In this document: piece after piece, positions 1-64,000 of the stretch
Position numbering within the stretch: the stretch's first letter is position 1
How the letters are laid out: each line of letters starts with the position of its first letter
Program-made: the position numbers and the translations under genes
From: Sipunculus nudus
Taxonomy: Eukaryota > Annelida > Sipuncula > Golfingiida > Sipunculidae
Reading direction: 5' to 3'
Length of the DNA: 64,000 nucleotides
Assembly (NCBI GenBank): GCA_026874595.1
Contig: CM049306.1
Location: 4,478,019 to 4,542,018 of the forward strand
The notes under the pieces: generated by a model
What the model saw: the letters and a program-made list of their open reading frames with translations, nothing else
Database searches by the model: none
What the model was told of the DNA's origin: nothing

Positions 1-1328
1 ACAAGGAAGAAAAATATCTGGTGATGTACCGCAAACACCAAGCACAATGAAATATACCAGCTAAAGGTCCTCCTAGACATTTCCAGGCACTCATTAAATT
101 ATTTTATACTGCATAAGTCAGAGCTGGGATTTAAAGTTAGACCTGATTTTGTTAAAACAGCTAGGATTTACCGTAAGGATAATAAGTCTCTGTCCAAGTC
201 AGTAATGATAAAAGCTCTGATGACAGAACCTTGAATGTAACACAGCCTAGCAATGTGATACAGGAAATAAAATCAGCTGAAATAAAACCAAAAATCTGCA
301 TCTGCTGTGAAGCAGTATCCTCTTACATTTTGTATGAACAGTATCTAAACCATGGTGAATGGCAGCTAATCCTCCCAGGGCCCCTTACATCAAGAGAAAC
401 AGATTATGTGTTTTTATGTTGACTGCCGGGAGCCGAGTCTGACCATGGTATTAGGGGATTATCCTATCCACAGGCTGTGTGACAGTTTTCTACCTGATGG
501 TATGCCCAGGTTTATCATTTTGCCTGGACCTCGTCAAGGACACAGTGATATTCTGGACAGAAACTACGACTAGCAATTACAGGATCTCTGCTGATTACAA
601 TACTAAATGACGTCCTATAAATCTGGATACAACATAATGACTGTATCCTTAAAGACCTTATGCAAACTGTTCCTGTAATTTACTTTTGGTAGAGATCCTG
701 TGCATTTCTGATCATGAAGATATAACAGTAAACAAGAACTGTGGTGAGCCTTGCTGCCTGTCTAGATAAGAATACACACTGGAGGTAGATGGCAATTGTT
801 ATCATGGGAGATTGTACTCTCTGTGTTGGTGTGCATGACTTGCAGACACTAATATAATTGCTCAGCCCTTAGCTCTGCAAGATTCCAATGGAAATCCAAC
901 AACTTTACTTCTGTCATTGTTACTCCATATACCTTATTCCTACAGCTGGACAAGAATCTTGTATACACAAGATGTGGGTAACAAATTAAGACAAAACTTG
1001 CAATTACATTAAATGTCACAAGTAAACAATCTTAATATGTGTCAAATATTACTTGGTCCAGGCTACACTGGAAACAACAGTACAGCTAAGTATTCAAAGT
1101 AAGCTCAGGGAGTTATAAGGCTGATAGCTCAGTGATCACAATCACTCCATGTGCTGGTAAAATACTTCAAACACTAACAGGTGATACTCCAATGAAATCA
1201 ATTTATCTGGGGCAGGTACAACAGTGAGTCAACAAGGTGGGAACAAACACTGTTGGCCAAATAGGCCAGTTTTTTTGGGGGGCTGACAATAGCAGCCATT
1301 TTGAATGATAATTGTTGGAGTCACTTAC
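1..1328. other. unique AT-rich non-coding sequence
   Basis: I see no coding frame, RNA gene or repeat family here that I can support. Open frames are short (63 codons at most with an ATG) and do not resemble known proteins. It could be intron or intergenic DNA. Confidence 0.5.
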
Positions 1329-1429
1329 TTGACACTCCTCATGTTGTCACAGGGAACACCTGGGAAACGGGAAGTGTCGCTAGCTCCATAATGCTGTCTC
1401 CAGTGATGGTACCAGGAGACCTTACCTGA
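1329..1429 (-). CDS. candidate internal exon, unidentified
   Basis: Read on the minus strand, this 101-bp block lies between an AG (at 1431-1430) and a strong donor GTAAGT starting at 1328. One frame is open throughout, 33 codons plus two bases, including WYHHWRQHYG and CDNMRSVK. A second donor-like site, CAG|GTAAGG, lies at the upstream end, so the exon could instead be the preceding 35 bp (to about 1465, after a CTACAG acceptor). The product is not recognised. Short open blocks with GT/AG ends arise by chance, so this is only a lead. Confidence 0.2.
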
Positions 1430-2450
1430 CTGTTACCACTATAAATGTCTGCCCAACTCCCTGTAGATACAGGAAGCCTTATTGTCTGTTTAGATTCTGT
1501 GTTGTCTGCCTTCTGTCTGCACCTTACAGCTCAAACAGACAGCAGTAAATATCCCACGAAAGGAGGGTTTCCCGCCAATCAATACAAATCTGATAAACAC
1601 ACAGGAACAGATATAGCGCAGACAAATCTGAGTGAAAGATCACCAGTGTCTCCTTCTCACTTGCTTCCATGTGTTACTTGCAAATCAGTGAAATCAGCGC
1701 TGTCCCAGGTATGCAGAGATTCATATACAAATCCAGCACACTGACACATACACTAATGCTACTGTCTGAGCATGTAGCATTTATATGTCACTCACATAAT
1801 CAATATCGTTAGTACTGATATGCACTTTGTCATGTATAAAGTACTTCCAGGTTAAGTAAACATTCCCTTGAAAGAAGAACTTAATACACAGTTACTAAAC
1901 AAATCTGATCCATGAGAACTCCAGAACAGTATGTGAGAGGTCTTGCTAGTTAAAATTGAAAAAAACATCATGGATTTTTCTCTCTGTGCAAACTGGTGAG
2001 TCACAAAACAAATGATAATTAAATTATAAAATGTGTCTACTATTACTCGACTCAGGGCTTGATTTTATTCATCAGCAGAACTATCAGAAAGAATAACTTT
2101 TTTAGGAGTTCCAGGAATGTTGAACGCCCTTTCTGATGCTAGCTATCTCAGTATGGAGGATAACATGCCACTTTTCATAGCACGTTAAGGACCGACCTGG
2201 CACCATCCTGTATATAATTTCCACCTGAAGGTTCCAGGATCCTTGGACATTCCATCAGTGTACATTCCATAACATGTCCAAATCCCAGGAAGATCTCTCT
2301 CACACACATACCCATCACACATCCCTGTGGATATACCTTGTATACATGCTAGATCCATGCAGCTGGTGATATAAACAAAGCACTGGGCCAGTATATGCTG
2401 ATGGGACCACATAAATGGCCCTGATATATCTTTTTTACTCCAGCACCAAA
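1430..2450. other. no gene recognised
   Basis: There is a 99-codon plus-strand open frame at 1445-1744 and a 95-codon minus-strand frame at 2185-2472. Neither has a recognisable domain or convincing splice context, so I do not call them as genes. Confidence 0.4.
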
Positions 2451-2552
2451 GAACATTCAGCAGAGTTAACAACTTTAAAAGGGAATACTTTCTCTAGCTC
2501 TGAACATTCAGCAGAGTTAACAACTTTAAAAGGGAATACTTTCTCTAGCTCT
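2451..2552. repeat. 51-bp perfect tandem duplication
   Basis: The 51-bp unit at 2451-2501, beginning GAACATTCAGCAGAG, is repeated immediately at 2502-2552 with no visible difference. Only two copies exist. Such a perfect duplication is either very young or an assembly artefact. Confidence 0.95.
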
Positions 2553-4388
2553 GATTTTCCTCAAAATCCACCTGTCTAGGGCTGAATTAAACATCAGCTG
2601 AATTTAATTTCTTACCTGATTTACTGGCTACTCTGGATGTTAGACATAAATAATTCAAATATTACTGATGAAGGAAGAGTTTAATACTGCAATGTAATTT
2701 TTTCAGATATTGCCTCATTTATCACATAATCACCATGGCAACCATTTGAAATCATGCACTGTATTTAAGGTGTGTCCTCTGGTGTTGTCATCTCCAAGCC
2801 GGGATTCTCCCGTCATTCAATTTAAGAACAAACAAAGAAATTAATGTCAGACCACCAGGCTATGCTTCTGACTGAATCAATGTAAATTATACAGGCTTTT
2901 AAACCTTATCTCTGAGCCCAGGCTTCATCACAATATTCCTAAGTCGCCTCGCATTTTTTTTAACTGAAATGGCATCTGAGAAAGCAGATAATGTTTATCT
3001 AAATGATGGATTCAAATTTAATATCTATTTTTTACCTGAAATTTTTTTTTCTGAGAAAAATTGTGTGCTGGACTACAGGGGAATAATGACTTAAGATTTC
3101 AGTATGGCCCAGAATTTTGCCCCCAAATTCCTTTCATAGGAGTCTTAGCTCTGGTAGCCCTGTAAACATTTATGTCCACAGGTTATGGCTCTAAAGTTGA
3201 CATGCTAAATTTCAATACTGACCATCTCCAGTGACCAATACTAAGATTTTGGCTTTGTCTGATTTGTTACCGTTGGTTAGATGGAGAAAACAAAGCGTCA
3301 TGACAACAGGCAGCAGCAATCAAGTCAGAATATGTCTGCAGTACAATGACTTCTAATTCTCTGGGCTAAAAGTTACATGCTTTGACAACAGGTTAATTGG
3401 ACGTAGTTTGGAAAATATGAAAGTGTCACAATGACCATTACTGAGACTCAGCAAAGAGGTGGTCTGAGATTCTACTGTCCTCCTGGGGACTCAAAATAAC
3501 TCAACTTCACATGCCTTAGGAGCAACAGAGTAACAGATACTACAAAACAAATATCCCAACAGCTGGAACTTCTGCCAAAAGGGAAGGGGGTAATATTGCC
3601 AAGCCCAGTAACAGGAAGGGATGATTCCCAATAGGCTTAATGAATCAGAAACCACTGGCAGATAAAACTTGAATATCGCTGCTGGCACAGACCATGAATA
3701 CCAGTTATTTCTTTCCCTGCCTCTCTCCTGCATAATCAGGGGAGCTCCGTTACAGTCAGGTCAGGTCTGCCGATCAGCATGGATTTTAATAATCATTATT
3801 TCAGCTCAAAGTCATCCACCAGCGATTCTGCTCATAACCACACAGCAAGTTAGCTTACAGAAATAAACTGATGACACGCTGCCTTTGGTTTAATACCATC
3901 GAGACTTTAGAGAACAGTTGGCGACTCTTATCTGCCCATTGTCTGCACACCACGAGAGGTTCTATGTGAAGGCTGACATCACAGCACGTCATAAACCATC
4001 AGGTTCCTTGGGTCAGTGTATGCTGTAGCAACACTTTCAAGCCCAATAAAACAGCCTGCCAGTCTAAATACAATGAAAATTTACCCAGTATTTTCTCTTC
4101 TCCATAGCAGACAAGATAATCAATAGGCTAACTATGACATGGATATAAATCTGTTTATTTATAGCACCAGCATACAGCAAAGCTTACAGATTACAGACAG
4201 CCTTCCATCATCACTGGCTAGGTCCCATGTCTTCATGTCACATTAACTTCTCTATTTTAGGATATTTATCTTGGAAAATGGGAAATATTTACAAACAGCC
4301 TTCAAAATGAACACTGAAATGTATGTACCAAAGTATAATATATCCCTAACACTGCAGGGGCAGAGATGTAATGGATATCAATAGAATC
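2553..4388. other. no gene recognised
   Basis: AT-rich single-copy-looking sequence. Small open frames on both strands (for example 3491-3733 minus) overlap each other and show no domain. Nothing further is supported. Confidence 0.4.
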
Positions 4389-4827
4389 TACTGTGGTTGG
4401 CTTCATATTCGCGAGGCTGAAATTTCGTGATTTCTCCATTTTTAATGTTTCGCGAGGGTGTCATTTTCGCAATCTCACCAGAACCTATATCAAATCTTTG
4501 GTAAAGCCATTGCTGTTTGTATTATAATTTGAGAATAATTCATGAGCTTGTGATATTCTCCTCATATAAGGATGGGCCCGTACACACAGCACAGGTTCTT
4601 TAGTTCAAATTTAAGGGAATGTTTTCCCTATACCTGCATGGATGTAACTTATATTAAGATTTCTCACTGTTCTAACCTATTCCCATTCAAGGATTGGCTA
4701 CACTTAATCAGAAGGACAAACTCAATTAGCCAATTATTCCCGAGGGTGTCATTTTCGCGATTATTTCCCATTCGCGAATATCGCGAAATTAAAACCCTCG
4801 CGAACAAAAAGGCAACCACAGTATACT
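4389..4827. mobile_element. non-autonomous DNA transposon (hAT-like MITE) with CGCG-rich ends
   Basis: The left end reads TACTGTGGTTGGCTT and the right end, reverse-complemented, reads TACTGTGGTTGCCTT. Similarity continues inward through TTCGCGAGG and AATTTCG motifs in both arms, and a block containing GGGTGTCATTTTCGC also occurs on both sides. The 8-bp word ATAGAATC occurs directly outside both ends (4381-4388 and 4828-4835), which fits a hAT-type 8-bp target duplication. The right end carries about four extra bases before the flank, so the exact edge is uncertain. There is no transposase frame inside; the 95-codon frame at 4572-4859 runs out of the element and looks incidental. Confidence 0.75.
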
Positions 4828-4897
4828 ATAGAATCACATGGCGTATTTGCTCATCATAAAGAAATGAATGACCATACCAATATGTATTTAGTTTAGC

Positions 4898-5152
4898 AAC
4901 TAGGGACCCATGGGTCTCAACGCTCCTGAAGCTGAATTTGTCTTTAAGGTAATTTTTAGTGAAATTTTTCAGAATGACTGTCCTGTGACCTTAACCAATG
5001 ACCTTGTGACCAAGAAATCTTATGACTTATTATCCTTGAACTTGTAGCATTCAGATTATTGTAACAATCTTTTAAAGTGACCTTGACCTCTGACCAGGTA
5101 ACCTCAAAATCTACATATTTCCTCACTTTGGGCAAGTAAGCTGAGCTAAAAA
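4898..5152 (+). mobile_element. A0: short divergent family-A element
   Basis: It starts with AACTAGGGACCCATGGGTC, a variant of the family-A 5' end that contains the palindrome GACCCATGGGTC. It finishes with AAGCTGAGCTAAAAA, a variant of the family-A 3' end. The interior has several 'TGACCTT' words. It lacks the full 3' hairpin and the ACGG microsatellite, so it is either an internally deleted copy or an old relative. Confidence 0.6.
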
Positions 5153-5288
5153 TTAGAACCATGACAATTAAATCAAAATATGTGAGAATTTTCATACAGG
5201 GTTACTATGGCTGTATTAGTAGGTTGTTATCAAGAAGTCATTTATGGTTAAATACTTTGCTGTCAGATGAGACAGTTCCTTGAAGACT

Positions 5289-5496
5289 GATAATAACAGT
5301 GTTGTAAAATTCAGCTGATAGTAACAGTGTTGTAAAAGCCTGCTTATAATTACAGTGTTGTAAAATCCTGCTCATAATAAAAATGTTGTAAAATCCTGCT
5401 AATAATTATTGTTGTACAATCCTGACCTCACAACAACAGTGTTGTAAACTCCTGCTCATAATAAGTGTTGTAAAACCAGCTCATTATAACTTTTGT
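5289..5496. repeat. degenerate minisatellite, ~26-29 bp unit (left block)
   Basis: About seven to eight imperfect units follow the pattern CTGCTCATAATAACAGTG then TTGTAAAAT. The array stops exactly where element A1 begins. The same unit resumes at 14687, directly after the end of element A2. Confidence 0.85.
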
Positions 5497-5751
5497 AACA
5501 AGGGACCCATGGGTCACGGTGCTCAGCTGTTATATATGATAAAAAATATGATTTGGGAAAGAGGCACAAGCTGGTTTTGTGTGGTAATAAATATAAGCTT
5601 TATTATGAGTTGTTGGTGTTTAGCTTATGTATGATTTTGATAGTATCTTTGGAGACAGGGAAGAGGATTGATTTCATTTATTTTATTAATAAATGGAGTG
5701 CTATTGTCACACAGATTTTGACTTGGCCATATAGCTTATCAGCAGCACATT
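5497..5751 (+). mobile_element. A1: 5' fragment of a family-A element
   Basis: It begins AACAAGGGACCCATGGGTC and then GCTCAGCTGTTATATATG. It matches the first ~255 bp of A2 (7646) and A4 (9917) closely, including the block AGGATTGATTTCATTTATTT. The match stops near 5751, before an A-run and unrelated sequence. No 3' end follows, so it is truncated. Confidence 0.85.
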
Positions 5752-7645
5752 TAGGCAAAAAAAAAAAACTCTTGTTTCCGGTCACCTGACTGACCCTAAT
5801 TGTTCCAGCCGACTCAAAAGTTTTTAGAGTGATTTGTATGCCAAAATAAGCAATAAATACATGCCTTCTTAGAATAAAAAAGTGTCCCAATTTTCCCGCC
5901 AGACTTTTTGGTGCAGATTTCCGCTATAATTATTCTTAAGAAAAAGCGCTCTCGGTATTCCCCGTCAGGCTGACGTTTGCTAAGAGTCGCCGCACAGGAT
6001 AAAGTTTATTGACACATTTGATATTTCAAAAGTTCACCACTGTTAAATATGCATGCTTCTAGAAGCTTCTCTTTTTCTTGACATGTAATTGTTGTAATTT
6101 ATGGCAGCTTATGTCAGGTTGCCTTATTATATAATATGAAGAGTCTATTCTAATAAATGACCCACAATGTCTCTGACGTAACTGGTCAAATTTCCTCATT
6201 TGCCGACCTCCGTGTATCTTCGCTTGACACGTGTCGCTGGAGGTCCAGGCTTATATATGTGAAGTCGAGGCTTTCAAGTCCGACCGTCTGGTATTAAACG
6301 AGGTAGATCTTACGTTGACAGACACGCGAATATACCAATACTACTGTCAGAGTTTTCTGAAAAAAAAACTTGCACCGACCAATTACGAGGGGGGGGGGGC
6401 ATTTCATTCGGCAAAGGTTAAGCAAAATACGTTTTGAGCGTATGATTTTCCTTTCGCACCAAAATATCCTGGACTAAATGTATATGTATGAAAGTTTTTG
6501 CAGCAAAAATGTCTGAATTTCATCTTTCCACCTTACAAGTCACACCTTTCTCAAGTCAAATTCCCCTGCAGTTTCTTTTCTCTCAACTTGGATATTGCTA
6601 ACAGAAGTTTAAAATGGACACGGTCGGCGGTACTGATTTTCACGTCAACTGGTCTAAACAAAGATATTCAGAGATATAAAATGGGCTTGTTTCACCTATT
6701 ACTATATATAAATATAACAAAATATTCCATTTCAACAGTAATATTTGTATTATTTGATGAATTCCCTCGTCCAAGAAGCCACATTGCCAATGGAAACTAC
6801 GCTGTTGTATGCGTTGTCACAAAGAGTACAAGACAGGTAGCGCTCCGGGAGGCTGTTCTGTCCTGTGCGTACACTCCCTTTATTATCTTGAATATTAAAT
6901 TGAGCAGTTGTACGCAGTGTACGATAAAAGGAACAGCCACATTTTTTCCACACCCAAGCTGCATTGCACGAACTCCTGACCTCTCGACAGTTGTGAGTTG
7001 ACGGTAACAGAGCGCCAAGTGACTTCTGGCAAATCAGTGATCTCAAATCCACTTCAGTTTCCCGCGAAAATCCACATGGTAACTTCGGATATTTCTAGTC
7101 AATTCAGTTAACCGGCAATATTTTTAAATGCGCCCTGGGCAAAAGGAAGTGACCTGGTGACATTAATGATGTGTCAAATAGATTAAGTGACGATCATGAC
7201 CACAGGCAATCTGTGCGAAATTTATTAGATTTTCTGATCTTTCCTTGAAAATTCCAGATAGTACAAACTTTATGCTCAGAAAATGATTAAGAATAGTATG
7301 ATAATTGTACTAAATCAAATATAAATCCAAGGAACTCTTTTTGGGGGATTCCATGAATTTAGGGAGTCTGTTTTTCTAATCAAAATAAATACCTACAAAC
7401 AGCGACTAGCAGATCAGATCACATATTTTCACTGGAACCTCCAGGTACACACTGAATTTTTACAATCAAAAGACAACCTTTGGACACTTTTAAAATTGTT
7501 AAGTCCTAGGATGGTTTGGAAGTAAACACATCAATATTTTCTCAATACAGGTGATACAATCATTACAATAAAATGCCATGTTTTAACTAATTTGCAAACA
7601 TCAAATACAATTTATTGCATTGCATAAATAGTTATAATAACCAAT
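5752..7645. other. CpG-richer unique region with the longest closed ORF of the window
   Basis: CpG is visibly more frequent here (about 5880-7090) than in the flanks, as would fit an old promoter or first-exon region. A 167-codon plus-strand frame (6498-7001) overlaps a 100-codon minus-strand frame (6750-7052). Neither shows a domain I recognise, and the overlap prevents a strand decision. A run of G occurs at about 6391-6399. I do not call a gene. Confidence 0.4.
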
Positions 7646-9574
7646 ACAAGGGACCTATGGGTCACGGCGCTCAGCTGTTATATATGATAAAAAAATATGA
7701 TATAGAAATGAGGCACATGCAGGTTTAGTGTGGTAATAAAAATAAGCTGTATTATGAGTTGTTGTTGTTTAGCTTATGTATGATTTTGATAATACCTTTG
7801 GAGACAGGGAAGAGGATTGATTTCATTTATATTATTAACAAATGGAGTACTATTGTCACATAGATTTTGACTTGGCCATATAACTTATAAGTAGAACATA
7901 TGATATTAGAGTTTAACTATTTATTAAAAAAATTACAAATATTGTCCCAAATATAATTTTTATTAAAAATAAAAAGAGAATCGTATGATTTTTAAAAATG
8001 AAATATAACTGAAATGATTATTAAAATAATATTAAAGAATATATTCATGAATGCATTCATGAATACATTTTGAAAGTATTTGCACTGGTATTCATATACT
8101 TTCATTTTTACCTGAATTTCCATTCTTTATGCAAGAAATTTTATAATGGAGTACATATTCATATTCGTATTTAATTTTCAATTGCAAAGTATTTGCACCA
8201 TGTCTGGTATTTATATAGTTTTCACCAAACAATGATATTGAGAATCCAGAATATACATAATTCACACATTTAAATAATGATCATAAGTACCTGGTTTTTT
8301 GGCTTTTATTTATATTAAAAAAAAATAAATGTAATATATTCATTTTGGACTAATTTCACATCAATGTACACATAAGACACAGTAGGAATCTAGATTAATA
8401 TTATCAACTGCATCTTTGTCTATCATTAATTTCCTTCATATGATCCCTAATGATTAGTAATGAATAATATGATTTACTTTTTTATCATTAAAATTGAACT
8501 GAAAAATACTGCATGGTGTTATTTCCTGTTATTATAAACTAACAAATTCCTTTTCTATTTTTCTTTTATTTGTTATTAAAATCAATAACAAGGGACCTTT
8601 GGGTCACTATGCTCAGCTGAAGTTGACCTTGAAGGTAAAAATCCAAAATAATATCAAATGGAGATGCTGTGTAAGAGGAAGAGGTAATAAAGGCCATGAT
8701 TGGTTTATATGATTGGTTTGTATTGATGAGCAAGAAATTGTTGCAAATAATAATTTGTGACCTAATCATGTGTTTCCTAATGTTGAAATTGAAGCATGTG
8801 AGCAGTTTGTGAACAAATGATCTGTAATATTACCATGATCATTAGTTGGCTTTTTGATTAACTGTTGACATTTCAGTAGTTTACACATTTGTTCAATTGA
8901 ATCTATTTTTTGTATAATATATATTATTAAACATAAATGTATTTTTTTTAATGAAATTTATACAGTTGAAATATAACTAATTAACAAAATAAAACAGGGC
9001 AAACAAAGCCTAATCTCAAATTCTGCTGAGGCAGGAAAATAATGAACAAATGTTTGTATTAAATCCTCATTTTTTTATTACATCAATTTTTTTTATTTCT
9101 ATACATTTCCAATATAACATATATATCCGAATATAAAAGTTGATTCATAATTCTTAATTGCATCATCATAAATCTCAATCTTGTCAGATAACACCACATC
9201 ATGCATACAAATGTTTATTTATTTTTTAACCACAAAAATATATCTTTTAAATCTGCAAAACAATAAATATCTTAAAATAATACTTGATTTAGATTTCACA
9301 ATTGTTAAATGTGTCTTTATTTATCCATAATGTGCTTCATATTTTATAAATTTAAGCATACTGATGGGTTCAATTATATTTGTTAAAATCATTTAAAAGA
9401 AAATTGATTTCTTTAAAAATGCCACATTACACAACATTGCATCTTCTGGATTACACCTTGAATTACCTTTTCAAGGAAAGTTTTTGCATATCGGAGTGGA
9501 AACAGCATTACAATGACGGAGATACAGTGAAAACAATAACAATTACTGCATAACACTTGGTGGGTTGGGTTTGC

Positions 9575-9632
9575 GGGGGGGGGGGGGGGGGGGGGGAGGT
9601 GGGAGGAGGGGGGGGGGAGGGGGGTGGTGGTG
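9575..9632 (+). repeat. poly-G tract and G-rich low-complexity run in A3
   Basis: Twenty-two consecutive G (9575-9596) are followed by further G-runs separated by single A or T. A matching run lies at the same place in A5 (18276-18300). The opposite strand gives spurious proline-rich frames. Confidence 0.95.
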
Positions 9633-9916
9633 TGATTGGGATGGTGATATGAGAATAACTGTACACCTGTCACAGGAGGGGATCTCCCCCAGTGACTGTA
9701 ACAAATCAGAAACCCTGGCATAGCTGACTTCCATTGACCTGGAGTGGGACCCTGCATCTGTAATCTGTAATCAAAGCAAATGACTACAACAGAGACTCAA
9801 GAAAAAATCAATAACTAGCCTAATTTTCAAGCTTTTATTTTCAACTTTCAGATTTAAACAAATTTAATATTTATGTTTACATGCTGTGAAAATTAAATCA
9901 ATGGTACAAACAGAAA

Positions 9917-12537
9917 ACAAGGGACCTATGGGTCACGACGCTCAGCTGTTATATATGATAAAAAAATATTATTTAGAAATGAGGCACATGCTGGTTTTGT
10001 GTGGTAATAAATATAAGCTGTATTATGAGTTGTTGTTGTTTAGCTTATGTATGATTTTGATAGTACCTTTGGAGACAGTGAAGAGGATTGATTTCATTTA
10101 TTTTATTAACAAATGGAGTACTACTGTCACACAGATTTTGACTTGGCCATATAACTTATAAGCAGAACATATAATATAAGAGTTTAACTATTTATTAAAA
10201 AAATTACAAATATTGTCCCAAATATAATTTTTATTAAAAATAATAAGAGAATCATATGATTTTTTTAAAATGAAATATAACTGATATGATTATTAAAATA
10301 ATATTAAAGAATATATTCATGAATGCATTCATGAATACATTTTGGAAGTATTTGCACGAGTATTCATATACTTTCATTTGTACCTGAATTCCCATTCTTT
10401 ATGCAAGAAATTTTATAATGGAGTACAAAATCATATTCGTATTTAAATACAATTACAAAGTATTTGCACCATGTCTGGAATTTATTCAGTTTTCACCAAA
10501 CAATGATGTTGAGAATCCAGAATATACAAAATTCACACATTTAAATAATGATCATAAGTAACTGGTTTTAAGGGTTTTTATTTATATTAAAAAATAACTG
10601 TAAAAAATTCATTTTGGACTAATTTCACATCAGTGTACACACTAGACACAGCAGGAATCTAGATTAATATTATCAACTGCATCTTTGTCTAATTTCCTTC
10701 ATATGATCCCTAATGATTAGTAATGAATAATATGATTCACTTCTTTATCATTAAAATTGAACTGAAAAATGCCATAGGTGACTGCATGGTGTTATTTGGA
10801 ATATATGACATTCTACCCATTGATACAAGATTCTTAAATCATCAGTAACTGCAAGTTAATTTCCTGTTATTATAAACTAACAAATTCCTTTTCTATTTTT
10901 CTTTAATTTGTTATTAAAAACCAATAAAAATTTATTAATTTATTGTTTTTTGTTATGTTCTTGGTTAAAACTACTAGATGAGTTGGGTTGGACACCTGGA
11001 TCAACTGTGGCTTGCCATAAGCTGCCTGGATTCCATGTATGCCTCGCCTCAAGCGTGCATAATTTGATGATGGGTCAACAAGGTCAACATACAGGTGACT
11101 CAAGAGGGGCTGGAGAGAGCCAAAGTCTGACAGGGTCTCATAAAAAACATTAATAAAAGCTACAATTTTTGGCCAATTTCTTTCAGCTTTCTAAACTAAA
11201 AAGCTGAAATGCTTATGTGTGCATGATATGAAAATTATATCAACAGTGCTCATGGGAAACAAACGTGCCATGGTCACAGTTGGGCAAAATTTAAGGTACT
11301 AATTTTATATTTATACTAAATAAAATTTGAAAAATTCAGAACTAATTTTGGGTATTCAATTGAACCTTGATTAAATAATGTTACATCCCTGACAAAAAAA
11401 TCTCTAGCTTCAGCAATGCTCTTGTTAAGGGAGTAAATATATTTCTTTATTTTTTACAAAGTGCATTATGTTTGGGCCCATAACTTAAATCAATTACACA
11501 ATACTGACATCATTCTGGCATGTGCATAGAGAATGAAAAATATGTATATTATTTATGATTAAAGTCAGATCAGTGGTTTTGATATTAGGCAGTCTTGAAG
11601 TGTAACAATGGGTTTTTAATGGAAAAATGAAGTTTTTTATTAATATCTCGAATGTCCTAGTGACCAAATTCTTGGCATGGTAGGGCATTTTGGAGACATC
11701 TAACTGTATGCCGAATTTAAGGAACTTAGAGCTGAAGCTGGGGAGCTGAGCTCTTGCAAACTGCATAACACTAGCTTGATGTAAACAATATGTTACATGG
11801 TGCTTGAAAACTTGATTAAAATCTACAGTTTTTGATCAACTGGTTTCAAATTTTTGGTGTTTACAGTTGAAATGCTAACAAAACATGCTGTGAAAATTAA
11901 ATCCACAGTACTTACAGGAAAAAAACGTGCCATGGTCAAAGTTGGGCAAAATTTAAGGTACCAATTTTTTATTTTTATTAATATTTTAAAAAATTTAAAA
12001 GATTTTCATCTAATTTTGGGTATACAATTTAATTTTGATTAATTAAAGTTATATTACTGGAAAAAAGGTCCATAGCATTAACATTTTTTGTGTTAAGTGA
12101 TCAAATATCTTTTCTGATTTTTTACAAAATGCATTATGTTTGGGCCCATAACTTTTTTAAATTAAATAATACAGACATAATTTCTGGCATGTACATAGGA
12201 ACTATATAGAGGAATATTTATGGAAAATATGAGGTAAAACAGATGAGTGGTTTTGAAATTAGACAGTCCTGAAGTGTGAAAATAGGTTTTTAATAAAAAA
12301 TTGAGGTTTTTCCTTAATTTCTCAAAGGAACGAAGCTGCAAACACCCAGTTTTCGGCTTGGTAGGAGATCTTGGGGACATCTAACATTATGCCGAATTTT
12401 GGATTCCTAGGTCTTACGGTTTCAAAACGTGCCACATCTACGGACGGACGGACGGACGGACGGACGGACAGACGGACAGACGACGGATAATGGACCACGA
12501 CTATAGCTCAGATGACTTATAGTCAGCTGAGCTAAAA
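9917..12537 (+). mobile_element. A4: innermost, complete family-A element (~2.6 kb)
   Basis: It has a full 5' end (ACAAGGGACCTATGGGTCAC, then GCTCAGCTG) and a full 3' end (hairpin then GCTAAAAA). Inside are two tandem core units of about 0.66 kb, each containing AACGTGCCATGG (about 11262 and 11924), AAAATTTAAGGTAC and TTATGTTTGGGCCCATAAC. The ACGG tract lies at about 12433-12485. The flanks match A3 sequence on both sides, so this insertion is the most recent of the three. There is no coding capacity. Confidence 0.9.
12433..12485. repeat. (GGAC)n microsatellite near the 3' end of A4
   Basis: Repeated CGGACGGACGG units with a few GGACAGAC variants. Equivalent tracts lie just before the 3' hairpin in A2, A3, A5 and A6, so it is a fixed part of family A. 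Confidence 0.95.
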
Positions 12538-14686
12538 AACGTGCCATGGTCAAAGTTGGGCAAAATTTAAGGTACGGATTTTATTTTTATGCGAATAACT
12601 TAAAAAATTTACAAAATTCAGATCTAATTTTGGGTAAACAATTGAATCTTAATTAAACATAGTAATATACTTGGGAAAATAGACTCTAGTTTCAAAATTT
12701 TTCATGTTAAGTGAGTAAATATTTTTCCTGATTTTTTACAAAACCAATTATGTTTGGTCCCATAACTTAAAGAATTTATACTTAACAGACTTAATTTCTG
12801 GCATGTACATAGAAACTATATAAAGGAATATTTATGGTAAATATGAGGAAAAACATATGAGTGGTTTTGATATTAGGCAGTCCTGAAGTGTGAAAATAGG
12901 TTTTTAATAAAAAATTGAGGTTTTTCCTCAATTTCTCAAAGGAACGAAGTCGCAAAGACCCAATTTTTCGGCTTGGTAGGAGATCTTGGGGACATCTAAC
13001 ATTATGCTGAATTTTGGATTCTTAGGTCTTACGGTTTCAAAACGTGCCACATCTATGGACGGTCGGACGAACGGACGGACGGACAGACGGACGGACGACG
13101 GACAATGGACCACGACTATAGCTCAGATGACTTATAGTCAGCTGAGCTAAAAATTATTTAATTTATTGTTTATTGTAATGTTGTTGGTTAACACTACTAG
13201 ATGAGTTGGGTTGGACACCTGGATCAACTGTGGCTTGCCATAAGCTGCCTGGCTGCCCCAGTGAATGCCTCGCGTCAAGCATGCATAATACAGGTGACTC
13301 AAGAGGGGCTTGAAAGAGCCAAGGTCTGACATGGTCTCATAAAAACATTAATAAAAGCTACAATTTTTGGCCAATTTCTTTCAGCTTTCTAAACTAAAAA
13401 GCTGAAATCCTTATGCGTGCATGATATGAAAATTGTATCAACAGTGCTCACAGGAAACAAACGTGCCATGGTCAAAGTTGGGCGAAATTTAAGGTATTAA
13501 TTTTATATTTATACTAATAACTTATAAAATTTGAAAAATTCAGAAATAATTTTGGGTATTCAATTGAATCTTGATTAAATAATGTTACATCCCTGACAAA
13601 AAAAACTCTAGCTTCAGCAATCCCCTTGTAAAGGGAGTAAATATATTTCTTGATTTTTTAACCAAGTGCATTATGTTTGGGCCCATAACTTAAAACAATT
13701 ACGCAATACTGACATCATTTCTGGCATGTGCTTAGAGAATGTATAGAAAAGTGTAACAATGGGTTTTTAATGGAAAAATGAAGTTTTTCGTTAATATCTC
13801 GAAGGTATTAAGTCCTAGTGACCAAATTCTTGGCATGGTAGGGGATTTTCATCTAATTGTATGCCAAATTTTAGGAACTGAGAGCTGAAGATAGGGAGCT
13901 GAGCTCTAGCAAACTGCATAACACTAGCTTAATGTAAACAATATGTGACATGATGCTTGAAAACTTGAATAACATCTACAATTTTTGAACAACTGGTTTC
14001 AAATTTTTGGTGTTGACAGTTGAAATGGTAACAAAAACATGCTTTGAAATTTAAATCCTCAGCAGTTACAGGGAAAAAACGTGCCATGGTAAAACTTGGG
14101 CAAATTTTAAGGTACCAATTTTATATTTTTGCCAATATTTAAACAAATTTAGAAGATTTTGATCTAAATTTTGGTATACAATTTAATTTTGATCAATTAA
14201 AATTGTATTACTGAAAAAAAGTCCCTACCTTTAACACTTTTGGTCTTAAATGACCAAATATCTTTCCTGATTTTTTTACAAAGTCCATTATGTTTGGGCC
14301 CATAACTTTTTTAAATTATATAATACTGACTTAATTTCTGGCATATACATAGGAACTATATAGAGGAATATTTATGGTAAATATGAGGAAAAACAGATGA
14401 GTAGTTTTGATATTAGGCAGTCCTGAAGTGTGAAAATAGGTTTTTAATAAAAAATCGAGGTTTTTCCTTAATTTCTCAAAGGAACAAAGTCGCAAAGACC
14501 CAGTTTTCTGCTTGGTAGGAGATCTTGGGGACATCTAACATTATGCCGAATTTTGGATTCCTAGGTCTTACGGTTTCAAAACGTGCCACATCTATGGACG
14601 GATGGACGGACAGACGGACGGACGACGGACATTGGACCACGACTATAGCTCAGATGACTTATAGTCAGCTGAGCTAAAAATCCGGT

Positions 14687-14864
14687 TAATAAAAACTGTT
14701 GTAAAATTCTGCTCATAACAAGTGTTGTAAATTCCTGCTCATAATAAGTGTTGTAAAACTAGCTCTTTGTAACAGTTGTAAAAATCCTGTTTGTAAAAAC
14801 TGTTGTAAAATCCTGCTCATTATAACAGTGTTGTAATATCCTGCATATAATAAGTGTTGTAACA
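14687..14864. repeat. degenerate minisatellite (right block), same unit as 5289-5496
   Basis: Imperfect units containing TGTTGTAAAATCCTGCTCAT begin within about seven bases of the end of A2. The consensus is the same as in the left block. Confidence 0.85.
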
Positions 14865-17285
14865 TATTCTCATGACAATTCTGTCAAATGAAAACAAAAA
14901 TATCTGACTTGAAGACCAAGAAGAAAAATAGAATTCACCTTCTCGTCTCGTTTCAAACTAATAACAATGATTAACCCAGCCTATATCTGCCTAAGCTGTA
15001 GAAAACTGATTTTGTTTTTACAAAAGCAATGCTTCATAAATAAAAATACCCTGTAAGAGAAAAAAAGCCAATAAAACATTTTGTACTATAAGAAATGAAA
15101 GCCGTAGCAGGCTTAGTGACTGATGATATATGTGCATGTATATTTATGTGTAAGGGTTGATCTTGACTAAAACATCAAAGAAATGACATTAAATTGTCAC
15201 ATTTTATTGCACTACCAACTGCAAAGGAGGCATCTTACTGGGAATTTAAAAAAGAGTTAAACTGTTTTCTTTCTTCATTTCTTCATAAGTATTTATCTTC
15301 ATTTTCTAACATATGTGCAAATGAGCAAAATACTGTATCTGATAACATTAACTGATTGATCAAACAATTCAAAAACAAGAACCAGACCCTGCTGGGGATT
15401 ATACCAGGGAACTTTAAACTCAGAAGTTGATGTCCCCCCTCACGAGCAAAACTGTTTTATTAATAATAATGGTAAGTAATAAATATTTTTTGCAACAGTT
15501 AGTACACAACAAAGACCACAACACTAGAAATACTGTTCTTGTTTACCAGTAAGCCAATTTACATCACAATAATTATTAAATTATGAGCAACCAAGTAAAG
15601 GGTGATTATCCACATACTGATGTTATCAGGAAGGAGCCATCATCACCAGCTGTAACAATGTGGCAAGCTTGATCTGCTGTTATTGATTCAATGACAATTT
15701 CCAGGAAATTAATTTCAGACAGTTTCTTCTATATGAGTTAAATTCAGAATTACATGGTAATTTTGCTTAAAGTTAAAGGAATAAATTAAGGTTTGTAAAC
15801 AGATAACTGGCAAAAAAGCATACTGCAAATATGGCTATAAGGGAAAACTGTAATAGTTCTTATGACATGACTCCAGGGCCAAACATTAACACCATAAAAA
15901 ACTTGCTGGAGGTGAATAAAAATACCATGTGGGAAAGTGCACTTGTGATTGAACTTGCCCCCTCTGGTAGAGTAACTTTTTCAGGCCATGCCCTTGGCAG
16001 GGATCACCAAAGTGAATATTAATGATTGAAGATGTTTCACTGAGCAGTGTTTAGAGAGCTCCCTTTGAAACCAAGTCAACACAAAAACAACTTATTTAAT
16101 AAAGGCCGTTTATGATGTGATATCTTACAGGATACAGTGTGCAGCTTAAATGTGATTTGATTTTGTTTACTGAGGTATTACTTTGTTAAAATGAATAAAT
16201 AATATAAATTTTGAGGACCACTTGTGTTCCTGTTAGGACCAGTGATTTTTATAACCCACTTCTACCCTGCTACTCCTGCGTATGTTGATCCCTGAAGGCT
16301 AATATATTGCAAGAGGGGCAACTACAAACCATACCTTGTTAAAGACCACTCACCATGAAGCCTATATGAATCATCAGCTGAGCTATTTTTAGAATGAAGG
16401 CAGGCAGTAATTGACCTTTGCTGATGCCTGATAATAAAATAAAATTTTTAATTGCTAGCACTGCATGCTGCAACATGCATTTTATTCAGATATGAGAAAC
16501 CAAATTTCTGGACGGTCTTCCACAGTGCCCTGTCCAATGTATTATAGACGAGACAAAAATGTAACTCTGAACAGATATCAATCTCATATAAAACCAAATT
16601 TTAAATCTTGAATTAACAGACTTACGCTGCATAATGTTTCCCCTGGAATGTCCAAGACTAAATTTAACAATTCATGCAAGTCACTTGGTACCAACACAAG
16701 TTATTTTGATATAACTTCTCTTTTTCCATGGATGGATTGGAAAGCTTGTGCAGCAAAGGAGTAAAACCAGAGTAAAACTGATTACATGATACTATAAACG
16801 GCTAATGGTCTCCTGCACAGCCCCTGGTGGTCCCTGATGGAGCAATCAATGTAAAATTAAAAGAACAATAATAAAATAAGTAGAGCACACAGGTTTCCTG
16901 AAAAGCCTCTGTCCTGTAACTGCTGACCCTGGAATGGTATTAGTCTACAGACAATCTTATGAACAAGTACAATAGACCATAAACAATTTACTGCAAGACA
17001 ATTATGTCCTAAACATTTTGCAAAAAACAACTCCTTGATTCATAATTTGTATGCTATCGTAAGCTCCAGTCCAGCGCACGTCACAAAGACTACAATGTAC
17101 TTGAGCTTTAGGCACAGCATTCAACAAATAAATATTGCCCATGGCAACATGAAAATAACACAGACTGGGTAGACTTTACCAAGATGTTTTTTTTTTAATT
17201 TTTATCAATAATGACAACAATGTTTAAGCTTAACATCTATCAGTGAATGGTAATGGAACTATCATATATCATACCAGTACAACAA
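14865..17285. other. unique AT-rich sequence, no gene recognised
   Basis: The only ATG frame of note is 63 codons at 15831-16022, with no domain. At 16372-16392 the sequence ATCAGCTGAGCTATTTTTA resembles a worn family-A 3' tip without the rest of the element. Confidence 0.4.
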
Positions 17286-19178
17286 ACAAGGGACCTATGG
17301 GTCACTGTGCTCAGCTGAAGTTGACCTTGAAGGTAAAAATCTAAAATAATATCAAATGGAGATCAAGTGTAAGAGGAAGAGGTAATAAAGGCCATGGTTG
17401 GTTTATATGATTGGTTTGTATCGATGAGCAAGAAATTGTTGCAAATAATATTTTGTGACCTGACCATGTGTTTCCTAATGTTGAAACTGAAGCATGTGAG
17501 CAGTTTGTGAACAAATGATCTGTACTTTACCATGATCATCAGTTGGCTTTTTGATTAACTGTTGACATTTCAGTAGTTTACAAATTTGTTTAATTGAATC
17601 TATTTTTTTGTAAAATATATATTATTAAATATATGTGTATTTTTTTATGAAATGTATACAGATGAAATATAACTAATTAACAACATAAAACAGGGCAAAC
17701 AAAGCCTGATCTCAAATTCTGCTGTGGCAGGAAAATAATGAACAAATGTTTGTATTAAATCCTAATTTTTTTATCACATCAACTTTTTTTTAATTTAAGT
17801 TTATATTTCTATACATTTCCAATAAAACAGATACATCTGAATATAAAAGTTGATTCATAATTTTCAATTGCATCATCATAAATCTCAATCTTGTCATATA
17901 ACACCACACCATGCATACAAATGTTTATTTATTTTTTACCACAAAAATATATCTTTTAAATCTGCAAAACAATAAATATCTAAAAATAATACTTGATTTA
18001 GATTTCACAATTTTCAATTGTGTCTTTATTTATCCATAATGTGCTTCATATTTTATAAATTAAAGCATACTGATAGGTTCAATTATATCTATTAAAATCA
18101 TTTAAAAGAAAATTTAAAAATGCTACATTAACACAACATGGCATCTTCTGGATTACACTTGAATTACTTTTTTAAGGAAAGTTTTTGTATATTGGAGTGG
18201 AAACAGTGTTACAATTTAGGAAATACAGTGAAAACAATAACAATTACTGCATTACACTTAGTGGGTTGGGTTTCCGGGGGGGGGGGGGGGGGGGGGGGGG
18301 ATTGGGGTGGTGATATTAGAATAACTGTACACCTGTCACAGCAGGGGGTCTCCCCCAGTGACTGTAACAAATCAGAAACCTTGGCATAGCCTGACTTCCA
18401 GTGACCTGGAGTGGGACCCTGCATCTGTAATCTGTTATCAAAGCAAATGACTACAGTAGAGCCTAAAAAAAAATCAATAACTAGCTTAATTTTCAAGCTT
18501 TTATTTTCAAATTTCAGATTTAAAAAAATTAAATATTTATGTTTACATGCTGTGAAAATTAAATCAATGGTACATACAGGAGAAAAACGTGCCATGGGCT
18601 AAATTTAAGGTACTGATTTTATTTTTATGCTAACACCTTAAAAATTTACAAAATTCAGATCTAATTTTGGGTAAACAATTAAATCTTAATTAAACATAGT
18701 TATATACTTGGGAAAATAGACTCTAGTTTCAAAATTTTTCATGTTAAGTGAGTAAATATTTTTTCTGATTTTTTAAAAAGTCTATTATGTTCGGGCCCAT
18801 AACTTAAAGAATTCATACTTAACAGACTTAATTTCTGGCATGTACATAGGAACTATATGGAAGAATATTTATGGTAAATATGAGGAAAAACAGATGAGTG
18901 GTTTTGATATTAGACAGTCCTGAAGAGTAAAAATAGGTTTTTAATAAAAATTTGAGGTTTTTCCTTAATTTCTCAAAGGAACAAAGTCGCAAAGACCCAA
19001 TTTTTCGGCTTGGTAGGAGATCTTGGAGACATCTAACATTATGCTGAATTTTGGATTCCTAAGTCTTACGGTTTCAAAACGTGCCACATCTACGGACGGA
19101 GGGACGGACGGAGGGACGGACGACGGACAATAGACCACGGCTATAGCTCAGATGACTTATAGTCAGCTGAGCTAAAAA
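17286..19178 (+). mobile_element. A5: complete, uninterrupted family-A element (1.89 kb)
   Basis: The 5' end is ACAAGGGACCTATGGGTCAC, then GCTCAGCTGAAGTTGACC. The interior follows A3 closely, including the G-run at 18276-18300, TACACCTGTCACAG and AACTAGCTTAATTTTCAAGC. One core unit (AACGTGCCATGG at ~18588) leads to a GGAC/GGAG tract (~19094-19125) and the 3' hairpin ending at 19178. It serves as the template showing that A3 was split by A4. No long reading frame exists; the 128-codon minus frame at 18209-18595 is a poly-C/proline artefact. Confidence 0.9.
18276..18300 (+). repeat. poly-G tract (25 G) in A5
   Basis: A homopolymer at the same position as in A3, 0.99 kb from the element start. 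It could form a quadruplex when single-stranded; this is inference. Confidence 0.95.
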
Positions 19179-20775
19179 TGCTTCAGGACCATTTCCTTGA
19201 ATTATTCACAAACAAACCCTGAATTTAAATGACTGTGTTCAGGTATCTTTGACAGCAGGACCATACATGTTTACTTCGATGAACATTATGTTGATGAAGA
19301 TGACTGTGATAGTGTATGAACATTTCTGATATTCTACAGGGACCAGGGGGGGTTACCTCAAAGTCAGGCGAATTTATAAAATAAACAGGAACCCCTGAAC
19401 TGTTATTCCTTAATTAGACCCTGTTGACAAGTCTATCAGCATAAAAATTGCAACAGAATAGATAACACTGTTTTCTGTACTACATTTATACCTAAAGCAA
19501 ACATTCTCTAGCGAAGCCCCCTCCCCTTTGTGTTGGAAGGGGAGGCTTAAATAGGGGTTGATAGGGTATTTATATATCAATATTTGGTTCAAAACTGTTT
19601 TTAGGTGGGCATTCATAGGTCCAAAAAAGTGCAAAACTACAGATTTCAAATCCCCCCCTCCCCATTTTTTTTTTCTTTCTCTGTCCATGTTAAGGCTAGA
19701 TCGCTAATATGGCTCATTTTCAAAACCTAACCTATGGCACAATATATATATCCTCGGTCACAGATTTGCTCCTTGACCTAATTTTCAATGTCATATACTC
19801 CACTGCCCATTCCCCATTATTGCTCAGTTGTGGGTGTATGGTTGTGTGCAAGTCTGTGTAGGTGTGTGGGCTTTTGTGTGTGTGTGTCGGGGAAGCTTCC
19901 AGTGATCTTTCGGCAATTACAAACATTGAGCATTTATTGAGTGTCAACACACTGCATACAACATTATATTATTCTTATTTCCTGACTATGTTTATACCAT
20001 TATACCACAATACAGTCTGCATCATACTTCTCCCTTTTTAGTTCTCTTTTGGCTGTGCTGATATCATATCATCACATAACCGTATATCCCTCTCTCTTAA
20101 AACCGTTATCATTTGCACATAATCTATCACAAACAGTACTGTACCGTTATGTGAAGAAACTGTACAGTAAATACAAGGTAGGCAAAACACGAAGAAGTAA
20201 CAACTGGAACAACATCTCCTGGTACAATAACAGTTCTGTAACAGGGTAATCCTTCCATGATCACTAATGACAATTACTTAGCGGAATGCCAACATATTAC
20301 ACAACACAGGTGTGTCAGTGCTGTAGGAACGGTTTTGAAAAAAGTATCAACAAATATGAAATGATCTATTAATAAGCAATCACCATCATAAAAGCAAAAT
20401 GTCCACTTAGGTTATTTGTATATTTTCTTTTTCATTTCAGGAAGTACAATTTACACATCAGCTTTCAGGTCAACACAGGCCAGGTGGGTCATAAACACCA
20501 CAAATTTTCTCAATGCAGAGACAGATCACTTGATAACTTTCTTTGAGAACATTAAAGTTTGTTCTTATCGTAACTGGGCTGGAACGAAATATTGCCACCA
20601 AAGTTAAATGACATATTAGAATACACTGTCACATAAGCTAAACAATAAAGGAAATTAGCCTTACCATGATACACAAATTTCAACAATCTGATTGATAGGT
20701 AACTCCCCTGGGATCTGAGGCTGTATCCAAATTAAGAAAAGCTGGATCAGGTAAACTGGTGTCCAAATAGGTTTA
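19179..20775. other. unique sequence, no gene recognised
   Basis: Contains a short GT-rich stretch near 19875-19890 and a small inverted pair around CCCCTCCCC and GGGGAGG near 19518-19547. The open frames are short and have no domain. Confidence 0.4.
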
Positions 20776-21031
20776 AAGTTTAAACTGATCTTGCTGGTGG
20801 TGACTGGAGAGGCTACCAGACAGATCCTGAGGCAGTCATAGCAGCCCTGGGACAGCACAGACAGTGCTGTACAAAGACTGACAGCCAAGAAGCATACTGC
20901 TGCCCAATATCAGACCAGACCATCCTGGACTGCAACCTAATGTCTACAGACAACCCTGAAAAGACATCACCCGGGACACAAAGAAAGCTGGACTCTAATC
21001 CACCAGCACCACACACTACAGACAGCATATA
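20776..21031 (+). CDS. coding-like open frame, unidentified, strand uncertain
   Basis: A plus-strand frame is open for about 84 codons between stops and includes GYQTDPEAVIAALGQHRQCC and SDQTILDC. It looks protein-like and is Cys-rich in the middle, but has no good acceptor and no early ATG. Minus-strand frames overlap it (20813-21037, 74 codons). Without comparison I cannot decide the strand or whether it is a gene. Confidence 0.2.
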
Positions 21032-21060
21032 AAACATGAAACTGAAAGTGTCGTCCTTAC

Positions 21061-21380
21061 CTGCTCCAAGACGGCATATTGGTGGCCGATGGCCTAGCAG
21101 TCGTCCTTGTGGCTTTCTGATCCACTATAAACACGATTATGTCTAACAATGTGAGAAAGATGTGACTCGCAGCAGCCTGAACAACATATTTCTTTATCCG
21201 TGCATGCTGCTGGCGGGAAGGTCAGCTCCTGCAAGGACTGTGCCAGCGCCGATTATGTCAGATATCCATACATGGTGGGCCATGTTTTTTACATCATACT
21301 CACCATCATGATTACGTAATTTTACAAACACATGAACTGTCAGCTGGCCATGATACCCACTCAAATACTGGCAGCCATAT
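21061..21380 (-). CDS. possible minus-strand exons, unidentified
   Basis: Two blocks have splice-like borders on the minus strand. 21304-21380 follows ATTTTAG and ends at a GTGAGT donor; it is open for 25 codons, including YGCQYLSGYHGQLTVHVFVK. A second block ends at 21061 before GTAAGGAC and begins near 21209 after a pyrimidine-rich AG. More than one frame is open, which weakens the case. CpG is locally higher than in the flanks. Product unknown. Confidence 0.2.
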
Positions 21381-22479
21381 CTAAAATTGCCAGCAAGCCG
21401 AGCTAGGATAGGAAACTAATTCATAACATGACAGAAGATATTGTAGCCAAGTCTTTTTACTGATCCATTCATTGATTACAGTTAGACTCTCCAGCATCAG
21501 GAAGCCGTATCACTGGCCAAACAGGATGCAAATGAGAGCCGCTTCCCCAGCTCAACTCTTTTATAGTGCTCTCTGCCTTATGGAAGATCTTCATTGTGGG
21601 ATGGTAAGCGGGTATTGACACTTGATGGTGAGCCTATAAATTCATTACCAGAACCACGCTCCTCATCAAGGACTGGACATTGACTGGCCAGGGCCTCCAG
21701 AGACTAACATACTTGGTTGACTGTCTGTAGTAACAGACTTCACTCCAGGGCCTCATACCCATCAACATGGGTTAAAATTCTAACTCAACTACTGACATGT
21801 TCCCATGAACAAATTGTAAGGACAGATGATAATGTTCAGCACCATTTCTGACTTGTTGGTTCACAAAGTTGACAGTGGTTACACACAAAACAAACAGAAC
21901 TAGCTTATATTCAGGTAAAATATTTGCAAACACTGTTACACTAAGGGAGGGGTCATAAAATTATTTTTAATATTATAAAATTAATTTGCCCAAAAAGAGA
22001 AAAAAGTGAACTTAATCCATGTTTTGACTGAAGGGAGTCTTCAAAGGGAACGAGCAGTTCATTCATAATTAAGACATGTGAATAAGACATGCCAAAACGG
22101 ACAAAACATTTAGAAAATTTATAAATATAAGTTTATGAATAATATACAAAGATGCATACAAGAGATCCCAACATGCATTATAGTCACCATACCTTTATAT
22201 ACATGTTTAAGCTTATTTTGATGAGTCTGCAGAAGGCCAAATCCGTCCACTTGTTATAACATCTATCATTCACTGACACATTAACTTATAAGTAAAGCTA
22301 AACAGGTCATGAACCTGTCATACATAATCACAGACCCAGCTTTTGAATTGAAATCTGATGAAGAATTTATTCACAAGAAACCATGAAAGGCTAACATTAC
22401 ACCTTGGCTTGGCCATACAAGCAACATGTGAAGCAGCAGTTTTCCCAATCTCATAATCTGCCACAAGAAAATATTGATC
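21381..22479. other. no gene recognised
   Basis: AT-rich sequence without long frames or recognisable repeats. Confidence 0.4.
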
Positions 22480-22922
22480 AACTAGAAATTCTTGGCGTGG
22501 CAGAAGCCATAGTATCCCCAGACAGGTAATCCCACCCCAACCCTGTTTAAGGATAGGCCCCCCATCTTCAGCACCATATATGTGTCAGTATATATACTGA
22601 TACCTGACAAATTACCATGGTTTCTTCCATAGATCTTTCAAATTGAGAAACAATATTTTTCACCAAATATGGGAATATTCAAGGTCAAGGCCACTCTCAT
22701 AGGAAGGTTCATGAACCTTATTTAAATATTTGTCACCACACAACCCATATCTATGTACATATGCATAACATGAAAGAAATCTGTCCATTAGTTTTTGACT
22801 TATAATGTTCACAGTACTGTCATGTGGCAATGATGGGGGTATTAAACATGACAACAATATTCAAGATCTTTGGTCAACTTCATTTTTGTATCAATCCATG
22901 CAAGGTTTCTCGAGATATTTAA

Positions 22923-24989
22923 GGTGGCAGGACTGGTCCCCCCCACCTGACCTGACTTTTTTTCAGTTTTTCCTTTGCATGGAACAATCTAATGCTTTAA
23001 TACCCCCTAAAGTATACATTTTCTGAAAGCTAAGAAAATTCTCTATAGTTTGGTGATAAAAAACTTTGTTTCTGAGAAACAGGTTTGAATTTGTAAGAAC
23101 TTATATTTAATTTTAATTTTTAACAAAAAATCGTTTATTCCAGCACAACTAAAGCAGATACAGAAAATCTTCTTAAATAAATCGAGAATTTAGATAATAA
23201 TCCCCAGGCGTTTTTTTGTTTGGTGAGTTAAGTTTAAAAATTACGATTTTACAGAGTATTTAATTTTGAAATCTTCACAAATCATTTCATTTTTTACTTT
23301 TACCTTAATAAAATCCTTCAAATTTAGTATAGGCATAAAATGAAAAAACACTTTTTAGAAGACACATTAACAATTATATATTTCAAAGATGGTATGTTTC
23401 GGACAAGTGATTACAGAGAAATAATGCTCTAAAGATAAGGTGTTCAGGTGAAATGATGTTTCGAGAAAATGGCCAAAAACTATATTCGTAGAGATCATTC
23501 GTCCTACACACGTAACTAACCACAACTACAAGTTGACAGTCACATGAATTTGGTCAAGACGGTGGTTCTTATCAAACCATGCTATAATAACATGGATTAA
23601 TTGACTATGTTGCTTTAAAAACGTATTAAAACGATAATAGTTTGTCCTGTCACACCAGCGACTTGTCAAACACCACGTGCATGGACTTTAGTAGGCGGAG
23701 CTTACAGTTTTGGCCGAGTGCCAAAGTGCGCTGAGCACTCGACAACCGGGACCCGCAGCTGAACAGGTGCGTAGCCGGGCCTAACAGGTAACCACGTGTT
23801 TACACAGGAACAAGGGGAGCGGGATCTATGGTCATTCAAGGAGAACGAAGATTGATTTACTTAACACGGTTTACATACATTATAGGTATTTGGGAGTTGA
23901 CAATAGAGACGAGTTTATCACGATCATACAAATCTCGTATAAAATAAATTATATATTTACTGACTACGGAGCGCCAACATCCGTGTCATGGAGAGTGCCT
24001 CGTATTAGTTATTATAATTAGTTGTACAATCCATGTAAAATAAAAAAGTTTATATTTAAATCTTGCATACACATACAAGTCATATGTGAAATCTGGACTT
24101 ACTGTCTTTTGGAGGGAAGTACAACAGCGGCTGGCAATAGCGCGTTTAGTTGATAATTAACACTGCCAAAGTCGATAGGTATTGGCTTCCGGTTTTCCTT
24201 CATGCGTAAACATAGAGATGCCGTCATCTGAAGATTCATCGTCGCTGGCCATAAGTTTGGCCCGCTGAGACTTCTTGATATTATTCAACTGCTGCAGTTT
24301 TTTAAGTGGCATTCGGGATTTGCAGCGTCGGCCCCTCGTGGTTTCATTTGGTATTGGCGTAATATTTATTTGTTGCGGTGTTGGCAGTATGAATATCATA
24401 GACGTTATGGGTGGGATATGAAGCAGCTTATTAAAAAGTAATTTTACGTATCTGTCGATAGGCTCAGGATATAGCAGAAATAACATGATGTCAAGTGAAA
24501 ATTTGTGTTTCGGTGGAACATACCCGACAAAGGACAGAAAGGCCAATGACACTAACAGATCATTCACAAGGACGGTTTTGTTTGCACACTAATTAGCTAG
24601 GGTTAGGGTTGCTCTCCAACGCTGATCAGTTGTATGCTAAGCTAATTAGATTGGGCAAAAAAAACATCGACCGTCAGTACTTGCCACCTCCTGCACGGTG
24701 GTACTTGGCAATGCATTAATTTAACTCTTGCACCTCTCGATTGGCTGACTGACCCAGGTGAGGGCTGGGGGCAGAGTGATTGACAGGCCTGTGGCAGGGC
24801 TGGAGTTAGTTTACAAACACCCTGTCAACACATCTTGGTGTTTACTGAATAGAAATCCCCCTTTTCCACAAAATGCAACCGGCGACCCAAAATGTGCTCT
24901 GCTGCATTAGATCCGCCCAGTATTCAATATTACGTATGCCTTTTATTGAAAAAACACCAATTTTTAGGATTTTGACCAGTCCTGCTACC
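22923..24989. mobile_element. 2067-bp inverted-repeat transposon with TTAA target duplication (piggyBac-like)
   Basis: The left end GGTGGCAGGACTGGTC and the right end GACCAGTCCTGCTACC are inverted repeats of 16 bp with one mismatch. TTAA lies directly outside both ends (22919-22922 and 24990-24993). The host B element is continuous if the insert and one TTAA are removed (…GATATTTAAGAATT…), so the borders are exact. TTAA duplication is typical of piggyBac elements, but the terminal bases are not the usual CCC, so the superfamily is inferred. No complete transposase is present; the 136-codon frame inside is listed separately. Confidence 0.85.
24157..24567 (-). CDS. 136-codon ORF inside the TTAA element, unidentified
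   Basis: This is the only substantial frame in the TTAA element. It starts with ATG at 24567 and ends with TAA. The N-terminal part is hydrophobic (LVSLAFLSFVGYVPP, then LDIMLFLLYPEP). The middle is basic (RGRRCKSRMPLKKLQQLNN). Near the C-terminus is an acidic Ser/Asp run (SDDESSDDG). The acidic run is reminiscent of piggyBac N-terminal regions, but no catalytic domain is visible and the order is wrong for one. A GTAAGT donor-like site lies further along the minus strand near 24100. It may be a captured exon, a transposase remnant or chance. Confidence 0.25.
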   Translation of the reverse strand: MNDLLVSLAFLSFVGYVPPKHKFSLDIMLFLLYPEPIDRYVKLLFNKLLHIPPITSMIFILPTPQQINITPIPNETTRGRRCKSRMPLKKLQQLNNIKKSQRAKLMASDDESSDDGISMFTHEGKPEANTYRLWQC

Positions 24990-25232
24990 TTAAGAATTGG
25001 TGTGATTTTCTCCAAAATGAACCTATTCAAGGTCAAGGTCGATCTCCTAGTAAAGGTCATGACCCCTTTTTAAATAGGCTTTGTCCTCTCATCCATATCT
25101 ATGCACATGTCAAGTTTGGTAAAGATCCGTGAAATATTTCTTGAGTTATCTCACCTAAAAGAAATCTCTGCACGGTGGCAGCGTGACCGTGCCTACAACA
25201 TTTATCCTGACTTTGTCTGGGAATACAATTAT

Positions 25233-26110
25233 TGAAATAAATAACAGTTAACAGTGACTACATCTGGCTCCAATTATTGACATGAAATGCCAATCATCCC
25301 TGGAAATGTCAAAACCCACCTTCATTTATTTATTTAATATATTCTTTATTAGTCATGCTTTCAGTTGTTATTGGCATGACTCTCCAGGCTGATTGGATTG
25401 CCTCAAGCAAAATTAGGAATAAAATGACAGATTGAAGTATTCTATTGTATACTGTTCAGGTAAATGATAAAGTCCTGACAATAAAACAAGAAATTAATTA
25501 ATCTGCCTGCATATGAATTAATGTTAAAGGTGATCAACAAAGAGACTGAAAGGCCACCTGCTCATCCTCCCACAGATTCCCTGATCACGGCAATGCCTCG
25601 TTACAGTCATAATCTATATCCTAATGCATGCTATGCTCATAGCTTGTAACATATTTTATTTACTTATAATACTCCTGCTTCACACCATTTATCTAAAATT
25701 TCTTATTAATCCAAAATTGAAACTTAGAACTGAAAATTAGAAAAGTATGTATAGAAATTCATCTGATTCCAAGCAAATGTGTAAAGTTTAGCAGGGATAA
25801 GTGAGGCATATTATGTAAATGTATTTTACATGGTACATTTATTAAATTGGTGGAAAATATACCTGGTAACAAAAATGTTATTGAAAAAGTTCATTTTCGG
25901 CTTATTTAATAAATTTGTGTCTGTCAATACCTGATAATGTCCAGTATTTGGCAATCATTGGGAATTCTTGGAAATCATTTATCTGAACAATAGTTCATTG
26001 GAACAAAACCTTGTCCCCTAAGCTTTTCAGATGAGCGATGCTCTACTGTATTTCAAGGACTTGTGCAAATTAAGTAATGTGTCGTGATGATATATTAACA
26101 ACAACCAGTT
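25233..26110. other. no gene recognised
   Basis: Unique AT-rich spacer between B1 and C1. Nothing supported. Confidence 0.4.
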
Positions 26111-27842
26111 AACTAGAATACGGGTAGTCGACAAGCGACTACATGTATCCGCCTAAATCAGAATGGAACGGGTGAAGTGAGGCATGGATTGAGTGGCAAG
26201 GGAAATTGAGTGTTGCATATTAGCATGGATGTCTGCAGCCAAATTGTGTATGTGGGTTGCCCCCCATACCACAAAATCCAGAAAGCCGTCCCAGTTGTAT
26301 ACATATGCAAAATTTAAGGCAGATAAGTCAAACCACTACATGTATATGAGTGATTTTAGCCCGTGGCAGACAAACAGATGGACGCTGAGCAAAAATGGTT
26401 GCAGATGACGCCACCAGTTTTGCGTATGATAGAGCTATGTGAGAACTATACACATGCAAAACTTTGGCCCAATCGGTCAAAGGGTTCCCAAGATATGAGC
26501 TTGGATGTCTGCTGCATAAACTAGAATGCAGGTGGCGCCACCTGTCATAAAATCAAGAGAGCTGTCGGGGATGTATAAACCTGCAAAATTTTAGGCAGAT
26601 ATATCAAACCACTGCCAAGATATGAGTGATATTATCCCATGGCAGACAAACAGACAGGAGCTGTGCAAAAATGGCTGCAGGTGGCGCCACCAGTTTTGCG
26701 TATGATGAAGAGCTATGTGAGATCTATACACATGCAAAATTTTGGCCCAATCGGTCAAACAGTTCCGGAGATATGAGCTTGGATGTCTGCAGCGTAAACG
26801 TGAATGTAGGTGGCGCCACCTGTCATAAAATCAGAAAAGCTATCCAGGATGTGTACGCATGCCGAATTTCAGGTGAATAAGTCAAGTCACTGCAGAGATA
26901 TGAGTGATTTTAACCCAAGGCAGACGAACAGATGGACACTATACAAACATGGTTGCAGGTGGTGCCACCATTTTTTGTGTATGTTATAAAGCTCTCCAAG
27001 GGCTACAATTGTGCAAGAAAATTTTCCTGATCGGTCAAAGGGTTCCCGAGATATGAGCTTGGATGTCTGCAGCGTAAACGTGAATGTAGGTGGCGCCACC
27101 TGTTATAAAATAAGAAAAGCTATCCAGGATGTGTATGCATGCCGAATTTCAGGTGAATTAGTCAAGTCACTGCAGAGATATGAGTGATTTAACCCAAGGC
27201 AGACGAACAGATGGACACTGTGCAAACATGGTTGCAGGTGGTGCCACTATTTTTTGTGTATGTTATAAAGCTCTTGAAGGGCTACATTTGTGCAAAAAAA
27301 TTTTCCTGATCGGTCAAACGGTTCCCGAGATATGAGCTTGGATGTCTGCAGCGTTAACGTGAATGTAGGTGGCGCCACCTGTCATAAAATCAGAAAAGCT
27401 ATCCAGGATGTTTACGCATGCCGAATTTCAGGTGAATTAGTCTAACCACTGCAGAGATAGGAGTGATTTTAACCCAAGGCAGACGAACAGATGGACACTG
27501 TGCAAACATGGTTGCAGGTGGTGCCACCATTTTTTGTGTATGTTATAAAGCTCTCCAAGGGCTACATTTGTGTAAAAAAATTTTCCTGATCGGTCAAACG
27601 GTTCCCGAGATATGTAGGTTTATGTGTGGAAACAGACGCACAAACGGACGCAGAGCCCAGAGGAAAGGTCAGAGGTCAAAACAAAATCGGGGCGCAGCAG
27701 TTCACATGTGACCCGAACATAATCCTGGGTTTCGTAAAATTCCGCCCAGCGGTTACGGAGGAGTTCTCCGGACACCTACGCGGCGGCGGCGGCGTGCAGC
27801 TGAAAACATAGTATCCGCAAAACTCTTTTTGGCGGATACAAT
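26111..27842 (+). mobile_element. C1: family-C pearl/HINE-like element (1.73 kb)
   Basis: The 5' end AACTAGAATACGGGTAGTCG forms a stem GTAGTCG/CGACTAC, followed by ATGTATCCGCC. The core is a tandem array of ~280-bp units, each made of two related halves with a GGTGGCGCCACC-type palindrome. A (CGG)n tract (~27778-27794) precedes ATAGTATCCGC, which begins a hairpin GTATCCGC..GCGGATAC at the 3' end. Frames such as 27463-27711 are repeat-derived and not genes. Bivalve pearl elements are known to combine a tandem core with a microsatellite; assignment to them is by structure. Confidence 0.85.
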
Positions 27843-28170
27843 TATGTATATGCATTGTTATGGATGACGGGTTACCATATAAGATATAACATGCAAAGTT
27901 CTAAATATTAATTATACTTATCCCTTTAAACATATTATTCATAATAAAGTAATCATTAAACACACACACAAAATATGTGTGTCTATCAGTCTGTCTGTTT
28001 GCTTGCTTGTTTGTGTGACTGTGTACAAGATTTCTCTGAAATTCTATTTTATTTCTGGGGAACTGGACAACAAGATGAAGAGAAAGGATTACATTTACAA
28101 TATTCTGTACATCTGTTCCCAAGAATAACCACTAGTAATGTCACCTAGTGGCAGAATTAAGTATAATAAA
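27843..28170. other. 328-bp spacer between C1 and C2
   Basis: AT-rich, with a short CA run near 27961. No gene or element end is visible. Confidence 0.5.
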
Positions 28171-29778
28171 AACTAGAATACGGGTAGTCGACAAGCGACT
28201 ACTTGTATCCGCCTAAATCAGAGTGGAACGGGTGAAGTGTTGCATATTAGCATGGATATTTTATCCCATGGCAGACAAACAGATGGGAGCTGTGCAAACA
28301 TGGCTGCAGGTGGTGCCACCAGTTTTGCGTATGATAAAGAGCTATGTGAGATTTATACACATGCAAAATTTTGGCCCAATCGGTCAAACGGTTCCCTAGA
28401 TATGAGCTTGGATGTCGCAGCGTAAACTTGATTGTAGGTGGCGCCACCTGTCATAAAATCAGAAAAGCTATCCAGGATGTATAAGCATGCCAAATTTCAG
28501 GTGAATTAGTCAAACCACTGCAGAAATATGAGTGATTTTAACCCAAGGCAGACGAACAGATGGACACTGTGCAAACATGGTTGCAGGTGGTGCCACCATT
28601 TTCGGTGTATGTTATAAAGCTCTCCAAGGGCTACATTTGTGCAAAAAAATTTTCCTGATCAGTCAAACGGTTCCTGAGATATGAGCTTGGATGTCTGCAG
28701 CGTAAACGTGAATGTAGGTGGCGCCACCTGTCATAAAATCAGAAAAGCTATCCAGGATGTATACGCATGCTAAATTTCAGGTGAATTAGTCAAGTCACTG
28801 CAGAGATATGAGTGATTTTAACCCAAGGCAGACAAACAGATGGACACTGTGCAAACATGGTTGCAGGTAGCGCCACCATTTTTGGTGTATGTTATAAAGC
28901 TCTCCAAGGGCTACATTTGTGCAAAAGAATTTTCCTGATCGGTCAAACGGTTCCTGAGATATGACTTTTGATGTCTGCAGCGTAAACGTGAATGTAGGTG
29001 GCGCCACCTGTCATAAAATCAGAAAAGCTATCCAGGATGTATACGCATGCCCAATTTCAGGTGAATTAGTCAAGTCACTGCAGAGATATGAGTGATTTTA
29101 ACCCAAGGCAGACGAACAGATGGACACTGTGCAAACATGGTTGCAGGTGGCGCCACCATTTTTGGTGTATGTTATAAAGCTGTCCAAGGGCTACATTTGT
29201 GCAAAAGAATTTTCCTGATCGGTCAAACGGTTCCCAAGATATGAGCTTGGATGTCTGCAGCGTAAACGTGAATGTAGGTGGCGCCACCTGTCATAAAATC
29301 AGAAAAGCTATCCAGGATGTTTACGCATGCCCAATTTCAGGTGAATTAGTCAAGTCACTGCAGAGATATGAGTGATTTTAACCCAAGGCAGACGAACAGA
29401 TGGACACTGTGCAAACATGGTTGCAGGTGGCGCCACCATTTTTGGTGTATGTAATAAAGCTCTCCGAGGGCTACATTTGTGCAGAAAAATTTTCCTGATC
29501 GGTCAAACGGTTCCCGAGATATGTGGGTTTATGTGTGGAAACAGACGCACAAACGGACGCAGAGCGCAAAGGAAAGGTCAGAGGTCAAAACAAAATCGCG
29601 GCGCAGCAGTTCACATGTGACCCGAACATAATCCCGGGTTTCGGAAAATTCCGCCCAGGGGTTACGGAGGAGTTCTCCGGACACCTACGCGGCGGCGGCG
29701 GCGGTGGCGGCGGCGGCGGCGGCGGCGGCGACCAGCTGAAAACATAGTATCCGCAAAACTCTGTTTTGGCGGATACAA
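28171..29778 (+). mobile_element. C2: family-C element (1.61 kb)
   Basis: Same 5' end as C1 (AACTAGAATACGGGTAGTCG). The core has about five highly similar ~276-280 bp dimer units (palindromes near 28310, 28435, 28586, 28716, 28866 and onward). The final unit passes into a block shared with C1 (GTTCACATGTGACCCGAACA), then a long (GGC)n tract at about 29690-29730, then the GTATCCGC..GCGGATAC hairpin. The many ~70-codon minus frames beginning MAPPTFTFTLQTSK are the same repeat read again and again, not genes. Confidence 0.9.
29690..29730. repeat. (GGC)n microsatellite near the 3' end of C2
   Basis: About thirteen GGC triplets with one GGT interruption, just upstream of the terminal hairpin. Shorter equivalents occur in C1, C4 and B2. 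Confidence 0.95.
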
Positions 29779-31566
29779 TGATGATCACAATGATACATGT
29801 ATGACAAAGAACCCTCGAATTCAAAGAACTGGGTCAGTTGCTTGAATTAATACTCATCCTGACAAGGTCAGCCTATTCTGAAACTGAGTACCATAGATCT
29901 GCCTTGGCCATAAAATTAGACTCATAGCTGAAAATCTTAATTTTTCTCGACAAGGGATGCGGCTATGAAAAGCAGGTTAGGCTAAAATCAAACATGTACA
30001 AGAGACTCAGAGGAAAGAGGAATACTAAGAATGTATATCTAATGATACTGCATATTTGTATATTACTTTTACTCAATGTTAATTTTATAAAATATAAGAT
30101 TTAAATTTTAAACAGGCTTATGTACATTAACAAACTTTTCTGAGTCAGTCATAAACCATGGCCATTTTCATGCCATGACAGATATCGATATTCACTCACC
30201 AAATTATGCACTCTAACAGTTGAACCTAAATTTGAGCATGGCTGCGATAATGGTAAAAGGTTTTGGGTTTTTCAACCCCCAGTGAAGGAGCCTTCCAGGT
30301 ATTTTACGAACATGGGATGGGGCCATTAGACCATGTGCAGCCGCAAAATGATGATATGTGGTAATAAATGTTATTTTTAATGAAAATAATGTTGGAAAAT
30401 CACTGTTCTTAGCCACAACTAAATTTGATTGCCCACACTGCAGATTTTATGGACTAACCTGGAAAAGCTGAAAAAATATGGGTAATAAGATACAGTAATT
30501 TATGCCATTTAATGTCACATGGCAACGATTTTTTTTTAAATGCTGAAAAGCCTCTGTTTATTTAATGTTAAAATTAGCTCATCTAAGGTTCCATACACAG
30601 ATACAGCTAAAACAAAAAGTACAGATGTAATAATTACACTATATATTTACACAACAGAAGGTCTTGTAAAACAAGGGATTAATAGTTAAAGGGTTATATA
30701 ATATTTAGAGGGTTATATAGCAAACTTGGTATGATTCAACTGGTGACAATTGCAGATTCGTATAATTTGAAATAAGTTATTGGAGCCTTTGGTATTGGTA
30801 GGACTCAATATAGGGGTACAATTCAACTTTTAAACAGAGGGACGGACAGATATACATTGGACAGATGTCAAGTGATGACATTAGCCATTAGTCTGTATAG
30901 GCTGAGGGCTAAAAAGGTCAGTCTTTAGACTTTAACAAGGTTCAAGGTGCCTGACAATTTTGTATTTTATTCATTACCTAAACATGTGTCCATGACAGCA
31001 GTCAATTTCAAACTTCCATGAAGACCTGTATGCCATGAATGTGTGAAATGCAGTGGATTCAATGTGGATTTACTGTGAACTGGATTAAATGTGGACTGAC
31101 GTTATCCTGTCATGACTGGTATCTGGTGGACTATTCATGAATTGAAACATCTGATGTCTCTGAACAACAAGCCAATTCCTGAATAAGAAGTATACAAAGA
31201 TCATGGTTGATACCTGTCAATCAAAGGCTGCTACGAAGCTGGAGTGGAGTATCCAAGTGTAGCAGTGTCAATCTTATGCCAGAACAAAAGATAATTCCAT
31301 AACCAGGATTATGGGCAAGATGACACACAGCACAAAAAGGGGACCAGGCATGGCAGTGTGAAACATGTGAACTTAAAATTATATAAAATCCTGCTTGTAA
31401 TAGCAAGATTTTTAAAATAACTGTGAGAAAACAAAATAAACTTTTAAATAACAAACCATTAACATGAGTACTGTTTGTTTATATCAAGGAACTGAGATCT
31501 TCCGGCACACCAGACCTAACTGTACATGAAAAACCCACCTCAGTTCAGCCATGTCATGCTTTGCAG
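29779..31566. other. no gene recognised
   Basis: Unique AT-rich sequence. Small frames such as 31221-31454 (minus) have no domain. Confidence 0.4.
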
Positions 31567-31628
31567 CACAGTCACAGCAGTAGCTGAACTTCCGCCCCCT
31601 GAACCCAGTCATACAGCAAACACTGGAT
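31567..31628 (+). CDS. candidate 62-bp internal exon, unidentified
   Basis: The block follows TGCTTTGCAG and is followed by a strong donor GTAAGA. It is open for 20 codons, with a Pro-rich stretch AVAELPPPEPSHTANTG, starting after one base and ending with one base. It is small and unsupported by homology, so it stays a candidate. Confidence 0.25.
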
Positions 31629-32214
31629 GTAAGATAGTAGGGCCAAGGAAAAAAGATATCCAAAAGTGGGTCACCCTCCCTCAAACCCTTCCCCTTTGTA
31701 TGGTTCTAATCATAACAGCATTTGAAAAAGAGTTTCTCTAAATATCAGCCTGGGCTTTTATATGTAACAAACTGAAGCATCATAAAAAGTGCATAAAAAT
31801 GTACCATCATTATTAGTGGTTATGTTTTGAAGTATTTTTTTAGTACTCGCTCTGTCATATGACAACTTTAACATCAAGCATATTAGGTGACTAATGTTTG
31901 TTGAGTAACCGTCTTATAATAGCTCATGTGCCAGTTGAACCAATTACAATGTTTAAACAGGAAACACAGATGGTTCAATTTACTATATGAGTGTACCCTT
32001 CCACTCAGACCATTCAACACACAGGAAAAAACTGTAAAGTGTAAAATATATGTGATGTCAGCTGTCACAGCCCAGTCTGGATCACTGTACACAGGAGAGA
32101 GTAACCACCTGAGAGACTGCAGCAAGGTGCAGACGCTGCTGACAACAGGAAGCAGAATTTTGACATCAATTTATGTCTCGAACATCAGGGCAGGCACATT
32201 TAGAAACCATACAA
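31629..32214. other. no gene recognised
   Basis: A 119-codon plus frame (31926-32285) runs into the start of B2, so its C-terminus is repeat sequence. The part before 32214 has no domain. Confidence 0.4.
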
Positions 32215-35168
32215 AACTAGATATTTCTTGGCACCGCAGGTGCCATAGTATCCCCAGACAATTAATCCCCCCCCCCCCCCTTTAAGAATAGGCCCCCCAT
32301 CTTCAGCAACAATTAATATAAGACCACACTCATAGAAAAGGTCATTCTCATAGAAAAGGTCATGATCCAAATTTCAATATACATCATCCCCTAACCCATG
32401 TCTATGTATATGCAAGAAATCTGTCCATTAGTTTTTGACTTATTATGCTCACAATACTGTTAAGTGGCAATGATGGGGTATTAAACGGCACGAAAACAAG
32501 TAAAAGAATAACAGGTGGCACCACCTGTTTCCCGTACATGACAACACTATCCAAGATCTTCGTTCAAGTTGATTTTTGGACCAATCAATGCATCCCTTAT
32601 TGAGAAATTAATGATTTTGTGTGATTTTCACCATATATGGCAATATTCAAGGTCAAGACCACTCATTGGAAAGGTAATGACCCCTATTCAAATAAACATT
32701 ATCCTATAACCCATATCCATGTACAGTGAAACCTGAACCAAGCGACCACTGCCGCCAGCGACCGTCTGTGACTTACGACCGGAAAATGAATGCACCGAGC
32801 TTAATCACTCTTTAATGCCCCTGTGTTGAGCGACCGTTTGTGGTACGCCACCACCGACCGCTCAAATGTGGCCGGTCGCTGGTCTTTACCTCCGTTAAGC
32901 GACCGCCTGGTGTAGCGGTAGTGGCACCTGGCGTCCCAAGTTTAGACTAAAACGACCGTGCCGTTGACCGTCTCGTGAATGTGCAGACCTGTGGCAATGG
33001 TGACCTACTTTCCCCGCGGTGAATTGGACATCAATTCACAATACCCCTCCAGGTGTCAATGGCCCAGGGCCCGCGTGGTTTTAATCTTTCTCCAAAAATG
33101 AAAGTTCCGCGATAATTGCGAGGGAACGTAAAACGACGCAATTCTTTAATTCTGATGCCAGTGTACCATTACTTTTTTTAGCACAGCCCGTCTTTGAATA
33201 CATCGTATTTGTTTAACGATTGTCTAAAACATCTTTACGGTAAAGTGTTCACGTGCCCTAGGGGAAATCCCTCATTAATATTCATCGAACAGAACTCCCG
33301 TTGTATTTCTTCTGACACCGCGGTCGCATTCACTACGCTGCGGTCGTTGACCGGAGTTCATAACTAGTCTTAGCGATGGGTAAATAACATTTGCGCGGAA
33401 TTAATTTTAAAAAGTGAGTCATGAAAGTAAGTTTGTCATTACGTAAGCGATCAACTGTAATTGCTTATCACACACATTTTGACTTGACATTATGTCAGTT
33501 CGTGACGACGACAAACTGACGCCCTGCTTCGATAACATTATTAGAATATTCATCAATGCTTACAGTACCATAGTACCAATAATAGAGAGACTGTTTGATA
33601 ACGTGAGCAGTCACCTGTAAACTAATGATCGATCCCTTCATACCTGCTTTGAAGTTTATTGGGATTTTATATATGCAATATGATGAACAGGCTATTCAAA
33701 GCCTTTGACAAAGGCTTGTTTAATAAAGTTATAAAAGGACCGGCTTTCTTTGATAATTATAAATAAGATTCCCTTTGTTAAGCAGGGCAAGATTGATTCA
33801 TTGTGTTAAGTAAATATTGTTGTTAACTTGTAAATATTGTTGTGAATATTTTGATTATATATATATATATATCCAGTATGTAATTTTTATAATAAATAAA
33901 TAAATGTTTACACTGACATATATGCCTTAATATTCTTTGTTCGCTTCATGCTGAGACTTAGGCCATCTGAGACTTAGGACCACCTGTGACTTAAGACCGC
34001 TTTTGTTGTGGCACATCAGGTGGTCTTAACTCTCAGGTTTTACTGTATATGCATAATATGAAAGAAATTTGTCCATTAGTTTTTGACTTATAATGCTCAC
34101 AGTACTGATAAATGGCAATGATGGGGTATTAAACGGCACAAAACAAGTAAAAGAATAACAGGTGGCGCCACCTGTTTCCGGTACATGACAATACTTTCCA
34201 AGATCTTTGAACATGTTGATTTTTGGACCAATGCATGCATCCCTTATTGAGATATTAATGATTTTGTGTAATTTTCACCATATATGGCAATATTCAAGGT
34301 CAAGGCCGCTCTCATAGGAAAGGTCATGACCCCAATTTATATATACATCACCCCATAACCCATGTCTATGTATATGCATAATATGAAAGAAATCTGTCCA
34401 TTAGTTTTTGACTTATAATGCTCATAGGTTATAAATGTACTGTTAAGTGGCAATTATGGGGTATTAAACGGCACGTAAACAAGTAAAAGAATAACAGGTG
34501 GCGCCACCTGTTTCCGATGCATGACATTACTATCCAAGATCTTCAGTCAAGTTGATTTTTGGACCAATGCATGCATCCCTTATTGAGAAATTAATGATTT
34601 TGTGTGATTTTCACCATATATGGCAATATTCAAGGTCAAGGCCACTCTCATAGGAAAGGTCATGACCCCGAATTAAATAAACATCATCCCATAACCCATA
34701 TCTATGTATTTGCATAATATGAAAGAAATTTGTCCATTAGTTTTTGACTTATAATGCTCACAGTACTGATAAATGGCAATGATGGGGTATTAAACGGCAC
34801 AAAACAAGTAAAAGAATAACAGGTGGCGCCACCTGTTTCTGGAACATGACAACCCTATCCATGATCTTTGATCAACTTGATTTTGGGATCAATCCATGCA
34901 AGTTTTCTTGAGATATTTAAGAATTTGTGTGATTTTCCCAAAAATTGAACCTATTCAAGGTCAAGGTCACTCTTCTAGTTGAGGTCATGACCTCATTTTG
35001 AATAGGCGTTGTCCTCTCACCCATATCTATACATATACCAAGTTTGGTAAAGATCCGTGAAATATTTTTTGAGTTATTGTGTCCAAAAGAAATCTCTGCG
35101 GCGGCGGCGGCGGCCCGACCGTGCCTAAACCATAGTATCTCCAGACTATGTCTGGCAATACAATTATT
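32215..35168 (+). mobile_element. B2: family-B element with four core units and a nested pogo-like insertion
   Basis: The 5' end AACTAGATATTTCTTGGC forms a stem TGGCACC-GCA-GGTGCCA, then CCATAGTATCCCCAGAC. The core has about four units of ~330 bp, each with GGTGGC[AG]CCACC at about 32511, 34161, 34496 and 34821. The first gap is larger by the nested element; subtracting it leaves about 328 bp. A (CGG)n tract (35099-35114) precedes CCATAGTATCTCCAGAC and the hairpin CCAGAC-TAT-GTCTGG, then CAATACAATT. So the 5' motif recurs at the 3' end. No coding capacity. Confidence 0.9.
32724..34045. mobile_element. 1322-bp pogo/Tc1-like DNA transposon remnant in B2
   Basis: The left end CAGTGAAACCTGA and the right end TCAGGTTTTACTG are inverted repeats, with TA directly outside both (32722-32723 and 34046-34047). 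Removing the insert restores the host sequence (ATGTATATGCATAATATG), as in neighbouring core units. Just inside, repeated GCGACCG and GACTTAnGACC words form subterminal repeats. The interior is CpG-rich and has an AT microsatellite near 33860, but no transposase frame. CAGTRRAACC ends with TA duplication are typical of pogo/Tigger-type elements. Confidence 0.85.
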
Positions 35169-35204
35169 AATATTTTGATCCCAAATCCAAGGAATGTACA
35201 TATA

Positions 35205-36875
35205 AACTAGAATACTGGTAGTCAAAAAGCAACAAGTGTATCCGCCAAAATCAGAGTGGGATGGGTGAAGTAAGGCATGGTCTGAGTGGCAAGATAAATG
35301 AGATGTGTTGCATATTAGCATGGATGTCTGCCACGTAAACATGATTGTATGTGGCGCCACCTGTTATTTGAAAGAGAAAGCTATCCAAGATGTATATGTC
35401 AGGGTAGAGTTTGCGATTTGGTAGAATCAAGTTTCTACTGGGAGAAACTACGATCAGAGTCTCTGCTGGTAGAAACCATGATCAGAGTTTCTACCAGTAG
35501 AAACTCCGATCCCACTGGAAGAGATTCCAATCGTGGTTTCTACCAGTTGAAACTGCGACTGATCATTACACAACTAATTAACACCTTAACTGTGACAGCT
35601 TTCACACCTTGTGAGTTGTTTGGTTACAAGAACATGCATTAAAGGTAAAATTAAAGGTAAACATTTTACACCTTATCAATACTTGCCTGTTATCTTTCCC
35701 ACTTAGTGAATTATTTTGTTTGAAGAACAAACATCAAGGGTAATAATTTTACAACATAATGGTTCCTTGCCTGTGACATACTTAAAATAAATAGGAAATA
35801 AATTAACAGGTTTTTAAAGGGGAAAAAGGCATAAGAAATAAAGTCACAATTTTTTAAGAAAATTCACATATTCAATATTTAAATAAATATATAATATTAT
35901 TAAACAACCACAGAAACATATTTTGGGATTTGCACCAAAGAGTTCCTATCTATAGAACTGAAGTTCCTACCAGTAGGATCGCAGTTTCTACGGTTGGCTT
36001 AATTATCATTAATTGAAGTTCCTACCAGTAAGATCGCAGTTTCTACTGGCCTGGTAGGATCGCAGTTTCTACTGGTTGGACTATCAGTAGAATTGAAGTT
36101 CCTACCAGTAGGATCGAAGTTTCTTCAGGTAGGAACTGTGATTGGAGTCTCTACCAGTATAGTATCAGTAGAATTGAAGTTCCTACCAGTAGGATCGGAG
36201 TTCCTACTGGTAGAAACCATGATCGAAATCTCTACTAGTAGGATCAGAGTTTCTACCTGTAGAAATTCCGATCGCGGTTTCTACCAGCAGAGACTCTGAT
36301 CATAGTTTCTACTGGTAGAAACTCCGATTCTACCAGATTGCAATCTCTACCTTGACATATACATATGCAAAATTTCAGGTGGACAAGTCAAACCACTGCT
36401 CAGATATGAGTGATTTTTACCCTAGGCAGATAAACAGATGGACATAATGCAAAAATGGTTGTAAGTTAGGCCACCAAATTTGTCTAAGTTGTAGAGCTAA
36501 GTAAGATGTATACCCATCAAAATTTCAGGCCGATACATCAAACCAGTCCTGAGATATTAGCATGGCTGCCTGCAGTGTAAAAATGAATGTAGGTGGCGCC
36601 ACCTGCCATAAAATAGAGAAAACAAGCCAAGATGTATACACAAGCAATCTTTAAAGCAGATAAGTCAATCCACTGAGATGTGAGTGATCTTATCCCATAG
36701 CAGATGGACACTGTGCGACAATGGTCGCACCTGGAACCACCAGTTTCGTGTATGATAAGGAGCTATGTGAGATCTATACACATGCAAAATTTCAGGAGGC
36801 TATATCAAACCAGAGATATTAGCATGGATGTCTGCAGCTTGAATCTGTATGTAGGTGGCGCCACCTGTCATAAAG
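35205..36875 (+). mobile_element. C3: 3'-truncated family-C element with a foldback insertion
   Basis: The 5' end is AACTAGAATACTGGTAGTC, with the C-type interior (GGTGGCGCCACCTGTTATT). It is interrupted at 35397-36357 and then continues with CATATGCAAAATTTCAGG and two more core units. The match fades after GGTGGCGCCACCTGTCATAA near 36875, and there is no microsatellite or 3' hairpin. It starts only 36 bp after the end of B2. Confidence 0.85.
35397..36357. mobile_element. 961-bp foldback-like element built from palindromic TAGAAACTCCGATC units
   Basis: The left end TGTCAGGGTAGAGTTTGC and the right end GCAATCTCTACCTTGACA are inverted repeats, and the similarity continues inward through GGTAGAATC. 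TATA flanks both sides (35393-35396 and 36358-36361), and removing the insert restores a C core junction (GATGTATACATATGC). Both arms are made of ~30-bp near-palindromic units such as GAGTTTCTACCAGTAGAAAC with GATC at their edges. The middle (~35560-35930) is plain AT-rich DNA. I do not recognise a named family; the structure is of foldback type. Confidence 0.8.
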
Positions 36876-37060
36876 ATATCTCTTTATAAAATTAGAGTAA
36901 AGAGCATGCTGATATTTCTAAATGCATGTATATAACTATAAAATATGCCAGTTTTTTTAATATCTCCTGTCATAATGTTTATTTTGTTAAATAAGGTAGA
37001 TGTTGATTAAAGAGCTAATTTTTAACATTTGTTATATCAAATTCAGAGAGACCATAAATA

Positions 37061-38045
37061 AACTAGAATACGGGTAGTCGACAAGCGAGTACGTATATCC
37101 GCCGAAATCAGAGTAAGAAGGGTGAAGTGAGGCATGGACTGAGTGGCTCAGGGAACTAGATAGGATGTTTTGCATATAAGCATGGATGATGTGAAACCAG
37201 AGTGGGACAGGTTTAGTGAGGCATGGATTGAGTGGCGAAGGGAAACAGAGAGGTGTGTTGCATATAAGCATGAACGTCTGCAGCAGAAATGTGTATAAAG
37301 GTGGCACCATCTGTCACAAGATCCAGAAAAATATTTTCCAAGTTGTAAACAACTGCAAAATTTAGGGTAGATAAGTCAAACCTTGGCCGAGATACGAGTG
37401 ATCCCACGGCAGACAAACAGACGGACACTGTGCAAAAATGGTTGCAGGTGGAGCCACAAATTTTGCGTATGATAAAAAGCTATGGGAGATTTATACACAT
37501 GCAAAATTTTGGCCCAATCGGTCAGACGGCTCCCAAGAAATTAGCTTGGATGTCTGCAGTGTAAAAGTGAATGTAGCCACCTGTCATAAAATCCAGAAAG
37601 CTATCCAGGATGAATATACATGCAAATTTTCAGATGGATAAGTCCATTCACTTCAAAGATATGAGTGACTTTATCCCAAAGCAGATGAACAGATGGACAC
37701 TGTGCAGAAAATGGTTGCAGGTGACGCCACCATTTTTTATGTATGTTTTAAAGCTATCCAAGGGCTACATTTGTGCAACATTTTTTTCCTAATTGGTCAA
37801 ATGAGTCCGAAGTTATGTGGATTAATGTGTCAAAACACATACACAGATTGACGCACTGGACAGAGGGAAGGTCAGATGTCAACGCAAAATATTTTGGCAC
37901 CAGTTCACATGTGACCTGATAACCAAGTAAAGTTTCGGAAAAATCTGTCCAGTAGTCTCAGAGTTCTATTCCGGAAACAAACATGGTGGCGGCGGAACCA
38001 GGTCAAAAACACAGTATCCGCAAAACTTCATTTTTGCGGATACAA
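37061..38045 (+). mobile_element. C4: family-C element (0.98 kb)
   Basis: The 5' end AACTAGAATACGGGTAGTCG is followed by a partial internal duplication of the 5' block (GAGGCATGGACTGAGTGG and a second GAGGCATGGATTGAGTGG). There is a diverged core with worn palindromes, then GTTCACATGTGACC, a short GGCGGCGG and the 3' hairpin, whose stem GTATCCGCAAAA/TTTTGCGGATAC is longer than in C1. It is older than C1 and C2 by visible divergence. Confidence 0.85.
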
Positions 38046-40033
38046 ATATTGATATAAAATAATTGCTCATAAACAAAACTATCATAAACAGCTGAAACAC
38101 AAAGCTGTCATTATTCTTTGTCACAACATAAGCTTGTATAAATATAATTTTATAAACCAAAAATTCAGCCACAGATAACAAAAGAGCAGGAAGCAATAAT
38201 TCAGCAGCCAGCGTTGTTCTAAATCATCTTATTGTTCTCTCGAAAGGTTTTCATTACATCAGAAATATCACTTTTAAATGTCCCACCACATTCCTCAGAT
38301 ACACTGGTACCTGACTTGTCAGAATATTGGTTTATTTCCAGGATTTAATGAGACAATGAATATTTTCTGTCACATCACTACTGGATTAAAATGAATGGTT
38401 GTCACATGACCAGTACCATTAAGCTGCAAATATTCAAAATGTAATGAATGTTAAAGTCTTCCTCTTCAGCTGTTTTGACTATTAGAGACCATCAGTCTTT
38501 GTGTTTACAATTAAAAAAGAAATTTTAGCTGTTTTGATGAGGCTGGTCCAGCACGGTATGACCAGGACATAAAGTTTGATACTGCCTCACTCCCTTCAGG
38601 CAATCCTTACCACTTCACATTATGTACAAGGCACACACAAAACAGCCAAGCTAAAAACTGGATTAAAACTTGTTATAGAAACCATAAATAAATCTGTGTG
38701 AGCCCTAAATGAGCACTGTATTTGAGATTACATAATGAATCTGAAGGCATTAGCATTGGAATTCAAGTCCACATTTAACTTCAGGTATTACCAATTACAA
38801 AAACTAGGCATGTTCTCCGTTTAAAGCAAAATATTCAGGTAAAAATCAACCGTTGCAATGATTACTGTATCAATAATAAAGGCAGTTATTTGCCTTACAA
38901 ACATGTTGAAAGTCATCTTACTGATAAACTAAAAATCTGAATTCTTAGAAATGCAATGATCCATCATGCTGGGGGGGGGGGGGGGTGCTATTGTGGGATG
39001 CTCCCAAAACTGTGATTGCATTAACTTATTCAGCCATTATTTCCAGATTCATTTTTATATATGTAACTGTATATTTGTGAATATTCCTTGATGACATTCC
39101 TGAATCCCAATCATGTGCCAGATACACACCGAAATCTAACTGATATTCCACTGGTCCATTCCCGAAAGACCTTTTCTCCATTTCCCTAGCCTTGTCCTCT
39201 TGTTTTTTTTCCTGATATTTTTATGCAATGTACTAAACCATAAATTATTAAACTCAAGAGAAAAGTAAGACAAATGTAGCAAATATCTAACAGCAAAATA
39301 ATAGTCTCCCATGTATGGATTCCAAATAATTAATTCAGAAAAAAATATGACTGAACAAATATATGGTGTTATTGCATATCAGTGATAACCTTAGCTGACC
39401 ATCTTAAACTACAAACATTCCACAATTTGTAGTGATGACATCACAGTGGTATTTGTATGTCACACCTTTGTTATGTCACACATCTTCCAATATTATATGC
39501 ATAACCAGAACTGGCCACTTGAACCTACACCATCCTTTTTGCAGCTCTTTCTAGACAGTTCAACCATGTCCTTGCATCATGAAGTAATGATATTTAGTTG
39601 ATGTTTATTTAAATAATCATAAAATGCCACATTAACACATTGATAACAGTTAAATTGCAGTGAAAAAAAATATATATATATTTTTAAAAAATTTGTGAAT
39701 AATTAGGTGACAGGGGTGTTGGAACAGAGTAATAAAACAAACATTAAGGTGGACAGCAAATCCAGCTCATCACCCCTGGTAGTCGTACAATCACTGCTTC
39801 CCGACTTTGAACAATCTTTAAAAGTAGGGACTATATTTTAATTATATTTCAACTTTTTACAAAAGATTAAACAAAGCTGAGGACATCCATAGAGTATGTT
39901 AAGTTTCAGTAAAGATGACATCTCTCACATGAACACTTATTTTGCCTGTGACAGGATGACTACTGATTTAACTAGGGATGACCATTCACTGCAGCATAGC
40001 ACCAGCCTGAGCCACGTTCAACATGTTGGTATG
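38046..40033. other. unique sequence, no gene recognised
   Basis: Contains a 15-G homopolymer at 38971-38985. No convincing frame or element end. Confidence 0.4.
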
Positions 40034-40318
40034 TTAGTATATGACGTATGTATTCAGCCATGGATTAAGTCTGTCAGTAAACTGGTACAGTCTGTGATCC
40101 TGGCACCCTGAGCCCCTACAACCTAACTCTCTGACCTGACCTTTCTGTGTGATGCTGGGTAGTCTCAGGAACAGCCTGGTCCACTGCGATAACAGCCCCT
40201 TGTTGCTGTAGTAGCCATGGGTCCCCTTGGACCATGAGGACCAGGGGAACAGAGTCGCCAACTTGTACCAGGTATCCAGGACTCCTACTGTACATGACAG
40301 AGACCCCTCATGTGCCAA
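40034..40318 (-). CDS. candidate terminal exon with a thrombospondin type-1-like WSSWS motif
   Basis: A minus-strand frame open for 94 codons with strikingly GC-rich third positions compared with the flanks. A good acceptor (CTCTGTCATGTACAG) lies inside it at about 40294, so the real exon probably starts there, near VGVLDTWYK. It then reads FPWSSWSKGTHGYY, TRLFLRL and, near the end, GCRGSGCQDH, finishing in LNTYVIY and a stop. WSSWS followed by R-rich and C-x-G-x-x-C spacing recalls thrombospondin type-1 repeats, though the usual first cysteines are missing. The domain call is tentative. No partner exon was found. Confidence 0.35.
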   Translation of the reverse strand: MAHEGSLSCTVGVLDTWYKLATLFPWSSWSKGTHGYYSNKGLLSQWTRLFLRLPSITQKGQVRELGCRGSGCQDHRLYQFTDRLNPWLNTYVIY

Positions 40319-40824
40319 TTAAGAGCAGCGTGTGTATTTCTGTGATATCACTGTGGATATATTTACACAGGCCTGTATATAAACCCCTTCCTCTCTCTGG
40401 CTGGCTTCGCCCTGTACTCAGACACACCCTTACTCCGTGTTTTGTATACATACTTGGTTTTTAGGTCTGATTCACCCTGATTACATCATTACCTCTGCTC
40501 ACTGTTCTGTTAGTACTTGGTATTTATACCTGATGATCCTTGGATCTAAATAGTGAACAATAACAGCACCTCTGGCAACATTTATACACCTGACATTTTT
40601 GTCAGGTTAACCCCAGTAGAGGACAATCAATCAAACAATACTTCACACAACATATATTTAGGGACGCTTACAATTTTTGCTGCATTTTTTATCTCAATCA
40701 ACTTCAAAATTGGATGGAGATCATTTATCCCCTGTGTCTTTGTCTTGTCTGTTTTTTTTCTGTTAGACTGCCTGTGGTTAAGATATCCTAAATAGAGTTA
40801 AAAGTGGATTTATTTATAAATTTA
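40319..40824. other. no gene recognised
   Basis: Two overlapping small plus frames (40234-40464 and 40553-40795). The latter has a hydrophobic C-terminus but no recognisable domain. Confidence 0.4.
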
Positions 40825-41192
40825 GTTATATAAGGCTAATACCCCTGATCATGTGATCATGTTATATAAGGCTAATACCCCTGATCATGTGATCATGTTA
40901 TATAAGGCTAATACCCCTGATCATGTGATCATGTTATATAAGGCTAATACCCCTGATCATGTGATCTTGTTATTTAAGGCTAATATCCCTGATCATGTGA
41001 TCATGTTATATAAGGCTAATACCCCTGACCATGTGATCATGTTATTTAAGGCTAATATCTCTGATCATGTGATCTTGTATTTACACTGATCATGTGATAT
41101 CAAGGCAACACCTCTGATCATGTGATATGTGCCAAAATCCCTGGTCATGTGATACAAGGTCAATGTCTGTGACCATGTGATATCAAGCCAAT
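40825..41192. repeat. 36-bp minisatellite containing TGATCATGTGATCA
   Basis: Seven regular 36-bp units (40825-41076), each with GTTATATAAGGCTAATACCC and then CTGATCATGTGATCAT. Shorter decaying units keep only the GATCATGTGAT part to about 41192. Because 36 is divisible by three, it gives a false 78-codon frame with a 12-residue period. Confidence 0.95.
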
Positions 41193-43576
41193 ACCATTCC
41201 TCTTTTTTTCAATAGTGATCTTGTGTTAAGGGAAGTAAAGCTAAGACGGGGAAGATGACATAATAATTATCACTGAATTATTTCACTGCACATAAATTAC
41301 TTCATCTTTGTGCATGTGATGATACAAATCACCTGACAAAGAGTTATTTAGAAAATGAAGCCAAAATATCAGTGTCACATGAACTAACAGACTTCTACAG
41401 GTCACTGGGGGATTTTTGTGTGTTCATGAAGCTGATAAAGCAGAAATTTCAGCCCCATTCCAGTCTGTCTGTGGGCTGGACCAGTATTGACATTACAATC
41501 AATCACAGGGCACATCTCCAGTCACCCAGCCACAACATGTGACATTGTGATTACTGCTCCATACATAACAGGTGTCCAGCAATGAATTTCCCTGCGACTG
41601 TCTATCATCATATATCTAACAATAAAGCAAGCAGACAGAAACAAAGATGACTAATCATCACAAACACACAGGAATGTTCCTGGCTTCCTTAGATGTGTCC
41701 ATGTACGGTAATTCAGTCTTTGTTGTGCTGATATCTCTGACACTCTGACAAGATGAATGAACTTGTCACCTGCAACAGGACGCCAAAAAGGACTGCTGTG
41801 TTATGTATTAATTATTTATTTAAAATGATTTAAACTATCAGAAGATGATTTCACATAATTTATCCAGGTATTATCCTGGCCTTCTTGAGGGCCTGCTTTC
41901 TAGCCCTTTTCCTCCCTATTTGTCCAACTCACTAGTCCCCCCCCCCCCCCATATAAAAATCAGTACAAAAATACCCCCTTCACAAAAAAAGATCTCAAGT
42001 CTTAAAAGACATAATAATCCCTGCTGTCACCTAAGCCATTAAATATTGAATACAAGCACACCTGCCATTGTCAAGTTAGGTCAATACAGAGCAATCAAGC
42101 CATACCACTTGAAAAGCATGCCCTACTGGTTTGAACAATGCCCCAGCCTCTACAAGAGATCCATAGGCACCTATAGATGTGAGAGATTCACAGATTCGCC
42201 TGAATTAATTTTGAAATTCAAATAGCACTGCTGTTTTCAAGCTAATTCTAAAACAACTGGCAGAGATATTCTGAGTAAGTTTTGATACCAATGCAGTTTT
42301 GCATTCTGAAATTATTACAATCACCAGTCTATTTATCTACCCACATATATTAAAACCAGTTAAATTAGTTTTAATTATAAAGTCACAATATAGTACATTT
42401 TAATTTATCAATTTTGCAAGTTTTTCGCAGTTTTAACTTGTTTCTCTTCAAAACAAACTTGTTCCATTACATATGGGTACAGTATAGTACTGGGTGACAC
42501 CCAATATAATGAACACTAAAACATCTTCGCAGAACTGTGCAAGGCCTCATACCTAGTCTCAAAACAATAAGAGACCCTCAGAAATAAAGCCACCTGACAT
42601 TGGTTTCACCCTGAACATTTGAAGCCTTGGGTGGTTTTATCACTGTGAGACTGAAGATGGCAGACAGTGATAAACATGGCTGGTCTTTCACGGAGGAACC
42701 AGTGACATTCCTGTGTATTTAAACCAGGGCTGACTGACAGTGGGAGACTCCTAGGGTACTGTAATAAGGTGCCACACTTCCTAATTATTATTAAGCATAT
42801 AAAATAAAGAACAAATAAAACCTCAACTGAAAAAGCTGCACATATACTTAAAACAAATTATCCTAGGGCATCTCTCCCCCTTGACCATTGCATATTATCA
42901 CCATCCAGCTTATCACTATATCAACTTTTTTTTTAAATATGACCATACAGACACCCCTGATGAAATGTACTTGCGTGATATGCAGCTGTTTCTTGTTGCC
43001 CATCTTCCTTGATATAACAAACGAATGGCTTAACTTCCTTGTGTTACATTGACAATGGCATCTGCCTCTCATTTCATTGTCAATGTGCAAATCATTTTTC
43101 CTGGAGTTGCTTTTCTTACTTTTGAATAATTTGGAGTTTGCAGCCCAAAACTGTGGAAACATATTCTAGGATACAGAACCAACCCAGGTCCTGGTAATCA
43201 CATCTACAGTAAAGAATAAACCAAGATGTTCCTAATTACACCTGTAAAATGTAAGTTTCCAGGTAAACACTTCCAAGTTGAAGTGGGTATAAAGATGCCC
43301 TGTAATCTCAGAATAACAATTAGTTGCAAATCCTTCCCATCAAAGGGCTCTTGACAAGTGCTCTCTGAATTATAAGGTAACACATATGCTCATTTTTTTA
43401 CTCCAGAGTCACAAGCTGAATATATGTGAACATCACAACCAGATTACATTATAAAACTTTTCAGGCTGCATTTTGTAGGTCAGGTGCTCAAAAGTAGATC
43501 AACTGATGATATATGGTGAAAGTTAAAATTCTACAAGTGGCCATCAACAACAGTTTTCAAGGATTGTAAATCACTG
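41193..43576. other. unique sequence, no gene recognised
   Basis: Includes a 14-C homopolymer at 41937-41950. Frames at 41845-42042 (plus) and 42863-43162 (minus, 99 codons, Lys-rich start) show no domain. Confidence 0.4.
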
Positions 43577-43768
43577 GTAACACCAATAAACAGACTATAG
43601 TCATACCTGCTGTGTGATAACACCAATAAACAGACTATAGTCATACCTGCTGTGTGATAACACCAATAAACAGACTATAGTCATACCTGCTGTGTGATAA
43701 CACCAATAAACACACTATAGTCATACCTGCTGTGTGATAACACCAATAAACAGACTATATATAGTCTA
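43577..43768. repeat. 40-bp minisatellite, four full copies plus a partial
   Basis: The unit CACCAATAAACAGACTATAG then TCATACCTGCTGTGTGATAA starts at 43581, 43621, 43661, 43701 and 43741. The copies differ at one base (CACACT for CAGACT in the fourth). The last copy runs into a small palindrome, GACTATATATAGTC. Confidence 0.97.
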
Positions 43769-44212
43769 TAGACTATATATGGAGTTCCTAGCTGTAGTAC
43801 AGGTATGGAAAGGGCTGCCCTTTAAGGGCATATTTTTATACCTGTATGATTATGTGAAATACCTACCTGCTGATAATTGTCAAACTTGAGTAGCAGGACA
43901 TCATATATTACCTACTCTGGTGTTATGACATGGGAATATAAAGCAGAAAACAGAGACAGTAAACAGAGAAAAGGCTGCCATGTGATTGGCTGGTACAAGT
44001 AGGAAGTTGTGTACTACATTTGAAAATCACTAAACCTTAAAAATACATGCTATTTCAATTCTTCCCTGAGCTGACAGCATCAGAAACACTTAGTTTAACT
44101 AAGACCTAGGATTGTTTGTCACATAGTTTTCCTGTGTCCGACATCACTGAAGTGTTCAGTGAACACACAAGCCCTGATTGCTCCTTAACATACTATCATT
44201 TCTTTCTGCTAG
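43769..44212. other. intron-like sequence before the 44213 exon
   Basis: No element or gene seen. The final 20 bases form a pyrimidine-rich acceptor. Confidence 0.4.
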
Positions 44213-44320
44213 GAACCTTTGGTAATATATATCTAAAGGCAGATGAGTTATATGGCACAGTCATGGAGGTGTTTGCTGAACCTGCATGTGCTCCACCAGG
44301 AATGCCCTTGCTGCCATCTG
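44213..44320 (+). CDS. probable 108-bp internal exon of an unidentified plus-strand gene
   Basis: The block is preceded by a textbook acceptor (ATTTCTTTCTGCTAG) and followed by a consensus donor (GTGAGTGAC). Only one of the three frames is open: two bases, 35 codons, then one base. It encodes TFGNIYLKADELYGTVMEV, then FAEPACAPPGMPLLPS. The entry and exit phases are consistent with a real internal exon. I do not recognise the protein. The candidate exon at 53018 has a compatible entry phase. Splice-site quality on both sides makes this the best plus-strand exon in the window. Confidence 0.5.
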
Positions 44321-44782
44321 GTGAGTGACAAGTTAACTAAACTCACAATCATCTCTGAAATACTGTCCATAATCAGAAAATAATCACCTCTAATGCTTGC
44401 TAATATAAAAATGATTATCTTGATCACTAAAAAACAATAAAGTGTATCATTTATCAACCATGTATATATTTTCTTTTTCATATTTTTATTTATATCATTA
44501 AATCTGCAAAGCAGCACTTTATATAATCACCACAGGATGTAGGGGGAGAATCTGCCTTTACCTATATACAAGTAGAGTTAATTGCAAAATACAGGAGTCA
44601 GGCATGTGTTCTAAGTGATGTGGATCTTACCTGAAACCTTCAGTTCCATCCAAAGCTTTAACCAGGAAACACAGGGCTACGTCTTAATCATAGCAAATCA
44701 ACAGTATCATTAGATTATAAACAATAAATTACAGATTACACATGAAAAGCTGAATGTTGTTTACACTGCTTGCTCTTGAAGC

Positions 44783-44879
44783 CAACTGACACAGCACTTG
44801 GACAAGAGTCACCGTCACATACGGGGACGGATGATGATGCACCCGAAGAGTATGATTCTCGTCACATTCAGGATACTGA
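44783..44879 (+). CDS. candidate acidic exon, unidentified
   Basis: A CpG-rich block after TGCTTGCTCTTGAAG, with a donor-like GTAAAT at 44880. One frame reads TALGQESPSHTGTDDDAPEE and continues YDSRHIQDTE, open through the block. A second frame is also open, and an alternative acceptor (GACACAG) lies inside. Its phase would fit the exit of 44213-44320 if that inner acceptor is used. No homology is claimed. Confidence 0.25.
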
Positions 44880-44880
44880 A

Positions 44881-47051
44881 GTAAATTGGCAGCTTGTGTT
44901 GTCCACAAGAAAGACAGATTAGTTCACCTGTCATTATTCACCATCAATATACTGAATGAAAAACGCGTCTGATACGGGGAGGCAAACCCTGCACCAAAGA
45001 TCGTGATATGGAATTTTAATTAACACTTAGTTATTCCTTGGAACTTTTTAACTGAATATTTAAAAAATGCCCTGGTAATTGCGGTATTGCTGTTCTTGAC
45101 AATAAACATAATGAACAACAACCATACCCTGGAACTGCAGGATGAATTTTTTCATATTTATAATATGACTTTTTACTGCCACACTGATGATTCAAGAGAA
45201 TTTCTTTCTTTAATAAAACAAAGCAAGGTTCTTATAAAGCGAGCTATTCACATGCCTTAATTGTACAATTTATGAGATTTCTGCCTTACACTGTGTACAT
45301 ATTAATTAATGAATGGCAGATAATTACTACAAATAAAAGATCTCATAACACCCCTGTGAAGGATGAATAAACTTATTTATCTACAAGTGTTAAGTTAACC
45401 AAGAACACATCCCCATGTTGACGAACAGAAAAATAGTATGAGCAGAGATAGTCAACTGCACCTGTGTGGAACATGAATAGTGTTGGTGAGAAAATGTGGT
45501 GCAATGCCATCATTTTCTCATAAAACTGCAAAATTCTACTTTGTCAGATTTGCAGTCAGATTTCATTGTTGGACATGTTTGGTTTATGATTGTCTGCTGT
45601 TTTAGCAGGCTTCCCACATTGTAAACAACAACTGACAACCTGTACATCATGCAACTGGCAATTTTGGCGTATTTTGTAAAATTTTATAGAGATTTTTCTT
45701 TAAATTGAAGGATTTATTCAGTGATTCAGGATCTATTTAAGGTAACTTTTTAATTCTGCATATATATCATTCAGTGGTTCAATATGTAATTAACATAGCA
45801 GAAATCTGTATCAAATGATTCATTACTGTGTCCTAGGACACACTTTGACTGGACATGTTAGCATAAACCTGGACCTGATTTCTCCTAGGACAAAACTCCA
45901 ATCAGACACTGTCCTGGTAGGACCTTTAATCCCGCTGGACAGGTGTTTGTCCGGGACATATCCATGAACCAATTATGTCATATGTTGTTTTCTAGATCCT
46001 GAATTGTGCTGAACAGTCTTTCAAGTAATATTATGAGGGAATTTTGAAAATACATTCCTCTCTGTATAGATTGTTACAGAAATATTTGGCCAAATATTTT
46101 CATTAAATATATATTTATTATGAAATATTCATGAAATTCTGAGGTTCTGTGTGAACTGATTGGTAGAATTTGCTATAAACCTTGTTCTAGAGCCCAACTA
46201 ATTGTCTATGGGGCCCTTGAACCAGGATTACATAATTACATGAATATGTATTCACAACAGCCACCAGTCAACATGTTGATCCTTGTTTCACATGGCCTCA
46301 CAGCATTCAACTGGCAGTTATTTGAGTCCCCAGTAACAGGCATGCTAATTTCTATGTCAAGTCAAAAACACTTTTTGCTAAGATTTAACTAATAAATGGC
46401 AGCAGGCTTTTAATTAATTTTTTTGCGAGAAGCTTCACCTGGTGTCTGAATGACAAACTATACAACTATGGTGCTTTCCTGCTTTAAAAGCCTTATACTC
46501 AGTTGCTTTATGGACAATTGGCACATAATATTTTGTCAAAGTAAAAGACATAAGTGTTTGGTAGCCATTTATTTGGTGTTTATATTCATTAAATAACCAA
46601 GGTTATCATTTGAAATTTGAATGTGCTTTTAGATATCAGCAAATGTCTAATATTCCACCTGAGAAATTCTGTGTAGCATTTCCAATTTTGTGATTTTCTT
46701 CCATTTTTCTGCCATCTCTGAAAAACAGGATTCCTACTGGTAATATTCTTATTAATCAGAAAAGAAAATATACCCCTATATGTCTGCCTCAGTGCCCAAG
46801 GCATTAATGTTTATCTGATCTGATATCAAAGTCAGAAGAGATGAGAGTGATTTCTGAATAACGGCCTATATGTTATTAATCTTTCACATGAATTTGAAAT
46901 ATGAATTTAATTCAATGATGAGCATAATCCTTGATCATATGAATGGCCAAATACAGATGCTGTCAGATCTCTATTTGTTTCACTGAATCACTGCTACACT
47001 GTACTCAATGTTAATTTCCAGTAAACTTTAACAGTAGGTATCATCGCTCTA
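44881..47051. other. unique sequence, no gene recognised
   Basis: AT-rich. The only ATG frame above 60 codons, at 46589-46804 (minus), has no domain. Confidence 0.4.
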
Positions 47052-47156
47052 CCCTGTGTTTATGTATACTGGAGGTGGTAGGTGTTCCCTGTGTATGTGT
47101 ATACTGGAGGTGGTAGGTGTTCCCTGTGTATGTGTATACTGGAGGTGGTAGGTGTA
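47052..47156. repeat. 35-bp minisatellite, three copies
   Basis: The unit CCCTGTGTATGTGTATACTG then GAGGTGGTAGGTGTT starts at 47052, 47087 and 47122. The first copy has minor differences. Confidence 0.95.
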
Positions 47157-48398
47157 CTAACACCTGGCTCACAGTTCAGGTCATGATAAAAGAGAACCAA
47201 TACCTGATTGTGCAACATGCTGACCTGGTCAGACCTACATATCAGCATACAGCCTGCCAGCCTAGCACTAGTTACACCTGGCCAGCCCTACATTCAGATC
47301 AACACAGCCTGCCAGCCAAGCACTGGTTACACTTCATGCAGCACACCTGAGCCCCAGCTGGTGCTAACACAGTTGACCCCACACTGCAGGTCACCAGCTG
47401 GTTAGTTAACTATATCCCCTCCAGGTGGCACTGCCTGGGGCTGCCTGTTATCTGTGTGGGATCAACCTGTGGGCTATCTGATTAATTACTATATAAACCC
47501 CATATAAACAATGATAATGAATATCCATGCTTTTCACAAATAACAACACTTTTAACAAGCTGACACAGTCACAGGGTACTTGTAAGGTTTCAAACACGGA
47601 TGATGAAACCCAGGTCAGCCTAATTCCAAATATGATACAAGGTGCAGCAAGTCTGATACACTGACACTGATTCTGAAAGTTAGTGCTGCAACAGACTCTC
47701 TATAAAAAGTTCAATTTTAAAGGATTAATGGGAAAATATGGACAATCATCCCAGACAGAACACATTTTACATCATTCCTAACAGTTCTAGACTAAAAGTA
47801 GGTATTCTGACAGGCGGCCCTTGAGGGGCCTTGTGACTACTGCTGAATGCCACCACCGTAAATGTTAATTTAGATCTAAGTACATATATTTGGAGTGATT
47901 CCAGCTCATCTTCAGCACTGAAGCTTTTTCTCTGTCATGAAGACTACCGTTTAAGGACAGAGCCAGGAAACTAAAACCAGGCCTGGACAATTAACTGACA
48001 TTCCTGTACACCTAATGCAAATGAGTTGAAACATTAATAACATAAAAGAGAGCTAAAGGCTAGGGAAATATTCAATGTTAGCTCACACCTTAAAGTTAAT
48101 CCAAAATGATGTATTCAGGATATGAATAAATATGAATGTAAATATAACTAAGTTTATAAATGATAAAAAATAAGATATCATGAATTAAATGTAACCTTCC
48201 CTGGAATGAACAGCACCAGTGCTGCCTGAAGACACCTGGTGTCCCAGTTCAAACTGTGTAAAACTTATCACCAAGCCTAATTAGGTAAAGGAATGTACTG
48301 AAAAGATTTGGGGGCGTCTTTAGCAAGCAGGAGAAGGAGGGGGAGACCCAATGCACATTCAAAATTGCTGCATCACAAGAGATATCCTGTTTCATAAT
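47157..48398. other. no gene recognised
   Basis: There is a short direct duplication around GCCTGCCAGCC(T/A)AGCACT near 47251 and 47308. Open frames at 47117-47405 arise partly from the minisatellite. Confidence 0.4.
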
Positions 48399-48596
48399 AA
48401 ATAACCTCAGTGAATGATTACCTTTTACTCCAAAACAAAGTTACCATAAATAACCTCATTGAATGATTACATTTTACTCAAAAACAAAGTTACCATAAAT
48501 AACCTCAGTGAATGATTACATTTTAACCAAAAACAAAGTTACCATAAATAACCTCAGTGAATGGTCACCATTTACTCCAAAACAAAAGTTACCATA
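48399..48596. repeat. 49-bp minisatellite, four copies
   Basis: The unit AAATAACCTCAGTGAATGAT then TACATTTTACTCAAAAACAA and AGTTACCAT starts at 48399, 48448, 48497 and 48546. The fourth copy is the most diverged. Confidence 0.95.
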
Positions 48597-49484
48597 CGGT
48601 CAAGAAAAAGACCTGTGGACCTTCATACTGGCATGACAGATGAGGTCAGGTTGCAAGGACCTGGTTATATAAAGGGAAGGCAGGTTCTCATCAGCAAGAG
48701 AGGTTACTAATTAATTAAATACCCACATTTAAGATGAAGGAAAGCAAAAACACAAAAGGAATAAACCAGGATGACCCACATATGGTTGTTCAACAACAAG
48801 AAAGGTTTTGACAAACCGCCAGGGATGACATGATGAACAATATTATCAGACTTCAACAAAACAGCACGTAAAAAACATGCAAACTTGCAAAGCACACTTG
48901 GAAAATGATCATACATAATGTGTTGCTCCTGGTTTTATGTTAACAATGTAGGTTTTGACAAGATACTTGGTGTAACTGTGACATTATAAACAATGTTATC
49001 AATCAGAGCAAAAAAAAGTAAAACTGATGTAAAATTAAATACAAAGTACAATAAAACACACCCTCAGACAAAGAATGTGTGAACATGACAAACCCTGGTT
49101 GGATTAAACGCAGGTTTTGATAAGCTGCCAGGAGAGTACAATATTTAATACAAACCAAAACCTGACAAGTTATGACCTGACAGGCTGTAGTTTACCAATA
49201 ACTGCTGTCTGAATTTCCCTGGGGACCAATTTATACATAAACCCTTAAACAGGTAACAAACAAAAAACTCCAGGGGCAGGGACCAGTCTACTGTCTACTA
49301 AGAGCACTACTTAACACACCTAATTTGCGGGGACATCTCAGTCATGAACAGACACTTATGCATGAAAATATTTGGTTTGCATTCACCCTGTTAAGTAAAG
49401 GAAACGGGTTTCTGGACTACATAAGATTTTTAATATTAGTTAACTCACTCCTTTAGTTTTAACTTTGGCACATCATGTGTTCAT
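48597..49484. other. no gene recognised
   Basis: Unique AT-rich sequence. The 69-codon minus frame at 48707-48916 has no domain. Confidence 0.4.
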
Positions 49485-52400
49485 AACAAGGGACCCATGG
49501 GTCACGGCACTCAGCTGATCGTGATTGGACTATAAATGTTTCTCCACTGTGATACTATATCGAGTCGATAAAGCTTATGAATATCATGTACATGTTGGGC
49601 TATTATAAAGGAATGTAATGTAATATGTGAGTAAATGATAAATGAAATTACCTGACTGATGGATTAATAGTCAAATAAAGTGGTTTATTTTTTTATTTAT
49701 TTAGGAGGGGTTGAAAATTGTGATAAATTTGAGCAAATATGAATGCAATGACAGCAGTAATAAGCAGTAGTAGATGATAAGGCTATTTGTTGAAGGATCT
49801 AAAGTGTATGGTAGTCTGCAAGCGTTCAATTTGACAGATATGATGTTATGATTAACTATGCTGATGAAGTGATTTATGAATATGTGACTGTATGACACAA
49901 TATCTCTTTAGTCTTGACAAGGTACATTATTGTGATGCCCACTATGTCTACATATTACACAATATTGACATAATTTCTGGCATGTACATAGGTACCTATG
50001 GACGAATAGTTATACAAAACATTAAAGTATGAATATATCTGATTCATCTTGTTCTTGCTTACTGAGGCTGACTTTGGGATGGGGTTCGAAGAAGGGAAAA
50101 GTGAGGGCAGCACGAAGGTGGATGTAGAAATATTCTATTGTAATGTTTTTCATTTATATAAGAATATGAAAAGCTAAGAGGAAAGGGGCCCTCCTACTTG
50201 GTTATAGTAAAGTTCTAAATATATGATTGCAAACTAATACTCTGACAAGACTGTCATGAAGAAAAACAGTAAAAGTTTTGAGATACTGTGTTGCATATGA
50301 AAATTTACAGATAGACAGGCAAGTGGACAGAATGGACTAATACCTTTATTTCACTTTCAAGAGAATAATGCATTTAAGTTTATATATAATCCTATTTTTT
50401 TAAGCAGATCCACTTTTTCCATTAAGAAGTTTTTATCTGTATCATTTTTTTATTTACAGGTTTATAAATTTTTAATTAAAAAACCTGAAAATATAAGTTA
50501 AAATATTAGAATTGTTGCAAAAGTTGCAATCATTATATATACAGAGTAAAAAACATAGGGTCATATTATGCATACACATATATTTTATTATTTTTAAATC
50601 ATAAATGTTTTAACTGATTTTAAAAGAAAATAATGCCACAACATGGCATCTACAAGAATATTTCTTGAATCACTATTAAAAAGTTTTGCATATTGGAGTT
50701 TTCAGGACATGCTTAATTTTATTCACCAAAATAAAATAAAAGTAAATTTGACAAAATAAAACATCTTTTCAAATAAAGTATACACACTGTTGGTTGAATG
50801 AGGGACAAACAATATCATTGTGCTAATTACTATCCCAGTTTTAATTAATTACTGGAATTAATAGTCAATTTCACACCTGGTGAAGTTTTTACTCTTCTGA
50901 AGTAAGGAATTACTTATCTCATGAACATCCAGACTTTCACAGCAATACACCACTTTGTGGACACAATTAAATGTACACTTTAATCATTGTAACCCTGGTG
51001 GTTCAATACAAAATCTAAAACGTAGCATGTCCAAGAATAAAATAAAATACAGAAAAATTATAACATTCATCTAGTTTATGCACCAGCTGGGGGGGGGATG
51101 AGTGCAGGGCGAGGGGAAGCCTGCTAGTAGTGGCCAAGCTGGGCCAAGGTAAGCTGCCTGGGGTGGGTTACATAATGCAAGTGAAGGCTGTACTACTAGG
51201 TGGGCTAGATGTAAACAACACTTGACATGGTGTGTGAAAACATGAATAAAAGCTATTCATTCCAATCAATTTCTTTTGAAAGTTCAGATTTTAAAAGATT
51301 AAATCCTTATGCATATATGCTGGGAAAATTAAATCAACAGTGCCAAAGTTGGACAAAATTTAAGGTATTGTTTTTTATTTATGCTAATAACTTGAAAAAT
51401 TTGCAAAATTCAGATCTAATTTTGGGTAAACAATTGAATTTTGATTAAATAAAGTTATATTCCTGAAAAAAGGTCTCTAGGTTCAGCAATTCTCATGTGA
51501 GTAAATATATTTCCTGATTTTTTAAAAAATTGCATTATGTTTTGGCCCATAACTTCAAAATAATACTCAATACTGACCTAGTTTTTGGTATGTTCATAGA
51601 AAATGTATAAAAGAATGTGAATACTAAATACGATCAAAAACAGATCAGTGGTTTTGATATTAGGCAGCCTTGAAGTGTAACAATGGCTTTTTTTTTATGG
51701 AAAACAGAGTTTTTTTCCTTAATATCTCGAAGGAACAAAGTCCTAATGACCCAATTTTCGGTATGGTAGGAGATTTTGGGGACATCTAAAATTATGTCAA
51801 CAGCCTGGGGAGCATAGAGATGTGCACTGAATGACCTACAGTCATCAAAGTGGACTGCTTGACAATGTAAGGGAATACAACAAGAGCCTCCAAAAAAATT
51901 CAATAACTAGCCTAATTTTGCAGCTTTTATTTTCAGATTTTAACAGATTAAATCCTTATGTATACATGGTGTGAAAATTAAATCCACAGTACTTACAGGA
52001 AAAAACTGTGCCATGGCCAAAGTTGGGCAAAATTTAAGGTACCAATTTTATATTTTTGCCAATATTTAAAAAAATTTAACAGATTTTGATCTAATTTTTG
52101 GTATACAATTGAATTTTGATTAATTAAAGTTGTATTACTGGAAAAAAGTCCCTACCTTGAACACTTTGGGTCTTAAGTGACAAAATATCTTCCTGATTTT
52201 TTTACAAAGTGCATTATGTTTGGGCCAATAACTTTTTTAAATTATATAATACTGACTTAATATCTGGCATGTACATAGGAACTATATAGAGGAATATTTA
52301 TGGTAAATATGAAGAAAAACCAGATGAGTGGTTTTGATATTAGGCAGTCCTGAAGTGTGAAAATAGATTTCTAATAAAAAATTGAGGTTTTTCCTTAATA

Positions 52401-52635
52401 TCTCAAAGGAACGAAGTCCTATTGACCCAATTTTTGGCATGGTAAGAGATTATGGGGACATCTAACTGTATGCCGAAATTCAGATTCGTAGGTCCAACGG
52501 TGTCGAAACGTGCCAGTCTTACGGACGGACATCCAGACGGACAGACAGACGGACGGACGGACAAACAGACGGACGGACGACGGAAAATGGACCATGACTA
52601 TAGCTCAGATGACTTATAGTCAGCTGAGCTAAAAA
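49485..52635 (+). mobile_element. A6: long family-A element, third 5' subtype (3.15 kb)
   Basis: The 5' end AACAAGGGACCCATGGGTC, then CACTCAGCTG, matches the family terminus, but the next ~1.5 kb (GATCGTGATTGGACTATAAA…) differs from both the A2/A4 and A3/A5 subtypes. From about 51220 it rejoins the family with two core units (near 51300-51800 and 51950-52450), each with AAAATTTAAGGTA and ATGTTTGGGCC-like blocks. A GGAC/AGAC tract lies at about 52521-52580, and the 3' hairpin ends at 52635. No long frame. Confidence 0.85.
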
Positions 52636-52690
52636 CTGACAACCAGCTTTGGCCTCTGCAATGCTATTCACCACAGCTGTTTTGTATATA

Positions 52691-52868
52691 CAGTGAAACC
52701 TCGTTGTGTCAAACTGACTTAAGTAAAATACTCCACTAACGTCGAAGTTACAGAGTCAATATTCAGAACAACTCTAGTTAAATTATTACCAAATAAAACC
52801 CACTTGTGTCAAACCTGGGATGTGAAAACGTTTTCTGAGGGTCCCTTCGACACAACAAGGTTTCACTG
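52691..52868. mobile_element. 178-bp pogo-like MITE
   Basis: The left end CAGTGAAACCTCGTTGTGTC and the right end GACACAACAAGGTTTCACTG are inverted repeats with one mismatch over 20 bp. TA precedes the left end; the right flank is AA, a mutated target copy. The internal sequence is AT-rich and non-coding. The ends resemble those of the 1322-bp insert in B2 over the first ten bases only, so it is a different family. Confidence 0.9.
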
Positions 52869-53017
52869 AATTTTAAGTAAATTCTACTTGATCAAATAAT
52901 ATAGAATATTATAGGAGAAGGAACATGGAACCCATCTAATTCTCCAACACTAGAAGTACACAGCCAATCAGCTGTCCTTGTGTATTATAAAGCTGCCTTA
53001 TGAAACAAAATACACAG

Positions 53018-53171
53018 CAGGAGTACACCACAGAACAAACCACAAAACTAATTCCCCATTATCATATGATGATTCCTGGCAGATGATGGACTCCCACCTG
53101 GACAGTGACCCTCCCCGGGATAGACTGTCCCCAAACCACCAGTCCGCGATCAATAGAAGTGTCCAGAACAG
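53018..53171 (+). CDS. candidate 154-bp exon of an unidentified plus-strand gene
   Basis: The frame is open from the acceptor-like TACACAG (a second AG follows three bases later) to a good donor, AACAG|GTACCT. It encodes SPLSYDDSWQMMDSHLDSD, then PPRDRLSPNHQSAINRSVQN, a hydrophilic, low-hydrophobicity stretch such as is seen in cytoplasmic tails or linkers. It enters with two bases, matching the one-base exit of the 44213-44320 exon, and leaves with two bases. The pyrimidine tract is weak. An ATG frame (52978-53214) covers it, so a non-exon explanation is possible. Confidence 0.35.
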
Positions 53172-55728
53172 GTACCTAATGGTCAGAATACCCACATTTG
53201 TAGGCAGTGATTAGGCCCGGCTGGCTTTGTCAGCACTTAGGCAGTGCTCAGATACCATTACTGCTTTGCCTGGGATGCCAAGCTGAGCAGCATCTGGTCT
53301 CCACAATGCTGTACCTGTGTTCTCCGGGACTGAGTGAGAAATTCCTGGGTGTTCCATATGTATCTGTATCAAATAAGCACTTCTTGACATCACTCAAACC
53401 CAGAGATAATATAAAACCCAGAGATAACACCAAATCAACTCCTCATCAGACTGTATACCACAGTCCAACGGCACTTAAAACCTGGTCATATTCTGTACCA
53501 CCTGCATCTATTTAAATACACACTAGCTCAGCAGTATATGTGGAAACAACCTGAGAGATTATATCCCAAGGATAGAGACAAGAGCATATAAGATATATCA
53601 CTGTAGTAAGCATCTGGGAGAGACCCTCAGACAAAATTATAATGACTATAAGATGCACAGAGATGAAATAAAGATCACAGACAATGAAATCACCGATATC
53701 ACCCACCACAAATAATTGAAAGATAAACCATATGTCTATATGCAAGACATGTAAAAAACTACAAACAGGAGAAGTTTGTATCAGTAAATATAGCCCTCAG
53801 TCTGTGGTATGTAAACAGCCTCAAGATGGGTCACACGAACCTTGTTTCTGATAAAACAATGACATTTTTCATGGCAAATAAATGGGTGTCAGATAAATTG
53901 ACCTTCCTGGAAAATGTATCACTAGGTACAATCTGGCACATGATCCAATATAACTCAATCAATGAACTGCAGGCACAGGATAATTTCAAAATAAAATAAG
54001 TTCTTATTAATTGTGTCAAGCTTCATCTTTCAAAATCACTTCCTAAATACCCCCCCCCCCCCCATCCCCAGTAATTAGTATAGTACCAGTACCCCAACAG
54101 TTTCTGGGACACTTGTTTACAGCACTTTTAATCAGCACATAATTTTTGGGTTTTTTCTACAGAGAAATTAAACCCACTCCCAGCACATGATGCAATTTTA
54201 CATAATCCACCATGCAAGAATATCTGTGACCATGAGTTCCTTAAGTTATCACTCTTACTGCTAATGTTAAGTATCATAAGCAAATCACTGGATGTGGCCA
54301 ACATATTCTATGATAAAAGTACCTGCCCCTGCCCATGGTGAAACATTCATAATCATTTAAGATATAGTGTCAGCCAAAACCAACTTGTGGAACCTCAGTG
54401 TCCTTATACATTATCTTTTTTTTAGAACACTGGTCTCTAGACAAATAACTACCTCAATGTAATAAACATATATTAAGGTATCAATTCATATAATTCAGGT
54501 ATAAATATTCTGTTCATGATCAACAATTTAAGCTTATGTACAGGGACACCTGATCCTTATGGATAGCTGTCCATCAACTGACCCCTCCCTGTTATCACTG
54601 AACTCCTAGCAAAACAGACACAGCTGTCATGCTGAGAGTGGCTTGGGGCTTATATTTGTTTTGGCAACCAATACTAGATCCTGTGGCTTGCTAATTATGA
54701 CCAAAACCAATTTATGTATACCACCAATTACTACAAGTGACCCTGTTGAGAGGTACATTAAAAACACCAGACAATTTTCTATAATTTACTAGATTTCAAT
54801 GATTACTTACTTCTTCAGCAATACTGTGTGAATTTGTGTAAAGTGTAATTATTTTACATTATAATCCCTGTATTGAAAGTAAAATCTGAATGGAAACAGG
54901 TACTCATAATAAAGAACTTGATGAGACTCATGACCAGGAAAGACCAAATCCTGTGTGATAACCCTTTGGTAAAAGCTGACATGACAGACATCACTTCAAA
55001 TATGTCAGAAAAAAACAGTGTTATATCAAAGCATGAAAACTGACAAAAAAGTAAAACTGAAATATAATAAAATCATTTCTTAAGTCTGAAGATTTTTTAA
55101 ATTATCGAAGATTTCTTATCTTCAATAAGTGGTGTCTATTTCAATAACCCAAACTTCAAATTTACTGGAAAATGCCAACTAATTAATTCTAGGAAATAAA
55201 CATCAGTAAAGAGAGATAAACTGGATAAAGCCTTGTTATCAGACTATCAGTTGCCCTTGAAAGTGATAAATTTTGCAGTTTGTGTAAATGAGAAAATTAA
55301 GAATTCATATTTTGCAGTATGTCTACATGAGAAATTTATGAACTTGAATAAAGTTTCAACACAATTAGCTTTCCTTCTTAACTGAATAGCCAAAGAATAT
55401 TCATACTTAATTAAACCCATGGTGAATGCTACACAAAGTAAGCACCAGATTAATCAGAAGATGTTCAAAATTAATAACTTAACAATGGTAAACCATGCAC
55501 ATATCTTAAAAGGTATATTTACTGATAGGTGAACATTATAATTAGTAAAGTGCCAGCACAGAGCCTCTGATTGCATCATCCTAGTCATGTATGAAAGTGC
55601 ACATGAACATCTACCAGGAAACAGCAGCAGGATATGACCACAGTGGGTCTAATGACCACATCACCCTATTAAATAGTAAATAGTAATAATCAATCTAATC
55701 AAGTATTGCCTCCCCCTCTGATACCCAG
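53172..55728. other. no gene recognised
   Basis: Overlapping frames on both strands at 53207-53515 cannot be resolved to a strand. A 14-C homopolymer lies at 54050-54063. The rest is AT-rich. Confidence 0.4.
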
Positions 55729-55988
55729 CCTTTATAGAGGGAAACTGGAGGCTCTATTATATCATTCCAGGTAGCAAGGCACTCATCAGGACAAGGGGCT
55801 CAGGCAATGACAATACCTACGACAATGTACCACACAAATATGGTCTCATGTTCAGAAACCTGTACAGGCTCTCAGAAGACTGCATGGTCCCAGACAACAG
55901 GAATTGGACATTACTAAAAACTGAAACTTTCAAGGGCCAAGCAAAGCCTTATGACTGCATCAGCCCAGCCATTTTGGTAGTTTTATAA
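55729..55988 (+). CDS. candidate exon, 86 codons to a stop, unidentified
   Basis: It follows a very good acceptor (TTGCCTCCCCCTCTGATACCCAG). The frame after the first two bases stays open to TAA at 55986-55988. It encodes EGNWRLYYIIPGSKALIR, KYGLMFRNLYRLSEDC and RNWTLLKTETFKGQAKPYDC. The composition is protein-like and there is no repeat relation. A weak donor (TTG|GTAGTT) lies just before the stop, so it could be a terminal or internal exon. The phase does not join directly to the 53171 donor. No family recognised. Confidence 0.35.
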
Positions 55989-57255
55989 ATTTATAAGTCA
56001 CAAATACACCTAAAATTTAGGTACCTATAACCTGTTTTATGGGGGTAGTTTTAACCTGATTATAACCTTTGGTTAAAACCTTCCTACCTAAAACTTGCCA
56101 ACCCTGTGAAACAATGATCTGATCATAGAAGCCTCATTTATTTTAGAGGTTACATTTGAACTTCCCCTATTTACTGTGAATGTGATTGGTGAATCATCTC
56201 ATATTCATATTCTCAAGGCACAATACAATGCATTAACAGTTTTTTAACAGGAATATCAGTAAACTGTAAAAGTTAATTATTGTAAAATATTGGTGTCTAT
56301 TTGCTGCAGTCTTACTACGCATTAAGAAAGAAAACAGTGGCCAAAAAAGAGGACTTTTCCATTCTTCAAAAATGATGAAAGACTGCACACAAAACTATGA
56401 AAGCCTGATATTGTTTAAGTCAGTAAAACAGAAAGGCTATGTATAACACTTAAAGTGACTCTGTAAAGATAAAGCAAAAAAAAAAAATACTGAATCAGAC
56501 AAAAAATATCAGCTTTATTTTGGATATTTCACCATAAAGCATACTACACTCAAACTGTGTTACATATTTAATACATAATTTTGTTAACACTGCTAATGAT
56601 GTCAAAATCTTGTCAGAATAAAAGGCTGTACAAGCAGCTAGTTGTTCATGCCCTAGCTGTTCAATAAATGATCAACGTTAACTCTGTCAAGCAGTTCAGC
56701 TTGAATTCTTTGATACCAGTTGTAAACTTTGTGTTTAAATGCTCCTCTTCCATCACAGAGGTTATTTGTCTGGACAATTTACTGCATAGACCATGAAGTT
56801 TTACACTAAATGTAAATATATGTGGCATTATGCAGGTAGCTGTCAAATTATGCTTAGATTCATGCACCAGAATCCTCCCAATATATAAGCCTTGTAGGAC
56901 TCAAGATGTTGCTTCAACATTTTTAAAGGCAATTTTTTATGGAAGAAAGAGCATCTAATACAACATTCAATGTTTTTTATGAGCAAATATAAATATCAAC
57001 AAGCAGTCAGAATCAAGAGTATTTTGTTAAATTGTTTTTACTAATGTAAAAAAATTTCATAAATTTGTATATAAAAGCAATGCTCACATTGCCACTCATC
57101 AACAAACCTGTAACTAAAAAACTATGAAAAAATGGGTTTATTCTGCCAGCCCTGCTGATATTTGACTGTGTAGGTAACTATTGTTCTCTTTAAACTGAAC
57201 ATGTGAAAACGTTATAAAAACTGATACAACTAAAAAAAAAACATTAGCCAAGACA
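55989..57255. other. no gene recognised
   Basis: AT-rich unique sequence with a short A-run near 56477. If the minus-strand gene at 57.9-58.1 kb continues leftward, this would be its intron; no further exon is evident. Confidence 0.4.
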
Positions 57256-57674
57256 GGGTCCGCCTAAACACCCAAAACACCTTTTTGGGTACGTGTGACG
57301 AAACACCTTTTAAATTCGAATTTGAAGCAAAACACTTGTATCATTTAATAAATCATCATCTTTTCTGTAAAATTAAAGAAAGCAATAGTGTTTTGTACAA
57401 TCGACAAGTGCGCTGCTTGATTGCGACTTGCGCCACTAGGGGGCAGGGTCATAGCTGGCATAAACAGCTGCCGTGGGCGCCGGTGAACCGACCACGACAC
57501 GAAACACTCGTTTTTATCTTTATGACATGAATTTATGAAACAACATTGCAGAGATATATTCATCAGATGATTATCTATCGATTGGTGTTACGTTTTTGGT
57601 TCAGGTTCGAAGTGAAGTGGGTGTTTCGTCACAGATACCCAAAACACTGGTGTTTTGGGTGTTAAGGGGGACCG
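57256..57674. mobile_element. 419-bp MITE with long inverted repeats and 9-bp target duplication
   Basis: Both ends read inward as GG(G/T)CC.CC.(A)AACACCCAAAACACC, followed by a TTTTGGGTA-type block and GTGTGACGAAACACC, giving inverted repeats of about 50 bp. Each end also contains a small hairpin (CCCAAAACACC..TGGGT). GCCAAGACA lies directly outside both ends (57247-57255 and 57675-57683), a 9-bp target duplication as in Mutator-like or Merlin-like elements. The superfamily is not certain. There is no real coding frame. Confidence 0.88.
57433..57446 (+). promoter_or_regulatory. CTCF-like motif inside the MITE
   Basis: CCACTAGGGGGCAG matches the well-known CTCF core consensus (CCASYAGRKGGCR) at its key positions. 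It sits in the middle of the 419-bp MITE, about 0.6 kb from the promoter at 58.1 kb. Binding is inferred only. Confidence 0.5.
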
Positions 57675-57873
57675 GCCAAGACATTCATTTCAAAGCTTTG
57701 AGGTCATCGTACATTACTATGAGACTCGAATAACAATAAACGATATCTAAACTGCATTTTGTCTGTGGGTGTTATTTTACCGGTTTTGGGAAGATCAGTA
57801 CATGAACTCTGTAAATATCAACGAGACCATGCGACAAGCATGTCCCCAAGAGAGTTTGAATGGACATGCTTAC

Positions 57874-57943
57874 CTTTTCTTATCGTCAGTTTTCACCCGT
57901 GGTTTGGGTTTGGACCGCTTTTTGCGGGCCTGGATGGCCAGGA
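57874..57943 (-). CDS. exon 2 of a minus-strand gene with a basic N-terminus
   Basis: 70 bp between an acceptor (TTATTTCGTTTCAG) and a donor (AAAAG|GTAAGC). Joined to exon 1 it stays in frame and encodes VLAIQARKKRSKPKPRVK then TDDKK, a strongly basic stretch that could be a nuclear or nucleolar signal or an RNA-binding tail. It starts by completing a codon with two bases and ends with two bases of the next. The protein family is not recognised, and later exons were not found to the left. Confidence 0.6.
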
Positions 57944-58031
57944 CTGAAACGAAATAATACTCAGTTATTACACGGCGTTCAATTAGCATACATTTTGGAC
58001 ATCTGATCGGAAATTCTGTCTTACTTCGTAC

Positions 58032-58047
58032 CTTTTCTAGAACTCAT
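58032..58047 (-). CDS. exon 1 (start codon) of the same minus-strand gene
   Basis: The ATG is at 58047-58045, followed by four codons (MSSRK in all) and one base, then the donor G|GTACGAAGT. The intron to exon 2 is only 88 bp (57944-58031). The in-frame join gives MSSRKVLAIQARKKRSK. The start is supported by the GC-rich, motif-bearing sequence immediately upstream and the absence of an earlier in-frame ATG nearby. The gene is unidentified. Confidence 0.55.
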
Positions 58048-58185
58048 CTTCTGCCAATGCCTGTTCACACAACTGAACCACTTCCGGTACAGCTACGCAT
58101 GCCCGCAATACCGGAAATACTGATGGGATATTGTGCACTTCGTTTGGGTTCAAGTTTGTAGCGTTCGGTTGCTATGGAAATTTTA
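58048..58185 (-). promoter_or_regulatory. TATA-less promoter with ETS, NRF1-like and X-box-like motifs
   Basis: On the minus strand ACCGGAAGTG (58079-58088) is a full ETS/GABP consensus; a second CCGGAAAT lies on the plus strand at 58111. Between them GCGGGCATGCG (58098-58108) resembles an NRF1 site. GTTGCTATGGAAAT at 58168-58181 fits the RFX X-box at 13 of 14 positions. The region has more CpG than its flanks and no TATA box. This fits a housekeeping-type, possibly bidirectional promoter. Confidence 0.5.
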
Positions 58186-59097
58186 CGTGCCAAGTTGTGG
58201 CGACAAATTTGTTTTCGCTGGATATTGCTTGAATGGAATTATTTGTATTGTCGTTACTGCTCAGATCGATGTGTTATGTTAGTTTAGAAGACAGGCATGT
58301 CAGTATTGTGGCCGACTGGTATTAAAAATAGGCCACATTGTATAGTTGACCGCAGCAACCTGTAGCTGCTCGATGAGCGAATACTTCTTTTGGTTGGTAT
58401 AGCGCTGTTTATAGACCTGATACTAAAATATTATGATAGTAGGCTTAATTACACAACTTTTATGTGGTCTATTATAAAGTTTTCTTTTATAAAATATTAA
58501 TGGCTTAATTGTATTAATCACTTTAATTTCGTTTAGCCTACTTGTCATTAACAAACGTTAAATGTTAATTTATAAAAAAAATAATTAAGCTAATAAATAG
58601 GCCTACAAACAGGTCCTTATTAAGACATAAAAGGCAATATTGATTTTAATGTTAAGGTAATACAGTTTTGGCGTTTGATTAAAACAAAAGCATTTGTATT
58701 TAAATATGGATTATTTAACTGTACGGCAGGCCTATCCACATATAGGCCTAAATAGCCGCCGATATCGTCAAAACAGTTTATTATTATTATTATTATTATT
58801 ATTAGGCTACAGTATATTAAGTCTGTCATTGAGCCAGTCAGTAGAAAAAAGTAGTTGAGGAGTCCATTGTCATGGCCGGGAGACCACCGAAACGGAGCTT
58901 TAGGACACTCTGTTCAGCCTGGGTCAAATCAGTATATCTGTAAAAAAAGAAGCTTCAAAGATCGCATGAAGAAAGTTCAAACAACCAGGCTGAAAATGTA
59001 ATTCGCTATAGGCCTCTAGCCTATGGGTCATTCTCCGAAAAAACGTCCCATATTTCAGGTACAACATCTAAAAATAACTTAAGTCTAACATGGAAAT
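58186..59097. other. intergenic sequence with a (TTA)n tract
   Basis: A (TTA)n microsatellite of about eight units lies at 58780-58804. No frame with a domain is present. Confidence 0.5.
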
Positions 59098-60799
59098 AAC
59101 AAGTGTACAATGGGTCATGACGCTCAGCTGACTGGGAAGAGATTCGCAAAAGGAAATTTTATCATCTGAATCGTAGTATATACCCATTCAGCTAAAGCAT
59201 CAAACAGATTAACCAACAGGCCAAGATTGTGTCTGTATTTATATCTCAAAAATAGAGGAAAAATGCGTAGGCCTAAACTTAAAAAAATACAGATGGCTCC
59301 ATCAGTCTGCAGAAACTAATAAAAACACTTAATGGTCAATATCCATGCAAAGAATCATGGTAATTTCTGCATAGTAGTTCAGAACTTCAGATACTTCAGC
59401 TTTTGTATCAGATCTTCCATTATTCTGAGGGAGACTTCGGAGTCCCGTAGCTTGAAGTATATGTAATGGGTAATAGAGACCTAATTTCAGGTTTCCACGG
59501 ACACTTTTCATGGGCCTCTTTGCATGACAAGAATGAAGATTCTAGGTCCAGTTGTTACAATTTGTGCCGCGTTAACAGATGACAGCATCCTTAAAGGTCT
59601 CAAAAATAGAGGGAAAAAAATCGAAAAATTGAATAAAATATAGGTGGCACCAACAGTCTGCAGAAACTGATGAAACACTCTATAATCAGTATCCATGCAA
59701 AGAATCATGGTGATCTCTGCATTAGGTGTTCAGATACTTCAGCTTTTGTATCAAATTTTCCATTATTCTGAGGGATACTTCGGAGTCCCATAGCTTGAAG
59801 GATATATGGGTAATAAAGACCTAATTTCAGGTTTCCACGGACACTTTTCATGGGCCTCTTTGCATGACAAGAATGAAGATTCTAGGTCTAGTTGTTACAA
59901 TTTGTGCCGCGTTAACAGATGACAGCATCCTTAAAGGTCTCAAAAATAGAGAAAAAATTCGGAAAATTGAATAAAATATAGGTGGCACCACCAGTCTAAA
60001 GAAACTGATGAAACACTCTATAATCAGTATCCATGCAAAGAATCATGGTGATCTCTGCATTAGGTGTTCAGATACTTCAGCTTTTGTATCAAATTTTCCA
60101 TTATTCTGAGGGATACTTCGGAGTCCTATAGCTTGAAGGATATGGGTAATAGAGACCTAATTTCAGGTTTCCACAGTCACTTTTCATGGGGCTCTTTGCT
60201 TGACAAGAATGAAGATTCTAGGTCTAGTTGTTACAATTTGTGCCGCGTTAACAGATGACAGCATCCTTAAAGGTCTCAAAAATAGAGAAAAAATTCGGAA
60301 AATTGAATAAAATATAGGTGGCACCACCAGTCTAAAGAAACTGATGAAACACTCCATAATCAATATCCATGCAAAGAATCATGGTGATCTCTGCATTAGG
60401 TGTTCAGACACTTCAGCTTTTGTATCAAATTTTCCATTATTCTGAGGGATACTTCGGAGTCCTATAGCTTGAAGGATATGGGTAATAGAGACCTAATTTC
60501 AGGTTTCCACGGACACTTTTCATGGGGCTCTTTGCTTGACAAGAATGAAGATTCTAGGTCTAGTTGTTACAATTTGTGCCGCGTTAACAGATGACAGCAT
60601 CCTTAAAGGTCTCAAAAATAGAGAAAAAATTCGGAAAATTGAATAAAATATAGGTGGCACCACCAGTCTAAAGAAACTGATGAAACACTCCATAATCAAT
60701 ATCCATGCAAAGAATCATGGTGATCTCTGCATTAGTTGTTCAGATACTTCAGCTTTTGTATCAAATTGTCAATCATTCTGAGGGATACTTCGGAGTCCT
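59098..60799 (+). repeat. A7: family-A-like 5' end joined to a 336-340 bp tandem array (~4.6 units)
   Basis: The left end AACAAGTGTACAATGGGTCA then GACGCTCAGCTG is a diverged family-A terminus. The array follows: GTGCCGCGTTAACAG recurs at 59564, 59904, 60240 and 60576 (spacing 340, 336, 336). Each unit also has GGTGGCACCA and GGATACTTCGGAGTCC. The last unit stops abruptly at 60799 (GGAGTCCTA). There is no 3' hairpin or microsatellite. The 64-codon plus frames at 60064 and 60400 are copies of the repeat. Confidence 0.9.
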
Positions 60800-61818
60800 A
60801 ACGGCACATTCTCAATAAAACTGAACAGTTGATGTCGCCGGGAATTTGTGCTTTACCAGTGCAACACATCAAGACTTTTTAATACTAACAAGAGTTTGTC
60901 TTTATAAATATTATGTTTAAATTGCCACCTTAAAGATGCCAAAATGTAACATTCGTTACTGTCGCCATTTTTCATTGGGACGATCAACCACCACATATAA
61001 CTGCTAAAGCTTTGCCCTCAGGAGTTTAACACACTCAAAATGCAAGCACTATGTGTCAATAACGTTTGGGAAATTGAGACGTCTGCGAAAGATCTTGATT
61101 TGCCTTCAGGCTGTCCAAAATGCGTATGTCGCCAGTTTTCGTGAAACATACGTGACCATGAATTATTTACACTATTTTGAGCGGATGAAAGCATAAATGT
61201 GTAGCTTTAAATCGCTTGTTTTATCTCTTAGTTACATATAAGGGGAATATTAACACTTTATGAATATTGTCCACGTTTGTGCTGCCAGAGTCCATCTAAT
61301 AGCAGCTCAGTCATGAGGTTATATATAAGAATGTAACATTCGTTACCAAGGTTTTTCTGAAAAGGCCTTTAATGATCAAAGATTCATACAGTGCATGAGG
61401 TAGCCTACGCGGATCGCTGTCTACAAGTTTCATAAAAAAAATCCTTGCATATCCTGACAATTCTGCCAATGTGTAACATACGTTGTTGAAACAACCGTTA
61501 CCAGTAACATCAAGCACGTGGTATTACTTGAACAACAATGCATGCTAGACCTATGTTTGGCATGTCATCTGACCAGCTTACTTCATCACGTGATTTAGAC
61601 AAGTCCGTCCATTTTCAGCTGTGCATTTTTTTTCTCTGGGGGTCATAATTCGAAAGCAGTTGGAGCAGGTCCGTAATCTTTGAGGTTCAGTTCATCATAA
61701 TTCATTCGTAGCTTATTTTCTTTCAGGATTTCTGTGAATTGGCATTTATTATCACTTGATAATTCAAAAATGGCATGTAACAGTGAAACTTTTCCCGCCT
61801 TTCTTGCCAGTTCCAATG
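60800..61818. other. region with scattered GTAAC-type palindromic words
   Basis: ATGTAACATTCGTTAC (60951, 61331), AAACATACGTGAC (61143) and GTAACATACGTTG (61474) recur. Minus-strand frames at 61311-61517 and 61643-61825 are about 60-68 codons long and unidentified; the second (KCQFTEILKENKLRMNYDEL) is protein-like but has no known domain. Confidence 0.45.
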
Positions 61819-61851
61819 GAAACATACGTTACCTTTAGTAACGTATGTTTC
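61819..61851. repeat. perfect 14-bp inverted repeat, 5-base loop
   Basis: GAAACATACGTTAC, a CTTTA loop, then GTAACGTATGTTTC. The arms are perfectly complementary. The same half-sites recur in the flanking kilobase. Confidence 0.97.
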
Positions 61852-62245
61852 AATCATTTTTTAAAGTATGTGTGTTGCTTATCTCGTTTGGTCGTATTCA
61901 TAACATGTTAAAACATGCTTTGTGTAATATCAAATATGTATTTTCGCCCATATTCTCTGGATTTATTAATGCAATATGTGATTAAAACCAGTTTAGAAAT
62001 GAGTTTAGCTGATTATAATAATTGATGAAAAAATACTTTACCTTTAGTAATGTATGTTTAAAACTATTTTTATGGAATGTTTGTTGCTTATCTCGTATGT
62101 TCGTATTCATAACATGTTTAAACATGCATTGTGTAATATCAGAAATGTATTTTCGGCCAGTTTCTCCGGTTTAATTAATGCAATATGTGATCAAAACCAG
62201 TTTAGAAATGAGTTAACTGATTGTAATAATAGATGATGAAAAATA
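61832..62245. repeat. 209-bp tandem duplication
   Basis: Two diverged copies begin CCTTTAGTAA(C/T)GTATGTTT at 61832 and 62041. They share TTGCTTATCTCGT, CGTATTCATAACATGTT and CAGTTTAGAAATGAGTT. The duplication ends about 170 bp before the transposase-like gene and may be part of its mobile element. Confidence 0.9.
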
Positions 62246-62413
62246 TGTTTCATGCAAATTTTACTTGATTGAAGCCAAATGTATATATTAAAGTGGAACC
62301 AAATACTAAAAAATTACATTTTTAACAGTTTTATTATTCATTTAAAGAGAAAAACAATGATTATTATTATATTGTGGTGACGGATATTTATGGTTTAAAC
62401 AACTACTTTCAGA

Positions 62414-63118
62414 GTGATAATGGCTCTCACCCGCGCGGAAATCCAGAATAATTACAGAGAAAGAAAAAAAAGAAAGAGAGTGAATCATACCTTGCCAAAG
62501 AGAGAACCAGACAGTAACGGAATTATGTTCCTGTCGCTCAGCTTAGCACCCGAAAACGTAAAAACAGAAATAACACAATCAAAGCACGTGTACAGAAAAA
62601 AAGTTAGCTGCATTGGAAACTGCATTTGAAGAGCCAGCTTGCAGTGGCAACAATAATTCAAGTGGTTATGACTCACAAGCCTCTGGTTCTTATGGATCCA
62701 TTGTTGTAAAATTACCTAATCTGCGGCGAAATGGACCAAGAAAAAGTCTAAGCAGGACCTTGGCTAAGACGCTGAATAAGGTTAAAAAAGTCAATGAAAA
62801 ACTCACCAGAAAACTGAAAAGTACACAGAAGAAACTACAAAGGTTTAAACATAAACAGATTCCTGTCACCTCACGTAGAAAAACGGAACACACGATGAAA
62901 AAGGCAGGGATAAATAAAGATCAAGCAAAGAATATACGAAAGCAACATCTTTTCAGCAATGTCTTGATCGCTGAGATAGGTTGAAAGGCTTGCAGAAGGC
63001 AAACGCAAAGTTGGTGTACTGCAGTAGCTGGAAAGCTAGTTAAAAAATATCGCTGCATCAAACGATTTAGCGAGGAGGCTGAAGTGAGCCGGTATAAGCC
63101 ATCAAGCAGGGTATAGAT
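62414..63118 (+). pseudogene. N-terminal part of a decayed transposase-like gene
   Basis: Coding sense is spread over several frames. Frame 2 starts MIMALTRAEIQNNYRERKKR. A second frame covers LSTRKRKNRNNTIKARVQKK. A third covers LAALETAFEEPACSGNNNSS and a Lys-rich coiled-coil-like stretch to a TGA at 62982-62984, then VAGKLVKKYRCIKRFSEEAE to a TAG at 63114. The switches fall at A-runs, so small indels explain them. The basic 'RAEIQ.xYRER' start resembles N-termini seen in some invertebrate transposase families. A pyrimidine-AG (ACTACTTTCAG) lies just before the ATG. Broken as read, unless unannotated introns are involved. Confidence 0.6.
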
Positions 63119-64000
63119 TTTTCTACCAAGAAACACAGAAGGGTTGTCGCACAGCTGAAGGAAAATGTGGTAGAATTTCTAAAGCGTGAAGACAATTGCC
63201 GTATACAACCTTGTAAACGTGATTTCATAAAAACAAACGGCGAAAAAATCCAGAAAAGGATTTTAACTGATTACTTAGGAAACCTCTTTGTAAAATATCT
63301 TTCGGAAAATCCGACACACAAACTTTCTCTTGCTACCTTCTGTAGAATGAGACCTCCGTACATTCTCACAGCAAACTTTCTCAGCAGAAAAGCATGCCTT
63401 TGCACAAGACATCAGAACTTTGCCCTGAAATTGTCAGCTTTTAAGAAATCAGGAATGAACATTACTCAGAACCCAGATGTATTTATACGAGAAAGAATGG
63501 AGATAAATGATGAAAAGCTGCCTGAAACTGTTGCGTATTCAACCTGGAAAAGAGTTACGATGGGGGACGGCAAGAAAAAGATGAGGGTTGTTCAGGGAGA
63601 GATCAGCAAAGATCAATTCCTTTCTGCTTGGAAGAAGGAGCTTTCAGAATTCAAAGAACATGCTGAAAGAGTAGCATTACAGTATCAACAAATAAAGACC
63701 CTAAAACAAAACCTTCCTCCTGGAGAAATAATAGTGCAAATGGACTTTGCGGAAAATTATTCGTGCAAGAGTAGCAACGAAGTACAGAGTGCTTACTGGA
63801 ACCAGTCTATGGTAACCCTGCACCCCATTGTAGTGTACTACAGACGCGAAGAAAATGGAGAGTTGGAGCACAAGAGTTATGTAGCTGTATCTGATGAACT
63901 GTCACATTCATCTGCAACAGTCTTAGCCATCCTCAACAGCTTCTACAAGAAACTCACCTTACCTGGTTGTGAGGAGGTACGATATGTGCATTACTGGACA
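63098..64000 (+). pseudogene. DDE-type transposase-like domain, open to the right edge
   Basis: This is the longest open frame in the window: 301 codons with no stop from 63098 to the edge. Motifs in order are RRVVAQLKENVVEFLKRED, CRMRPPYIL (~63340), CLCTRHQN (~63394), IIVQMDFAENYS (~63730-63763), SAYWNQSMVTLHPIVVYY and VSDELSHSS, ending at RYVHYWT. Aspartate in MDFAENY, and the following 'HYW' that in relatives as I recall them precedes S-D-G, fit two acidic residues of an RNase H-like catalytic core. The exact superfamily is not named because I cannot verify it. Frameshifts upstream mark it as a decayed or disrupted element gene; the C-terminus lies outside the window. Confidence 0.65.

Follow-up and report, generated by a model that had tools for sequence, protein, structure and literature searches.

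Repeat families with the anatomy of Helentron-derived HINEs in the genome of Sipunculus nudus

The window analysed here is a stretch of 64,000 nt from Sipunculus nudus (GCA_026874595.1, CM049306.1:4,478,019-4,542,018), and positions below are window positions unless stated otherwise. It holds copies of three repeat families, A, B and C, and of a fourth type, D, and every copy listed is on the minus strand:

4898..5151, minus strand: family A, degenerate and short, with the HINE 3' end at 4898 and the 5' subTIR near 5147
5497..5753, minus strand: family A, 3' end fragment
7644..14676, minus strand: family A HINE, split by 8587-13149
8587..13149, minus strand: family A HINE nested in 7644-14676, itself split by 9914-12534
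9914..12534, minus strand: family A HINE, innermost nested copy, microsatellite at 12440-12487
17284..19174, minus strand: family A HINE, uninterrupted, gives the empty site for 9914-12534
17285..17317, minus strand: example of the A 3' subTIR, palindrome and end
19144..19174, minus strand: example of the A 5' subTIR and IR hairpin
22480..25233, minus strand: family B HINE
26111..27846, minus strand: family C HINE, 280-bp core at 26323-27614
28171..29783, minus strand: family C HINE, 280-bp core at 28258-29523, (GCG)n at 29689-29730
32215..35168, minus strand: family B HINE, 336-bp core at 34044-35004, (CGG)n at 35099
35205..36500, minus strand: 3' end of a family C copy, core units divergent, position of the far end uncertain
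37061..38055, minus strand: family C HINE
49485..52631, minus strand: family A HINE
59098..60800, minus strand: type D, with an A-type 3' end and a tandem core of 336 bp that carries GGTGGCACCACC; no 5' end found in the window

The terminal sequences named in the original prediction are all present in the window: GACCCATGGGTC at 4905, 5504 and 49492 in family A, with variants in the other A copies, TGGCACC-GCA-GGTGCCA at 32229 in family B, and GTAGTCG..CGACTAC at 26124 and 28184 in family C, with a damaged copy at 37074. Beyond the fragment 5497..5753, no A-like match was found in 5754-7643. The element 7644-14676 measures 2,470 bp without its insert, compared with 2,621 bp for 9914-12534.

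Read on the element strand, families A, B and C have the same order of parts. A run of T at the 5' end is followed by a subterminal inverted repeat (subTIR), which forms a hairpin with an adjoining inverted IR, and then by a microsatellite and a tandem core; the 3' part consists of the second subTIR, a short palindrome, CCCTTGT or CTAGT, and a host T. The subTIR is thus an inverted repeat near both ends that is inverted once more as the IR of the 5' hairpin, and it reads GCTCAGCTG/CAGCTGAGC in family A, GTATTGCCAGAC/GTCTGGGGATAC, with mismatches, in family B, and GTATCCGC/GCGGATAC in family C. The 5' ends read TTTTAGC or TTGTAT, and the 3' end is CTTGT in family A and CTAG in families B and C. 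The core unit is 280 bp long in family C and 336 bp in family B and at 59284-60800, and the microsatellite arrays in the window are (ACGG)n and (GCG)n.

Folding of one copy per end as single-stranded DNA, against 200 shuffles, gave z scores of -5.3 (A), -3.6 (B) and -7.0 (C) for the 5' subTIR and IR hairpin. The 3' palindrome folds with z -3.5 in B and -2.6 in C, whereas in the A copy it folds no better than shuffled sequence (z +0.7); because 147 of the 200 shuffles fold at least as well, the A 3' tip is a short palindrome and not a strong hairpin. The order of motif, core, microsatellite and second motif described earlier was seen at the places given for all three families, and so was a strong hairpin at one end, but strand and ends had been reversed: what was called the 3' hairpin is the HINE 5' subTIR with its IR, and the palindrome at the supposed 5' tip, which forms a hairpin in B and C only, is the HINE 3' palindrome. 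The motif paired at both ends is likewise present; it is really the subTIR, inverted and inverted anew in the 5' hairpin. The fixed start AAC(A/T)AG does not hold: the A's in front belong to the host at an A|A (that is, T|T) target, and at 7644 the copy has ATACAAG instead.

This order of parts is that of HINEs, for which the available text of PMC4067079 defines the anatomy and gives a T-rich target without modification. In oyster HINEs, the left end holds the 5' subTIR, the IR and a microsatellite that is often GTCY, GTCC or GTCK, and the right end the 3' subTIR and a palindrome (PMC7492417, in the part available). Families A, B and C and type D are therefore very probably HINEs, the non-coding derivatives of the endonuclease-encoding rolling-circle transposons called Helentrons.

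The insertion sites agree with this assignment. Empty sites with the target T|T and without target duplication were found twice for family A and once for family C. The innermost copy 9914-12534 lies within an A copy whose uninterrupted relative is 17284-19174, and the two sides of that interrupted copy, 8587-13149, match the relative at 89% and 92%. The copy 8587-13149 in turn lies within another A copy, for which 9914-12534 serves as the relative. At the third site, a C copy lies within a Helentron on C5 that was compared with a copy on C13. Of 18 copies fetched, 16 carry a T right after their 3' end (A 7/8, B 4/5, C 5/5). The TT target of HINEs is seen in all three families, in B as judged by the flanks alone. 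Target-site duplications, named in advance as a sign against the HINE-like affinity, are absent from these two A sites and one C site. The array 5287-5490 / 14677-14862 was considered as a third A empty site and rejected; the 5497 fragment accounts for its left junction and the 7644-14676 element for its right one.

The ends of all three families occur genome-wide far beyond chance. Family A has 30,866 3' ends (15,440 + 15,426, at most one mismatch) and 30,027 5' ends (14,815 + 15,212) in 1.43 Gb, and the 3' ends of C and B number 4,342 + 4,271 and 2,450 + 2,498, respectively, at most two mismatches being allowed. The reversed patterns gave 0 matches in each of these searches (A 3', A 5', B 3' and C 3').

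The families had been described as unrelated-looking, which does not apply to B and C. Both carry 5' TTGTAT, GATACTATG, 3' TCTAGTT and the core motif GGTGGCGCCACC, and the 5' end of C aligns with one 5' end of B at 79% over 43 bp (E 0.002). The window holds 16 exact copies of GGTGGCGCCACC against 0.0003 expected by base composition, although, as parts of tandem units, these copies are not independent of each other. By sequence, B and C are related to each other, and type D combines A-type ends with a core that carries a variant of the B/C core palindrome.

A search for Rep/helicase elements with the same termini gave a partner for family A and none for B and C. The genome has 143 Helitron_like_N matches, and 32 of them, in samples of 2, 10 and 20, were read downstream; for the 30 loci of the two larger samples, reading was confined to the stretch between 3.9 kb and 6.9 or 6.1 kb past the Rep start. 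At 8 of the 32 loci, Rep is followed by an A-type 3' terminus. Within the 30 loci, nine such ends occur in eight loci on the ORF strand, compared with two ends in two loci on the opposite strand; none was seen at the two further loci, and at one of the eight (C8:29795282) the end is degenerate. No B or C 3' end occurs in the stretches read after the 32 Rep matches. In a group of long ORFs on C11 and C8, the motifs of A, B and C ends are likewise absent from the 5.3 kb or so that follow the ORF.

The C17 element, at one of the eight loci, has both ends. Its ORF of 2,342 aa matches PF14214 (7.5e-28) and PF05970 (5.1e-23), and the C-terminal match to PF03372 (2.9e-5, 24.4 bits) is just below the cut-off of 24.5, so that it comprises a Rep, a PIF1 helicase and a marginal endonuclease match; in the C-terminal part of the C11 ORF the endonuclease match reaches 6.2e-14. 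Domains beyond Rep were checked in these two ORFs, C11 by its C-terminal part alone, and this small number of partners limits the confidence in the HINE reading. An A-type 3' terminus lies 993 bp past the C17 ORF, and two A-type 5' ends lie upstream on the same strand, the inner one common to C5. Since the match between C17 and C5 begins only about 100 bp inside the outer 5' end, it is the motif, rather than a homology break, that defines the outer boundary. The C17, C5, C9 and C1 copies have the same terminal motif and then diverge. Over the last 60 bp, four window A copies match seven partners at 68-80% (80% for one copy, at most 78% for the other three), so most A copies may stem directly from elements outside the sampled partners; the D copy reaches 92% against the second A-type end at the Rep locus C3:10575424. 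The 80% subfamily rule given in PMC4067079 is thus reached, over these 60 bp, by one A comparison and the D copy only.

From what is known of the class, the Helentron Rep would act in trans and nick at the HINE termini, peel off one strand, with the 3' palindrome read as a stop signal, and join that strand to the target at T|T, after which host replication would complete the new copy. The original prediction raised the idea that A, B and C may share or compete for one helper. That three non-autonomous families share a helper which recognises their common design rather than sequence would fit the common order of parts, the single orientation of the window copies and the end motifs common to B and C. 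It is nevertheless improbable, because the partners found have termini of the A type, bearing the subTIR and palindrome of that family, and the absence of B or C 3' ends after the 32 Rep matches gives a single helper no support; moreover, HINE families are distinguished by their subTIR in the literature (PMC4067079, as far as available). B and C probably answer to another helper than A, which may be among the 111 remaining Rep matches or beyond the stretches read.

Pearl-like elements were originally classed as cut-and-paste MITEs. The short inverted repeats near both ends would suit such elements, and so would the negative Pfam result for five ORFs of the window; the absence of target duplication at all three empty sites (two of A, one of C) and a partner of the Rep/helicase type leave this origin barely conceivable. 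Canonical Helitrons begin with 5' TC, end with 3' CTRR and insert at A|T. The ends of B and C do fit in part, with a palindrome 11-12 bases before the end and CTAG followed by T, but A ends in CTTGT, the 5' ends read TTTTAGC or TTGTAT and not TC, the 5' end carries a subTIR and IR hairpin, and the T|T target at the A and C empty sites refutes a canonical Helitron, which is thus very unlikely. The HINE assignment accommodates the anatomy, the empty sites, the T at 16 of 18 ends and the coding partner of A.

The order of parts common to the families is therefore a known one, that of DINE-1, oyster Cg_HINE and pearl-like elements, read on the opposite strand. Cg_HINE of Crassostrea gigas is alike in its 5' subTIR and IR, GTCC-type microsatellite, satellite-like central repeats, 3' subTIR and palindrome, TT target without duplication, and related ends with unrelated cores, the likeness being one of anatomy and not of sequence (PMC7492417, available part). 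DINE-1, HINE-Mo and the Helentrons share the class anatomy, the T-rich unmodified target and a Rep/helicase/endonuclease partner with common termini, while host and sequence differ (PMC4067079). Pearl and DTC84 of bivalves resemble the present families, by description of anatomy and not by sequence, in being modular with a short central-repeat array (PMC5139131, PMC7492417); a conserved palindrome lies close to the repeat junction of DTC84, and the B/C core units carry GGTGGCGCCACC, though the two palindromes may not correspond.

Copies up to 100 kb apart tend toward one orientation, across families too. This result has no control transposon family, since a candidate control repeat of unknown kind, with 405 + 445 copies, is too rare for neighbour pairs. 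Within inferred gene spans, 9 of 10 copies are sense to the gene, a count from few genes and likewise without a control transposon. The mismatch-tolerant listing of A 3' ends omits 6 of 35 exact matches below 5 Mb, all six on the minus strand, and was therefore left out of the orientation counts; the listings of C 3', B 3' and A 5' ends may be incomplete likewise, but exact searches by themselves give the same picture. Megabase replication-fork domains, suggested by the incomplete listing, were rejected; the correlation spans about 100 kb, and fork direction may still contribute. A T-rich strand was also rejected as the cause: within the window, read on the element strand, TTTT/AAAA stand at 495/514 inside and 584/417 outside the elements, far from 9:1. 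Poly(A) signals do not differ consistently between sense and antisense in the counted A, B and C copies; in D, AATAAA occurs 0 times in sense and 6 times in antisense.

It is conceivable, if doubtful, that members of different Helentron-derived families insert into genes in the same sense as transcription. Such a bias would be expected if Rep inserts into non-template single-stranded DNA (e.g., in R-loops) or at gene-codirectional forks, and selection against antisense copies would give the same pattern.

The strand and class of these repeats are now fixed, and family A, with about 30,000 ends of each kind, is a very large HINE family. It is also tied by common termini to coding elements, a link absent from the oyster study, in which, by its own account, none of 10 autonomous elements could be connected to a Cg_HINE (PMC7492417). 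If the sense-strand bias of several families holds, the choice of target strand in rolling-circle transposition would be testable from genome sequence alone.

The three HINE families A, B and C of the window, with their palindromes, cores and microsatellites, lie where the original prediction had placed them; the window corresponds to C1:4478019-4542018 in an assembly of 1.43 Gb and 153 contigs. All listed window copies of A, B, C and of type D (A-type ends with a tandem core) share one direction. In the published accounts, as far as these were accessible, a HINE consists of a 5' subTIR, a complementary IR, a microsatellite, central repeats, a 3' subTIR and a palindrome, and inserts into TT (PMC4067079; PMC7492417). 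This order is obtained when the window copies are reverse-complemented; the elements had therefore been read from their 3' ends, and the earlier strand and end assignment has to be inverted. On the element strand, A reads TTTTTAGCTCAGCTGACTATAAGTCATCTGAGCTATAG ... (GTCC)n ... core ... CAGCTGAGCNNNNTGACCCATGGGTCCCTTGT followed by T, B reads TTGTATTGCCAGACATAGTCTGG ... GTCTGGGGATACTATGGCACCTGCGGTGCCAAGAAATATCTAGT followed by T, and C reads TTGTATCCGCC..GCGGATAC ... GCGGATACANGTAGTCGCTTGTCGACTACCCGTATTCTAGT followed by T. In folding, the 5' hairpins are clearly more stable than their shuffles (200 each), with z of -5.3 (A), -3.6 (B) and -7.0 (C). A palindrome or hairpin had also been described at the supposed 5' tip, which is the HINE 3' palindrome; here B and C fold better than their 200 shuffles, but A does not.

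Two clean A empty sites (relatives without the insertion) are present in the window. In the first, 9914-12534 lies within the A copy 8587-13149, and the uninterrupted relative is 17284-19174; in the second, 8587-13149 lies within 7644-14676, with 9914-12534 as the relative. The junctions read A next to A on the + strand, corresponding to T|T in element orientation, and no target duplication was seen by eye at either site, with a few flank mismatches at the first. A 28-bp array that at first resembled a third A empty site is no longer counted as one. For C, the empty site comes from a C copy that lies towards the 5' side of the Rep-coding Helentron on contig C5 and is missing from the C13 Helentron; inspection by eye shows its flanks meeting at T|T, and they differ to the degree expected for these two Helentrons. 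No empty site was found for B. T directly follows the 3' end in 16 of the 18 fetched copies: 7/8 for A, 4/5 for B (two of the five with mutated ends) and 5/5 for C (two with an identical flank). A C-type HINE occurs within the 5' part of both the C17 and C5 Helentrons (~1.35 kb in C5), on which it seems to ride as a passenger. In the window, a stretch of 1.9 kb that follows an A 3' end (5754-7643) has no A-like or sampled-Helentron match; it resembles a B copy over a single segment of 39 bp (79%).

A search for an element coding for Rep and helicase with the same termini had been proposed. Such an element was found for A on C17, where an ORF of 2,342 aa carries Helitron_like_N and PIF1 and, at its C-terminus, a marginal endonuclease match. 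An A-type 3' end lies 993 bp downstream of this ORF, and two A-type 5' ends in the same orientation lie upstream of it. Of these two, the outer end, its boundary set by motif and not by homology break, has TTTTTAGCTCAGCTGACT in common with HINEs, then GTCC-type repeats. Helitron_like_N has 143 matches in the genome, and the sequence downstream of Rep was read at 32 of these loci (batches of 2, 10 and 20). A-type 3' ends are on the ORF strand at 8 of the 32 (9 ends, one degenerate) and on the opposite strand at 2 (two ends). No B or C 3' end was seen in these stretches, and no helper of B and C was found there. At the A-type loci besides C17, the domain test covered Rep only. The C17, C5, C9 and C1 copies all extend to CAGCTGAGCATYATGACCCATGGGTCACTTGTT and diverge beyond it, C17 and C5 being 98% identical as far as this motif. 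A second partner lineage, to which C7 belongs together with the first of the ends at C3:10575424, has CCGTGACCCATGGGTCCC and matches the A copy 17284-19174 over ~150 bp at 79-80%, located 150-300 bp inside that copy's 3' end. On C7 there are two copies at a distance of 209 kb; they remain similar past the end and resemble a segmental duplication. Identity between four A copies of the window and seven partners is 68-80% in the final 60 bp, and the window D copy matches one partner at 92%.

B and C have common end motifs and a common core palindrome, GGTGGCGCCACC. Type D is represented in the window by:

59098-60800, - strand: a 336-bp core carrying GGTGGCACCACC, joined to an A-type 3' end

D-type cores also follow A-type 5' ends in two stretches inside genes (L084, L088). 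Since A-type ends stand on D cores in both settings, HINE ends and cores are interchanged between types; a similar mixing is described for oyster HINEs in the available part of PMC7492417. The GGTGGCACCACC of the D core (window, L084, L088) is a variant form of the palindrome in the B and C cores. Other window features are a 129-bp inverted repeat (84%) with CTACCAGTAGAA-like units between C-type pieces (35426-36328), a tandem array of a 36-bp unit with GATCATGTGATC palindromes (40825-41195), a repeat of 209 bp with a ACGTTACCTTTAGTAACGT palindrome (61816-62249) and a 136-aa lysine/arginine-rich open frame without Pfam match (62574-62984, +).

Genome-wide, 15,440 + 15,426 A 3' ends (<=1 mismatch) were counted and, with <=2 mismatches, 14,815 + 15,212 A 5' ends, 4,342 + 4,271 C 3' ends and 2,450 + 2,498 B 3' ends; the reversed-pattern control gave 0 matches in every search. 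Copies <=100 kb apart tend toward the same strand, across families too (C1:0-27 Mb). Among 157 exact A matches (two variant searches, C1 below 27.46 Mb), same-strand pairs number 34/37 (<20 kb), 27/34 (20-50 kb), 47/57 (50-100 kb) and 51/101 (100-200 kb), and 74/86 neighbours <=100 kb agree, which 0/5,000 shuffles reach. When zero-mismatch C and B among the matches listed are added (273 copies, C1 below 25.6 Mb), the values are 15/16 (<5 kb), 59/72 (5-20 kb), 79/108 (20-50 kb), 141/192 (50-100 kb), 88/157 (100-150 kb) and 49-58% (>200 kb). Cross-family pairs among the matches listed agree in 4/4, 30/37, 44/61 and 87/117 cases over the first four of these ranges; for neighbours <=100 kb the count is 75/104 (0.0002 of 5,000 shuffles), and beyond 5.2 Mb it is 59/87 (0.0022). 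C-C pairs <=100 kb beyond 5.2 Mb do not show this tendency (16/34 agree among the matches listed). Also among the matches listed, C shares the strand of the nearest A 5' end <=100 kb away in 18/21 cases (C1:0-7 Mb), and 39/40 A 5' ends in C1:0-1.15 Mb are minus (runs test z -5.3); exact A searches there give 15/16 minus. These pairs are non-independent and the shuffles leave segmental duplication out; the mismatch-tolerant A 3' listing omits 6/35 exact matches below 5 Mb of C1, all six minus.

Orientation was also compared with that of genes, which were inferred from same-strand runs of Pfam matches, no gene models being used. The sequence read comprised eight stretches flanked by exon matches in five myosin genes, plus three flanked by matches in other inferred genes; the count took in only A-, B-, C- and D-like copies:

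C2: one B, sense
C13: three (A, D, A), sense, the first two nested; a 32-bp antisense match was excluded
C8: one B, sense
C16: one A, sense; one D, antisense
C4: one A, sense, between PDZ matches separated by an 80-kb gap, which may not be a single gene

No A-, B-, C- or D-like copy occurs in stretches L081, L082, L086, L089 and L091; L086 seems to hold one HINE of another family. Many of the contigs C61-C90 have PDZ matches in long frames with identical scores, and we would guess that these may be bacterial sequence in several copies.

Among the matches listed, two of 20 inferred C1 gene spans contain a copy, both B and both sense. In total, of the 10 copies that fall within inferred gene spans, 9 lie in the sense direction (two-sided 0.021, assuming independence); counted by gene, six are sense only and one is mixed (0.031 for 6/6). 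Outside the spans, within <=50 kb, 8 copies have the same and 1 the opposite strand among the matches listed, and the A 5' listing adds one opposite copy (4635311, minus), 30 kb from a plus-strand I-set match at 4665768. A bias of HINE copies inside genes to the sense strand is suggestive rather than settled. No preference of Helitrons or Helentrons for the sense strand of genes is reported in the titles and abstract openings searched, and main texts may hold one. The nearest known behaviour found is that of bacterial IS200/IS605 elements, which, in the part of the account available, favour the lagging-strand template, so that their orientation follows replication (PMC5371812).
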